DNA from: Tupaia tana
Lineage: Eukaryota; Chordata; Mammalia; Scandentia; Tupaiidae
Length of the DNA: 64,000 bases
Direction: 5' to 3'
Assembly: GCA_026018925.1 (NCBI GenBank)
Contig: JAKSZU010000013.1
Location: forward strand, 62,001-126,000
The notes beneath the pieces are model-generated. The model was given only the letters and a program-made list of their open reading frames with translations, made no database searches and had not been told where the DNA came from. The translations under genes and the position numbers were made by a program. This document shows, piece by piece, positions 1 through 64,000 of this stretch. Numbering within the stretch: the first letter of the stretch is position 1; the number at the start of each line of letters is the position of its first letter.

Positions 1-2404
1 CCTTTTTCCCAGGCAGGAGAGTTGAGCCATTCTCTGAGAAGATTCCACATGGATACTGGGAACTAGATATTTCAGGGCACAGGCGAAATGAAGATTTTCT
101 ACTCATAATTCAGCCTCCAGCAAGCAAAGCTAGTGTGGTAGGGAGCCCCTCTGGCCTTCTATCCCTGTCTCTGTGTCTCTGAGGTCTCTGTCTCTCTCTG
201 CGCCTGTCTCATTTTCTTTTGGTAATTTTTCCTTTTTACGATTTTTTTAAAGGTAGAATTTCTCTCTGGCTCTCAGCTCCATCTTTTGTTTTGTTAATAA
301 GCCCTTCTGCTGCTTTCTCCCAGACAGGAGAGTTGATCCATTCTCTGAGAAGATTCCACATGGATACTGGGAACTAGATATTTCAAAGCACAGGCGAAAT
401 GAAGATTTTCTACTCATAATTCAGCCTCCAGCAAGCAAAGCTAGTGTGGTAGGGAGCCCCTCTGGCCTTCTATCCCTGTCTCTGTGTCTCTGAGGTCTCT
501 GTCTCTCACTGCGCCTGTCTCCTCATTTTCTTTTGGTAATTTTTCCTTTTTACGATTTTTTTAAAGGTAGAATTTCTCTCTAGCTCTCAGCTTCCATCTT
601 TTGTTTTGTTAATAAGCCCTTCTGCTCCTTTCTCCCAGGCAGGAGAGTTGAGCCATTCTCTGAGAAGATTCCACATGGATACTGGGAACTAGATATTTCA
701 GGGCACAGGCGAAATGAAGATTTTCTACTCATAATTCAGCCTCCAGCAAGCAAAGCTAGTGTGGTAGGGAGCCCCTCTGGCCTTCTATCCCTGTCTCTGT
801 GTCTCTGAGGTCTCTGTCTCTCTCTGCGCCTGTCTCCTCATATTCTTTTGGTAATTTTTCCTTTTTACGATTTTTTTAAAGGTAGAATTTCTCTCTGGCT
901 CTCAGCTCCATCTCTTGTTTTGTTAATAAGCCCTTCTGCTCCTTTCTCCCAGGCAGGAGAGTTGAGCCATTCTCTGAGAAGATTCCACATGGATACTGGG
1001 AACTAGATATTTCAGGGCACAGGCGAAATGAAGATTTTCTACTCATAATTCAGCCTCCAGCAAGCAAAGCTAGTGTGGTAGGGAGCCCCTCTGGCCTTCT
1101 ATCCCTGTCTCTGTGTCTCTGAGGTCTCTGTCTCTCTCTGCGCCTGTCTCCTCTTTTTTTTTTTGGTAATTATTCCTTTTTACGATATTTTTAAAGGTAG
1201 AATTTCTCTCTGGCTCTCAGCTCCATCTTTTGTTTTGTTAATAAGCCCTTGTGCTGCTTTCTCCCAGGCAGGAGAGTTGAGCCATTCTCTGAGAAGATTC
1301 CACATGGATACTGGGAACTAGATATTTCAGGGCACAGGCGAAATGAAGATTTTCTACTCATAATTCAGCCTCCAGCAAGCAAAGCTAGTGTGGTAGGGAG
1401 CCCCTCTGGCCTTCTATCCCTGTCTCTGTGTCTCTGAGGTCTCTGTCTCTCTCTGCGCCTGTCTCCTCATTTTCTTTTGGTAATTTTTCCTTTTTACGAT
1501 TTTTTTAAAGGTAGAATTTCTCTCTGGCTCTCAGCTCCATCTTTTGTTTTGTTAATAAGCCCTTCTGCTGCTTTCTCCCATTCAGGAGAGTTGAGCCATT
1601 CTCTGAGAAGATTCCACATGGATACTGGGAACTAGTTATTTCAGGGCACAGGCGAAATGAAGATTTTCTACTCATAATTCAGCCTCCAGCAAGCAAAGCT
1701 AGTGTGGTAGGGAGCCCCTCTCGCCTTCTAACCCTGTCTCTGTGTCTCTGAGGTCTCTGTCTCTCTCTGGACCTGTCTCATTTTCTTTTGGTAATTTTTC
1801 CTTTTTACGATTTTTTTAAAGGTAGAATTTCTCTCTGGCTCTCAGCTCCATCTTTTGTTTTGTTAATAAGCCCTTCTGCTGCTTTCTCCCAGGCAGGAGA
1901 GTTGAGCCATTCTCTGAGAAGATTCCACATGGATACTGGGAACTAGATATTTCAGGGCACAGGCGAAATGAAGATTTTCTACTCATAATTCAGCCTGCAG
2001 CAAGCAAAGCTAGTGTGGTAGGGAGCCCCTCTGGCCTTCTATCCCTGTCTCTGTGTCTCCGAGGTCTCTGTCTCTCTCTGTGCCTGTCTCCTCATTTTTT
2101 TTTGGTAATTAATCCTTCTTACGATATTTTTAAAGGTAGAATTTCTCTCTGGCTCTCAGCTCCATCTTTTGTTTTGTTAATAAGCCCTTCTGCTGCTTTC
2201 TCCCAGGCAGGAGAGTTGAGCCATTCTCTGAGACGATTCCACATGGATACTGGGAACTAGATATTTCAGGGCACAGGCGAAATGAAGATTTTCTACTCAT
2301 AATTCAGCCTCCAGCAAGCAAAGCTAGTGTGGTAGGGAGCCCCTCTGGCCTTCTATCCCTGTCTCTGTGTCTCTGAGGTCTCTGTCTCTCTCTGCGCCTA
2401 TCTC

Positions 2405-5400
2405 CTCATTTTCTTTTGGTAATTTTTCCTTTTTACGATTTTTTTAAAGGTAGAATTTCTCTCTGGCTCTCAGCTCATCTTTTGTTTTGTTAATAAGCCC
2501 TTCTGCTCCTTTCTCCCAGGCAGGAGAGTTGAGCCATTCTCTGAGAAGATTCCACATGGATACTGGGAACTAGATATTTCAGGGCACAGGCGAAATGAAG
2601 ATTTTCTACTCATAATTCAGCCTCCAGCAAGCAAAGCTAGTGTGGTGGGAAGCCCCTCTGGCCTTCTATCCCTGTCTCTGTGTCTCTGAGGTCTCTGTCT
2701 CTCTCTGCGCCTGTCTCCTCATTTTCTTTTGGTAATTTTTCCTTTTTACGATTTTTTTAAAGGTAGAATTTCTCTCTGGCTCTCAGCTCCATCTTTTGTT
2801 TTGTTAATAAGCCCTTCTGCTCCTTTCTCCCAGGCAGGAGAGTTGAGCCATTCTCTGAGAAGATTCCACATGGATACTGGGAACTAGATATTTCAGGGCA
2901 CAGGCGAAATGAAGATTTTCTACTCATAATTCAGCCTCCAGCAAGCAAAGATAGTGTGGTAGGGAGCCCCTCTGGCCTTCTATCCCTGTCTCTGTGTCTC
3001 TGAGGTCTCTGTCTCTCTCTGCGCCTGTCTCATTTTCTTTTGGTAATTTTTCCTTTTTACGATTTTTTTAAAGGTAGAATTTCTCTCTGGCTCTCAGCTC
3101 CATCTTTTGTTTTGTTAATAAGCCCTTCTGCTGCTTTCTCCCAGGCAGGAGAGTTGATCCATTCTCTGAGAAGGTTCCACATGGATACTGGGAACTAGAT
3201 ATTTCAGGGCACAGGCGAAATGAAGATTTTCTACTCATAATTCAGCCTCCAGCAAGCATAGCTAGTGTGGTAGGGAGCCCCTCTGGCCTTCTATCCCTGT
3301 CTCTGTGTCTCTGAGGTCTCTGTCTCTCACTGCGCCTGTCTCCTCATTTTCTTTTGGTAATTTTTCCTTTTTACGATTTTTTTAAAGGTAGAATTTCTCT
3401 CTGGCTCTCAGCTCCATCTCTTGTTTTGTTAATAAGCACTTCTGCTCCTTTCTCCCAGGCAGGAGAGTTGAGCCATTCTCTGAGAAGATTCCACATGGAT
3501 ACTGGGAACTAGACATTTCAGGGCACAGGCGAAATGAAGATTTTCTACTCATAATTCAGCCTCCAGCAAGCAAAGCTAGTGTGGTAGGGAGCCCCTCTGG
3601 CCTTCTATCCCTGTCTCTGTGTCTCTGAGGTCTCTGTCTCTCTCTGTGCCTGTCTCCTCATTTTCTTTTGGGAATTTTTCCTTTTTACGATTTTTTTAAA
3701 GGTAGAATTTCTCTCTGGCTCTCAGCTCCATCTTTTGTTTTGTTAATAAGCCCTTGTGCTCCTTTCTCCCAGGCAGGAGAGTTGAGCCATTCTCTGAGAA
3801 GATTCCACATGGATACTGGGAACTAGATATTTCAGGGCACATGCGAAATGAAGATTTTCTACTCGTAATTCAGCCTCCAGCAAGCAAAGCTAGTGTGGTA
3901 GGGAGCCCCTCTGGCCTTCTATCCCTGTCTCTGTGTATCTGAGGTCTCTGTCTCTCTCTGTGCCTGCCTCCTCATTTTTTTTTTTGGTAATTATTCCTTT
4001 TTACGATATTTTTAAAGGTAGAATTTCTCTCTGGCTCTCAGCTCCATCTTTTGTTTTGTTAATAAGCCCTTCTGCTGCTTTCTCCCAGGCAGGAGAGTTG
4101 AGCCATTCTCTGAGACGATTCCACATGGATACTGGGAACTAGATATTTCAGGGCACAGGCGAAATGAAGATTTTCTACTCATAATTCAGCCTCCAGAAAG
4201 CAAAGCTAGTGTGGTAGGGAGCCCCTCTGGCCTTCTATCCCTGTCTCTGTGTCTCTGAAGTCTCTGTCTCTCTCTGCTCCTGTCTCCTCATTTTCTTTTG
4301 GTAATTTTTCCTTTTTACGATTTTTTTAAAGGTAGAATTTCTCTCTGGCTCTCAGCTCCATCTTTTATTTTCTTAATAAGCCCTTCTGCTCCTTTCTCCC
4401 AGGCAGGAGAGTTGAGCCATTCTCTGAGAAGATTCCACATGGATACTGGGAACTAGATATTTCAGGTCACAGGCGAAATGAAGATTTTCTACTCATAATT
4501 CAGCCTCCAGCAAGCAAAGCTAGTGTGGTAGGGAGCCCCTCTGGCCTTCTAACCCTGTCTCTGTGTCTTTGAGGTCTCTGTCTCTCTCTGGACCTGTCTC
4601 ATTTTCTTTTGGTAATTTTTCCTTTTTACGATTTTTTTAAAGGTAGAATTTTTCTCTGGCTCTCAGCTCATCTTTTGTTTTGTTAATAAGCCCTTCTGCT
4701 CCTTTCTCCCAGGCAGGAGAGTTGAGCCATTCTCTGAGAAGATTCCACATGGATACTGGGAACTAGATATTTCAGGGCACAGGCGAAATGAAGATTTTCT
4801 ACTCATAATTCAGCCTCCAGCAAGCAAAGCTAGTGTGGTGGGAAGCCCCTCTGGCCTTCTATCCCTGTCTCTGTGTCTCTGAGGTCTCTGTCTCTCTCTG
4901 CGCCTGTCTCCTCATTTTTTTTTGGTAATTTTTCCTTTTTACGATTTTTTTAAAGGTAGAATTTCTCTCTGGCTCTCAGCTCCATCTTTTGTTTTGTTAA
5001 TAAGCCCTTCTGCTCCTTTCTCCCAGGCAGGAGAGTTGAGCCATTCTCTGAGAAGATTCCACATGGATACTGGGAACTAGATATTTCAGGGCACAGGCGA
5101 AATGAAGATTTTCTACTCATAATTCAGCCTCCAGCAAGCAAAGATAGTGTGGTAGGGAGCCCCTCTGGCCTTCTATCCCTGTCTCTGTGTCTCTGAGGTC
5201 TCTGTCTCTCTCTGCGCCTGTCTCATTTTCTTTTGGTAATTTTTCCTTTTTACGATTTTTTTAAAGGTAGAATTTCTCTCTGGCTCCCAGCTCCATCTTT
5301 TGTTTTGTTAATAAGCCCTTCTGCTGCTTTCTCCCAGGCAGGAGAGTTGATCCATTCTCTGAGAAGATTCCACATGGATACTGGGAACTAGATATTTCAG

Positions 5401-8400
5401 GGCACAGGCGAAATGAAGATTTTCTACTCATAATTCAGCCTCCAGCAAGCATAGCTAGTGTGGTAGGGAGCCCCTCTGGCCTTCTATCCCTGTCTCTGTG
5501 TCTCTGAGGTCTCTGTCTCTCACTGCGCCTGTCTCCTCATTTTCTTTTGGTAATTTTTCCTTTTTACGATTTTTTTAAAGGTAGAATTTCTCTCTGGCTC
5601 TCAGCTCCATCTCTTGTTTTGTTAATAAGCACTTCTGCTCCTTTCTCCCAGGCAGGAGAGTTGAGCCATTCTCTGAGAAGATGCCACATGGATACTGGGA
5701 ACTAGACATTTCAGGGCACAGGCGAAATGAAGATTTTCTACTCATAATTCAGCCTCCAGCAAGCAAAGCTAGTGTGGTAGGGAGCCCCTCTGGCCTTCTA
5801 TCCCTGTCTCTGTGTCTCTGAGGTCTCTGTCTCTCTCTGTGCCTGTCTCCTCATTTTCTTTTGGGAATTTTTCCTTTTTACGATTTTTTTAAAGGTAGAA
5901 TTTCTCTTTGGCTCTCAGCTCCATCTTTTGTTTTGTTAATAAGCCCTTCTGCTCCTTTCTCCCAGGCAGGAGAGTTGAGCCATTCTCTGAGAAGATTCCA
6001 CATGGATACTGGGAACTAGATATTTCAGGGCACATGCGAAATGAAGATTTTCTACTCATAATTCAGCCTCCAGCAAGCAAAGCTAGTGTGGTAGGGAGCC
6101 CCTCTGGCCTTCTATCCCTGTCTCTGTGTCTCTGAGGTCTCTGTCTCTCTCTGTGCCTGTCTCCTCATTTTTTTTTTTTGGTAATTATTCCTTTTTACGA
6201 TATTTTTAAAGGTAGAATTTCTCTCTGGCTCTCAGCTCCATCTTTTGTTTTGTTAATAAGCCCTTCTGCTGCTTTCTCCCAGGCAGGAGAGTTGAGCCAT
6301 TCTCTGAGACGATTCCACATGGATACTGGGAACTAGATATTTCAGGGCACAGGCGAAATGAAGATTTTCTACTCATAATTCAGCCTCCAGCAAGCAAAGC
6401 TAGTGTGGTAGGGAGCCCCTCTGGCCTTCTATCCCTGTCTCTGTGTCTCTGAGGTCTCTGTCTCTCTCTGGACCTGTCTCATTTTCTTTTGGTAATTTTT
6501 CCTTTTTACGATTTTTTTAAAGGTAGAATTTCTCTCTGGCTCTCAGCTCCATCTTTTGTTTTGTTAATAAGCCCTTCTGCTGCTTTCTCCCAGGCAGGAG
6601 AGTTGAGCCATTCTCTGAGAAGATTCCACATGGATACTGGGAACTAGATATTTCAGGGCACAGGCGAAATGAAGATTTTCTACTCATAATTCAGCCTGCA
6701 GCAAGCAAAGCTAGTGTGGTAGGGAGCCCCTCTGGCCTTCTATCCCTGTATCTGTGTCTCTGAGGTCTCTGTCTCTCTCTACGCCTGTCTCCTCATTTTC
6801 TTTTGGTAATTTTTCCTTTTTACGATTTTTTTAAAGGTAGAATTTCTCTCTGGCTCTCAGCTCCATCTTTTGTTTTGTTAATAAGCCCTTCTGCTGCTTT
6901 CTCCCAGGCAGGAGAGTTGAGCCATTCTCTGAGACGATTCCACATGGATACTGGGAACTAGATATTTCAGGGCACAGGCGAAATGAAGATTTTCTACTCA
7001 TAATTCAGCCTCCAGCAAGCAAAGCTACTGTGGTAGGGAGCCCCTCTGGCCTTCTATCCCTGTCTCTGTGTCTCTGAGGTCTCTGTCTCTCTCTGCGCCT
7101 ATCTCCTCATTTTCTTTTGGTAATTTTTCCTTTTTACGATTTTTTTAAAGGTAGAAATTCTCTCTGGCTCTCAGCTCATCTTTTGTTTTGTTAATAAGCC
7201 CTTCTGCTCCTTTCTCCCAGGCAGGAGAGTTGAGCCATTCTCTGAGAAGATTCCACATGGATACTGGGAACTGTATATTTAAGGGCACAGGCGAAATGCA
7301 GATTTTCTACTCATAATTCAGCCTCCAGCAAGCAAAGCTAGTGTGGTAGGAAGCCCCTCTGGCCTTCTATCCCTGTCTCTGTGTCTCTGAGGTCTCTGTC
7401 TATCTCTGCGCCTGTCTCCTCATTTTCTTTTGGTAATTTTTCATTTTTACGATTTTTTTAAAGGTAGAATTTCTCTCTGGCTCTCAGCTCCATCTTTTGT
7501 TTTGTTAATAAGCCCTTCTGCTCCTTTCTCCCAGGCAGGAGAGTTGAGCCATTCTCTGAGAAGTTTCCACATGGATACTGGGAACTAGATATTTCAGGGC
7601 ACAGGCGAAATGAAGATTTTCTACTCATAATTCAGCCTCCAGCAAGCAAAGCTAGTGTGGTAGGGATCCCCTCTGGCCTTCTATCCCTGTCTCTGTGTCT
7701 CTGAGGTCTCTGTCTCTCTCTGCGCCTGTCTCATTTTCTTTTGGTAATTTTTCCTTTTTACGATTTTTTTAAAGGTAGAATTTCTCTCTGGCTCTCAGCT
7801 CCATCTCTTGTTTTGTTAATAAGCCCTTCTGCTCCTTTCTCCCAGGCAGGAGAGTTGATCCATTCTCTGAGAAGATTCCACATGGATACTGGGAACTAGA
7901 TATTTCAGGGCACAGGCGAAATGAAGATTTTCTACTCATAATTCAGCCTCCAGCAAGCATAGCTAGTGTGGTAGGGAGCCCCTCTGGCCTTCTATCCCTG
8001 TCTCTGTGTCTCTGAGGACTCTGCCTCTCACTGCACCTGTCTCCTCATTTTCTTTTGGTAATTTTTCCTTTTTACGATTTTTTTAAAGGTAGAATTTCTC
8101 TCTGGCTCTCAGCTCCATCTCTTGTTTTGTTAATAAGCCCTTCTGCTCCTTTCTCCCAGGCAGGAGAGTTGAGCCATTCTCTGAGAAGATTCCACATGGA
8201 TACTGGGAACTAGACATTTCAGGGCACAGGCGAAATGAAGATTTTCTACTCATAATTCAGCCTCCAGCAAGCAAAGCTAGTGTGGTAGGGATCCCCTCTG
8301 GCCTTCTATCCCTGTCTCTGTGTCTCTGAGGTCTCTGTCTCTCTCTGTGCCTGTCTCCTCATTTTCTTTTGGTAATTTTTCCTTTTTACGATTTTTTTAA

Positions 8401-9990
8401 AGGTAGAATTTCTCTCTGGCTCTCAGCTCCATCTTTTGTTTTGTTAATAAGCCCTTCTGCTCCTTTCTCCCATGCAGGAGAGTTGAGCCATTCTCTGAGA
8501 AGATTCCACATGGATACTGGGAACTAGATATTTCAGGGCACATGCGAAATGAAGATTTTCTACTCATAATTCAGCCTCCAGCAAGCAAAGCTAGTGTGGT
8601 AGGGAGCCCCTCTGGCCTTCTATCCCTGTCTCTGTGTTTCTGAGGTCTCTGTCTCTCTCTGTGCCTGTCTCCTCATTTTTTTTTTTGGTAATTATTCCTT
8701 TTTACGATATTTTCAAAGGTAGAATTTCTCTCTGGCTCTCAGCTCCATCTTTTGTTTTGTTAATAAGGCCTTCTGCTGCTTTCTCCCAGGCAGGAGAGTT
8801 GAGCCATTCTCTGAGACGATTCCACATGGATACTGGGAACTAGATATTTCAGGGCACAGGCGAAATGAAGATTTTCTACTCATAATTCAGCCTCCAGCAA
8901 GCAAAGCTAGTGTGGTAGGGAGCCCCTCTGGCCTTCTATCCCTGTCTCTTTGTCTCTGAGGTCTCTGTCTCTCTCTGGACCTGTCTCATTTTCTTTTGGT
9001 AATTTTTCCTTTTTACGATTTTTTTAAAGGTAGAATTTCTCTCTGGCTCTCAGCTCCATCTTTTGGTTTGTTAATAAGCCCTTCTGCTGCTTTCTCCCAG
9101 GCAGGAGAGTTGAGCCATTCTCTGAGAAGATTCCACATGGATACTGGGAACTAGATATTTCAGGGCACAGGCGAAATGAAGATTTTCTACTCATAATTCA
9201 GCCTCCAGCAAGCAAAGCTAGTGTGGTAGGGAGCCCCTCTGGCCTTCTATCCCTGTCTCTGTGTCTCTGAGGTCTCTGTCTCTCTCTACGCCTGTCTCCT
9301 CATTTTCTTTTGGTAATTTTTCCTTTTTACGATTTTTTTAAAGGTAGAATTTCTCTCTGGCTCTCAGCTCCATCTTTTGTTTTGTTAATAAGCCCTTCTG
9401 CTCCTTTCTCCCAGGCAGGAGAGTTGAGCCATTCTCTGAGAAGATTCCACATGGATACTGGGAACTAGATATTTCAGGGCACATGCGAAATGAAGATTTT
9501 CTACTCATAATTCAGCCTCCAGCAAGCAAAGCTAGTGAGGTAGGGAGCCCCTCTGGCCTTCTATCCCTGTCTCTGTGTCTCTGAGTTCTCTGTCTCTCTC
9601 TGTGCCTGTCTCCTCATTTTTTTTTGGTAATTATTCCTTCTTACGATATTTTTAAAGGTAGAATTTCTCTCTGGCTCTCAGCTCCATCTTTTGTTTTGTT
9701 AATAAGCCCTTCTGCTGCTTTCTCCCAGGCAGGAGAGTTGAGCCATTCTCTGAGACGATTCCACATGGATACTGGGAACTAGATATTTCAGGGCACAGGC
9801 GAAATGAATATTTTCTACTCATAATTCAGCCTCCAGCAAGCAAAGCTAGTGTGGTAGGGAGCCCCTCTGGCCTTCTATCCCTGTCTCTGTGTCTCTGAGG
9901 TCTCTGTCTCTCTCTGCGCCTATCTCCTCATTTTCTTTTGGTAATTTTTCCTTTTTACGATTTTTTTAAAGGTAGAATTTCTCTCTGGCT
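2405..9990 (+). repeat. Higher-order blocks of 7-9 satellite units, at least three copies
   Basis: Rare unit variants recur in the same order. The short variant CAGCTCATC is at about 2,468, 4,661, 7,169 and 9,990. GTGGTGGGAAGCC is at 2,641 and 4,834. TAGACATTTC is at 3,512, 5,705 and 8,212. CACATGCG is at 3,838, 6,031 and 8,539. The offsets are 2,193 (7 units), then about 2,508 (8 units), then about 2,821 (9 units). Successive blocks gained or lost a whole unit, which points to unequal exchange. Block edges are approximate. Confidence 0.8.
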
Positions 9991-10074
9991 CTCAGCTCAT
10001 CTTTTGTTTTGTTAATAAGCCCTTCTGCTCCTTTCTCCCAGGCAGGAGTGTTGAGCCATTCTCTGAGAAGGTTC

Positions 10075-13000
10075 CACATGGATACTGGGAACTAGATATT
10101 TCAGGGCACAGGCGAAATGAAGATTTTCTACTCATAATTCAGCCTCCAGCAAGCAAAGCTAGTGTGGTAGGGAGCCCCTCTGGCCTTCTATCCCTGTCTC
10201 TGTGTCTCTGAGGTCTCTGTCTCTCTCTGCGCCTGTCTCCTCATTTTCTTTTGGTAATTTTTCCTTTTTACGATTTTTTTAAAGGTAGAATTTCTCTCTG
10301 GCTCTCAGCTCCATCTTTTGTTTTGTTAATAAGCCCTTCTGCTCCTTTCTCCCAGGCAGGAGAGTTGAGCCATTCTCTGAGAAGATTCCACATGGATACT
10401 GGGAACTAGATATTTCAGGGCACAGGCGAAATGAAGATTTTCTACTCATAATTCAGCCTCCAGCAAGCAAAGCTAGTGTGGTAGGGAGCCCCTCTGGCCT
10501 TCTATCCCTGTCTCTGTGTCTCTGAGGTCTCTGTCTCTCTCTGCGCCTGTCTCCTCATTTTCTTTTGGTAATTTTTCCTTTTTACGATTTTTTTAAAGGT
10601 AGAATTTCTCTCTGGCTCTCAGCTCCATCTTTTGTTTTGTTAATAAGCCCTTCTGCTCCTTTCTCCCAGGCAGGAGAGTTGATCCATTCTCTGAGAAGAT
10701 TCCACATGGATACTGGGAACTAGATATTTCAGGGCACAGGCGAAATGAAGATTTTCTACTCATAATTAAGCCTCCAGGAATCAAAGTTAGTGTGGTAGGG
10801 AGCCCCTCTGGCCTTCTATCCCTGTCTCTGTGTCTCTGAGGTCTCTGTCTCTCACTGCGCCTGTCTCCTCATTTTCTTTTGGTAATTTTTCCTTTTTACG
10901 ATTTTTTTAAAGGTAGAATTTCTCTCTGCCTCTCAGCTCCATCTCTTGTTTTGTTAATAAGCACTTCTGCTCCTTTCTCCCAGGCAGGAGAGTTGAGCCA
11001 TTCTCTGAGAAGATTCCACATGGATACTGGGAACTAGATATTTCAGGGCACAGGCGAAATGAAGATTTTCTACTCATAATTCAGCCTCCAGCAAGCAAAG
11101 CTAGTGTGGTAGGGAGCCCCTCTGGCCTGCTATCCCTGTCTCTGTGTCTCTGAGGTCTCTGTCTCTCTCTGTGCCTGTCTCCTCATTTTCTTTTGGTAAT
11201 TTTTCCTTTTTACGATTTTTTTAAAGGTAGAATTTCTCTCTGGCTCTCAGCTCCATCTTTTGTTTTGTTAATAAGCCCTTCTGCTCCTTTCTCCCAGGCA
11301 GGAGAGTTGAGCCATTCTCTGAGAAGATTCCACATGGATACTGGGAACTAGATATTTCAGGGCACATGCGAAATGAAGATTTTCTACTCATAATTCAGCC
11401 TCCAGCAAGCAAAGCTAGTGTGGTAGGGAGCCCCTCTGGCCTTCTATCCCTGTCTCTGTGTCTCTGAGGTCTCTGTCTCTCTCTGTGCCTGTCTCCTCAT
11501 TTTTTTTTTGGTAATTATTCCTTTTTACGATATTTTTAAAGGTAGAATTTCTCTCTGGCTCTCAGCTCCATCTTTTGTTTTGTTAATAAGCCCTTCTGCT
11601 GCTTTCTCCCAGGCAGGAGAGTTGAGCCATTCTCTGAGAAGATTCCACATGGATACTGGGAACTAGATATTTCAGGGCACAGGCGAAATGAAGATTTTCT
11701 ACTCATAATTCAGCCTCCAGCAAGCAAAGCTAGTGTGGTAGGGAGCCCCTCTGGCCTTCTATCCCTGTCTCTGTGTCTCTGAGGTCTCTGTCTCTCTCTG
11801 CGCCTGTCTCCTCATTTTCTTTTGGTAATTTTTCCTTTTTACGATTTTTTTAAAGGTAGAATTTCTCTCTGGCTCTCAGCTCCATCTTTTGTTTTGTTAA
11901 TAAGCCCTTCTGCTCCTTTCTCCCAGGCAGGAGAGTTGAGCCATTCTCTGAGAAGATTCCACATGGATACTGGGAACTAGATATTTCAGGGCACAGGCGA
12001 AATGAAGATTTTCTACTCATAATTCAGCCTCCAGCAAGCAAAGCTAGTGTGGTAGGGAGCCCCTCTGGCCTTCTATCCCTGTCTCTGTGTCTCTGAGGTC
12101 TCTGTCTCTCTCTGCGCCTGTCTCCTCATTTTCTTTTGGTAATTTTTCCTTTTTACGATTTTTTTAAAGGTAGAATTTCTCTCTGGCTCTCAGCTCCATC
12201 TTTTGTTTTGTTAATAAGCCCTTCTGCTGCTTTCTCCCAGGCAGGAGAGTTGAGCCATTCTCTGAGAAGATTCCACATGGATACTGGGAACTAGATATTT
12301 CAGGGCACAGGCGAAATGAAGATTTTCTACTCATAATTCAGCCTCCAGCAAGCAAAGCTAGTGTGGTAGGAAGCCCCTCTGGCCTTCTATCCCTGTCTCT
12401 GTGTCTCTGAGGTCTCTCTGTCTCTCTGCACCTGTCTCCTCATTTTCTTTTGGTAATTTTTACTTTTTACGATTTTTTTAAAGGTAGAATTTCTCTCTGG
12501 CTCTCAGCTCCATCTTTTGTTTTGTTAATAAGCCCTCCTGCTCCTTTCTCCCAGGCAGGAGAGTTGAGCCATTCTCTGAGAAGATTCCACGTGGATACTG
12601 GGAACTAGATATTTCAGGGCACAGGCGAAATGAAGATTTTCTACTCATAATTCAGCCTGCAGCAAGCATACCTAGTGTGGTAGGGAGCCCCTCTGGCCTT
12701 CTATCCCTGTCTCTGTGTCTCTGAGGTCTCTCTGTCTCTCTGCACCTGTCTCCTCATTTTCTTTTGGTAATTTTTCCTTTTTACGATTTTTTTAAAGGTA
12801 GAATTTCTCTCTGCCTCTCAGCTCCATCTCTTGTTTTGTTAATAAGCACTTCTGCTCCTTTCTCCCAGGCAGGAGAGTTGAGCCATTCTCTGAGAAGATT
12901 CCACATGGATACTGGGAACTAGATATTTCAGGGCACAGGCGAAATGAAGATTTTCTACTCATAATTCAGCCTCCAGCAAGCAAAGCTAGTGTGGTAGGGA

Positions 13001-16000
13001 GCCCCTCTTGCCTGCTATCCCTGTCTCTGTGTCTCTGAGGTCTCTGTCTCTCTCTGTGCCTGTCTCCTCATTTTCTTTTGGTAATTTTTCCTTTTTACGA
13101 TTTTTTTAAAGGTAGAATTTCTCTCTGGCTCTCAGCTCCATCTTTTGTTTTGTTAATAAGCCCTTCTGCTCCTTTCTCCCAGGCAGGAGAGTTGAGCCAT
13201 TCTCTGAGAAGATTCCACATGGATACTGGGAACTAGATATTTCAGGGCACATGCGAAATGAAGATTTTCTACTCATAATTCAGCCTCCATCAAGCAAAGC
13301 TAGTGTGGTAGGGAGCCCCTCTGGCCTTCTATCCCTGTCTCTGTGTCTCTGAGGTCTCTGTCTCTCTCAGTGCCTGTCTCCTCATTTTTTTTTTGGTAAT
13401 TATTCCTTTTTACGATATTTTTAAAGGTAGAATTTCTCTCTGGCTCTCAGCTCCATCTTTTGTTTTGTTAATAAGCCCTTCTGCTGCTTTCTCCCAGGCA
13501 GGAGAGTTGAGCCATTCTCTGAGAAGATTCCACATGGATACTGGGAACTAGATATTTCAGGGCACAGGCGAAATGAAGATTTTCTACTCATAATTCAGCC
13601 TCCAGCAAGCAAAGCTAGTGTGGTAGGGAGCCCCTCTGGCCTTCTATCCCTGTCTCTGTGTCTCTGAGGTCTCTGTCTCTCTCTGCGCCTGTCTCCTCAT
13701 TTTCTTTTGGTAATTTTTCCTTTTTACGATTTTTTTAAAGGTAGAATTTCTCTCTGGCTCTCAGCTCATCTTTTGTTTTGTTAATAAGCCCTTCTGCTGC
13801 TTTCTCCCAGGCAGGAGAGTTGAGCCATTCTCTGAGAAGATTCCACATGGATACTGGGAACTAGATATTTCAGGGCACAGGCGAAATGAAGATTTTCTAC
13901 TCATAATTCAGGCTCCAGCAAGCAAAGCTAGTGTGGTAGGAAGCCCCTCTGGCCTTCTATCCCTGTCTCTGTGTCTCTGAGGTCTCTGTCTCTCTCTGCG
14001 CCTGTCTACTCATTTTCTTTTGGTAATTTTTCATTTTTACGATATTTTTAAAGGTAGAATTTCTCTCTGGCTCTCAGCTCCATCTTTTGTTTTGTTAATA
14101 AGCCCTTCTGCTCCTTTCTCCCAGGCAGGAGAGTTGAGCCATTCTCTGAGAAGATTCCACATGGATACTGGGAACTAGACATTTCAGGGCACAGGCGAAA
14201 TGAAGATTTTCTACTCATAATTCAGCCTCCAGCAAGCAAAGCTAGTGTGGTAGGGAGCCCCTCTGGCCTTCTATCCCTGTCTCTGTGTCTCTGAGGTCTC
14301 TGTCTCTCTCTGTGCCTGTCTCATTTTTTTTTTGGTAATTATTCCTTTTTACGATATTTTTAAAGGTAGAATTTCTCTCTGGCTCTCAGCTCCATCTTTT
14401 GTTTTGTTAATAAGCCCTTCTTCTGCTTTCTCCCAGGCAGGAGAGTTGAGCCATTCTCTGAGAAGATTCCACATGGATACTGGGAACTAGATATTTCAGG
14501 GCACAGGCGAAATGAAGATTTTCTACTCATAATTCAGCCTCCAGCAAGCAAAGCTAGTGTGGTAGGGAGCCCCTCTTGCCTTCTATCCCTGTCTCTGTGT
14601 CTCTGAGGTCTCTGTCTCTCTCTGCGCCTGTCTCCTCATTTTCTTTTGGTAATTTTTCCTTTTTACGATTTTTTTAAAGGTAGAATTTCTCTCTGGCTCT
14701 CAGCTCCATCTTTTGTTTTGTTAATAAGCCCTTCTGCTCCTTTCTCCCAGGCAGGAGAGTTGAGCCATTCTCTGAGAAGATTCCACATGGATGATGGGAA
14801 CTAGATATTTCAGGGCACAGGCGAAATGAAGATTTTCTACTCATAATTCAGCCTCCAGCAAGCAAAGCTAGTGTGGTAGGGAGCCCCTCTGGCCTTCTAT
14901 CCCTGTCTCTGTGTCTCTGAGGTCTCTGTCTCTCTCTGCGCCTGTCTCCTCATTTTCTTTTGGTAATTTTTCCTTTTTACGATTTTTTTAAAGGTAGAAT
15001 TTCTCTCTGGCTCTCAGCTCCATCTTTTGTTTTGTTAATAAGCCCTTCTGCTGCTTTCTCCCAGGCAGGAGAGTTGAGCCATTCTCTGAGAAGATTCTAC
15101 ATGGATACTGGGAACTAGATATTTCAGGGCACAGGCGAAATGAAGATTTTCTACTCATAATTCAGCCTCCAGCAGGCAAAGCTAGTGTGGTAGGAAGCCC
15201 CTCTGGCCTTCTATCCCTGTCTCTGTGTCTCTGAGGTCTCTCTCTCTCTCTGCACCTGTCTCCTCATTTTCTTTTGGTAATTTTTACTTTTTACGATTTT
15301 TTTAAAGGTAGAATTTCTCTCTGGCTCTCAGCTCCATCTTTTGTTTTGTTAATAAGCCCTCCTGCTCCTTTCTCCCAGGCAGGAGAGTTGAGCCATTCTC
15401 TGAGAAGATTCCACATGGATACTGGGAACTAGATATTTCAGGGCACAGGCGAAATGAAGATTTTCTACTCATAATTCAGCCTGCAGCAAGCATACCTAGT
15501 GTGGTAGGGAGCCCCTCTGGCCTTCTATCCCTGTCTCTGTGTCTCTGAGGTCTCTGTCTCTCTCTGCGCCTGTCTCCTCATTTTCTTTTGGTAATTTTTC
15601 CTTTTTACGATTTTTTTAAAGGTAGAATTTCTCTCTGGCTCTCAGCTCCATCTTTTGTTTTGTTAATAAGCCCTTCTGCTGCTTTCTCCCAGGCAGGAGA
15701 GTTGATCCATTCTCTGAGAAGTTTCCACATGGATACTGGGAACTAGATATTTCAGGGCACAGGCGAAATGAAGATTTTCTACTCATAATTAAGCCTCCAG
15801 CAATCAAAGTTAGTGTGGTAGGGAGCCCCTCTGGCCTTCTATCCCTGTCTCTGTGTCTCTGAGGTCTCTGTCTCTCACTGCGCCTGTCTCCTCATTTTCT
15901 TTTGGTAATTTTTCCTTTTTACGATTTTTTTAAAGGTAGAATTTCTCTCTGGCTCTCAGCTCCATCTCTTGTTTTGTTAATAAGCACTTCTGCTCCTTTC

Positions 16001-16354
16001 TCCCAGGCAGGAGAGTTGAGCCATTCTCTGAGAAGATTCTACATGGATACTGGGAACTAGATATTTCAGGGCACAGGCGAAATGAAGATTTTCTACTCAT
16101 AATTCAGCCTCCAGCAAGCAAAGCTAGTGTGGTAGGGAGCCCCTCTGGCCTGCTATCCCTGTCTCTGTGTCTCTGAGGTCTCTGTCTCTCTCTGTGCCTG
16201 TCTCCTCATTTTTTTTTTGGTAATTATTCCTTTTTACGATATTTTTAAAGGTAGAATTTCTCTCTGGCTCTCAGCTCCATCTTTTGTTTTGTTAATAAGC
16301 CCTTCTGCTGCTTTCTCCCAGGCAGGAGAGTTGAGCCATTCTCTGAGAAGATTC
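10075..16354 (+). repeat. 20-unit higher-order repeat, copy 1 (6,280 bp)
   Basis: Private variants occur here and again exactly 6,280 bp downstream. They include the GGATGATGGG variant at 14,791, CCCTTCTTCTGC at about 14,415, GCAAGCATACCTAG at 12,662 and 15,486, GCAGGCAAAG at about 15,173, and the shortened GGTCTCTCTGTCTCTCTGCA at 12,411. The left edge lies between about 10,072 (GAAGGTTCC here, GAAGATTCC in copy 2) and 10,200. Confidence 0.92.
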
Positions 16355-19300
16355 CACATGGATACTGGGAACTAGATATTTCAGGGCACAGGCGAAATGA
16401 AGATTTTCTACTCATAATTCAGCCTCCAGCAAGCAAAGCTAGTGTGGTAGGGAGCCCCTCTGGCCTTCTATCCCTGTCTCTGTGTCTCTGAGGTCTCTGT
16501 CTCTCTCTGCGCCTGTCTCCTCATTTTCTTTTGGTAATTTTTCCTTTTTACGATTTTTTTAAAGGTAGAATTTCTCTCTGGCTCTCAGCTCCATCTTTTG
16601 TTTTGTTAATAAGCCCTTCTGCTCCTTTCTCCCAGGCAGGAGAGTTGAGCCATTCTCTGAGAAGATTCCACATGGATACTGGGAACTAGATATTTCAGGG
16701 CACAGGCGAAATGAAGATTTTCTACTCATAATTCAGCCTCCAGCAAGCAAAGCTAGTGTGGTAGGGAGCCCCTCTGGCCTTCTATCCCTGTCTCTGTGTC
16801 TCTGAGGTCTCTGTCTCTCTCTGCGCCTGTCTCCTCATTTTCTTTTGGTAATTTTTCCTTTTTACGATTTTTTTAAAGGTAGAATTTCTCTCTGGCTCTC
16901 AGCTCCATCTTTTGTTTTGTTAATAAGCCCTTCTGCTCCTTTCTCCCAGGCAGGAGAGTTGATCCATTCTCTGAGAAGATTCCACATGGATACTGGGAAC
17001 TAGATATTTCAGGGCACAGGCGAAATGAAGATTTTCTACTCATAATTAAGCCTCCAGCAATCAAAGTTAGTGTGGTAGGGAGCCCCTCTGGCCTTCTATC
17101 CCTGTCTCTGTGTCTCTGAGGTCTCTGTCTCTCACTGCGCCTGTCTCCTCATTTTCTTTTGGTAATTTTTCCTTTTTACGATTTTTTTAAAGGTAGAATT
17201 TCTCTCTGCCTCTCAGCTCCATCTCTTGTTTTGTTAATAAGCACTTCTGCTCCTTTCTCCCAGGCAGGAGAGTTGAGCCATTCTCTGAGAAGATTCCACA
17301 TGGATACTGGGAACTAGATATTTCAGGGCACAGGCGAAATGAAGATTTTCTACTCATAATTCAGCCTCCAGCAAGCAAAGCTAGTGTGGTAGGGAGCCCC
17401 TCTGGCCTGCTATCCCTGTCTCTGTGTCTCTGAGGTCTCTGTCTCTCTCTGTGCCTGTCTCCTCATTTTCTTTTGGTAATTTTTCCTTTTTACGATTTTT
17501 TTAAAGGTAGAATTTCTCTCTGGCTCTCAGCTCCATCTTTTGTTTTGTTAATAAGCCCTTCTGCTCCTTTCTCCCAGGCAGGAGAGTTGAGCCATTCTCT
17601 GAGAAGATTCCACATGGATACTGGGAACTAGATATTTCAGGGCACATGCGAAATGAAGATTTTCTACTCATAATTCAGCCTCCAGCAAGCAAAGCTAGTG
17701 TGGTAGGGAGCCCCTCTGGCCTTCTATCGCTGTCTCTGTGTCTCTGAGGTCTCTGTCTCTCTCTGTGCCTGTCTCCTCATTTTTTTTTTGGTAATTATTC
17801 CTTTTTACGATATTTTTAAAGGTAGAATTTCTCTCTGGCTCTCAGCTCCATCTTTTGTTTTGTTAATAAGCCCTTCTGCTGCTTTCTCCCAGGCAGGAGA
17901 GTTGAGCCATTCTCTGAGAAGATTCCACATGGATACTGGGAACTAGATATTTCAGGGCACAGGCGAAATGAAGATTTTCTACTCATAATTCAGCCTCCAG
18001 CAAGCAAAGCTAGTGTGGTAGGGAGCCCCTCTGGCCTTCTATCCCTGTCTCTGTGTCTCTGAGGTCTCTGTCTCTCTCTGCGCCTGTCTCCTCATTTTCT
18101 TTTGGTAATTTTTCCTTTTTACGATTTTTTTAAAGGTAGAATTTCTCTCTGGCTCTCAGCTCCATCTTTTGTTTTGTTAATAAGCCCTTCTGCTCCTTTC
18201 TCCCAGGCAGGAGAGTTGAGCCATTCTCTGAGAAGATTCCACATGGATACTGGGAACTAGATATTTCAGGGCACAGGCGAAATGAAGATTTTCTACTCAT
18301 AATTCAGCCTCCAGCAAGCAAAGCTAGTGTGGTAGGGAGCCCCTCTGGCCTTCTATCCCTGTCTCTGTGTCTCTGAGGTCTCTGTCTCTCTCTGCGCCTG
18401 TCTCCTCATTTTCTTTTGGTAATTTTTCCTTTTTACGATTTTTTTAAAGGTAGAATTTCTCTCTGGCTCTCAGCTCCATCTTTTGTTTTGTTAATAAGCC
18501 CTTCTGCTGCTTTCTCCCAGGCAGGAGAGTTGAGCCATTCTCTGAGAAGATTCCACATGGATACTGGGAACTAGATATTTCAGGGCACAGGCGAAATGAA
18601 GATTTTCTACTCATAATTCAGCCTCCAGCAAGCAAAGCTAGTGTGGTAGGAAGCCCCTCTGGCCTTCTATCCCTGTCTCTGTGTCTCTGAGGTCTCTCTG
18701 TCTCTCTGCACCTGTCTCCTCATTTTCTTTTGGTAATTTTTACTTTTTACGATTTTTTTAAAGGTAGAATTTCTCTCTGGCTCTCAGCTCCATCTTTTGT
18801 TTTGTTAATAAGCCCTCCTGCTCCTTTCTCCCAGGCAGGAGAGTTGAGCCATTCTCTGAGAAGATTCCACGTGGATACTGGGAACTAGATATTTCAGGGC
18901 ACAGGCGAAATGAAGATTTTCTACTCATAATTCAGCCTGCAGCAAGCATACCTAGTGTGGTAGGGAGCCCCTCTGGCCTTCTATCCCTGTCTCTGTGTCT
19001 CTGAGGTCTCTCTGTCTCTCTGCACCTGTCTCCTCATTTTCTTTTGGTAATTTTTCCTTTTTACGATTTTTTTAAAGGTAGAATTTCTCTCTGCCTCTCA
19101 GCTCCATCTCTTGTTTTGTTAATAAGCACTTCTGCTCCTTTCTCCCAGGCAGGAGAGTTGAGCCATTCTCTGAGAAGATTCCACATGGATACTGGGAACT
19201 AGATATTTCAGGGCACAGGCGAAATGAAGATTTTCTACTCATAATTCAGCCTCCAGCAAGCAAAGCTAGTGTGGTAGGGAGCCCCTCTTGCCTGCTATCC

Positions 19301-22300
19301 CTGTCTCTGTGTCTCTGAGGTCTCTGTCTCTCTCTGTGCCTGTCTCCTCATTTTCTTTTGGTAATTTTTCCTTTTTACGATTTTTTTAAAGGTAGAATTT
19401 CTCTCTGGCTCTCAGCTCCATCTTTTGTTTTGTTAATAAGCCCTTCTGCTCCTTTCTCCCAGGCAGGAGAGTTGAGCCATTCTCTGAGAAGATTCCACAT
19501 GGATACTGGGAACTAGATATTTCAGGGCACATGCGAAATGAAGATTTTCTACTCATAATTCAGCCTCCATCAAGCAAAGCTAGTGTGGTAGGGAGCCCCT
19601 CTGGCCTTCTATCCCTGTCTCTGTGTCTCTGAGGTCTCTGTCTCTCTCAGTGCCTGTCTCCTCATTTTTTTTTTGGTAATTATTCCTTTTTACGATATTT
19701 TTAAAGGTAGAATTTCTCTCTGGCTCTCAGCTCCATCTTTTGTTTTGTTAATAAGCCCTTCTGCTGCTTTCTCCCAGGCAGGAGAGTTGAGCCATTCTCT
19801 GAGAAGATTCCACATGGATACTGGGAACTAGATATTTCAGGGCACAGGCGAAATGAAGATTTTCTACTCATAATTCAGCCTCCAGCAAGCAAAGCTAGTG
19901 TGGTAGGGAGCCCCTCTGGCCTTCTATCCCTGTCTCTGTGTCTCTGAGGTCTCTGTCTCTCTCTGCGCCTGTCTCCTCATTTTCTTTTGGTAATTTTTCC
20001 TTTTTACGATTTTTTTAAAGGTAGAATTTCTCTCTGGCTCTCAGCTCATCTTTTGTTTTGTTAATAAGCCCTTCTGCTGCTTTCTCCCAGGCAGGAGAGT
20101 TGAGCCATTCTCTGAGAAGATTCCACATGGATACTGGGAACTAGATATTTCAGGGCACAGGCGAAATGAAGATTTTCTACTCATAATTCAGCCTCCAGCA
20201 AGCAAAGCTAGTGTGGTAGGAAGCCCCTCTGGCCTTCTATCCCTGTCTCTGTGTCTCTGAGGTTTCTGTCTCTCTCTGCGCCTGTCTACTCATTTTCTTT
20301 TGGTAATTTTTCATTTTTACGATATTTTTAAAGGTAGAATTTCTCTCTGGCTCTCAGCTCCATCTTTTGTTTTGTTAATAAGCCCTTCTGCTCCTTTCTC
20401 CCAGGCAGGAGAGTTGAGCCATTCTCTGAGAAGATTCCACATGGATACTGGGAACTAGACATTTCAGGGCACAGGCGAAATGAAGATTTTCTACTCATAA
20501 TTCAGCCTCCAGCAAGCAAAGCTAGTGTGGTAGGGAGCCCCTCTGGCCTTCTATCCCTGTCTCTGTGTCTCTGAGGTCTCTGTCTCTCTCTGTGCCTGTC
20601 TCATTTTTTTTTTGGTAATTATTCCTTTTTACGATATTTTTAAAGGTAGAATTTCTCTCTGGCTCTCAGCTCCATCTTTTGTTTTGTTAATAAGCCCTTC
20701 TTCTGCTTTCTCCCAGGCAGGAGAGTTGAGCCATTCTCTGAGAAGATTCCACATGGATACTGGGAACTAGATATTTCAGGGCACAGGCGAAATGAAGATT
20801 TTCTACTCATAATTCAGCCTCCAGCAAGCAAAGCTAGTGTGGTAGGGAGCCCCTCTTGCCTTCTATCCCTGTCTCTGTGTCTCTGAGGTCTCTGTCTCTC
20901 TCTGCGCCTGTCTCCTCATTTTCTTTTGGTAATTTTTCCTTTTTACGATTTTTTTAAAGGTAGAATTTCTCTCTGGCTCTCAGCTCCATCTTTTGTTTTG
21001 TTAATAAGCCCTTCTGCTCCTTTCTCCCAGGCAGGAGAGTTGAGCCATTCTCTGAGAAGATTCCACATGGATGATGGGAACTAGATATTTCAGGGCACAG
21101 GCGAAATGAAGATTTTCTACTCATAATTCAGCCTCCAGCAAGCAAAGCTAGTGTGGTAGGGAGCCCCTCTGGCCTTCTATCCCTGTCTCTGTGTCTCTGA
21201 GGTCTCTGTCTCTCTCTGCGCCTGTCTCCTCATTTTCTTTTGGTAATTTTTCCTTTTTACGATTTTTTTAAAGGTAGAATTTCTCTCTGGCTCTCAGCTC
21301 CATCTTTTGTTTTGTTAATAAGCCCTTCTGCTGCTTTCTCCCAGGCAGGAGAGTTGAGCCATTCTCTGAGAAGATTCTACATGGATACTGGGAACTAGAT
21401 ATTTCAGGGCACAGGCGAAATGAAGATTTTCTACTCATAATTCAGCCTCCAGCAGGCAAAGCTAGTGTGGTAGGAAGCCCCTCTGGCCTTCTATCCCTGT
21501 CTCTGTGTCTCTGAGGTCTCTCTCTCTCTCTGCACCTGTCTCCTCATTTTCTTTTGGTAATTTTTACTTTTTACGATTTTTTTAAAGGTAGAATTTCTCT
21601 CTGGCTCTCAGCTCCATCTTTTGTTTTGTTAATAAGCCCTCCTGCTCCTTTCTCCCAGGCAGGAGAGTTGAGCCATTCTCTGAGAAGATTCCACATGGAT
21701 ACTGGGAACTAGATATTTCAGGGCACAGGCGAAATGAAGATTTTCTACTCATAATTCAGCCTGCAGCAAGCATACCTAGTGTGGTAGGGAGCCCCTCTGG
21801 CCTTCTATCCCTGTCTCTGTGTCTCTGAGGTCTCTGTCTCTCTCTGCGCCTGTCTCCTCATTTTCTTTTGGTAATTTTTCCTTTTTACGATTTTTTTAAA
21901 GGTAGAATTTCTCTCTGGCTCTCAGCTCCATCTTTTGTTTTGTTAATAAGCCCTTCTGCTGCTTTCTCCCAGGCAGGAGAGTTGATCCATTCTCTGAGAA
22001 GTTTCCACATGGATACTGGGAACTAGATATTTCAGGGCACAGGCGAAATGAAGATTTTCTACTCATAATTAAGCCTCCAGCAATCAAAGTTAGTGTGGCA
22101 GGGAGCCCCTCTGGCCTTCTATCCCTGTCTCTGTGTCTCTGAGGTCTCTGTCTCTCACTGCGCCTGTCTCCTCATTTTCTTTTGGTAATTTTTCCTTTTT
22201 ACGATTTTTTTAAAGGTAGAATTTCTCTCTGGCTCTCAGCTCCATCTCTTGTTTTGTTAATAAGCACTTCTGCTCCTTTCTCCCAGGCAGGAGAGTTGAG

Positions 22301-22829
22301 CCATTCTCTGAGAAGATTCTACATGGATACTGGGAACTAGATATTTCAGGGCACAGGCGAAATGAAGATTTTCTACTCATAATTCAGCCTCCAGCAAGCA
22401 AAGCTAGTGTGGTAGGGAGCCCCTCTGGCCTGCTATCCCTGTCTCTGTGTCTCTGAGGTCTCTGTCTCTCTCTGTGCCTGTCTCCTCATTTTTTTTTTGG
22501 TAATTATTCCTTTTTACGATATTTTTAAAGGTAGAATTTCTCTCTGGCTCTCAGCTCCATCTTTTGTTTTGTTAATAAGCCCTTCTGCTGCTTTCTCCCA
22601 GGCAGGAGAGTTGAGCCATTCTCTGAGAAGATTCCACATGGATACTGGGAACTAGATATTTCAGGGCACAGGCGAAATGAAGATTTTCTACTCATAATTC
22701 AGCCTCCAGCAAGCAAAGCTAGTGTGGTAGGGAGCCCCTCTGGCCTTCTATCCCTGTCTCTGTGTCTCTGAGGTCTCTGTCTCTCTCTGCGCCTGTCTCC
22801 TCATTTTCTTTTGGTAATTTTTCCTTTTT
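16355..22829 (+). repeat. 20-unit higher-order repeat, copy 2, nearly identical to copy 1
   Basis: Reading the two copies side by side I found only about five substitutions. Examples are CAGGAATC at 10,776 versus CAGCAATC at 17,056, CTATCCCTG versus CTATCGCTG at 17,724, GGTCTCTG versus GGTTTCTG at 20,261, and TGTGGTAGG versus TGTGGCAGG at 22,094. The match ends at an extra T near 22,829 and a CC loss near 22,873. This is a recent tandem segmental duplication within the satellite. Confidence 0.92.
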
Positions 22830-25615
22830 TACGATTTTTTTAAAGGTAGAATTTCTCTCTGGCTCTCAGCTCATCTTTTGTTTTGTTAATAAGCCCTTCT
22901 GCTGCTTTCTCCCAGGCAGGAGAGTTGAGCCATTCTCTGAGAAGATTCCACATAGATACTGGGAACTAGATATTTCAGGGCACAGGCGAAATGAAGATTT
23001 TCTACTCATAATTCAGCCTCCAGCAAGCAAAGCTAGTGTGGTAGGAAGCCCCTCTGGCCTTCTATCCCTGTCTCTGTGTCTCTGAGGTCTCTGTCTCTCT
23101 CTGCACCTGTCTCCTCATTTTCTTTTGGTAATTTTTCCTTTTTACGATATTTTTAAAGGTAGAATTTCTCTCTGGCTCTCAGCTCCATCTTTTGTTTTGT
23201 TAATAAGCCCTTCTGCTCCTTTCTCCCAGGCAGGAGAGTTGAGCCATTCTCTGAGAAGATTCCACATGGATACTGGGAACTAGACATTTCAGGGCACAGG
23301 CGAAATGAAGATTTTCTACTCATAATTCAGCCTCCAGCAAGCAAAGCTAGTGTGGTAGGGAGCCCCTCTGGCCTTCTATCCCTGTCTCTGTGTCTCTGAG
23401 GTCTCTGTCTCTCTCTGTGCCTGTCTCATTTTTTTTTTTTGGTAATTATTCCTTTTTACGATATTTTTAAAGGTAGAATTTCTCTCTGGCTCTCAGCTCC
23501 ATCTTTTGTTTTGTTAATAAGCCCTTCTGCTGCTTTCTCCCAGGCAGGAGAGTTGAGCCATTCTCTGAGAAGATTCCACATGGATACTGGGAACTAGATA
23601 TTTCAGGGCACAAGCGAAATGAAGATTTTCTACTCATAATTCAGCCTCCAGCAAGCAAAGCTAGTGTGGTAGGGAGCCCCTCTGGCCTTCTATCCCTGTC
23701 TCTGTGTCTCTGAGGTCTCTGTCTCTCTCTGCGCCTGTCTCCTCATTTTCTTTTGGTAATTTTTCCTTTTTACGATTTTTTTAAAGGTAGAATTTCTCTA
23801 TGGCTCTCAGCTCCATCTTTTGTTTTGTTAATAAGCCCTTCTGCTCCTTTCTCCCAGGCAGGAGAGTTGAGCCATTCTCTGAGAAGATTCCACATGGATA
23901 CTGGGAACTAGATATTTCAGGGCACAGGCGAAATGAAGATTTTCTACTCATAATTCAGCCTCCAGCAAGCAAAGCTAGTGTGGTAGGGAGCCCCTCTGGC
24001 CTTCTATCCCTGTCTCTGTGTCTCTGAGGTCTCTGTCTCTCTCTGCGCCTGTCTCCTCATTTTCTTTTGGTAATTTTTCCTTTTTACGATTTTTTTAAAG
24101 GTAGAATTTCTCTCTGGCTCTCAGCTCCATCTTTTGTTTTGTTAATAAGCCCTTCTGCTGCTTTCTCCCAGGCAGGAGAGTTGAGCCATTCTCTGAGAAG
24201 ATTCCACATGGATACTGGGAACTAGATATTTCAGGGCACAGGCGAAATGAAGATTTTCTACTCATAATTCAGCCTCCAGCAGGCAAAGCTAGTGTGGTAG
24301 GAAGCCCCTCTGGCCTTCTATCCCTGTCTCTGTGTCTCTGAGGTCTCTCTCTCTCTCTGCACCTGTCTCCTCATTTTCTTTTGGTAATATTTACTTTTTA
24401 CGATTTTTTTAAAGGTAGAATTTCTCTCTGGCTCTCAGCTCCATCTTTTGTTTTGTTAATAAGCCCTCCTGCTCCTTTCTCCCAGGCAGGAGAGTTGAGC
24501 CATTCTCTGAGAAGATTCCACATGGATACTGGGAACTAGATATTTCAGGGCACAGGCGAAATGAAGATTTTCTACTCATAATTCAGCCTGCAGCAAGCAT
24601 ACCTAGTGTGGTAGGGAGCCCCTCTGGCCTTCTATCCCTGTCTCTGTGTCTCTGAGGTCTCTGTCTCTCTCTGCGCCTGTCTCCTCATTTTCTTTTGGTA
24701 ATTTTTCCTTTTTACGATTTTTTTAAAGGTAGAATTTCTCTCTGGCTCTCAGCTCCATCTTATGTTTTGTTAATAAGCCCTTCTGCTGCTTTCTCCCAGG
24801 CAGGAGAGTTGAGCCATTCTCTGAGAAGATTCCACATGGATACTGGGAACTAGATATTTCAGGGCACAGGCGAAATGAAGATTTTCTACTCATAATTCAG
24901 CCTCCAGCAAGCAAAGCTAGTGTGGTAGGGAGCCCCTCTGGCCTTCTATCCCTGTCTCTGTGTCTCTGAGGTCTCTGTCTCTCTCTGCGCCTGTCTCCTC
25001 ATTTTCTTTTGGTAATTTTTCCTTTTTACGATTTTTTTAAAGGTAGAATTTCTCTCTGGCTCTCAGCTCCATCTTTTGTTTTGTTAATAAGCCCTTCTGC
25101 TGCTTTCTCCCAGGCAGGAGAGTTGATCCATTCTCTGAGAAGATTCCACATGGATACTGGGAACTAGATATTTCAGGGCACAGGCGAAATGAAGATTTTC
25201 TACTCATAATTAAGCCTCCAGCAATCAAAGTTAGTGTGGTAGGGAGCCCCTCTGGCCTTCTATCCCTGTCTCTGTGTCTCTGAGGTCTCTGTCTCTCACT
25301 GCGCCTGTCTCCTCATTTTCTTTTGGTAATTTTTCCTTTTTACGATTTTTTTAAAGGTAGAATTTCTCTCTGGCTCTCAGCTCCATCTCTTGTTTAGTTA
25401 ATAAGCACTTCTGCTCCTTTCTCCCAGGCAGGAGAGTTGAGCCATTCTCTGAGAAGATTCCACATGGATACTGGGAACTAGATATTTCAGGGCACAGGCG
25501 AAATGAAGATTTTCTACTCATAATTCAGCCTCCAGCAAGCAAAGCTAGTGTGGTAGGGAGCCCCTCTGGCCTGCTATCCCTGTCTCTGTGTCTCTGAGGT
25601 CTCTGTCTCTCTCTG
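22830..25615 (+). repeat. Partial third copy of the 20-unit block
   Basis: From about 22,840 to 24,700 the variant order matches 20,020-21,870 at an offset of 2,827 (9 units): CAGCTCATC, TAGACATTTC, GCAGGCAAAG, GCAAGCATACC. From about 24,900 to 25,600 the offset is 3,141 (10 units): the GATCCATT unit, the CAATCAAAGTTAG unit and GCCTGCTATCC. One unit was therefore inserted near 24,700-24,900. The fragment starts in mid-block, as expected for out-of-register exchange. Confidence 0.8.
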
Positions 25616-27182
25616 TGCCTGTCTCCTCATTTTCTTTTGGTAATTTTTCCTTTTTACGATTTTTTTAAAGGTAGAATTTCTCTCTGGCTCTCAGCTCCAT
25701 CTTTTGTTTTGTTAATAAGCCCTTCTGCTCCTTTCTCCCAGGCAGGAGAGTTGAGCCATTCTCTGAGAAGATTCCACATGGATACTGGGAACTAGACATT
25801 TCAGGGCACAGGCGAAATGAAGATTTTCTACTCATAATTCAGCCTCCAGCAAGCAAAGCTAGTGTGGTAGGGAGCCCCTCTGGCCTTCTATCCCTGTCTC
25901 TGTGTCTCTGAGGTCTCTGTCTCTCTCTGTGCCTGTCTCATTTTTTTTTGGTAATTATTCCTTTTTACGATATTTTTAAAGGTAGAATTTCTCTCTGGCT
26001 CTCAGCTCCATCTTTTGTTTTGTTAATAAGCCCTTCTGCTGCTTTCTCCCAGGCAGTAGAGTTGAGCCATTCTCTGAGAAGATTCCACATGGATACTGGG
26101 AACTAGATATTTCAGGGCACAGGCAAAATGAAGATTTTCTACTCATAATTCAGCCTCCAGCAAGCAAAGCTAGTGTGGTAGGGAGCCCCTCTGGCCTTCT
26201 ATCCCTGTCTCTGTGTCTCTGAGGTCTCTGTCTCTCTCTGCGCCTGTCTCCTCATTTTCTTTTGGTAATTTTTCCTTTTTACGATTTTTTTAAAGGTAGA
26301 ATTTCTCTCTGGCTCTCAGCTCCATCTTTTGTTTTGTTAATAAGCCCTTCTGCTCCTTTCTCCCAGGCAGGAGAGTTGAGCCATTCTCTGAGAAGATTCC
26401 ACATGGATACTGGGAACTAGATATTTCAGGGCACAGGCGAAATGAAGATTTTCTACTCATAATTCAGCCTCCAGCAAGCAAAGCTAGTGTGGTAGGGAGC
26501 CCCTCTGGCCTTCTATCCCTGTCTCTGTGTCTCTGAGGTCTCTGTCTCTCTCTGCGCCTGTCTCCTCATTTTCTTTTGGGAATTTTTCCTTTTTACGATT
26601 TTTTTAAAGGTAGAATTTCTCTCTGGCTCTCAGCTCCATCTTTTGTTTTGTTAATAAGCCCTTCTGCTGCTTTCTCCCAGGCAGGAGAGTTGAGCCATTC
26701 TCTGAGAAGATTCCACATGGATACTGGGAACTAGATATTTCAGGGCACAGGCGAAATGAAGATATTCTACTCATAATTCAGCCTCCAGCAAGCAAAGCTA
26801 GTGTGGTAGGAAGCCCCTCTGGCCTTCTATCCCTGTCTCTGTGTCTCTGAGGTCTCTCTCTCTCTCTGCACCTGTCTCCTCATTTTCTTTTGGTAATTTT
26901 TACTTTTTACGATTTTTTTAAAGGTAGAATTTCTCTGTGGCTCTCAGCTCCATCTTTTGTTTTGTTAATAAGCCCTCCTGCTCCTTTCTCCCAGGCAGGA
27001 GAGTTGAGCCATTCTCTGAGAAGATTCCACATGGATACTGGGAACTAGATATTTCAGGGCACAGGCGAAATGAAGATTTTCTACTCATAATTCAGCCTGC
27101 AGCAAGCATACCTAGTGTGGTAGGGAGCCCCTATGGCCTTCTATCCCTGTCTCTGTGTCTCTGAGGTCTCTGTCTCTCTCTG
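25616..27182 (+). repeat. 5-unit higher-order repeat, copy 1 (1,567 bp)
   Basis: Private variants recur 1,567 bp later: AGGCAGTAGAG at 26,051, GGCAAAATGAAG at 26,122, GATATTCTAC at 26,761, TTCTCTGTGGCTC at 26,931 and CCCCTATGGCC at 27,128. The left edge lies between about 25,615 and 25,795. Confidence 0.9.
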
Positions 27183-28749
27183 CGCCTGTCTCCTCATTTT
27201 CTTTTGGTAATTTTTCCTTTTTACGATTTTTTTAAAGGTAGAATTTCTCTCTGGCTCTCAGCTCCATCTTTTGTTTTGTTAATAAGCCCTTCTGCTCCTT
27301 TCTCCCAGGCAGGAGAGTTGAGCCATTCTCTGAGAAGATTCCACATGGATACTGGGAACTAGACATTTCAGGGCACAGGCGAAATGAAGATTTTCTACTC
27401 ATAATTCAGCCTCCAGCAAGCAAAGCTAGTGTGGTAGGGAGCCCCTCTGGCCTTCTATCCCTGTCTCTGTGTCTCTGAGGTCTCTGTCTCTCTCTGTGCC
27501 TGTCTCATTTTTTTTTGGTAATTATTCCTTTTTACGATATTTTTAAAGGTAGAATTTCTCTCTGGCTCTCAGCTCCATCTTTTGTTTTGTTAATAAGCCC
27601 TTCTGCTGCTTTCTCCCAGGCAGTAGAGTTGAGCCATTCTCTGAGAAGATTCCACATGGATACTGGGAACTAGATATTTCAGGGCACAGGCAAAATGAAG
27701 ATTTTCTACTCATAATTCAGCCTCCAGCAAGCAAAGCTAGTGTGGTAGGGAGCCCCTCTGGCCTTCTATCCCTGTCTCTGTGTCTCTGAGGTCTCTGTCT
27801 CTCTCTGCGCCTGTCTCCTCATTTTCTTTTGGTAATTTTTCCTTTTTACGATTTTTTTAAAGGTAGAATTTCTCTCTGGCTCTCAGCTCCATCTTTTGTT
27901 TTGTTAATAAGCCCTTCTGCTCCTTTCTCCCAGGCAGGAGAGTTGAGCCATTCTCTGAGAAGATTCCACATGGATACTGGGAACTAGATATTTCAGGGCA
28001 CAGGCGAAATGAAGATTTTCTACTCATAATTCAGCCTCCAGCAAGCAAAGCTAGTGTGGTAGGGAGCCCCTCTGGCCTTCTATCCCTGTCTCTGTGTCTC
28101 TGAGGTCTCTGTCTCTCTCTGCGCCTGTCTCCTCATTTTCTTTTGGTAATTTTTCCTTTTTACGATTTTTTTAAAGGTAGAATTTCTCTCTGGCTCTCAG
28201 CTCCATCTTTTGTTTTGTTAATAAGCCCTTCTGCTGCTTTCTCCCAGGCAGGAGAGTTGAGCCATTCTCTGAGAAGATTCCACATGGATACTGGGAACTA
28301 GATATTTCAGGGCACAGGCGAAATGAAGATATTCTACTCATAATTCAGCCTCCAGCAAGCAAAGCTAGTGTGGTAGGAAGCCCCTCTGGCCTTCTATCCC
28401 TGTCTCTGTGTCTCTGAGGTCTCTCTCTCTCTCTGCACCTGTCTCCTCATTTTTTTTTGGTAATTTTTACTTTTTACGATTTTTTTAAAGGTAGAATTTC
28501 TCTGTGGCTCTCAGCTCCATCTTTTGTTTTGTTAATAAGCCCTCCTGCTCCTTTCTCCCAGGCAGGAGAGTTGAGCCATTCTCTGAGAAGATTCCACATG
28601 GATACTGGGAACTAGATATTTCAGGGCACAGGCGAAATGAAGATTTTCTACTCATAATTCAGCCTGCAGCAAGCATACCTAGTGTGGTAGGGAGCCCCTA
28701 TGGCCTTCTATCCCTGTCTCTGTGTCTCTGAGGTCTCTGTCTCTCTCTG
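27183..28749 (+). repeat. 5-unit higher-order repeat, copy 2
   Basis: It carries the same five private variants as the preceding block, at 27,618, 27,689, 28,328, 28,498 and 28,695. I saw two differences: TTTTGGGAAT at about 26,575 reads TTTTGGTAAT here, and the CATTTTCTTTT tract at 26,881 is a pure T run at 28,448. Confidence 0.9.
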
Positions 28750-31700
28750 CGCCTGTCTCCTCATTTTCTTTTGGTAATTTTTCCTTTTTACGATTTTTTT
28801 AAAGGTAGAATTTCTCTCTGGCTCTCAGCTCCATCTTTTGTTTTGTTAATAAGCCCTTCTGCTCCTTTCTCCCAGGCAGGAGAGTTGAGCCATTCTCTGA
28901 GAAGATTCCACATGGATACTGGGAACTAGATATTTCAGGGCACAGGCGAAATGAAGATTTTCTACTCATAATTCAGCCTCCAGCAAGCAAAGCTAGTGTG
29001 GTAGGGAGCCCCTCTGGCCTTCTATCCCTGTCTCTGTGTCTCTGAGGTCTCTGTCTCTCTCTGCGCCTGTCTCCTCATTTTTTTTTGGTAATTTTTCCTT
29101 TTTACGATTTTTTTAAAGGTAGAATTTCTCTCTGGCTCTCAGCTCCATCTTTTGTTTTGTTAATAAGCCCTTCTGCTGCTTTCTCCCAGGCAGGAGAGTT
29201 GAGCCATTCTCTGAGAAGATTCCACATGGATACTGGGAACTAGATATTTCAGGGCACAGGCGAAATGAAGATTTTCTACTCATAATTCAGCCTCCAGCAA
29301 GCAAAGCTAGTGTGGTAGGGAGCCCCTCTGGCCTTCTATCCCTGTCTCTGTGTCTCTGAGGTCTCTGTCTCTCTCTGCGCCTGTCTCCTCATTTTCTTTT
29401 GGTAATTTTTCCTTTTTACGATTTTTTTAAAGGTAGAATTTCTCTCTGGCTCTCAGCTCCATCTTTTGTTTTGTTAATAAGCACTTCTGCTCCTTTCTCC
29501 CAGGCAGGAGAGTTGAGCCATTCTCTGAGAAGATTCCACATGGATACTGGGAACTAGATATTTCAGGGCACAGGCGAAATGAAGATTTTCTACTCATAAT
29601 TCAGCCTCCAGCAAGCAAAGCTAGTGTGGTAGGGAGCCCCTCTGGCCTTCTATCCCTGTCTCTGTGTCTCTGAGGTCTCTGTCTCTCTCTGTGCCTGTCT
29701 CCTCATTTTCTTTTGGTAATTTTTCCTTTTTACGATTTTTTTAAAGGTAGAATTTCTCTCTGGCTCTCAGCTCCATCTTTTGTTTTGTTAATAAGCCCTT
29801 CTGCTCCTTTCTCCCAGGCAGGAGAGTTGAGCCATTCTCTGAGAAGATTCCACATGGATACTGGGAACTAGATATTTCAGGGCACATGCGAAATGAAGAT
29901 TTTCTACTCATAATTCAGCCTCCATCAAGCAAAGCTAGTGTGGTAGGGAGCCCCTCTGGCCTTCTATCCCTGTCTCTGTGTCTCTGAGGTCTCTGTCTCT
30001 CTCTGTGCCTGTCTCCTCATTTTTTTTTTTGGTAATTTTTCCTTTTTACGATTTTTTTAAAGGTAGAATTGCTCTCTGGCTCTCAGCTCCATCTTTTGTT
30101 TTGTTAATAAGCCCTTCTGCTCCTTTCTCCCAGGCCGGAGAGTTGAGCCATTCTCTGAGAAGGTTCCACATGGATACTGGGAACTAGATATTTCAGGGCA
30201 CAGGCGAAATGAAGATTTTCTACTCATAATTCAGCCTCCAGCAAGCAAAGCTAGTGTGGTAGGGAGCCCCTCTGGCCTTCTATCCCTGTCTCTGTGTCTC
30301 TGAGGTCTCTGTCTCTCTCTGCGCCTGTCTCCTCATTTTCTTTTGGTAATTTTTCCTTTTTACGATTTTTTTAAAGGTAGAATTTCTCTCTGGCTCTCAG
30401 CTCATCTTTTGTTTTGTTAATAAGCCCTTCTGCTGCTTTCTCCCAGGCAGGAGAGTTGAGCCATTCTCTGAGAAGATTCCACATGGATACTGGGAACTAG
30501 ATATTTCAGGGCACATGCGAAATGAAGATTTTCTACTCATAATTCAGCCTCCAGCAAGCAAAGCTAGTGTGGTAGGGAGCCCCTCTGGCCTTCTATCCCT
30601 GTCTCTGTGTCTCTGAGGTCTCTGTCTCTCTCTGCGCCTGTCTCCTCATTTTCTTTTGGTAATTTTTCCTTTTTACGATTTTTTTAAAGGTAGAATTTCT
30701 CTCTGGCTCTCAGCTCCATCTTTTGTTTTGTTAATAAGCCCTTCTGCTGCTTTCTCCCAGGCAGGAGAGTTGAGCCATTCTCTGAGAAGATTCCACATGG
30801 ATACTGGGAACTAGATATTTCAGGGCACAGGCGAAATGAAGATTTTCTACTCATAATTCAGTCTCCAGCAAGCAAAGCTAGTGTGGTAGGAAGCCCCTCT
30901 GGCCTTCTATCCCTGTCTCTGTGTCTCTGAGGTCTCTGTCTCTCTCTGCACCTGTCTCCTCATTTTCTTTTGGTAATTTTTACTTTTTACGATTTTTTTA
31001 AAGGTAGAATTTCTCTCTGGCTCTCAGCTCCATCTTTTGTTTTGTTAATAAGCCCTTCTGCTGCTTTCTCCCAGGCAGGAGAGTTGAGCCATTCTCTGAG
31101 AAGATTCCACATGGATACTGGGAACTAGATATTTCAGGGCACAGGCGAAATGAAGATTTTCTACTCATAATTCAGCCTGCAGCAAGCATACCTAGTGTGG
31201 TAGGGAGCCCCTCTGGCCTTCTATCCCTGTCTCTGTGTCTCTGAGGTCTCTGTCTCTCTCTGCGCCTGTCTCCTCATTTTCTTTTGGTAATTTTTCCTTT
31301 TTACGATTTTTTTAAAGGTAGAATTTCTCTCTGGCTCTCAGCTCCATCTTTTGTTTTGTTAATAAGCCCTTCTGCTCCTTTCTCCCAGGCAGGAGAGTTG
31401 AGCCATTCTCTGAGAAGATTCCACATGGATACTGGGAACTAGATATTTCAGGGCACAGGCGAAATGAAGATTTTCTACTCATAATTCAGCCTCCAGCAAG
31501 CAAAGCTAGTGTGGTAGGGAGCCCCTCTGGCCTTCTATCCCTGTCTCTGTGTCTCTGAGGTCTCTGTCTCTCTCTGCGCCTGTCTCATTTTCTTTTGGTA
31601 ATTTTTCCTTTTTACGATTTTTTTAAAGGTAGAATTTCTCTCTGGCTCTCAGCTCCATCTTTTGTTTTGTTAATAAGCCCTTCTGCTCCTTTCTCCCAGG

Positions 31701-34700
31701 CAGGAGAGTTGATCCATTCTCTGAGAAGATTCCACATGGATACTGGGAACTAGATATTTCAGGGCACAGGCGAAATGAAGATTTTCTACTCATAATTCAG
31801 CCTCCAGCAAGCAAAGCTAGTGTGGTAGGGAGCCCCTCTGGCCTTCTATCCCTGTCTCTGTGTCTCTGAGGTCTCTGTCTCTCTCTGCTCCTGTCTCCTC
31901 ATTTTCTTTTGGTAATTTTTACTTTTTACGATTTTTTTAAAGGTAGAATTTCTCTCTGGCTCTCAGCTCCATCTTTTGTTTTGTTAATAAGCACTTCTGC
32001 TCTTTTCTCCCAGGCAGGAGAGTTGAGCCATTTTCTGAGAAGATTCCACATGGCTACTGGGAACTAGATATTTCAGGGCACAGGCGAAATGAAGATTTTC
32101 TACTCATAATTCAGCCTCCAGCAAGCAAAGCTAGTGTGGTAGGGAGCCCCTCTGGCCTTCTATCCCTGTCTCTGTGTCTCTGAGGTCTCTGTCTCTCTCT
32201 GCGCCTGTCTCCTCATTTTCTTTTGGTAATTTTTCCTTTTTACGATTTTTTTAAAGGTAGAATTTCTCTCTGGCTCTCAGCTCCATCTTTTGTTTTGTTA
32301 ATAAGCCCTCCTGCTCCTTTCTCCCAGGCAGGAGAGTTGAGCCATTCTCTGAGAAGATTCCACATGGATACTGGGAACTAGATATTTCAGGGCACAGGCG
32401 AAATGAAGATTTTCTACTCATAATTCAGCCTCCAGCAAGCAAAGCTAGTGTGGTAGGGAGCCCCTCTGGCCTTCTATCCCTGTCTCTGTGTCTCTGAGGT
32501 CTCTGTCTCTCTCTGCGCCTGTCTCCTCATTTTCTTTTGGTAATTTTTCTTTTTACGATTTTTTTAAAGGTAGAATTTCTCTCTGGCTCTCAGCTCCATC
32601 TTTTGTTTTGTTAATAAGCCCTTCTGCTCCTTTCTCCCAGGCAGGAGAGTTGAGCCATTCTCTGAGAAGATTCCACATGGATACTGGGAACTAGATATTT
32701 CAGGGCACAGGCGAAATGAAGATTTTCTACTCATAATTCAGCCTCCAGCAAGCAAAGCTAGTGTGGTAGGGAGCCCCTCTGGCCTTCTATCCCTGTCTCT
32801 GTGTCTCTGAGGTCTCTGTCTCTCTCTGCGCCTGTCTCCTCATTTTCTTTTGGTAATTTTTCCTTTTTACGATTTTTTTAAAGGTAGAATTTCTCTCTGG
32901 CTCTCAGCTCCATCTTTTGTTTTGTTAATAAGCCCTTCTGCTCCTTTCTCCCAGGCAGGAGAGTTGAGCCATTCTCTGAGAAGATTCCACATGGATACTG
33001 GGAACTAGATATTTCAGGGCACAGGCGAAATGAAGATTTTCTACTCATAATTCAGCCTCCAGCAAGCAAAGCTAGTGTGGTAGGGAGCCCCTCTGGCCTT
33101 CTATCCCTGTCTCTGTGTCTCTGAGGTCTCTGTCTCTCTCTGCGCCTGTCTCCTCATTTTCTTTTGGTAATTTTTCCTTTTTACGATTTTTTTAAAGGTA
33201 GAATTTCTCTCTGGCTCTCAGCTCCATCTTTTGTTTTGTTAATAAGCCCTTCTGCTCCTTTCTCCCAGGCAGGAGAGTTGAGCCATTCTCTGAGAAGATT
33301 CCACATGGATACTGGGAACTAGATATTTCAGGGCACAGGCGAAATGAAGATTTTCTACTCATAATTCAGCCTCCAGCAAGCAAAGCTAGTGTGGTAGGGA
33401 GCCCCTCTGGCCTTCTATCCCTGTCTCTGTGTCTCTGAGGTCTCTGTCTCTCTCTGCGCCTGTCTCCTCATTTTCTTTTGGTAATTTTTCCTTTTTACGA
33501 TTTTTTTAAAGGTAGAATTTCTCTCTGGCTCTCAGCTCCATCTTTTGTTTTGTTAATAAGCCCTTCTGCTCCTTTCTCCCAGGCAGGAGAGTTGAGCCAT
33601 TCTCTGAGAAGATTCCACATGGATACTGGGAACTAGATATTTCAGGGCACAGGCGAAATGAAGATTTTCTACTCATAATTCAGCCTCCAGCAAGCAAAGC
33701 TAGTGTGGTAGGGAGCCCCTCTGGCCTTCTATCCCTGTCTCTGTGTCTCTGAGGTCTCTGTCTCTCTCTGCACCTGTCTCCTCATTTTCTTTTGGTAATT
33801 TTTCCTTTTTACGATTTTTTTAAAGGTAGAATTTCTCTCTGGCTCTCAGCTCCATCTTTTGTTTTGTTAATAAGCCCTTCTGCTCCTTTCTCCCAGGCAG
33901 GAGAGTTGAGCCATTCTCTGAGAAGATTCCACATGGATACTGGGAACTAGATATTTCAGGGCACAGGCGAAATGAAGATTTTCTACTCATAATTCAGCCT
34001 GCAGCAAGCAAAGCTAGTGTGGTAGGGAGCCCCTCTGGCCTTCTATCCCTGTCTCTGTGTCTCTGAGGCCTCTGTCTCTCTCTGCGCCTGTCTCATTTTC
34101 TTTTGGTAATTTTTCCTTTTTACGATTTTTTTAAAGGTAGAATTTCTCTCTGGCTCTCAGCTCCATCTTTTGTTTTGTTAATAAGCCCTTCTGCTGCTTT
34201 CTCCCAGGCAGGAGAGTTGATCCATTCTCTGAGAAGATTCCACATGGATACTGGGAACTAGATATTTCAGGGCACAGGCGAAATGAAGATTTTCTACTCA
34301 TAATTCAGCCTCCAGCAAGCAAAGCTAGTGTGGTAGGGAGCCCCTCTGGCCTTCTATCCCTGTCTCTGTGTCTCTGAGGTCTCTGTCTCTCTCTGCGCCT
34401 GTCTCCTCATTTTCTTTTGGTAATTTTTCCTTTTTACGATTTTTTTAAAGGTAGAATTTCTCTCTGGCTCTCAGCTCCATCTTTTGTTTTGTTAATAAGC
34501 CCTTCTGCTCCTTTCTCCCAGGCAGGAGAGTTGAGCCATTCTCTGAGAAGATTCCACATGGATACTGGGAACTAGATATTTCAGGGCACAGGCGAAATGA
34601 AGATTTTCTACTCATAATTCAGCCTCCAGCAAGCAAAGCTAGTGTGGTAGGAAGCCCCTCTGGCCTTCTATCCCTGTCTCTGTGTCTCTGAGGTCTCTGT

Positions 34701-37700
34701 CTCTCTCTGCGCCTGTCTCCTCATTTTCTTTTGGTAATTTTTCCTTTTTACGATTTTTTTAAAGGTAGAATTTCTCTCTGGCTCTCAGCTCCATCTTTTG
34801 TTTTGTTAATAAGCCCTTCTGCTCCTTTCTCCCAGGCAGGAGAGTTGAGCCATTCTCTGAGAAGATTCCACATGGATACTGGGAACTAGATATTTCAGGG
34901 CACAGGCGAAATGAAGATTTTCTACTCATAATTCAGCCTCCAGCAAGCAAAGCTAGTGTGGTAGGAAGCCCCTCTGGCCTTCTATCCCTGTCTCTGTGTC
35001 TCTGAGGTCTCTGTCTCTCTCTGCGCCTGTCTCCTCATTTTCTTTTGGTAATTTTTCCTTTTTACGATTTTTTTAAAGGTAGAATTTCTCTCTGGCTCTC
35101 AGCTCCATCTTTTGTTTTGTTAATAAGCCCTTCTGCTCCTTTCTCCCAGGCAGGAGAGTTGAGCCATTCTCTGAGAAGATTCCACATGGATACTGGGAAC
35201 TAGATATTTCAGGGCACAGGCGAAATGAAGATTTTCTACTCATAATTCAGCCTCCAGCAAGCAAAGCTAGTGTGGTAGGGAGCCCCTCTGGCCTTCTATC
35301 CCTGTCTCTGTGTCTCTGAGGTCTCTGTCTCTCTCTGCGCCTGTCTCCTCATTTTCTTTTGGTAATTTTTCCTTTTTACGATTTTTTTAAAGGTAGAATT
35401 TCTCTCTGGCTCTCAGCTACATCTTTTGTTTTGTTAATAAGCCCTTCTGCTCCTTTCTCCCAGGCAGGAGAGTTGAGCCATTCTCTGAGAAGATTCCACA
35501 TGGATACTGGGAACTAGATATTTCAGGGCACAGGCGAAATGAAGATTTTCTACTCATAATTCAGCCTCCAGCAAGCAAAGCTAGTGTGGTAGGGAGCCCC
35601 TCTGGCCTTCTATCCCTGTCTCTGTGTCTCTGAGGTATCTGTCTCTCTCTGCTCCTGTCTCCTCATTTTCTTTTGGTAATTTTTCCTTTTTACGATTTTT
35701 TTAAAGGTAGAATTTCTCTCTGGCTCTCAGCTCCATCTTTTGTTTTGTTAATAAGCCCTTCTGCTGCTTTCTCCCAGGCAGGAGAGTTGAGCCATTCTCT
35801 GAGAAGATTCCACATGAATACTGGGAACTAGATATTTCAGGGCACAGGCGAAATGAAGATTTTCTACTCATAATTCAGCCTCCAGCAAGCAAAGCTAGTG
35901 TGGTAGGGAGCCCCTCTGGCCTTCTATCCCTGTCTCTGTGTCTCTGAGGTCTCTGTCTCTCTCTGCGCCTGTCTCCTCATTTTCTTTTGGTAATTTTTCC
36001 TTTTTACGATTTTTTTAAAGGTAGAATTTCTCTCTGGCTCTCAGCTCCATCTTTTGTTTTGTTAATAAGCCCTTCTGCTCCTTTCTCCCAGGCAGGAGAG
36101 TTGAGCCATTCTCTGAGAAGATTCCACATGGATACTGGGAACTAGATATTTCAGGGCACAGGCGAAATGAAGATTTTCTACTCATAATTCAGCCTCCAGC
36201 AAGCAAAGCTAGTGTGGTAGGAAGCCCCTCTGGCCTTCTATCCCTGTCTCTGTGTCTCTGAGGTCTCTGTCTCTCTCTGCGCCTGTCTCATTTTCTTTTG
36301 GTAATTTTTCCTTTTTACGATTTTTTTAAAGGTAGAATTTCTCTCTGGCTCTCAGCTCCATCTTTTGTTTTGTTAATAAGCCCTTCTGCTCCTTTCTCCC
36401 AGGCAGGAGAGTTGAGCCATTCTCTGAGAAGATTCCACATGGATACTGGGAACTAGATATTTCAGGGCACAGGCGAAATGAAGATTTTCTACTCATAATT
36501 CAGCCTCCAGCAAGCAAAGCTAGTGTGGTAGGGAGCCCCTCTGGCCTTCTATCCCTGTCTCTGTGTCTCTGAGGTCTCTGTCTCTCTCTGCGCCTGTCTC
36601 CTCATTTTCTTTTGGTAAGTTTTCCTTTTTACGATTTTTTTAAAGGTAGAATTTCTCTCTGGCTCTCAGCTCCATCTTTTGTTTTGTTAATAAGCCCTTC
36701 TGCTCCTTTCTCCCAGGCAGGAGAGTTGAGCCATTCTCTGAGAAGATTCCACATGGATACTGGGAACTAGATATTTCAGGGCACAGGCGAAATGAAGATT
36801 TTCTACTCATAATTCAGCCTCCAGCAAGCAAAGCTAGTGTGGTAGGGAGCCCCTCTGGCCTTCTATCCCTGTCTCTGTGTCTCTGAGGTCTCTGTCTCTC
36901 TCTGCGCCTGTCTCCTCATTTTCTTTTGGTAATTTTTCCTTTTTACGATTTTTTTAAAGGTAGAATTTCTCTCTGGCTCTCAGCTCCATCTTTTGTTTTG
37001 TTAATAAGCCCTTCTGCTCCTTTCTCCCAGGCAGGAGAGTTGAGCCATTCTCTGAGAAGATTCCACATGGATACTGGGAACTAGATATTTCAGGGCTCAG
37101 GCGAAATGAAGATTTTCTACTCATAATTCAGCCTCCAGCAAGCAAAGCTAGTGTGGTAGGGAGCCCCTCTGGCCTTCTATCCCTGTCTCTGTGTCTCTGA
37201 GGTCTCTGTCTCTCTCTGCGCCTGTCTCCTCATTTTCTTTTGGTAATTTTTCCTTTTTACGATTTTTTTAAAGGTAGAATTTCTCTCTGGCTCTCAACTC
37301 CATCTTTTGTTTTGTTAATAAGCACTTCTGTTCCTTTCTCCCAGGCAGGAGAGTTGAGCCATTCTCTGAGAAGATTCCACATGGATACTGGGAACTAGAT
37401 ATTTCAGGGCACAGGCGAAATGAAGATTTTCTACTCATAATTCAGCCTCCAGCAAGCAAAGCTAGTGTGGTAGGGAGCCCCTCTGGCCTTCTATCCCTGT
37501 CTCTGTGTCTCTGAGGTCTCTGTCTCTCTCTGCGCCTGTCTCCTCATTTTCTTTTGGTAATTTTTCCTTTTTACGATTTTTTTTAAAGGTAGAATTTCTC
37601 TCTGGCTCTCAGCTCCATCTTTTGTTTTGTTAATAAGCCCTTCTGCTCCTTTCTCCCAGGCAGGAGAGTTGATCCATTCTCTGAGAAGATTCCACATGGA

Positions 37701-38622
37701 TACTGGGAACTAGATATTTCAGGGCACAGGCGAAATGAAGATTTTCTACTCATAATTCAGCCTCCAGCAAGCAAAGCTAGTGTGGTAGGGAGCCCCTCTG
37801 GCCTTCTATCCCTGTCTCTGTGTCTCTGAGGTCTCTGTCTCTCTCTGCACCTGTCTCCTCATTTTCTTTTGGTAATTTTTCCTTTTTACGATTTTTTTAA
37901 AGGTAGAATTTCTCTCTGGCTCTCAGCTCCATCTTTTGTTTTGTTAATAAGCCCTTCTGCTCCTTTCTCCCAGGCAGGAGAGTTGAGCCATTCTCTGAGA
38001 AGATTCCACATGGATACTGGGAACTAGATATTTCAGGGCACAGGCGAAATGAAGATTTTCTACTCATAATTCAGCCTCCAGCAAGCAAAGCTAGTGTGGT
38101 AGGCAGCCCCTCTGGCCTTCTATCCCTGTCTCTGTGTCTCTGAGGTCTCTGTCTCTCTCTGTGCCTGTCTCCTCATTTTCTTTTGGTAATTTTTCCTTTT
38201 TACGATTTTTTTAAAGGTAGAATTTCTCTCTGGCTCTCAGCTCCATCTTTTGTTTTGTTAATAAGCCCTTCTGCTCCTTTCTCCCAGGCAGGAGAGTTGA
38301 GCCATGCTCTGAGAAGATTCCACATGGATACTGGGAACTAGATATTTCAGGGCACAGGCGAAATGAAGATTTTCTACTCATAATTCAGCCTCCAGCAAGC
38401 AAAGCTAGTGTGGTAGGGAGCCCCTCTGGCCTTCTATCCCTGTCTCTGTGTCTCTGAGGTCTCTGTCTCTCTCTGCGCCTGTCTCCTCATTTTCTTTTGG
38501 TAATATTTCCTTTTTACGATTTTTTTAAAGGTAGAATTTCTCTCTGGCTCTCAGCTCCATCTTTTGTTTTGTTAATAAGCCCTTCTGCTCCTTTCTCCCA
38601 GGCAGGAGAGTTGAGCCATTCT
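28750..38622 (+). repeat. Uniform right part of the satellite, adjoining L1
   Basis: About 31 units lie close to one consensus. The subtype with TAATTATTCC and ACGATATTTTT, frequent from 1,165 to about 27,540, is absent here. Remaining variants are single substitutions or the recurrent 3-bp loss in the CTCCTCATTTT segment (31,585, 34,092, 36,288). No block-scale duplication was evident by eye, though near-identical units would hide one. Confidence 0.7.
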
Positions 38623-38887
38623 ATTTTGTGATTTTTTTCTTTAAAGAAAAAAAAAAGAAAAGCAATTATAATTTTTTATTTTTTTGTCTTTTTTCTCTCT
38701 TTTTATTGTTGTTTCTCTCTCTCTTTTTCATTTTCCTTTTTCTTGTCTCTCCACGCAATATCTACTGAATCTGCTGCACCAGCGATCACTTCAGAACGGC
38801 AATCCGATTCTAGAACACCTCTGTCTGCTTGCTCCTGAACATTGAGGCTTAACTTCAAGAATTTGAAAGAAACACGCCATTCATCAG
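38623..38887 (+). promoter_or_regulatory. L1-A 5' leader between the satellite and ORF1
   Basis: The first ~125 bp are T- and CT-rich. The rest (38,753-38,887) aligns with the leader of L1-E at 61,710-61,825: shared blocks include GAACGGCAA, CACCTCT, TGCTCCTGAAC and ACTTCAAGAAT, ending just before the ORF1 ATG. This is the layout of monomer-type L1 promoters as in mouse: tandem monomers, a short unique tether, then ORF1. Promoter activity is inferred. Confidence 0.7.
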
Positions 38888-39888
38888 ATGACAAGAAATC
38901 ACCGTCGGATCACGAGAAATATGGGAAAACGAGAAAATACCTCTCCTCCAATGGAAAAGAGTAACTCTCCTTCATCCACAAACAGTTCGGTGAAAGTCAT
39001 GGAAATGTCTGATAAGGAATTTAGAGCATTCATAATGTCGAAGCTAACAGAGATGGAAGAAAAGAGAGATAATGAACTGCTAAAGAGAAAGGAGAAAGAA
39101 GTTGCCGAGTTCCAGGAGATGAGGAAATTCTTGCAAGATCTAAAAGAGGAATTACACACTTTACAAAAGACTCAAACGGAACTGCTAGAGATCAAGTCTA
39201 TAATAAAGAAGTCAGAATCTCCCTTGAAAGTATTAAAAGCAGACTAGATCATTCAGAAAATAGAATCTCAGATGTAGAAGAGAAAATGGCTGGCTTAGAA
39301 AAGTCCACCACGAAGACTGAGAAAATGGCTCAAAAATTTGAGAATGATATGCGAGAAGTACTGGATACCATCAAACGTCCAAATATCCGGATAATTGGCA
39401 TTCCAGAAGGTGAAGAGACCCATAAGGGCATTGATAATCTATTCCATGAAATCCTGCAAGAAAACTTTCCAAACCTAGAGAGGCATTCGAAGATCCAGTC
39501 CCAGGAAATACAAAGGACCCCAAATAGAAGCAACCCAAGAAGATCTTCTCCAAGACACATTATAGCCAGGTTGACCAAAACCGCAGACAAAGACAAGATA
39601 CTAAGATTGGCAAGAGAGAAACATCAAGTTACCTACAAAGGACATCCCATCAGGCTAACAGCAGATCTCTCATCGGAAACAATGCAAGCGAGGAGAGAAT
39701 GGGAAAATATATTCAAAGTGTTACGAGAGAAACAGTTTCAGCCAAGAATACTGTACCCGGCAAGATTATCTTTCAGGTGGGAAGAAAAGACAAGAACATT
39801 CTCAGATAAACAAAACCTGAAAGAATTTACCAGCACCAGACCAGATCTCCAAGAAGTTCTCAAGGGTGTGCTGTATCAAGAAAATTAA
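38888..39888 (+). pseudogene. L1-A ORF1 (ORF1p, RNA-binding chaperone), one frameshift
   Basis: L1 ORF1p is the trimeric RNA-binding protein of the L1 ribonucleoprotein. The start is the ATG encoding MTRNHRRITRN, shared with L1-E. About 333 conceptual residues are present, close to the usual length for mammalian L1 ORF1p. A polar N-terminus (1-40) is followed by a charged coiled coil (about 45-135). The RRM begins at IRIIGIP (166-172), with RHIIARL at 222-228. The C-terminal domain (about 242-332) includes REKHQVTYKGHPIRL and QARREWENIF. A single-base indel near 39,195-39,215, at the end of the coiled-coil coding region, shifts the frame, so the first piece stops at 39,247 and the second is open from 39,286 to the stop. 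It is otherwise clean and hence fairly young. Family assignment is certain; whether the frameshift is real or a sequencing error cannot be told. Confidence 0.93.
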
Positions 39889-40190
39889 ACACAGACACAC
39901 GGAAATAAGAGTCCAAAAACTATGAAAGTGGCCAACTTAATCAGAGGGACAAGTCTGAATTTGAATATTATATCCCAGAATTTAATCAGGAAAATTGAAC
40001 CAGAACAGAAGATAAAAGTACATGAGACTGATAGGTTCATGCACCTTCCATTTGAACAGAATCCTAACTTGTTTCCTGGCTTTAAGCAGTTCCTTGGCAT
40101 TTCTTTGAGTTAAGTTAAAACTGGTTTTCTTAGTAGTAATGAGTGAACTCACCATTGAAAGTAGTTAGATTATGTAGGAAATTGTGTGAT
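39889..40190 (+). other. L1-A ORF2 stub (first ~12 codons) and unrecognised segment
   Basis: After the ORF1 stop, 39,921-39,958 matches the start of ORF2 in L1-C (GGCCAACTTAAT, GGGACAAGTCTG). The match then stops and 39,960-40,190 is not L1 coding sequence that I recognise. The rest of ORF2, about 3.8 kb, is missing. The junction at about 39,958 is therefore either a deletion or a fusion to a new 3' sequence. Confidence 0.65.
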
Positions 40191-40450
40191 CAATGCAACG
40201 TGGGTGGGAAGGGAATGAAGGACAATTGTAGACACCGGAGGTGGTGTGAGAGGAGGGTGGGAAGGGACAGAGGGTCAGAAAGAGGGGTGGAAGTAATTCT
40301 AGGAACTAGTAATGCAAAATTTTTTGTAATGTGCATGATTGTATCACTATGCAGTGTGTACTGGATGGGAGATTGCATTTTGTATGCTATGATGAAGCTT
40401 AGGGAAGGAATGTAAATTGAGTTACAAAAAAAAATTTCAGAAAAAAAAAT
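40191..40450 (+). other. L1-like 3'UTR module 1 (purine-rich)
   Basis: A G-rich purine tract (about 40,240-40,300) is followed by GTACTGGATGGGAGATTGC, TTTTGTATGCTATGATGAAG and an A run. A purine-rich G tract is a usual feature of mammalian L1 3'UTRs. It matches module 2 downstream and the tails of the composite element at 53.6-54.2 kb. Confidence 0.65.
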
Positions 40451-40920
40451 ATTTATATATTCAATGACTGCAGTAGGATATGTAGCCACAGCTAGGTGCT
40501 ACTTTATAGGATGCGTAAAGTAAGACTTGTGTTCATGGAAATGTGGGTATCACCTGTGTTTGCTATGAGGGTATTTGGATTGATTAGGGTCTTTGGCGTT
40601 AAAATAAAATGTGAGGAGAAAACAGTATAGAAAGCAAACATAGATACCAGAGACTGTGGGAGGAGAGTGGGAGATGGCAGAGGGTAAGAGATAGAGAATC
40701 TAGGATGGGGGGAAAAAAGCAAAACATACAGAAGACAAGAAATGGAAGATCATTTGCTGACAATAACATGCTTGTTGATGTGCTTGATTGAGACAATATA
40801 TAGTGTAATTTGGATGGAAAATCTCATTTTGTATGCTGTAATGATGTTCAGAGAATGAATGCAAATAAATAAATAAATAAATAAATAAATAAAAAATTTT
40901 AATGGAAAAAAAAAAAAAAG
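40451..40920 (+). other. L1-like 3'UTR module 2, ending in (AAAT)n and an A run
   Basis: 40,600-40,862 repeats the layout of module 1: a GGAGGAGAGTGGGAGATGG purine tract, ATTTGGATGG, CATTTTGTATGCTGTAATGA and GAATGCAAAT. It then runs into an AAAT tetranucleotide repeat (40,863-40,892) and an A run (40,907-40,919). Two tails in series on one element is unusual. Confidence 0.65.
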
Positions 40921-41022
40921 GAAATAAAAATGTTCTCAGGTAAACAAAACCTGATAGAATTTACCAACTCCAGACCAGCTCTTCAAAAAATTCAGAAAGG
41001 AGTACTATGCCAAGAAAACTAA
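40921..41022 (+). pseudogene. L1-C ORF1, C-terminal remnant
   Basis: About 33 codons match the end of L1-A ORF1: the TFSDKQNLKEF region reads with VLR and QTKPDRIYQL in its place, followed by a stop at 41,020-41,022. The upstream part is missing because the insertion is 5'-truncated. It has no coding capacity. Confidence 0.75.
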
Positions 41023-41065
41023 AGAGAGACAGACAGCAATAAGCGAACAAAAATTAAGCAGGAAT

Positions 41066-41637
41066 ATGGCCAACTTAATGGTAGGGACAAGTCTGGAAAT
41101 GTCTGGAAATAATAAGGTTGAATGTCAATGGATTAAATTCTCCAATCAAGAGACACAGACTGGCTGAATGAATTAAAAATCAGAAACCCTCCATCTGCTG
41201 CCTACAAGAAACCCATCTCATGGATAAAGACATACATAGACTAAAAGTGAAGGGCTGGAAAAATATATTCCATGCAAATAGAAACCAAAAAAGAGGAGGA
41301 GTCGCTATACTGATTTTGGACAAAATAGGCTTCAAAACAAAAACCATAAGAAAAGACAAAGAAGGGCATTATATAGTTATGAAAGAGCTAATTCACCAAG
41401 AAGACATAACACTTCTAAATATCTATACACAAAACTCAGGAGCAACCAAATATGTAAAGGAAAGAATGCTAGATCTAAAAGGAGAGATAGACTGTAACAC
41501 TATAATTGTTGGAAATCTCAACAACCAATTATCTCCTTTAGGGAAGTCAACAAGACAAAAACTAAGCAAAGAGATTCAGGACCTAAATGATACCATAACT
41601 CAGATGGACCTGATAGACATCTATAGAACTTTCCACC
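41066..41637 (+). pseudogene. L1-C ORF2, N-terminal part (endonuclease domain), decayed
   Basis: ORF2 supplies the AP-like endonuclease and reverse transcriptase of L1. It begins with the usual ATGGCCAACTT and the LNVNGLNSPIKRHRLAE segment. From 41,220 a frame reads KGWKNIFHANRNQKRGG, KEGHYIVMK and DIYRTFHH. The catalytic GDxNT loop reads GNLNN (41,511-41,525), so the catalytic Asp is Asn. The frame continues after 41,637 only by chance, into the L1-B 5'UTR; the true continuation is at 47,391. Confidence 0.9.
41625..41637. repeat. Left target-site duplication of L1-B (13 bp)
   Basis: AGAACTTTCCACC is repeated exactly at 47,378-47,390, immediately after the A-rich tail of L1-B. The host sequence is the L1-C endonuclease region (encoding YRTFH). 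It marks a target-primed retrotransposition. Confidence 0.92.
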
Positions 41638-42247
41638 ACGCCTCCCACAGTCTGTCCTCTTCCCAGCAGCAGGACACAGACACAGCAGCAGCCCTCTGGC
41701 CAGCCAGTGACAGAGGCAGGAACATCACTGCTCCCTCACCTCACCTGCAGATCCCCAGACCAAGCACCCACCCCCTAGGTAGGTTGCCATTACTTTCTGC
41801 TTTGGATTTTTCAGCTTTATTCTCTTGTTAATTTCCTAGTCTTCCTCTTCCCACAGCCTGTCCTGTCCCCAGCAGCAGTCCACAGACACAGTGGCGTGTG
41901 ACTTTTTCTTTATTTCTCTGTGTGTTTTGCTTTTATTTTCTTGTGTTTTTTCACCTAATACCCTCTCCTCTTCATCTTCCACCCTGCCAGAAGGACTGGA
42001 CAGGTCTATAATCAGATATCTAAAATTCCCTAGTAATATAACTTTCTCTGGGATTTTCCCTGTACTGACCCATCTGAGAAAAAGGAGATATTGCTTTTCA
42101 GACACCTCAGTAGAGAACCCCTCTTGATACCTCATTGGTAAAAACAACAGAAGAGACTTTGGCAAACATTAATTTGCAACAAAAGGGAAAGTCACTTACT
42201 CCTAGTTGGAGAAACGCAAGAGGTATTCAAAGTGAATACATCTTCCA
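41638..42247 (+). promoter_or_regulatory. L1-B 5'UTR with a tandem ~206-bp monomer
   Basis: CCCACAG, TGTCCT, CCCAGCAGCAG and CACAGACACAG occur in the same order from 41,644 and again from 41,850, a period of about 206 bp. That indicates one complete promoter monomer and the start of a second, followed by a unique tether to the ORF1 ATG. It shows no evident similarity to the 314-bp satellite unit. Promoter role is inferred from its position. Confidence 0.7.
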
Positions 42248-43214
42248 ATGGCTAGAAGTAGAAGATCCTCAGGTATGAATAAACAAGAAAATACATCTCC
42301 ATCAAAAATACAGAGTAACTCCCCTCCATCTTTCGTGCTAATGGACGATGTTACCAAAATGTCAGACAAAGAATTTCGAACACTTATGATGAACAAATTC
42401 TTTCAGTTGGAACAAAAAAGAGACAACGAACTACAGGTGATGAGGAAGTCATTCCAAGATATGAAAGAAGAAATGGAGACTCTGAGAAAGAACCATGGAG
42501 CTATTAGAGATAAAGTCTGGAATAGAGGAAATAAAAAACTCTCTTGAAAGTATTAAAAGTTGATTAGACCATGCTGAAGATCAAATCTCTGATGTAGACG
42601 ATAAAACCTTTGACCTACAAAGAACCACAAAAAAGATAGAGAAAATAAAAAAAAAAAAAACACGAGGATAATATACGAGAAATACTAGATTCCATAAGAC
42701 GCCCAAATATCAGAATAATTGGCATCTCAGAAGGTGAAGAAACTAATGACGACATGGAAAATCTATTCCATGAAATCCTGGAAGAAAATTTCCCAAGTCT
42801 AGAGAGGCACTCAAGTATCAAGACCCAAGAAATATAAAGGTTCTCACTTAGAATCAACCCCAGAAGACCTTCCCCAAGGAACATCATAGCCAGACTATCC
42901 AAGACCACAGATAAAGACATGATACTAAAACTGGCAAGAGAGAAACGAGAAGTGATATACAAAGGTCATCCCATCAGGCTAACTCCAGACCTCTCAACGG
43001 AAACAATGCAAGCAACGAAAGAATGGGAAGATGTATTGAAAGTGCTAAGAGAGAAAAAATTTCAACCAAGATTATTGTATCCTACAAGATTATTCTTCAT
43101 ATGGAAAAAAAGATTAAAATCTTCTCAGACAAACAAGACCTGAAAGAATTTGCCAGCACCAGGCCAGTTCTTCAAGAAACAGAAAGCACTGTTCCAGAAA
43201 AACTAAAGAGCTAA
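42248..43214 (+). pseudogene. L1-B ORF1 (ORF1p), frameshifted
   Basis: It begins MARSRRSSGMNKQEN and shares the KMSDKEFRTLM segment with the other ORF1 copies. The coiled coil is shorter than in L1-A. The first frame is lost at about 42,520. An in-frame stop follows the SIKTQEI segment near 42,835. The C-terminal domain is readable from 42,919 (LAREKREVIYKGHPIRL), with another shift near 43,100 before the stop at 43,212-43,214. An A run at 42,648-42,660 may be one cause of the shifts. It is clearly ORF1 and clearly dead. Confidence 0.92.
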
Positions 43215-43250
43215 CAGACAGAAACAAAAAAATAAAAGGCTGCTGTGACA

Positions 43251-46200
43251 ATGGCCAACTTAAACGTCGGGACAGATCCAGTTACATTGATAATAACATT
43301 GAATGTGAACGGATTAAATTCCCCAATGAAGAGACACAGACTGGCCGAATAGATAAAAAATAAAACAGAGACCCTCTATCTGTTGCCTACAGGAAATCCA
43401 CCTCATTGATAAAGACATACATAGACTGAAAGTGAAGGGTTGGAATAAGGTTTTCCATGTAATAGGGAACCAAAAAAAAGCTGGAGTTGCGATACTAATT
43501 TCTGACAATATAGCCTTTAAAACAAAAACTGTTCGAAGAGACAAAGAAGGACACTATATTGTAGTAAAAGGATCAATAGATCAAGAAGACATAACTCTTA
43601 TAAATATCTATGCGCCTACCACAGGAGCACCCAAATATGTGAAGAAAAGACTGTTAGATCTAAAAGGGGAGATAGACTGCAATACACTAATTGTTGGAGA
43701 CCTCAACACTGCACTATCCCCTCGGGACAGACCATCTAGACCAAAAATAGATAAAGAGATAAAGGCTCTGAATGATACTATGAATGAAATGAACTTAACA
43801 GACATCTATAGAACTTTCCATCCAAAAGTCATGAGATACACTTTTTTCTCAACCCCGAATGGAACCGTTTCAAAGATTGACCACATCATAGGGCACAAAG
43901 CAAGCCTCTACAGATTCAAAGGCATAGAAACTATTCTCAGCATCTTCTCTGACCATGATGGAATTAAACTTGAGTTTAATTTCAAGAGAAATCCTCAAAA
44001 ATACTCATATACATAAAAACTAAATAACTTCCTACTGAATGACTCCACAACTACTGATGAAATAAAGTCCAAAATCAAAAGATTCATGGAAGCTAATGAC
44101 AAGGAAGACATGAGTTTCCATAATCTTTGGGACACTGCTAAAGCAGTCATAAAAGCGAAGTTTATAGCAATTAGTGCTCATAAGAGGAAGACAGAAAGAA
44201 GGCAAATGGATCACTTAACATCATGCCTCAGAGAATTGGAGAAGCAACAGCAAAATGATCCAAAAAAAAAACCAGCAGAAAGGAAATAATAAGGATCTGA
44301 AAAGAAATAAATGAAATAGAAAATAAGCAAACTATACAGAAAATAAATGAAAGTAAAAGCTGGCACTATGAAAAGATAAACAAAATTGATACACCACTAG
44401 CGAGACTTATTAAGAAGAATAGAGAAAGGAACCAGGTGAATCAAATCTGCAATGAAGCAGGAAATATAACAACAGACAAAAGCAGAAATACAGAACATCA
44501 TCAGAGGATATTATGAACAACAATATGCCAAGAAACAAGACAATCTGGACGAGATGGACAAATTCCTGGACACGTATAATCTACCAAGTTTGAGCCAGGA
44601 GGATGTAGAAAGTCTAAATAGGTCCATAACAAGCCAGGAGATTGAATCAGTAATAAATAACCTTCCAACAAAGAAAAGCCCTGGCCCTGATGGCTTCACC
44701 TCTAAATTCTATAAAACTTTCAAAGAGTTAACCCCCTTTCTGCTCAAGTTATTTCTAAAGATCCAAAAGGGTGAATCTCTCCCTAATTCATTCTATGAAG
44801 CCTCCATCACCCTTATTCTCAAAACAGGTAAGGACAGGACAAGGAAGGAAACCTATAAACCAATATCTCTGATAAATATAGACTCAGATTCTCAACAAGA
44901 TATTAGCAAACTGTATTCAACAACTTATAAAAAAGATTATACATCATGATCAGGTAGGCTTTATTCCAGGAATGCAAGGTTGGTTCAACATATGCAAAAC
45001 CATAAATGTAATACACCATATTAACAGAAAAAAAAAGACAAAAACCATATGGTCATATTGATTGATGGAGAAAAAGCATTTGATAAGATACAACATCTCT
45101 TCATGATCTAGAGACAGCAAAATCAGCATACATGGGTCATTTCTCAACACAATAAAAGCTATCTATGAAAAACCCATCGCGAATATCATCCTGAATGGAG
45201 AAAAGCTGAAAGCTTTCCCACTAAAAACGGGTACAAGACAAGGATGCCCACTTTCTCCACTCCTTTTCAATATAGTACTGGAAGTCCTCGCCAACACAAA
45301 GAGAAAAGAGGAAAAAATTAAAGGCATCCAAATAGGAAAAAAAGAGGTGAAACTCTCTCTATTCGCAGATGATATGATTTTGTACATAGAAGACACAATG
45401 ATTTCCATGAATAAATTTCTGGAAGTAATGCACGAATACAGTAAATTTGCAGATACAAAATTAATATACAGAAGTCTATAGTATTTCTATATAAAAACAA
45501 CAGGCAGATGGAGATAGAACTGAAAAAAGTTGTTCAATTTACCATAGCCACAAAAAGTATAAAATACTTAGGGATAAATCTAACCAAAGAAGTTAAAGAC
45601 CTCCACAAGGAAAACTATGAAAAGCTAAAAAAAGAAATTGAAAATGACACAAAAAAGTGGAAGGACATCCCATGTTCCTGGATTGGAAGAATTAATATAA
45701 CGAAAATGGCAATTCTACCCAAATTAATCTACCTATTTAATGCAATGCCAATCAAAGTATGAGACACATTCTTCACAGATTTAGAAAAGACAATCATAAA
45801 ATTCATCTGGAATAATAAAATACCCCGCATTGCCAAAGAAATTCTACAAAAGAAGAGCGGAGTGGGCGGCATCTCATTCCCTGACCCAAAAATATACTAC
45901 AAAGCTGTGGTAATCAAAACAGCATGGTATTGGCACAGAAACAGACATGTGGATCAATGGAAGAGACTTGAGTCTACAGGAATAAATTCCCAATCATTTA
46001 GTCAGCTGATGTTTGTCAAGGTGTACGTCAATCCAGTGGGAAAAGGAAAACCTTTTCAGCAAATGTTGCTGGATAAACTGGATTTCCACCTATAGAAAGA
46101 TAAATCTGAATCCCTACATCTCACCTTTTACAAAAATCAAGTCAAAGTGGATCAAGGATCTAAACCTAAGACCCCAAACTATTAAACTTCTTCTAGAAAA

Positions 46201-47109
46201 CACCGGGGAAACTCTGGGAAAGACATTGGGGTAGGGAAAGACTTCTTACATAAGACCCCTAAAGCACAATCAATAATCCCCAAAATAGATAAGTGGGATT
46301 ACATCAGACTAAGAAGTTTCTACATGGCAAAAGACACAGTAATTAGTGTGAATCAACAGCCCTCAGAATGGAAAAATATTTTTGTAAACTATGCATCAGA
46401 TAAGGGATTGGTAACCAGAATACATAAGGAACTAAAGAACCTGTTTGGAAAAAAGATGATGAACCCTATTAAAAGATAGGAGAAGGAGTTGAAAAGAACA
46501 CTCAGTAAAGATGACATACGAATAGCCAGAAGGCATATGAAAAAATGCACAACATCCCTCATCGTAAGGGAAATGCAGATCAAAACAACAGAGAAACCAC
46601 CTAACCCCAGTCAGAATGGCTAAGATTAAAAAAAAACAAAAAATGATAAGTGTTGGCAGGGGTGTGGTGAAAGGGGAACTCTCTTACACTGCTGGTGGGA
46701 ATGTAAATTAGTCCAACCACTGTGGAGAACAATTTGGAGATTCCTCAAAAATCTACAAATAGAACTGCCATACGATCCAGCAATCCCATTTCTTGGCATC
46801 TACCCAAAGGACAGAAGAATTTCTCATTGGAAAAGTGCTTGCACATCGATGTTTATTGCAGCACTTTTCACGATTGCTAAGACATGGAACCAACCCAAAT
46901 GCCCCCGTATGGCTGAATGGATTAAAAAACTGTGGTACGTATACTCTATGGAATACTATTCAGCCATTAAGAACAACAAAACCCTGGCTTTTGACAGAAA
47001 GTGGAAGAATATGGAAGATTTACTGCTGAGTGAAGCAAGGCAGGATGTGAAGGAGAGACACCGTATGTCTCCACTTAATATATACCAAATGTCCGCACTC
47101 TGTAACTGA
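43251..47109 (+). pseudogene. L1-B ORF2 (endonuclease / reverse transcriptase), many breaks, catalytic motifs kept
   Basis: About 1,286 codons in conceptual length, near the usual L1 ORF2p size. The start is ATGGCCAACTT, 36 bp after the ORF1 stop. The endonuclease retains GDLNT (43,696-43,710), SKIDHII and SDH (43,948-43,956). The reverse transcriptase is readable from 44,554 ([13 protein letters not shown]). Motif A is near 45,058-45,090 (EKAFDK), [12 protein letters not shown] is at 45,235-45,270, and the catalytic FADD is at 45,362-45,373. The C-terminal region retains the Cys-rich stretch near 46,690 (HCWWEC) and the WNQPKCP and MEYYSAIK segments. The first stop comes after only ~24 codons (LAE then TAG), and there are many others. 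Catalytic residues survive but the frame does not. Confidence 0.94.
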
Positions 47110-47377
47110 AACTGATGGGCTAAAGGATGTACAAACACAAGAGGTGGGTGTGAATGCCAGAGGTGGTGTGTGTGGAGAAGTGGGGCCTGGGGAAGAACAT
47201 TTGGCGGAGGGATACGAAGACAGCATTGTTGAGACTGGGAGGTAGTGTTATTATATTTTGATCAACTCGACTGGGGAGAAATGTTCATATATTGAAATGA
47301 TCACCTTGTAAGCTAAATAATGTGATTGAATGTATTTAAAAAATGTAAATAAAAATAAATTTTATAAATTTTAAAAA
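47110..47377 (+). other. L1-B 3'UTR and A-rich tail
   Basis: A purine-rich G tract (47,140-47,250) is followed by AT-rich sequence and an A-rich tail with AATAAA-like signals (about 47,338-47,377) that abuts the right duplication copy. Confidence 0.85.
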
Positions 47378-47390
47378 AGAACTTTCCACC
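47378..47390. repeat. Right target-site duplication of L1-B
   Basis: It is an exact copy of 41,625-41,637. Downstream sequence continues the L1-C endonuclease domain. Confidence 0.92.
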
Positions 47391-48500
47391 AAAAAAAGAA
47401 ACACAAAATAATATACATTTTCCAGTCCCACATGATACTTTCTCAAAGATTGACCACATGATAGGGCACAAAACCTGCCTTTACAGATTGAAAGGCATAG
47501 AAAATATATCCAGCAACTTCTCCAACCATGTTGGAATTAAACTTGATATTAAGCTCAGGAAAAGTCCTCAAAAATATACAAATACATGAAAACTAAATAA
47601 CCAACTTCTGAATGACTCCATGACTACTGCAGAGATTAAGATGGAAAACAAAAGATTCATGGAAACTAATGATAATGAATACACAAGTTTGCATAATCTA
47701 TGGGATACTGCAAAAGCAGTCATAAGAGGGAAGTTCATAGCAATTAGTGCACAGAAGAAAAAGATGGAAAGGTGGCAAAAGGACAACCTATCATCATGCC
47801 TCAGGGAACTGGGTAAAGAACAACAAAAAAATACAAAAAATGCCAGGAGAAATGAAATAATAAAGATTCGAGCAGAAATGAATGAAATAGAAAATAAGCG
47901 AACTATACAGAAAATAAATTAAAGCAAAAGCTGGTTCTTTGAAAAGATAAACAAGACTGAGACACCATTAGTCAGACTAATTAAGAAGAGAGAAAGGAAC
48001 CAGATTAAGTCAAATGTGCAACGAATCAGGCAGCATTATAACATACATAAGAGAAATACAAAACATCATTAGAGGATACTATGAGCAGCTCTATCCAACA
48101 AAGAAGAAAACCCGGATGAGATAGACAAATTCCTGGACACATATAATCTACCAGGATTGACTCAGGAGGACATAGAAAGCCTGAATAGACCTATAACAAG
48201 CAATGAGATTGAATCAGTAATAAATAACCTTCCAAGAACAAAAAGTCCAGGCCCCACTGGCTTCACTGTTGGATTTTACAAAACTTTTAAAGAAAGGTAA
48301 CCCACATTCTACTCACGCTGTTTCTAGAGATCCAAAAGGAAGGATTCCTTCAAAATTCATTCTATGAAGCCTTCATTACCCTCATTCCCAAAATGGATAA
48401 GTCTACAACAAAAAAGGAAAACTACGTACCTATATATCTGATTATTGTAGATGCAAAAATTCTCAACAAGATACTTGCTAACCGTATTCAACAGCATATA

Positions 48501-48515
48501 AAAAAGGTTATTCAT
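48501..48515. repeat. Left target-site duplication of SINE-1 (15 bp)
   Basis: AAAAAGGTTATTCAT is repeated exactly at 48,783-48,797. The host is L1-C ORF2. The A-rich 5' end fits L1-endonuclease targeting. Confidence 0.92.
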
Positions 48516-48782
48516 GGGAACCAGCAGTTAGCGTAATGGCTATGTCGCTGGACTCCCACGTAGTCGACCGCGGTTCGCGTCCTGGACCCGGCGGCTTAAA
48601 ACTCACGCCGGGCACATGTGCGTGCGTGTCCAAGATCCCAAGAGGAGAATGGAAGAGAAGGGATTGCGGCGTGACCATCCCCCCTGGGGGGTGATTTCTC
48701 GCTTTCTGTCGCTAATGTCTCTCTCTGTCCGTCTGGCGAGCGCATGCGCCCTATAGCGAAAAAAATCTCTCCAAAAGAAAAA
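48516..48782 (+). mobile_element. SINE-1: tRNA-derived SINE, ~267 bp, young
   Basis: The head GGGAACCAGCAGTTAGCG includes a good A box (TAGCGTAATGG, 48,529-48,539) and a B box (GGTTCGCGTCC, 48,572-48,582), the internal RNA polymerase III promoter of tRNA-type SINEs. The body is CpG-rich, followed by a CT-rich stretch and a short A-rich tail. Many CpGs are intact and the 15-bp duplication is exact, so the insertion is recent. It shares almost all its sequence with SINE-2 at 60.4 kb. I do not recognise the named family. It depends on L1 enzymes for mobility, by family knowledge. Confidence 0.92.
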
Positions 48783-48797
48783 AAAAAGGTTATTCAT
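48783..48797. repeat. Right target-site duplication of SINE-1
   Basis: It is an exact copy of 48,501-48,515. The L1-C reverse transcriptase coding region resumes after it. Confidence 0.92.
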
Positions 48798-50469
48798 CAC
48801 GACTGGTAGGCTTTATTCGAGGGATGCACGGGTGGTTCAACATATGCAAAACCATAAATGTAATACACCATATTAACAGAAAGAAAGGTAAAACCCATGT
48901 GATTATTTCAATCGATACAGAAAAAGCATTTGACAAAATACAACATGCCTTTATGATCAAGACTCTCAGTAAAACTGGCAGAGAAGGACTGTTTCTCAGC
49001 ATAATAAAAACCATTTATGAAAAACCTACAGCTAACATTATACTGAATTGGGAAAAACTAAAAGCTTTTCCACTAAAAACAGGTAGAAGACAAGGCTGCC
49101 CACTTTCTCTGCTCCTATTCAATATAGTACTGGATGTTCTAGCCAATGCGATCAGAAAAGAGAAGGAAATAAAAGGCATTTTAATAGGGAAAGAAGAGCT
49201 GAGTTATCTCTATTTTCAGATGACATGATTGTATACATAGAATACCCAATAATACCCATGAAACAACTTCTTGAAGTAATAAATGCATACAGTAAAGTGG
49301 CAGGATAAAAAATTAACTTACAAAAATCTATAGCATTTCTATATATAAACAACAAAGAGACAGAGACACAACTGAAGAACGTAATTTCATTTATCATAGC
49401 CATAAGAAGTATAAAATACTTAGGAATAAAACTAACCGAGGAAGTCAAAGACCTCTACAAGAAAAACTATAAAAACCTTAAAAATGAAATTGAAAAGGAC
49501 ACTAAAAACTGGGAGGACATTCCATATTCCTGGATTGGCAGAATCAATATAATAAAAATGGTAATCCTACCCAAATTAATCTACATGTTTAATACAATCC
49601 GATAAAATTATAAGAGACACTCTTCACAGATCTAGAAAAGACATATAATTTGTCTGAAACCATAAAATACCCCGTTTTTCTAAAGCCATCCTGTGCAAGA
49701 AGACAAGTTGGTGACATCTCACTTCCTGACTCCAAAATACATTACAAAACTGTGATAATCAAAACAGCATGGTGTTGGCACAAAAATAGACATGAGGACC
49801 AATGGAACAGAGTAGAGACTCCAGAAATAAACCCCAAAACATACAGCCAACTCATCTTGGCAAAGGGTACCAGTCAATCCAGTGGGAAAAGGGAAAAACA
49901 GTGGTGTTGGAAAAACTGGGTATCCACCTGCAGAAAGATGAATATAAACCCCTTTCTGTCACCATTAACAAAAATCAACTCAAAGTGTATCAAAGATGTT
50001 TAGTAAACCTAAGACTGCAAAATATAAAACTATTGGGGGAAATACTGGGGAAATTCTGGGAGACATTGGGGTAGGCAAAGACTTCTTATGCAAGACTCCC
50101 AAAGCACAGGCAATAATCCCCCAAATAGACAGGTGGGATTACATCACAATGAGGAGTTTCTGCACAGCAAATGGCACTGTAATTAGTGTGAATCAACCAC
50201 CCTCGTAATGGGAGAGAATTTTTGTTAACTGAGCCTCAGATAAGGGACTGATAACCATAATACACAGAGAACTCAAGCAGCTTACCTGGAAGAAAATTAT
50301 TAACCCAATTAAAAGATGGGGAAATGAGCTGAATAAACAACTCTCTAAGGAAGACATGTGAACAGCCAAAAAGCAGATGAGAAAATGTTCAACATCCCTC
50401 ATCATAAGGGAGATGCAGATCAAAATCCCAATGAGATAGCACCTAACCCCAGTCAGAATGGCGAAGATT

Positions 50470-50473
50470 AAAA

Positions 50474-50508
<35 letters not shown>

Positions 50509-50510
50509 TA
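50470..50510. repeat. (AAT)n microsatellite inside L1-C ORF2
   Basis: About ten AAT repeats lie where L1-B has a plain A-rich tract (46,628-46,640, in GATTAAAAAAAAACAAAA). The microsatellite grew from an L1 coding A tract, which further disrupts the frame. Confidence 0.9.
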
Positions 50511-50973
50511 AGTGCTGGAGGGGATGTGGTGAAAGGGAAACACTCCCACACTGTTGGTGGGAAAGTAAATTGGTCCAGTCACTGTGAATAATGATATGGA
50601 GCTTCCTCAAAGACTTTCAGATAGAACTACCATATGATCCAGAAATTACACTCCTGGGTATCTACCCAAACAACGAGAGAGCACTCAGTCAGAAAAGCAC
50701 TTGCACATCTATATTCATTGAAGCCTTATTCACGATTGCTAAGACATGGAACCAACCCAAATGTTCACAAGCAGATAAGTGGATTGAAAAACTGTGGCAC
50801 ATATACTTCATGGAATACTATTCAGCCATAAAAAAAAGGCCTTGAAATTTGATAGAAAGTGGGTGAATATGGAAGATTTGTTGCTGAGTGAAGCAAGTCA
50901 GGCTATGAAAGAGAGACATGCAATGTCTCCACTTAACATATACCGAATGTCTGCACTCCATGGTAGAGACTGA

Positions 50974-51262
50974 AAGACTGGAAATCATGAAAGCATTAAA
51001 AATTGTAATGGATACTAGAGAGAAAGTGGAAAGAGAGTGTAGGAAGGAAAGAGCATAGGAAAGGAAATTTGGGGGGAAAATGGAGAGGTAAAACACTTGT
51101 GGGACACATATAAAGTTTATTATCTGTTGATGAGGATGTGTATGGTGGTCTCAACTGGGATGGGCTGAGGTGTATATCATGCTGTGTAAAGTCTCTTCAC
51201 AATCTAAATGATGTATAGTGATTTAATGTATGAATAATAATAAATAAATAAATAAATAAATT
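50974..51262 (+). other. L1-C 3'UTR and (TAAA)n tail
   Basis: A purine-rich tract with GGGGGGAAAATGG (about 51,070-51,085) is followed by GTGGGACACAT, CTGTTGATGA and CTGTGTAAAGTCT. It ends in an AATAAATAAA repeat at 51,235-51,262. The same blocks occur in tail 2 of the composite element at 53.92-54.09 kb, which identifies that tail as L1-derived. Confidence 0.85.
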
Positions 51263-51430
51263 TTAAAAGTTAAGTATGTGTTATAACACGGTTTGTGTTA
51301 GTATGTTTCTAAGTGTACTTTGTAACGGAAAGTTTAGAAGCTTAGTTTTTCTTGGAAGCGTAATTAGGTTGACCTAGGTCTAATGATAGAATCTCAACTT
51401 TGAGATAGAACAATTCTTTTTCTTTCTTTT
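51263..51430 (+). repeat. 360-bp satellite, partial unit 1
   Basis: It reads AAGTTAAGTATGTG, GTTAGTATGTTTCTAAGTG, TTTAGAAGCTTAG, GACCTAGG and CTCAACTTT, as in the units at 54.5-55.35 kb. It breaks after TAGAACAATTCTTTT into a telomere-like array. The part of the unit to the left is missing, where L1-C lies. Confidence 0.8.
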
Positions 51431-51865
51431 CACACTCATCCTAACCCTCATACTAAATCCTAAGCTTAACACTGGCCCTAAACCCTAACAATAACTGTAA
51501 CCCCCTTACCCTCACCAAAAACCCTGAATCCATCCCTAACCCTATAATCTTATCCCTAAATCTTACCCAAAATTTCTACACCTTCCCCTAATCCTAACCC
51601 AAACACTAACACTAACATTAAACCCTAACCCTAACCCAAATCCTATCCCTAAACCCTACATATACATAACTCTTTACCTTAAACCTAATGTCTCTTATAT
51701 AAACACTATACCTAAACCCAACCCTAACCCTAAACTTTAGTGCAACCACAAAACCTTAACACTAACCCTAAACATAATCCCTAACACTAACATTAACCTA
51801 ACCCTAAACCACAACCCTAAGCCCAAAACTAAACCCTAAACCCTTACCTAAACCTAACCCTTACA
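51431..51865 (-). repeat. Degenerate telomere-like array 1 (CCCTAA on the + strand)
   Basis: Dozens of CCCTAA and near variants (CCCTAAA, CACTAA, CCTTAC) appear on the + strand. It is embedded at both sides in 360-bp satellite, so it is interstitial and not a chromosome end. Heavy divergence points to age. Confidence 0.9.
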
Positions 51866-52210
51866 TTATGGTACAAATTTCTTTAGGTGTGATATAGGGC
51901 TCCATTTCTGCCATAGAAATTTTTTATATTCCATGCTCAGGTTTGGATTCAAAGTGAAAATATACATGCTTATATCCAATTCAGAGCTTCATTAACCAAC
52001 ACCCATATACATGCACAATAAAACTGCAGTGTAAACAAAACACTGATCTAAAGCTAATTTTCTACATATGTATTTCAGATTCAATATTAAATATGTCATA
52101 TAAGAGTTTGAGTTAGTATGTTTCCATGTGCAGTTTCTAAGGTAATGTTTAGAAGCTTAGGTTACCTTGGAAATGTAAGTCAGTCAACCTAGGCCTAAAA
52201 GGTCAAAACT
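51866..52210 (+). repeat. 360-bp satellite, unit 2 (with left target duplication of the composite element)
   Basis: It starts GGTACAAATTTCTTTAGG next to the telomere-like array and runs through GATATAGGGCTCCAT, GATTCAAAGTGAAAATA, GCTTCATTAACC, TTTAGAAGCTTAGG and CCTAGGCCTAAAAGG. It is cut at 52,210. The final AAAAGGTCAAAACT (52,197-52,210) is repeated at 54,261-54,274. Confidence 0.85.
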
Positions 52211-52495
52211 GGCCAGGCCTGGCGCCCGCCTCGCGCGCCGGGGCCCACGCGGCCCGGGGGCTCCGCCTCGTGCGCAGCGGCTGGGTCTGCACGGCCGGGG
52301 CTCTGCCTCACGTGCTGCGGCTTGGACCGCCCGGCCCCCACTGCCTCTCCGGCGCTGGGTGTGTCCCGCACTCGGCGCCGATGTGGGCCAGCGGCACGGA
52401 CCGGCCGAGCTCGCTGTCCTTCCTTTCTCAGGCCGGACGGGCGAGCGGGGGGTGGCGCTGGATCCCGCGCACGTTCACATGCTCAGGGCTGGTGC
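52211..52495 (+). promoter_or_regulatory. GC/CpG-rich head of the composite element
   Basis: Starts GGCCAGGCCTGGCGCCCGCC and is dense in CpG and GC boxes, in sharp contrast to the AT-rich flanks. Loosely repeated segments (GCGGCCCGGGGGCTCCGCCTC, then ACGGCCGGGGCTCTGCCTC) suggest ~46-bp degenerate repeats. A CpG-island-like head could serve as its promoter; that is inference. Confidence 0.6.
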
Positions 52496-53146
52496 GTGGC
52501 CGCCGGGCCTGAGCCTACGCATGGCCGCCGGGCCTGCGCGTGGCCGCCGGGCTTGCGCGTGGCCCCCGGGCCTGCGTGTGGCTGCCGGGCCTGTGCGTGG
52601 CCCCCGCGCCAGCGCGTGGCTGCTGGGCCTGTGCCTGGCCGCTGGGCCAGAGCCTGAGCGTGGCCGCCAGGCCTGCACGTGGTTGCTGGGTCTGAGCGTG
52701 GCCCCCGGGCATGCGCGTGGCCGCCGGGCCTGCGCGTGGCTGCCGGGCCTGCACCTGCGCGTGGCCCCCTGGCCTGCATGTGGCCTCCGGGCCTGCACGA
52801 GGCCGCCGGGCCTGAGTGTGGCTGCCGGGCCTGCACCTGCGCATGGCCGCTGGGACTGCGCATGGCCCCCTGGCCTGCGCGTGGCCGCCGGGCCAGCGCC
52901 TGCGAGTGGCCGCCGGGCCAGCGCCTGCGAGTGGCCACCAGGCCTGCGTGTGGCAGCCGGGCTGGCGCGTGACCGCCGGGCCTGCACGTGGCCTCCGGGC
53001 CTGCGCATGGCCGCCGGGCCTGACTGTGGCCACCAGGCCTGCGCCTGCGCATGGCCGCCAGCCCAGCGCGTGGCCACCGGCCCAGCGCGTGTCCCCTGGG
53101 CCTGCGCGTGGCCTCCTGGTCTGCGTCTGCGTGTGGCCACCAGCCG
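52496..53146 (+). repeat. GC-rich minisatellite (VNTR), 19-bp core
   Basis: About 30 imperfect copies of a 19-bp core such as GCGTGGCCGCCGGGCCTGC, with some units lengthened by 4-6 bp (CTGCACCTGCGC, GCGCCTGCGA). Because 19 is not a multiple of 3, long frames stay open on both strands. They are not genes. Confidence 0.92.
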
Positions 53147-53570
53147 CGGGCAGCAAACTGAAGCCGAAAATTAGGACTGAGAACTTGCAGCTACAAGCAA
53201 CTGAAAGAAACTTTAGCTGTCTTAAACCAATTGAGAAATATATTGTATAGGAGGATTTTCTCTGCCTATGGACAGTGTGAAGATGATGGTTACCAGCCCT
53301 GCATTACCGCAGGGAAAAACAAGAACTACTCTTTCCATTCTTAAGGAAGCCAGATACCCGAGGATGACTCACGCTGCAGATCCCCACAACACCACTCCCG
53401 GTAATCACAAGATGGATGCTGTGCTCCATCAACTGATAATCATCTCTGCTTTCCAGAGCCGCTTTCCTGAGACTGTATTCCATTGAGATTCACCTGCAAT
53501 GGCGGAACTGCACGAGACCCACCCTGAATCCAACCCTGAACGGAATCTATGCTCCCTATTGTTGAAAACT
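53147..53570 (+). other. Unrecognised middle segment of the composite element
   Basis: Ordinary-composition sequence between the minisatellite and the L1-like tails. It has short frames only (for example 53,268-53,486) with no family I recognise. It could derive from a host transcript or another retroelement. It is the best probe for finding other members of the family. Confidence 0.5.
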
Positions 53571-54260
53571 TTGTGAGCTGATGATTGGGGGAAAAAAATT
53601 TGAAAGAACTGGAGGGTATGATGGCAGGGAAGGAAGGCAACTGCAGATACTAGAGACAGTATGAGGGAGGTAATGGGAGTGAGTGGTTGAGAACAGAGGG
53701 GAGGGATTCAGGGAACAAACAACACACTTGGTGAACACAGGAGTGAATAGTTGTCTGTTGATGATGTATAAGGTGATGTCATTGTTTTGACTGATGTGCA
53801 TTGTATTCATGCTGGGAAAAACCATGTTGTACACGGTAAAGAGGTGTAATGATTGAATGTGAATATAGAAAGAGAAAAAAAAAAGAAATGGCAGAAGGAA
53901 AAAAAAAAGCAAGAGAACAAATAGAGAGGCATGACATTGGTGGGACACAGATATGATTTATTACCTGTTGATGACATGTATAGTATTCTCAACTGGATTG
54001 GTCTGAGAAATGTTTCATGTTGGGTAAAGTCTTTTTACTAGCCAAATGGTAAGTAGAGATTGACTGTTTATAAAAATAATTGGAATAATAATAACAATCG
54101 GGAAAAATAATGAAAAGCTATTGGATGATGAAATGGGGAATGTAGTGTCTCAGTATTGACTGATTGGCATGGTATTCCTTCTGGAGAAAGAAATGTGATA
54201 CACTGTAAAGTTACATGTGATTCAATGCAAAATGGACAAGATTATGATGATAATAAAAAA
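53571..54260 (+). other. Serial L1-like 3' tails of the composite element
   Basis: Tail 1 (about 53,580-53,870) has a purine G tract, TGTTGATGATGTATAAGG, TTTTGACTGATGTGCATTG and an A-rich end. Tail 2 (53,917-54,090) has GTGGGACACA, CTGTTGATGA, CTCAACTGG and GGTAAAGTCTTTTTAC, matching the L1-C 3'UTR (51,090-51,230). Tail 3 (54,095-54,260) repeats the end of tail 1 (TTGACTGATTGGCATGG, GATACACTGTAAAG) and ends in poly(A). Successive tails recall the two on L1-A. Confidence 0.7.
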
Positions 54261-55568
54261 AAAAGGTCAAAACTCAACTTTCAGCTACAAAAAAGTTTTT
54301 TTACGTATGATATACACCTCCATTAGTGGACTCTTTCTTTCAGAGAACTTTCTAATATTCCATGCAGTTTCAGCAAAAGAGTGAAAAATCACATGTTTAT
54401 CTCCGAGAGAACTTTATTCCATCATGTCCTTTCACATACACTGTAACAATACCAAACACTGAACTAGAGCTAAAAAGTCTACATATTTCTTTCAGATAAA
54501 AGTTAAGTATGTAGTATAAAAAAGTTTATGTTAGTATGTTTCTAAGTGTAGTTTATAAGGGAATGTTTAGAAGCTTAGTTTCCCTTGGAAGTGTAATGCA
54601 TTAGACCTAGGCCTAAAGGCTGAAAACTCAACTTTCAACTACAAGAACGTTTAGGTATGATATGGATATCCATGAGTGGAGTCTTTCTGTTAAAGAACTT
54701 TCTGATATTCCTTGCCCAAGTTCAGATTAAAACTGAAAACATACATGCTTAATTCCAATACAGAGCTTCATTCCACCACGTCCATTCACAAATACTATAG
54801 AACTACTAGAAAACCACAAACTGAGTTTGACCTAAACTGTCTGAATATGTCTTTCACCTTAAAAAGTTAAGTACATGGATGGTATAAAAGATTTGTTTTA
54901 GAATGTTTCTAAGTGTAGGTATAAGGCAATGTTTAGAAGCTTCATTTTTCTTGGAAGTGTAATGCATTTGGCCTAGGCCTAAAGGCTGAATACTCAACTT
55001 TCATCTACAACAAGGTTCTTTAGGTAGGATATGGAGCTCCATGAGTGGAGTTTTTCTGACAGAGAACTTTCTGGTACTCCATGCCCAGATTCTGACTTAA
55101 ACTGAAAAATCACTTGCTTATCTCCAAATGAGAACTTCATCCCATGATATCCATTCACATGCACTGTAACACTCCAAACAATACCAAAAACTGAGCTATA
55201 ACTAAAAAGTCTAGAAATGTTTTTCAGCTTTGAAGTTAAGTATGTAGTATAAAATAATTTGTGTTAGCATGTTTCTAAGTGTAGCTTATAAGGGAATATT
55301 TAGAAGCTTACTTTTAAAAGAGTAATGCTTTTGGTCTAGGCCTAGAGGGTGAAAACTCAACTTTCAACTCTTAAGAAAAATTTTTAGGTATGGTAAGGAG
55401 GTCCATGAGTGGAGTCTTTCTGCAAAAGAACTTTCTGATTTTACATTCCATGGTTCAAGCTAAACTTTAAGCTAGAATAAGACTTTTTAGATAATATAAT
55501 GTAGCTCTATTTGTTGTGGTCTTTCTGTTAAAGAAGCTTCTGATATTCCATGCCCAGGTTCAGATTCA
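54261..55568 (+). repeat. 360-bp satellite, about 3.6 head-to-tail units
   Basis: AACTCAACTTTC or close variants occur at 54,271, 54,625, 54,991 and 55,354, giving periods of 354, 366 and 363 bp. Each unit carries TTTAGGTATGATATGG, GAGTGGAGTCTTTCTG, GAACTTTCTGATATTCC, AAGTTAAGTA, TTAGTATGTTTCTAAGTG, TTTAGAAGCTTAG and GGCCTAGGCCTAAAGG. The first 14 bp are the right target duplication of the composite element. The last unit is diverged and breaks at 55,568. Confidence 0.92.
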
Positions 55569-55600
55569 TAACCCTATATCATACCTAAAGAAGATTGTTC
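55569..55600 (-). repeat. Inverted start of a 360-bp satellite unit
   Basis: AACCCTATATCATACCTAAA is the reverse complement of the unit start seen at 59,661 and 54,650 (TTTAGGTATGATATAGGGTT). It marks a strand switch at about 55,568. Confidence 0.8.
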
Positions 55601-56720
55601 TTTTTGCTTAGGATTAGGGTTAAGTTTAGGATTTACAGTTAGAATTTACTGTTTATTTTCAGGGTGATATTTAGTGTTTGGAACTAGGGTTAGGGTTAGT
55701 GTAAGGGTTAATGTTTTGGGTTAAGTTTAGGGTTACGGTTTTGGGTTAGGGTAAGGGTTTAGAGATAAGATTTACATAAGGTTTATGTTTAGGGTTAGTG
55801 TTTGGGGTTAAAGTTCAGTTTTCAGGTTACTGATAGGGTTAGGGTTAGCATTTAGATTTATTATTAAAATGAGGGTTCGTGTTAAGGTTAGGATTTTGGA
55901 TTAGGTTTAGGGTTTAGGATTAGGGTTAAGGTTAAGATAGGATTTGGTTAAAATTTTGAGTTAGGTTTAGTGTTAGGTATTAAGGCTAAGGTTTAGAGAT
56001 AGGGATAAAATTTGGGTTAAGATAAAATGTTAGAGTTTTGGTTAGGGTTTGGGTGGTGTTAAATTGAGGATTAGGAGTTAGATTGGCATTAAGGTTTTTG
56101 GGTTAAGGTTAGGGATTTGGGTTAATGTTATAGGTTAGTGTTAGGGTTAGGAGTTATGGTTAGAGTTAAGAGTTAGAGTTAAGATTAGGGTTAAGTTTTA
56201 GGGATAGGGTTAAAGGCTATAATTTGTTTTAGGATTGAGGATTAGGGTTAAGGTTTTGGAGTTATCATTAAGGTTTTAGAGTTAGTGTTTGGTTAGGGAT
56301 GAGGGTTAGAGTTAGTGTTTAGGTTTAGGATTAGGGATAAAGGTTAAGGTTAGGATTTAGGGCTAGGGTTAGTGTTAGAGTATAGGATAGGTTTAGGGTT
56401 AGGGTGAAGGTTATATTTATAGTTTAAGGGTTAAGGTTATGGTTAGTGATAGGGTCAGGATTAGGTGATAGGGTTAATGTAAGGATTTAAGATATTAGAC
56501 TTAAGGATTGAGTTTAGGGTTAGGGTTAGGTTTATTGCTCAAAAATATGGCTGGGATAATAGATAGGCGTTAGGATTAGAAGGTATGGTTAGAATTTAGG
56601 GAGAGGATAGTGTTAGAGTTAGGGGTTAGTGTTAGGGTTAAGTTTTAGTGTTAGGGTTAGCATTAAGGGTTAGGGTTATAGTTAGGGTTTGGTGGGAATG
56701 TCTAGGGTTAGAGATAGGTT
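55601..56720 (+). repeat. Degenerate telomere-like array 2 (TTAGGG on the + strand)
   Basis: Runs of TTAGGG, TTTAGGG, GTTAGGATT and similar variants on the + strand, opposite to arrays 1 and 3. It lies between an inverted unit start and an inverted unit end, so it is a reverse-oriented copy of the kind of module at 51.26-51.9 kb. Confidence 0.9.
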
Positions 56721-57030
56721 AGGGTAAAAAGAAAGAAAAAACACCTTTGTTCTACCTCACAGTTGAGTTTTGAACCACTGGTTAACTGAATACACTTCCA
56801 AAGAAAATAAGCTTCTAAAAATTCTCTTTAAAAGTACAGGGACCAAACTCACATTGGGTGCATATGCGTCCATGCCTAAGATCCTAAGAGAGGAGAACGG
56901 AAGAGGAGAAAGGATTGCAGCGTGGCCATCAACCCTGGGGAAGATGATTCCTCGCTTTCTGTCTCTCTGTCTTTCTGGTGAATGTATGTGTCCAATAGCA
57001 AAAAACTCTCACAAAAAAGTACACTTAACA
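56721..57030 (-). repeat. Inverted end of a 360-bp unit, split by a SINE fragment
   Basis: Reverse complement of the unit 1 sequence beside array 1: AAAAAGAAAGAAAAAACACC and TTGTTCTAC, CAACTC/GAGTTTTGA, CACTTCCAAAGAAAATAAGC, then after the SINE TACACTTA at 57,021-57,028. It continues directly into CCCTAA repeats, which is the second strand switch. Confidence 0.78.
56839..57015 (+). mobile_element. 5'-truncated, decayed SINE copy
   Basis: Matches the second half of SINE-1: AACTCAC, GATCCTAAGAG, GGATTGCAGCGTGGCCATC, CTCGCTTTCTGTC and AATAGCAAAAAACTCTC. Most CpGs have decayed. The 9-bp duplication AAAAGTACA flanks it (56,830-56,838 and 57,016-57,024). The frame encoding MNHWLTEY across it is fortuitous. 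Confidence 0.8.
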
Positions 57031-59654
57031 TTAACCCTATTGCTAAAGATTAACCCTAACACTAAACCATAACCATAACCTTACCCCCAATTCTAACTCT
57101 ATAGTTAAAACTCTAACCCAAAGAACCTACCTGTAACCCTTAACCCTAACTCTAAAACAAAACTCAAATGCTATTTCTAATCCCTAACCATAACCTTAAA
57201 CCCTAAGCCTAGCCCTATCCCTAAACCCTAGCCCTCACCCTTACCTTAAGCACTAACCCTAACACAAAGCACTGACCATAAACACCACCCCAACCATAAC
57301 ACTAACCCTCAAACCATAATCCTAACCCAAAAATCCTAACCCTAATGCAAAATCCTTTACCATAAACCCTAAACCTAACCATACACCCTAACCCTTAACC
57401 CTAACACTAACCCTAAAATTTTATCATAACCCTAGCCATAACCCTAACACCTAACCCTAATACCTAAACCTAACGCTCACTCCTTACAACTTTACTTAAA
57501 ACATTAACCCCTAATTACATTCTTAACCTTATCCCTAAACCTTAACACTATCCTTAAACCCTAATCCTAGCAATAATCCTAAACCCTAACATTAACACTC
57601 AGCCCTAACCATAACCTTATCTCTGAAGCCCTAAACCTAATCCTAACTTTAAACCCTATTCCTCACAGTATCCCTAACCCTAAAACTCACCATAAACACT
57701 AACCCTTACCCTAAATTCTAACCCAAAACCCTAACCCTAACCATCACCTTTTACCATAACACTAACCCTAAAACCCAACTCTAAAATAAAACCCTAAGTC
57801 TAAATAAAAAAACATAACCCAAAGTCCTAAACACAATCCTAACCCTAACCCTAACTCTAACACAACCCTAAACCCTTACCTTAACCCTAACCTTAACCCT
57901 AATAACCCTAAATCTAACACTAATCCCTAACCCCAACACTCACTCCTTACCCCTAAACCTAACCCCTACTTGTAATCTTAATCTTATCCCCATATCCTAA
58001 CCCTATTCCTAAACCCTAACACCCCTAACCTAACCAAAATTTAAACAAAAAAATTAATGCTCATGCCAAAAACTTAATCCAAATCCCTAAACCAAATCCT
58101 TAATCTTAACACTAACCCAAACCACTTATCCTAACCCTAATGCTAACCCTAACACCTAACCCGGTCCTAATCCCCAAACCTAAAATTCACTCTTTATGTG
58201 TAACCCTATCCTAATTCCTAATATTATTTGTAACCATATCCTTAATCCCTAACCCTATCCTTAAACCCTAACCCTAACCCAAACCGAAACTTAAATCTTA
58301 TTGTAATCTTATCCCTAAAACCTAACCCCAACCATAAATTCTAACCCTTACACAAAACACTAACTCAAAACCCTAACCCTAACCATCACCCCTAACAATA
58401 ACAATAACCCTAAAACCCTAGCACCAACCCCAAACCTAAACTAAACCCTAGCACTAACCCTATCCCTAAACTCTAACCCTAACCTTAAATCCTAATCTTA
58501 ACCCTATCTCTAAAACCTAACCATAAACCGTAATCCTTACCAAAACCCAAAGCCAAGTTTCTAAACCAAACACTCACTCCTTACCCTTAAACTTAACCCT
58601 AACCCCAATCCTAAACTTAAATTTATCCCTAAAGTCTAAACCTAGTTCTAAACCCTAACCCTAAGCATAACCCAAATCCTATCCCTAACCCTCACCCCTA
58701 ACCCTAACTCTGAAATCCTAACCTAACCTAAAGTCTAACCTAATCCCTAAACTCTAACACTAATCCTAACCCCTAACCCTAACCTTTAACCCTTTCTCTA
58801 ACCCTAACCATAAACCCTAACCCTAACCATTACCCTGAACCATAACTAACACTAAAACACTAATCCTAACAATAACTCAAATACCCTAACCCTAAGCAAA
58901 AACTAACCACTAACCCTAAACACTAATCCTGATCCTAAATCCTAACCCTTAACTCTAACGCTAACACTAAACCCTTATACCTAACTCTAACCCTATCCCT
59001 AAATCCTAACCCTAACCCTTAACTCTAATGCTAACACTAAACCCTTATACCTAACTCTAATCCTATCCCTAATCCCTAACTCTAACACTACCTCAACCTC
59101 CAACCATAACCATAACTCCTAATCCTAATCCTAACTTTATCACTAAACCCTAACCCTATCCCTAAAGCTCAACGCTAAACCCAAACACTAACCATAGACC
59201 CTAACCCCAACCCTCAACACTTACCATAACCCTAATTTTGAAACCCTAACCCTAATCCTATCTCAAAGCCTTAAACTCAAACCCTAACTCTAACCATAAA
59301 CACTAAATGTATCCCTACACCCTAACCTTAAAGATTAAGCCTGACTTGAAACCCTACCCCTAACACTGAACCATACCCTAACACTAAAACCCTAATTCTA
59401 ACATGAAAAACCAAACTCAAACCCCAAAACAATAACCCTACCATAAACCCTAACCTTATTTCGAAACCTTAACTCGAATTCTAAACCCTAACCTCATCCT
59501 AACACTAAACCCCAACCATACTCTAACCCTAAATATTAACTGTACACTTAAACATAAACCCCAACCCTAACACTAACTCTAACTTTAAATATAAACATTA
59601 CCTTAATCCTAGACCTTAACTCTAACCCTAACCCTAAACCATAATCCTAACCCT
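57031..59654 (-). repeat. Degenerate telomere-like array 3 (CCCTAA on the + strand), 2.6 kb
   Basis: Continuous CCCTAA-type variants, the longest of the three arrays. A local duplication is visible near 58,945-59,070 (CCTAACCCTTAACTCTAACG and CTAACACTAAACCCTTATAC repeat ~60 bp apart). It ends at the same satellite phase as array 1. Confidence 0.92.
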
Positions 59655-59850
59655 AACATTATAGAACAAATTTCTTTAGGTATGAAATAGGGACCATGGG
59701 TGGAGTATTTCTCCCAAAGAATTTTCTGATATTCCATGACCAGATTCAGGATCAGAGTGCAAAATTACATTCTTATCTCCAACACAGACTTTCATTCCCC
59801 AATGCCCATTCTCATGCACTGTAAAACTACAAACAAAACCAAACAGTCAA
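59655..59850 (+). repeat. 360-bp satellite, partial unit after array 3
   Basis: TAGAACAAATTTCTTTAGG, GGAGTATTTCT, TTTTCTGATATTCCATG and ATTCAGGATCAGAGTGC match the first half of the unit. Its junction with the array (ACATTATAGAACAAATTTC) matches the one at 51,864-51,885 (ACATTATGGTACAAATTTC). Confidence 0.85.
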
Positions 59851-60415
59851 GCTCTCGAAATAGACAAGAAGTCATTTTAAAGCTGAGGTGTGTCATGGCC
59901 TGTTCAGGGAAGCTATGCTCTAAATCCCATCTTCTAGACTCCCAAAATATTGAGACAAAGTAGGGTGACCTCTGTTCTCTCACCATCTCTGGCCTTCTGT
60001 CTCTCTATCTGTCTCACACTCTCTCTCTTTAAATTTTTAATTTTTTTAAAAAATTTTCTACCACTTCTCACCTTGGGCCTTTTCTATTGCTTGCTAATTA
60101 CAGAAGTCATTTTAAAGCTGAGTTGTGTCTTGGTCTGTATGTGCAACGTACTAGCATGCCACACGATTTTCATTCTCTATGTGTAAAAATTTTGGTAGTG
60201 TTTTCCTAGTTTTTTTTTTTATTTTATTTTTTTAACCTTAATTTCCCACTCTAAGCTTCACCCTCCACACACTGAATGCCTAAATAGGCCTTTGTGCACT
60301 GTAGCTAAGCATCTCAATACTTTTAAAGTCATTGAGATGTTCAATGCTTATTAAGCCTCCTGCTTTAAGGAACAAATTCCTTTTTATAAATCTGAACTAG
60401 TAATCTCTTTCTGTG

Positions 60416-60428
60416 GATACCACATTTT
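60416..60428. repeat. Left target-site duplication of SINE-2 (13 bp)
   Basis: GATACCACATTTT is repeated exactly at 60,707-60,719. Confidence 0.9.
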
Positions 60429-60706
60429 TTTTCTTTTTTTTTTTCTTTTTTTTTTTGGAGAGGTTTTTCGCTATAGGGCACGTGCGCTCGCCAGACAGAG
60501 AGAGACATAGAGACAGAAAGCGAGAAATCACCCCCCAGGGGAGATGGTCACGCCGCAATCCCTTCTCCTCCATTCTCCTCTCGGGATCTTGGGCACGCAC
60601 GCACACGCGCCCGGCGTGAGTTGTAAGCCACCGGGTCCGAGACGCGAACCGCGGTCGACTACGTGGGAGTCCAGCGACATAGCCATTACGCTAACTGCTG
60701 GTTCCC
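60429..60706 (-). mobile_element. SINE-2: tRNA-derived SINE, minus strand, young
   Basis: Reverse complement of SINE-1 with the same A and B boxes and most CpGs intact. The tail reads as a long T-rich run at 60,429-60,457 on the + strand, and the head is at 60,706. The longer A tail and exact duplication suggest a recent insertion. Confidence 0.92.
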
Positions 60707-60719
60707 GATACCACATTTT
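60707..60719. repeat. Right target-site duplication of SINE-2
   Basis: It is an exact copy of 60,416-60,428. L1-D leader sequence resumes. Confidence 0.9.
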
Positions 60720-60751
60720 AAAGCACAGTGGAGAGAAATGTTTGTCACAGA

Positions 60752-61615
60752 ATGACCAGAAAACATTGCAGAGGCACAAGAAACATGAAAAAAACAAACA
60801 AACAAACAACAAAAACAAACAAACAAAAAAAAGTCTCTCCTCTAAGGGAAAAGAACAATCCCTCATGATCTACAGACAGTACAGTAGAACTCTTGTAAAT
60901 GTCTGATAGAGAATTCAGAATATTCATAGTGACAAAACTAAATGAGATGCAAGAGCTGAGAGGTAACTCCAGAAGATGCAGGAGAAAAGAGACGAGTTCT
61001 AGGAGGTGTTGAAATTCTTCCATGACCTGCAAGAGAAAATACACACCATAAAAAAAGAATCAAATGGAACTATTAGAGATGAAGGCTGCCATTAAGGAAA
61101 TCAAAACCTCCCTCAAAAGTATTAGAAGCAGATTAGTCCATGCAGAAAATCAAAACTCAGATGCTGAAAGCAAAACCTCTGATCTAGAAAAATAACCCCC
61201 CAAAATGAGAAAATAACACACAAAAAATGAGAATACTATCTGAGAAATAGTAGACAGCATTAAGCACCCAAACATCCAGATAATCGGTATCCCAGAAGGT
61301 GAGGAAACTAATAAGGGCATTGATAATCTATTTCATAAAATCTTGGAAGAAAACTTTCCAAATATAGAGAGGTATTCAAATATCCAGACTCAAGAAATAC
61401 AAAGGACCCCTAAAAGAATCAATCCAAGAAGATTTTCTCTAAGGCATATTATAGCCAGACTGGCCAAATCTACAGACAAAGACAAGATACTAAAATTGGC
61501 AAGAGAGAAATGTCAGGCTACTTATAAAGGTTATCTAATCAGATTAACCTCAGACCTCTCATCAAACAATGCGAGCAAGGAAAGAATGGGAAAATATATT
61601 CGAAGTGTTAAGTGA
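60752..61615 (+). pseudogene. L1-D ORF1, frameshifted and 3'-truncated
   Basis: The start encodes MTRKHCRGTRNMKK, homologous to the L1-A and L1-E starts. An AAAC-type repeat at 60,789-60,831 has expanded in the N-terminal coding part. SDREFRIFI and the coiled-coil region follow in several frames with stops. The RRM and C-terminal part read cleanly from 61,343 (NFPNIERYSNIQTQEIQRTP, RHIIARLAKSTDKDKILKLA). It stops at VK near 61,613, where the L1-E leader begins. About 80 C-terminal residues are missing. Confidence 0.9.
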
Positions 61616-61825
61616 GAATAAGATTCCTCCATTGCTTTTGAGAACTAGTGATTTCAGGGAAAAAAAGAGAAATGAAGATTTTCCACTGATAATTCAGCCT
61701 CCAGCCCAGAAACTTGAATGAGATCATAATGGAACGGCAAAGAGATTCCAGATCACCTCTTTCTGCATGCTCCTGAACGTTCAGACTGAACTTCAAGAAT
61801 TAGGAAGAAACACACCATCCGTCAG
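61616..61825 (+). promoter_or_regulatory. L1-E 5'UTR with a satellite-monomer core
   Basis: 61,622-61,706 matches the 314-bp satellite core in order and orientation: AAGATTCC, GAACTAG, ATTTCAGGG, AAATGAAGATTTTC, ATAATTCAGCCTCCAG. From 61,715 it matches the L1-A tether (GAACGGCAA, TGCTCCTGAAC, ACTTCAAGAAT) up to the ORF1 ATG. This element therefore joins a satellite-type monomer to an L1 ORF1 in one continuous unit. It is the key evidence for the origin of the satellite. Confidence 0.85.
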
Positions 61826-62536
61826 ATGACTAGAAATCGTTGCAGGACCACAAGAAATATAGGAAAGCAAGAAAATACCTCTTCTCCCAGGGAAAAGAAT
61901 AACTCCTCTTCAACCACAGATATTTCAATGGAAATCATAGAAATGTCTGACAAAGAATTTAGAATATTCATAATGGTAAGCAAACAGATGGAACAGAAGA
62001 AAGACAATGAACTGCAGAAGAGAAAGGAGAAAGGAGATAACGAGTTCCAGGAAGTTAGGAAATTCTTGCAAGATCCAAAAGAGGAATTACGCACTTTTAA
62101 AAAGAATCAAATGGACCTGTGAGACATAAAGGCTATAATACAGGAAGTCAAAAATCTCCCTTGAAAGTATTAAAAGTAGATTAGATCACACAGAAAATAG
62201 AATCTCAGATGTAGAAGAGAAGATTGCTGGCCTAGAAAAATACACCACAAAGACTGAGAAAATTGCCCCCCAAAATGAGAATAATATATGAGAAATACTA
62301 GATACTATCAAACATTCAAACATCTGGATAATTGGTATCCCAGAAGGCAAAGAGACTCATAAAGACATTGGCAATCTATTCCATGAAATCCGGCAAGAAA
62401 ACTTTCCAAACCTAGAGAGGCATTCAAAAATCCAGTCCCAAGAAATACAAAGGACCCCAAATAGAATCAACCCAAGAAGATCTTCTCCAAGACACTTTAT
62501 AGCCAGATTGACCAAAACCACAGACAAAGGAAAGAT
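61826..62536 (+). pseudogene. L1-E ORF1, frameshifted, C-terminus lost
   Basis: Begins MTRNRCRTTRNIGKQEN, close to L1-A. The N-terminus and coiled coil (EMSDKEFRIFI, KRKEKGDNEFQEVRKFLQD) are readable to a stop near 62,122. RRM sequence continues in other frames (HFI and RLTKTTDK at about 62,490-62,530). It is cut at 62,536, before the C-terminal domain, by an unrelated segment. Confidence 0.9.
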
Positions 62537-62876
62537 ATAATTTTAGAAAATTAACCAGGCCTCAAAAACATTTTCAGCCTGTTAGCATTTCTGATTTCCT
62601 GCCATCTCGCAGTATTCTCCCAGGATTTGAGGGGGAAATGAAAGTATTCAAAAGGTCTGCTAGGGTGTGTAAGCCCAGGAGACTCCTGGGTCAAGTTTGG
62701 GTTACTAGTGTGATGATGGATAGTACCTCTACCCTTGTCTCCTTGATTTCCCTTCTGCCTTCTCAGTTTGCTATCTGGAGATCTGACTATCCAGGCAAAA
62801 TTAAATATTTTCATATCAAATAATATTACAATAAATACTGCCAGATGCTTTCCTGTTTAAAGAAAAAAAAAAGGCA
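62537..62876. other. Unrecognised insert between L1-E ORF1 and ORF2, with AATAAA and A run
   Basis: About 340 bp that is neither ORF1 nor an ORF1-ORF2 linker. It contains CAATAAATACTGCC (62,829-62,842) followed ~25 bp later by an A run (62,862-62,872), as at the 3' end of a processed transcript. I found no flanking duplication. It replaces the ORF1 C-terminal third. Confidence 0.5.
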
Positions 62877-62885
62877 ACCAAGACG

Positions 62886-63061
62886 ATGGCCAACTTAAAC
62901 GTCGTGACAAGTCCAGAAATATCAATAATAACCATGAATGTTAATGGATTAAATTCTCCAATCAAGAGACACAGACTGGCTAAATGGGGGGAAAAAAACA
63001 AAAAACAAACAAAAAAACAAAAAAAACAGAAACCCTCTATCTGTTGCCTAAAAGAAACCCA
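62886..63061 (+). pseudogene. L1-E ORF2, start only (~55 codons)
   Basis: ATGGCCAACTT, then SIITMNVNGLNSPIKRHRLAKWG, as in other L1 ORF2 starts (the L1-B equivalent is at 43,251). An A-rich expansion (62,995-63,030) disrupts it. It reaches the CCLKETHL segment and is then joined to HMGN1 sequence in the opposite orientation at about 63,062. Confidence 0.88.
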
Positions 63062-63293
63062 CCTTCATCTCCACTTTTGCAGAAGCAGGTTTAGCCGACA
63101 ACCTCACCAATCTCCTCTTGGGCTCTTCCTTGGCCACCCCCTCGGCTGAGCTGACCTTCTTCTTGGGCATCTTGGCTGTGGACAGGGTGCGTGGTGGACA
63201 CCTGAGAGGCTGCGGCATGCCTAGAGTCTTTGCAGAGTGGAGCAGATAAATCCTACCGCTCCTCATGCCACCTGAGCTGCTGGAACTCCCATA
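63062..63293 (-). pseudogene. HMGN1: HMGN1 retrocopy, 5' fragment, antisense to L1-E
   Basis: On the minus strand the ATG at 63,168-63,170 opens MPKKKVSSAEGVAKEEPKRR, then LVRLSAKPASAKVE. This matches the N-terminus and start of the nucleosome-binding domain (RRSARLSAKP) of HMGN1, a small chromatin protein of about 100 residues. Only about 36 codons are present; the rest is missing. RSARL reads LVRL, a change within the nucleosome-binding motif. About 120 bp of upstream sequence looks like the transcript leader. There is no intron and no 3' end or A tail, so it is a fragment of a retrocopy. HMGN1 fits better than HMGN2 because of KVSSAEG. Confidence 0.85.
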
Positions 63294-63765
63294 GTTTTTT
63301 TTTATATCACAGTATTAAATGCATATCTCTTTATGGTATTTCATCAGTATTTTTCAAAATCAATAAATATAAAAAGGTGGCACTTTCCAAACTGTGTCCT
63401 ACATATTCTGCAATGTATTAATCAATATTTCAAGGATAAAAATTGTGTTCAACTAAATTGGGGAAACAGTGCTTATTGTCTTCTCTTTTCGGATAACCAT
63501 ATAAAAATTTGAGAATATAAGACAACAACAAAACTACTGAAATTTTGTTATTATTTAACATTAAACTATTTCCCATCAGGGGAAAGACTCTTCCTCTTTC
63601 ATAATCTTTTCATTAATATGAATTCAAAGGACAGACGTAAACTACCCCCGAGTGAAATAGGTAACATGTCTTTTGGTGAGTAGCATTATTTTCCTTGAGT
63701 TAAGGGTGGAATCTGTCTTTGACTTCAATTAGTACATTATTGTTATTATTATATTATTACTTTGG
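63294..63765. other. AT-rich sequence, nothing recognised
   Basis: Begins with a T run (63,295-63,303). I see no frame, repeat or promoter that I can support. It may be an old, diverged retroelement tail. Confidence 0.4.
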
Positions 63766-63977
63766 CAGTACGCTCACCAGAGACACAGAGAGGGAAAGTG
63801 AGAAATCACCTCCTGGGAGAAATGGCCATGCCACAATCCATTCTCCTTCTAGGATTTTGGGAATACACATATATCTGCCAGATATCATTTTCAAGTCTCA
63901 GGGTCCCACTAGACTTAAAACTGTGGGCAACCATATGGAAGTTCAATGCCTTAACCACCATGTCACATGTCAGCCCC
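63766..63977 (-). mobile_element. Old decayed SINE, minus strand
   Basis: Same order as SINE-2 with many changes: CGCTCACCAGAGACACAGAG, AGTGAGAAATCACC, GGCCATGCCACAATCC, GATTTTGGGAATACAC and CCTTAACCACCATGTCA. CpGs have mostly become TpG/CpA. It contributes the frames seen at 63,719-63,994, which are not genes. Confidence 0.8.
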
Positions 63978-64000
63978 AATTAGTGCACAATTAATTAGAA

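Follow-up and report, generated by a model that had tools for sequence, protein, structure and literature searches.

Mouse L1 elements of the Tf, A and Gf kinds carry tandem promoter monomers followed by a non-repeated tether, with start sites inside the unit; the youngest mouse subgroup has 3-4 monomers on average, with more than 10 at 7 of 5,765 loci (available excerpts of PMC9022269 and PMC10620060). HAL1 elements are L1 derivatives that contain ORF1 only and, according to the excerpted text of PMC5753468, arose several times in mammals. Among satellites, the common cetacean satellite and PROsat of Phodopus roborovskii match L1 at its 3' end or ORF2, and RPCS of Ctenomys is listed as derived from a retroviral LTR (excerpts of PMC6947457 and PMC9659126). 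Our literature search for L1-derived or HAL1 satellites returned, within such excerpts, none from an L1 5' UTR, which is not proof of absence, and it found no HAL1 with a monomeric 5' UTR beside satellites. The sloth satellites (PMC7644632) were considered on account of their 2,292-bp unit and rejected; HAL1 appears only in the reference list of the available part of that paper.

Here we describe a 314-bp satellite of a 2.95-Gb mammal genome, starting from a window of 64,000 bp (C242:62001-126000), the whole stretch of DNA that was analysed. We conclude that the satellite very probably consists of the amplified 5' UTR monomers of an L1 derivative that is young and dispersed and has ORF1 only, with seeds scattered by retrotransposition and some of them expanding in place. 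The element is like the mouse monomeric L1s in its tandem units, tether and intra-unit starts, a likeness established for the architecture; it differs in having no ORF2 and in the ~320 units found at this locus. With HAL1, as that source describes it, it has in common the derivation from L1 and the possession of ORF1 only, whereas here the copies are 98-100% like the window copy, have a monomeric 5' UTR and lie beside satellites. In contrast to the excerpted descriptions of the cetacean satellite and PROsat, the unit is built from 5' UTR repeats and the parent element sits at the array edges. RPCS, as listed, is similar in that the regulatory end of a retroelement is the source, but that source is an LTR element and not an L1 5' UTR. 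Judged from sequence, a monomeric half-L1 that founds satellites would be a new combination of known kinds.

Results

The features of the window are as follows.

1-38,622, + strand: 314-bp satellite array, from TRF, genome search, locus reads and unit cut; continues left to contig position 1
38,591-38,622, + strand: last partial unit (consensus 1-32), from alignment to the consensus and to dispersed copies
38,623-38,793, + strand: T-rich leader, a genuine part of the element's 5' UTR, from full-query matches at 40/40 scored places
38,794-38,887, + strand: tether between units and ORF1, common to L1-E and L1-F
38,888-39,888, + strand: half-L1 ORF1 (RRM and dsRBD-like domains), frame interrupted in the window copy
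39,889-40,897, + strand: 3' region directly 3' of ORF1, without ORF2, ending in (AAAT)n, from genome matches, L1-F collinearity and copy ends
61,620-61,705, + strand: single unit core (consensus 38-120) in the 5' UTR of L1-E (80%, E 1.5e-15), from the match and a multiple alignment
61,732-61,825, + strand: L1-E tether, from alignment to the array-flanking tether
61,826-62,549, + strand: L1-E ORF1, incomplete, 84% to the ORF1 at 38,888

TRF found a single tandem array in the window, at 1-38,622, with a period of 314, 123.1 copies and 97% matches. A preliminary description of this DNA had reported an array in one orientation that runs into a 265-bp leader and then into L1 ORF1 at 38,888; this order held, the distance from the array end to the ORF1 ATG being 265 bp. 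Its count of at least ~123 copies is right for the window but had to be extended, as the whole array occupies C242:1-100,622, ~320 units from the first bases of a 107-Mb contig onward, and is not the sole array. Every 10-kb piece of C242:1-60,000 was array throughout with unchanged orientation, and the genome search gave unit matches in C242:60,001-61,500 (e.g., at 60,180 and 61,122). All C242 units are sense-oriented relative to the L1-type ORF1 at window position 38,888.

When cut singly, the C242 units (n=312) measured 310-318 bp, with a mean identity of 98.6% to the consensus and 97.4% pairwise; C242:1-100,622 thus has the long head-to-tail arrangement and the homogenised units of a satellite. 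Best-partner units lay most often 49 and 20 units apart, indicating that the array was reshaped through larger duplications. The 20 units nearest ORF1 were 99.5% like the consensus, compared to 98.6% overall, and so the edge of the array has not decayed. An inner bin at 45-50 kb was also high (99.3%).

At the array edge, the open frame 39,076-39,888 matched Pfam Transposase_22 (E 3.3e-33) and a dsRBD-like domain (E 1.2e-23), and the ~1-kb 3' region is closed by (AAAT)n at 40,863-40,897 (TRF). Four ORF2 pieces taken from neighbouring L1s gave no match in window 38,888-40,900, nor in C242:126,001-156,000, around L1-F. A query covering window 39,751-40,440 aligned without a break over 683 or more of its 690 bases, at 99%, in 39 further places, the best 40 of 1,271 first-look candidates having been scored and one of these being the window itself. 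Three loci on C309 were hit by both this query and the leader query, at the spacing of the window ±1 base. Four dispersed copies end 2.27-2.34 kb past the leader start, in A-rich tails, and all four of the copies tested showed a target duplication, seen as words of 19, 17, 17 and 17 bp common to both flanks, the first few A of which may belong to the A-rich tail.

Given the contiguous ORF1-to-3' blocks, the lack of an ORF2 match and the copy ends, the element is an ORF1-only family, half-L1 or HAL1-like, and not a full L1. It has an L1-type ORF1 dispersed without ORF2, together with target duplications and an A-rich tail, and the ORF2 with endonuclease and reverse transcriptase of a monomeric-5'-UTR L1 was not found. 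The earlier proposal that L1 5' UTR monomers expanded into a satellite is borne out as to the monomers, which recur in 38 of 39 dispersed copies (see below), and needs amending as to the parent, an ORF2-less half-L1.

The nearest ORF1 protein, P0001, is uninterrupted (96% over 84%). It is recorded as Streptomyces narbonensis, from a contig of 2,304 bases, and presumably represents animal contamination. A search for contaminating relatives with the core or ORF1, made in plasmids and in contig collections from bacteria and viruses, yielded nothing usable. Among the hits listed for COX1, in a database clustered at 90%, none exceeded 96%.

Dispersed copies were collected with a 388-bp query (leader, tether and ORF1 start), which gave 1,393 first-look candidates. 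The best 40, including the window, were scored; the query matched in full at all 40, at 98-100%, in one case from base 2, and DNA upstream of all 39 others was fetched. In 38 of these 39 copies, which as the best-scoring of the 1,393 candidates favour young and complete ones, units lie directly upstream of the leader, with matching stretches 90-100% alike; tandem units thus stand directly before tether and ORF1. The exception, L088, breaks off within a GC-rich box, without a unit. L083 has part of one unit only, and the outer piece of L040 is inverted.

Besides 314-bp units, 27 of the 38 copies contain short units (~131 bp, ending near 141), usually outermost. In 35 of 38 copies, the innermost unit runs as far as position 58-80; in L083, L089 and L092, it ends at 100, 256 and 297, respectively. 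Between it and the leader lies the GC-rich box, at least partly kept in 31 of 39 copies; by eye, it is missing from L044, L051, L055, L083, L089, L092, L095 and L096, with L092 retaining at most GGCGG. Three of the 39 copies have the box as a perfect 12-bp hairpin; in the others, it is imperfect or truncated. In the window copy, TTCT marks a break at which unit positions 33-72 and the GC-rich box are missing. The T-rich leader showed no similarity to the unit beyond chance (score 20, compared to a shuffle mean of 18 and maximum of 37).

We could assign a 5' end to 28 of the 39 copies, leaving out nine that run off the fetched DNA as well as L088 and L040. These ends cluster inside the unit. 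Twelve of the 28 start at A28, the A of CCATTCT, and five at G35; L039, which starts at 29 by BLAST and at 35 by a stricter alignment, was counted as 35. CCATTCT fits the textbook initiator, YYANWYY. Four of the five copies that start at G35 have a unit from which ATTC is deleted and are without an intact CCATTCTCTG. Copies with ATTC-deleted units only thus provide a natural test of the initiator: among the six that were placed, A28 is never the start, and four begin at G35, the others at 50 and 298. The remaining starts are at 64 (three copies), 25 (two), 23, 31, 43 and 309.

In mouse L1, the first bases of full-length insertions cluster at intra-monomer start sites confirmed by 5' RACE (excerpts of PMC10620060). 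By this analogy, the phased 5' ends seen here can reasonably be read as fossil transcription starts.

A G immediately precedes the start in 26 of 28 placed copies, compared to a chance of ~1/3, since construction of the alignment bars the unit's own base at this position. This G closes the target duplication in the four copies that were read at both ends. We dropped the idea that it is a simple untemplated cap base, as the G is also present in the target in these four copies. Either a nicking preference or a microhomology of one base with a base derived from the cap would account for it.

Array sequence was also found elsewhere in the genome. Five array edges carry a half-L1 with this leader (C242, C309, C1189, C1197 and C419), and at L042, L048, L050 and L052 long units were still present 3.8 kb upstream of the leader. 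By spot checks, array sequence is present on C309 at 125.15-125.23 Mb, with a switch in orientation between 125.19 and 125.21 Mb; the array on C1189 runs up to the contig end (~21 kb), and those on C1197 and C419 measure 9-19 kb and 7-17 kb. C638 was array at 8/8 sampled spots and C387 at 10/10. Further arrays are indicated by repeated matches at kilobase distances: on C941 (407-836 kb, in both orientations), on C309 from 125.126 Mb, and on C504, C480, C556, C399, C581, C422, C239 and C374. Direct reading or such matches thus put array sequence on at least 16 contigs, a count that leaves out ten more contigs whose one match or two adjacent units fit ordinary copies just as well.

Within each of C309, C1197 and C1189, the units near the edge are 99.7-99.9% alike, and units of different sampled arrays are 96.5-98.9% alike; the higher likeness within arrays fits separate local expansions. 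The C309 array units are 99.3% like the ATTC-deleted-class units of dispersed copies. Match spacings revealed longer-period repeats of 7.89 kb in C309 and ~17.66 kb in C941, so that higher-order or segmental duplication of unit blocks is seen in C242, C309 and C941.

It could be argued that long arrays were themselves retrotransposed, so that their size reflects transcript length and not in-place expansion. L048 on C1197 and L050 on C419, each of which has 12 or more long units and which agree at 99.8% over 3.86 kb, speak for such copying, and these two arrays may be one event. However, the >100-kb array is longer than known L1 RNAs, and the orientation switches on C309 and C941 and the multi-kilobase repeated blocks better fit events at the DNA level. 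Furthermore, the starts of 17 of the 28 placed copies fall on A28 or G35, mostly within at most a few units of the leader. We therefore consider copying of whole arrays through RNA unlikely and retain expansion in place as the preferred reading.

Collapsed or falsely joined repeats in the assembly might likewise have produced both array and junction, and it is true that C242 begins inside the array and that some array contigs are small (C638, 99.8 kb; C387, 250.8 kb; C1189, 24.7 kb). Yet the C242 units differ from one another to the extent given above, units precede the same leader in 38 of 39 other places, and target duplications were present in all four copies tested at both ends. An assembly artefact is thus very improbable.

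The motif CCATTCT is intact in 306 of 312 cut C242 units (98%). In C638, however, only 113 intact CCATTCTCTG were counted in 50.8 kb (~160 units), and in edge-proximal units of C309 (L042), C1197 (L048) and C419 (L050), 13/13 scored motifs each are ATTC-deleted. The deletion removes CCATTCT, and it therefore does not hold for the arrays in general that each unit has a promoter. From the phasing of start sites and the intact motifs of C242, we infer that satellite units may act as Pol II promoters. The CpG at unit position 200 reads TG or CA in 77 of 312 C242 units, compared to 13 and 9 for the other two CpGs; this decay gives a weak hint of germline methylation and silencing, with which it would fit.

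As the preliminary description had noted, L1-E carries the satellite core before its own tether and ORF1. The core lies 26 bp before the tether, and tether plus ORF1 are 84% like the array-flanking ones. Its local score was 50, while 500 dinucleotide shuffles reached 22 at most. Upstream of the core lies part of the ORF1 of another copy, so that the 5' end of L1-E may be truncated. L1-F, at C242:136-146 kb, 37 kb downstream of the array edge, has a core at 77.6% (E 1e-15) and is collinear with window 38,782-40,897 in one 2.1-kb block (93.3%); its own 5' end may be truncated as well. Both elements have the core only, near the tether, without the pyrimidine-rich part of the unit. A query of the L1-E core, tether and ORF1 matched 39 further places at 86-90%, among the best 40 scored of 5,705 first-look candidates, the comparison covering this query sequence.

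Had an L1 fragment come to lie beside an unrelated satellite by chance, the 61.6-kb match would be random. The preliminary description was to be given up if no other L1 had the monomer next to ORF1; the 38 dispersed copies with units gave the opposite, and the shuffle comparison shows that the match is real. Together with the cores of L1-E, L1-F and the 39 further places, the dispersed copies refute chance adjacency, to which we attach a negligible probability.

The cores of L1-E and L1-F are 20-22% diverged from the unit, whereas sampled array units are 0.1-3% apart within an array; in the L1 lineage, the core therefore appears to predate the arrays. An opposite order of events would have a pre-existing 314-bp satellite captured as promoter by an L1 derivative, with the arrays as the source. 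We found no source for the pyrimidine-rich part of the unit (183 bp, outside consensus positions 11-141), which is absent from L1-E and L1-F; this would suit such a capture, as would the spread of array sequence over at least 16 contigs. Against it, the core was already at the tether in these two diverged elements, and none of the 312 cut C242 units ends near 141, as units do in 27 of the 38 dispersed copies. In addition, young arrays match the units of dispersed copies, as in C309 with the ATTC-deleted class. We regard capture of a satellite as improbable and favour the half-L1 5' UTR as the origin of the arrays.

Discussion

This origin is proposed on the basis of what arrays and dispersed copies directly present: common sequence, order and orientation, dispersal, no ORF2, target duplications, phased starts and array homogeneity. 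An ordinary copy consists of a few units, a partial unit, usually the GC-rich box, the T-rich leader, tether, ORF1, 3' region and A-rich tail. Its RNA would begin at an initiator within a unit, which supposes promoter function, and insertion would proceed by L1-type target-primed reverse transcription, presumably mobilised in trans by the ORF2p of an autonomous L1. Every insertion would then bring a tandem seed of units. At some loci, the long units would expand in place, by unequal exchange and segmental duplication, to arrays of 7 to >100 kb. The window contains one array edge, at which ~320 sense-oriented units end in a half-L1.

A further-reaching reading, which we put forward tentatively as a possibility, is that of a satellite-sowing retrotransposon. 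Its insertions would mostly carry several tandem promoter units, so that new arrays would be founded genome-wide; arrays with 98% intact initiators could then form same-sense tracts of Pol II starts in heterochromatin, perhaps centromeric. Transcription of the arrays, if it occurs, would make them satellites in which most units have a start site.

How a satellite is born from the 5' end of a mobile element can be followed directly here, with seed, intermediate and full arrays coexisting in one genome: few-unit insertions, arrays of ~7-20 kb and an array of >100 kb, with a mean unit identity of at least 96.5% between sampled arrays. The finding thus bears on the old question of the origin of new satellites.

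A GC-rich box in the 5'UTR of dispersed half-L1 copies

The dispersed copies of the half-L1, an ORF1-only, HAL1-like element (L038-L057 and L081-L099), usually carry a GC-rich box between the last unit and the T-rich leader, directly 5' of the latter. The full form of this box is CGCGCGGCGCGC-TTT-GCGCGCCGCGCG, and at least part of it is kept in 31 of the 39 copies. In three of the 39 it forms a perfect 12-bp hairpin; the fold of the hairpin was at -28 kcal/mol. In one copy, L040, the outer unit piece lies in the opposite orientation to the remainder of the 5'UTR, possibly reflecting a 5' inversion within the monomer region.

An ORF1 relative and COX1 copies

The best relative of the half-L1 ORF1, at 96%, is P0001, whose annotation assigns it to Streptomyces narbonensis. 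Its contig is 2,304 bases long, near the length of the half-L1 body, and the source is probably animal contamination in the bacterial assembly.

In the genome searched, a COX1 copy was present within a 230-Mb nuclear contig (G000:C531:156655777-156657117), with a score equal to that of the COX1 on C1198, probably the mitochondrial contig. Either the nuclear-contig copy was inserted into the nuclear genome very recently, or the assembly has mixed up the two.

Other repeats in the window

Features of the window between 48 and 64 kb
48,516-48,787 and 60,442-60,706: the same repeat in opposite orientations, 91.5% identity
51,430-59,660: ~8 kb containing degenerate telomere-like repeats, CCCTAA/TTAGGG variants, both orientations
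52,494-53,145: GC-rich minisatellite, unit of ~19-25 bp
54,262-55,446: 369-bp tandem repeat, inside the telomere-like block
63,060-63,200, minus strand: possible HMGN-type gene retrocopy

Judged by eye, the paired repeat is a SINE with a tRNA-like head; its first copy interrupts an L1 ORF2. The minisatellite reads open in several frames and is probably non-coding. The telomere-like block looks like an old subtelomere or an interstitial telomeric block.
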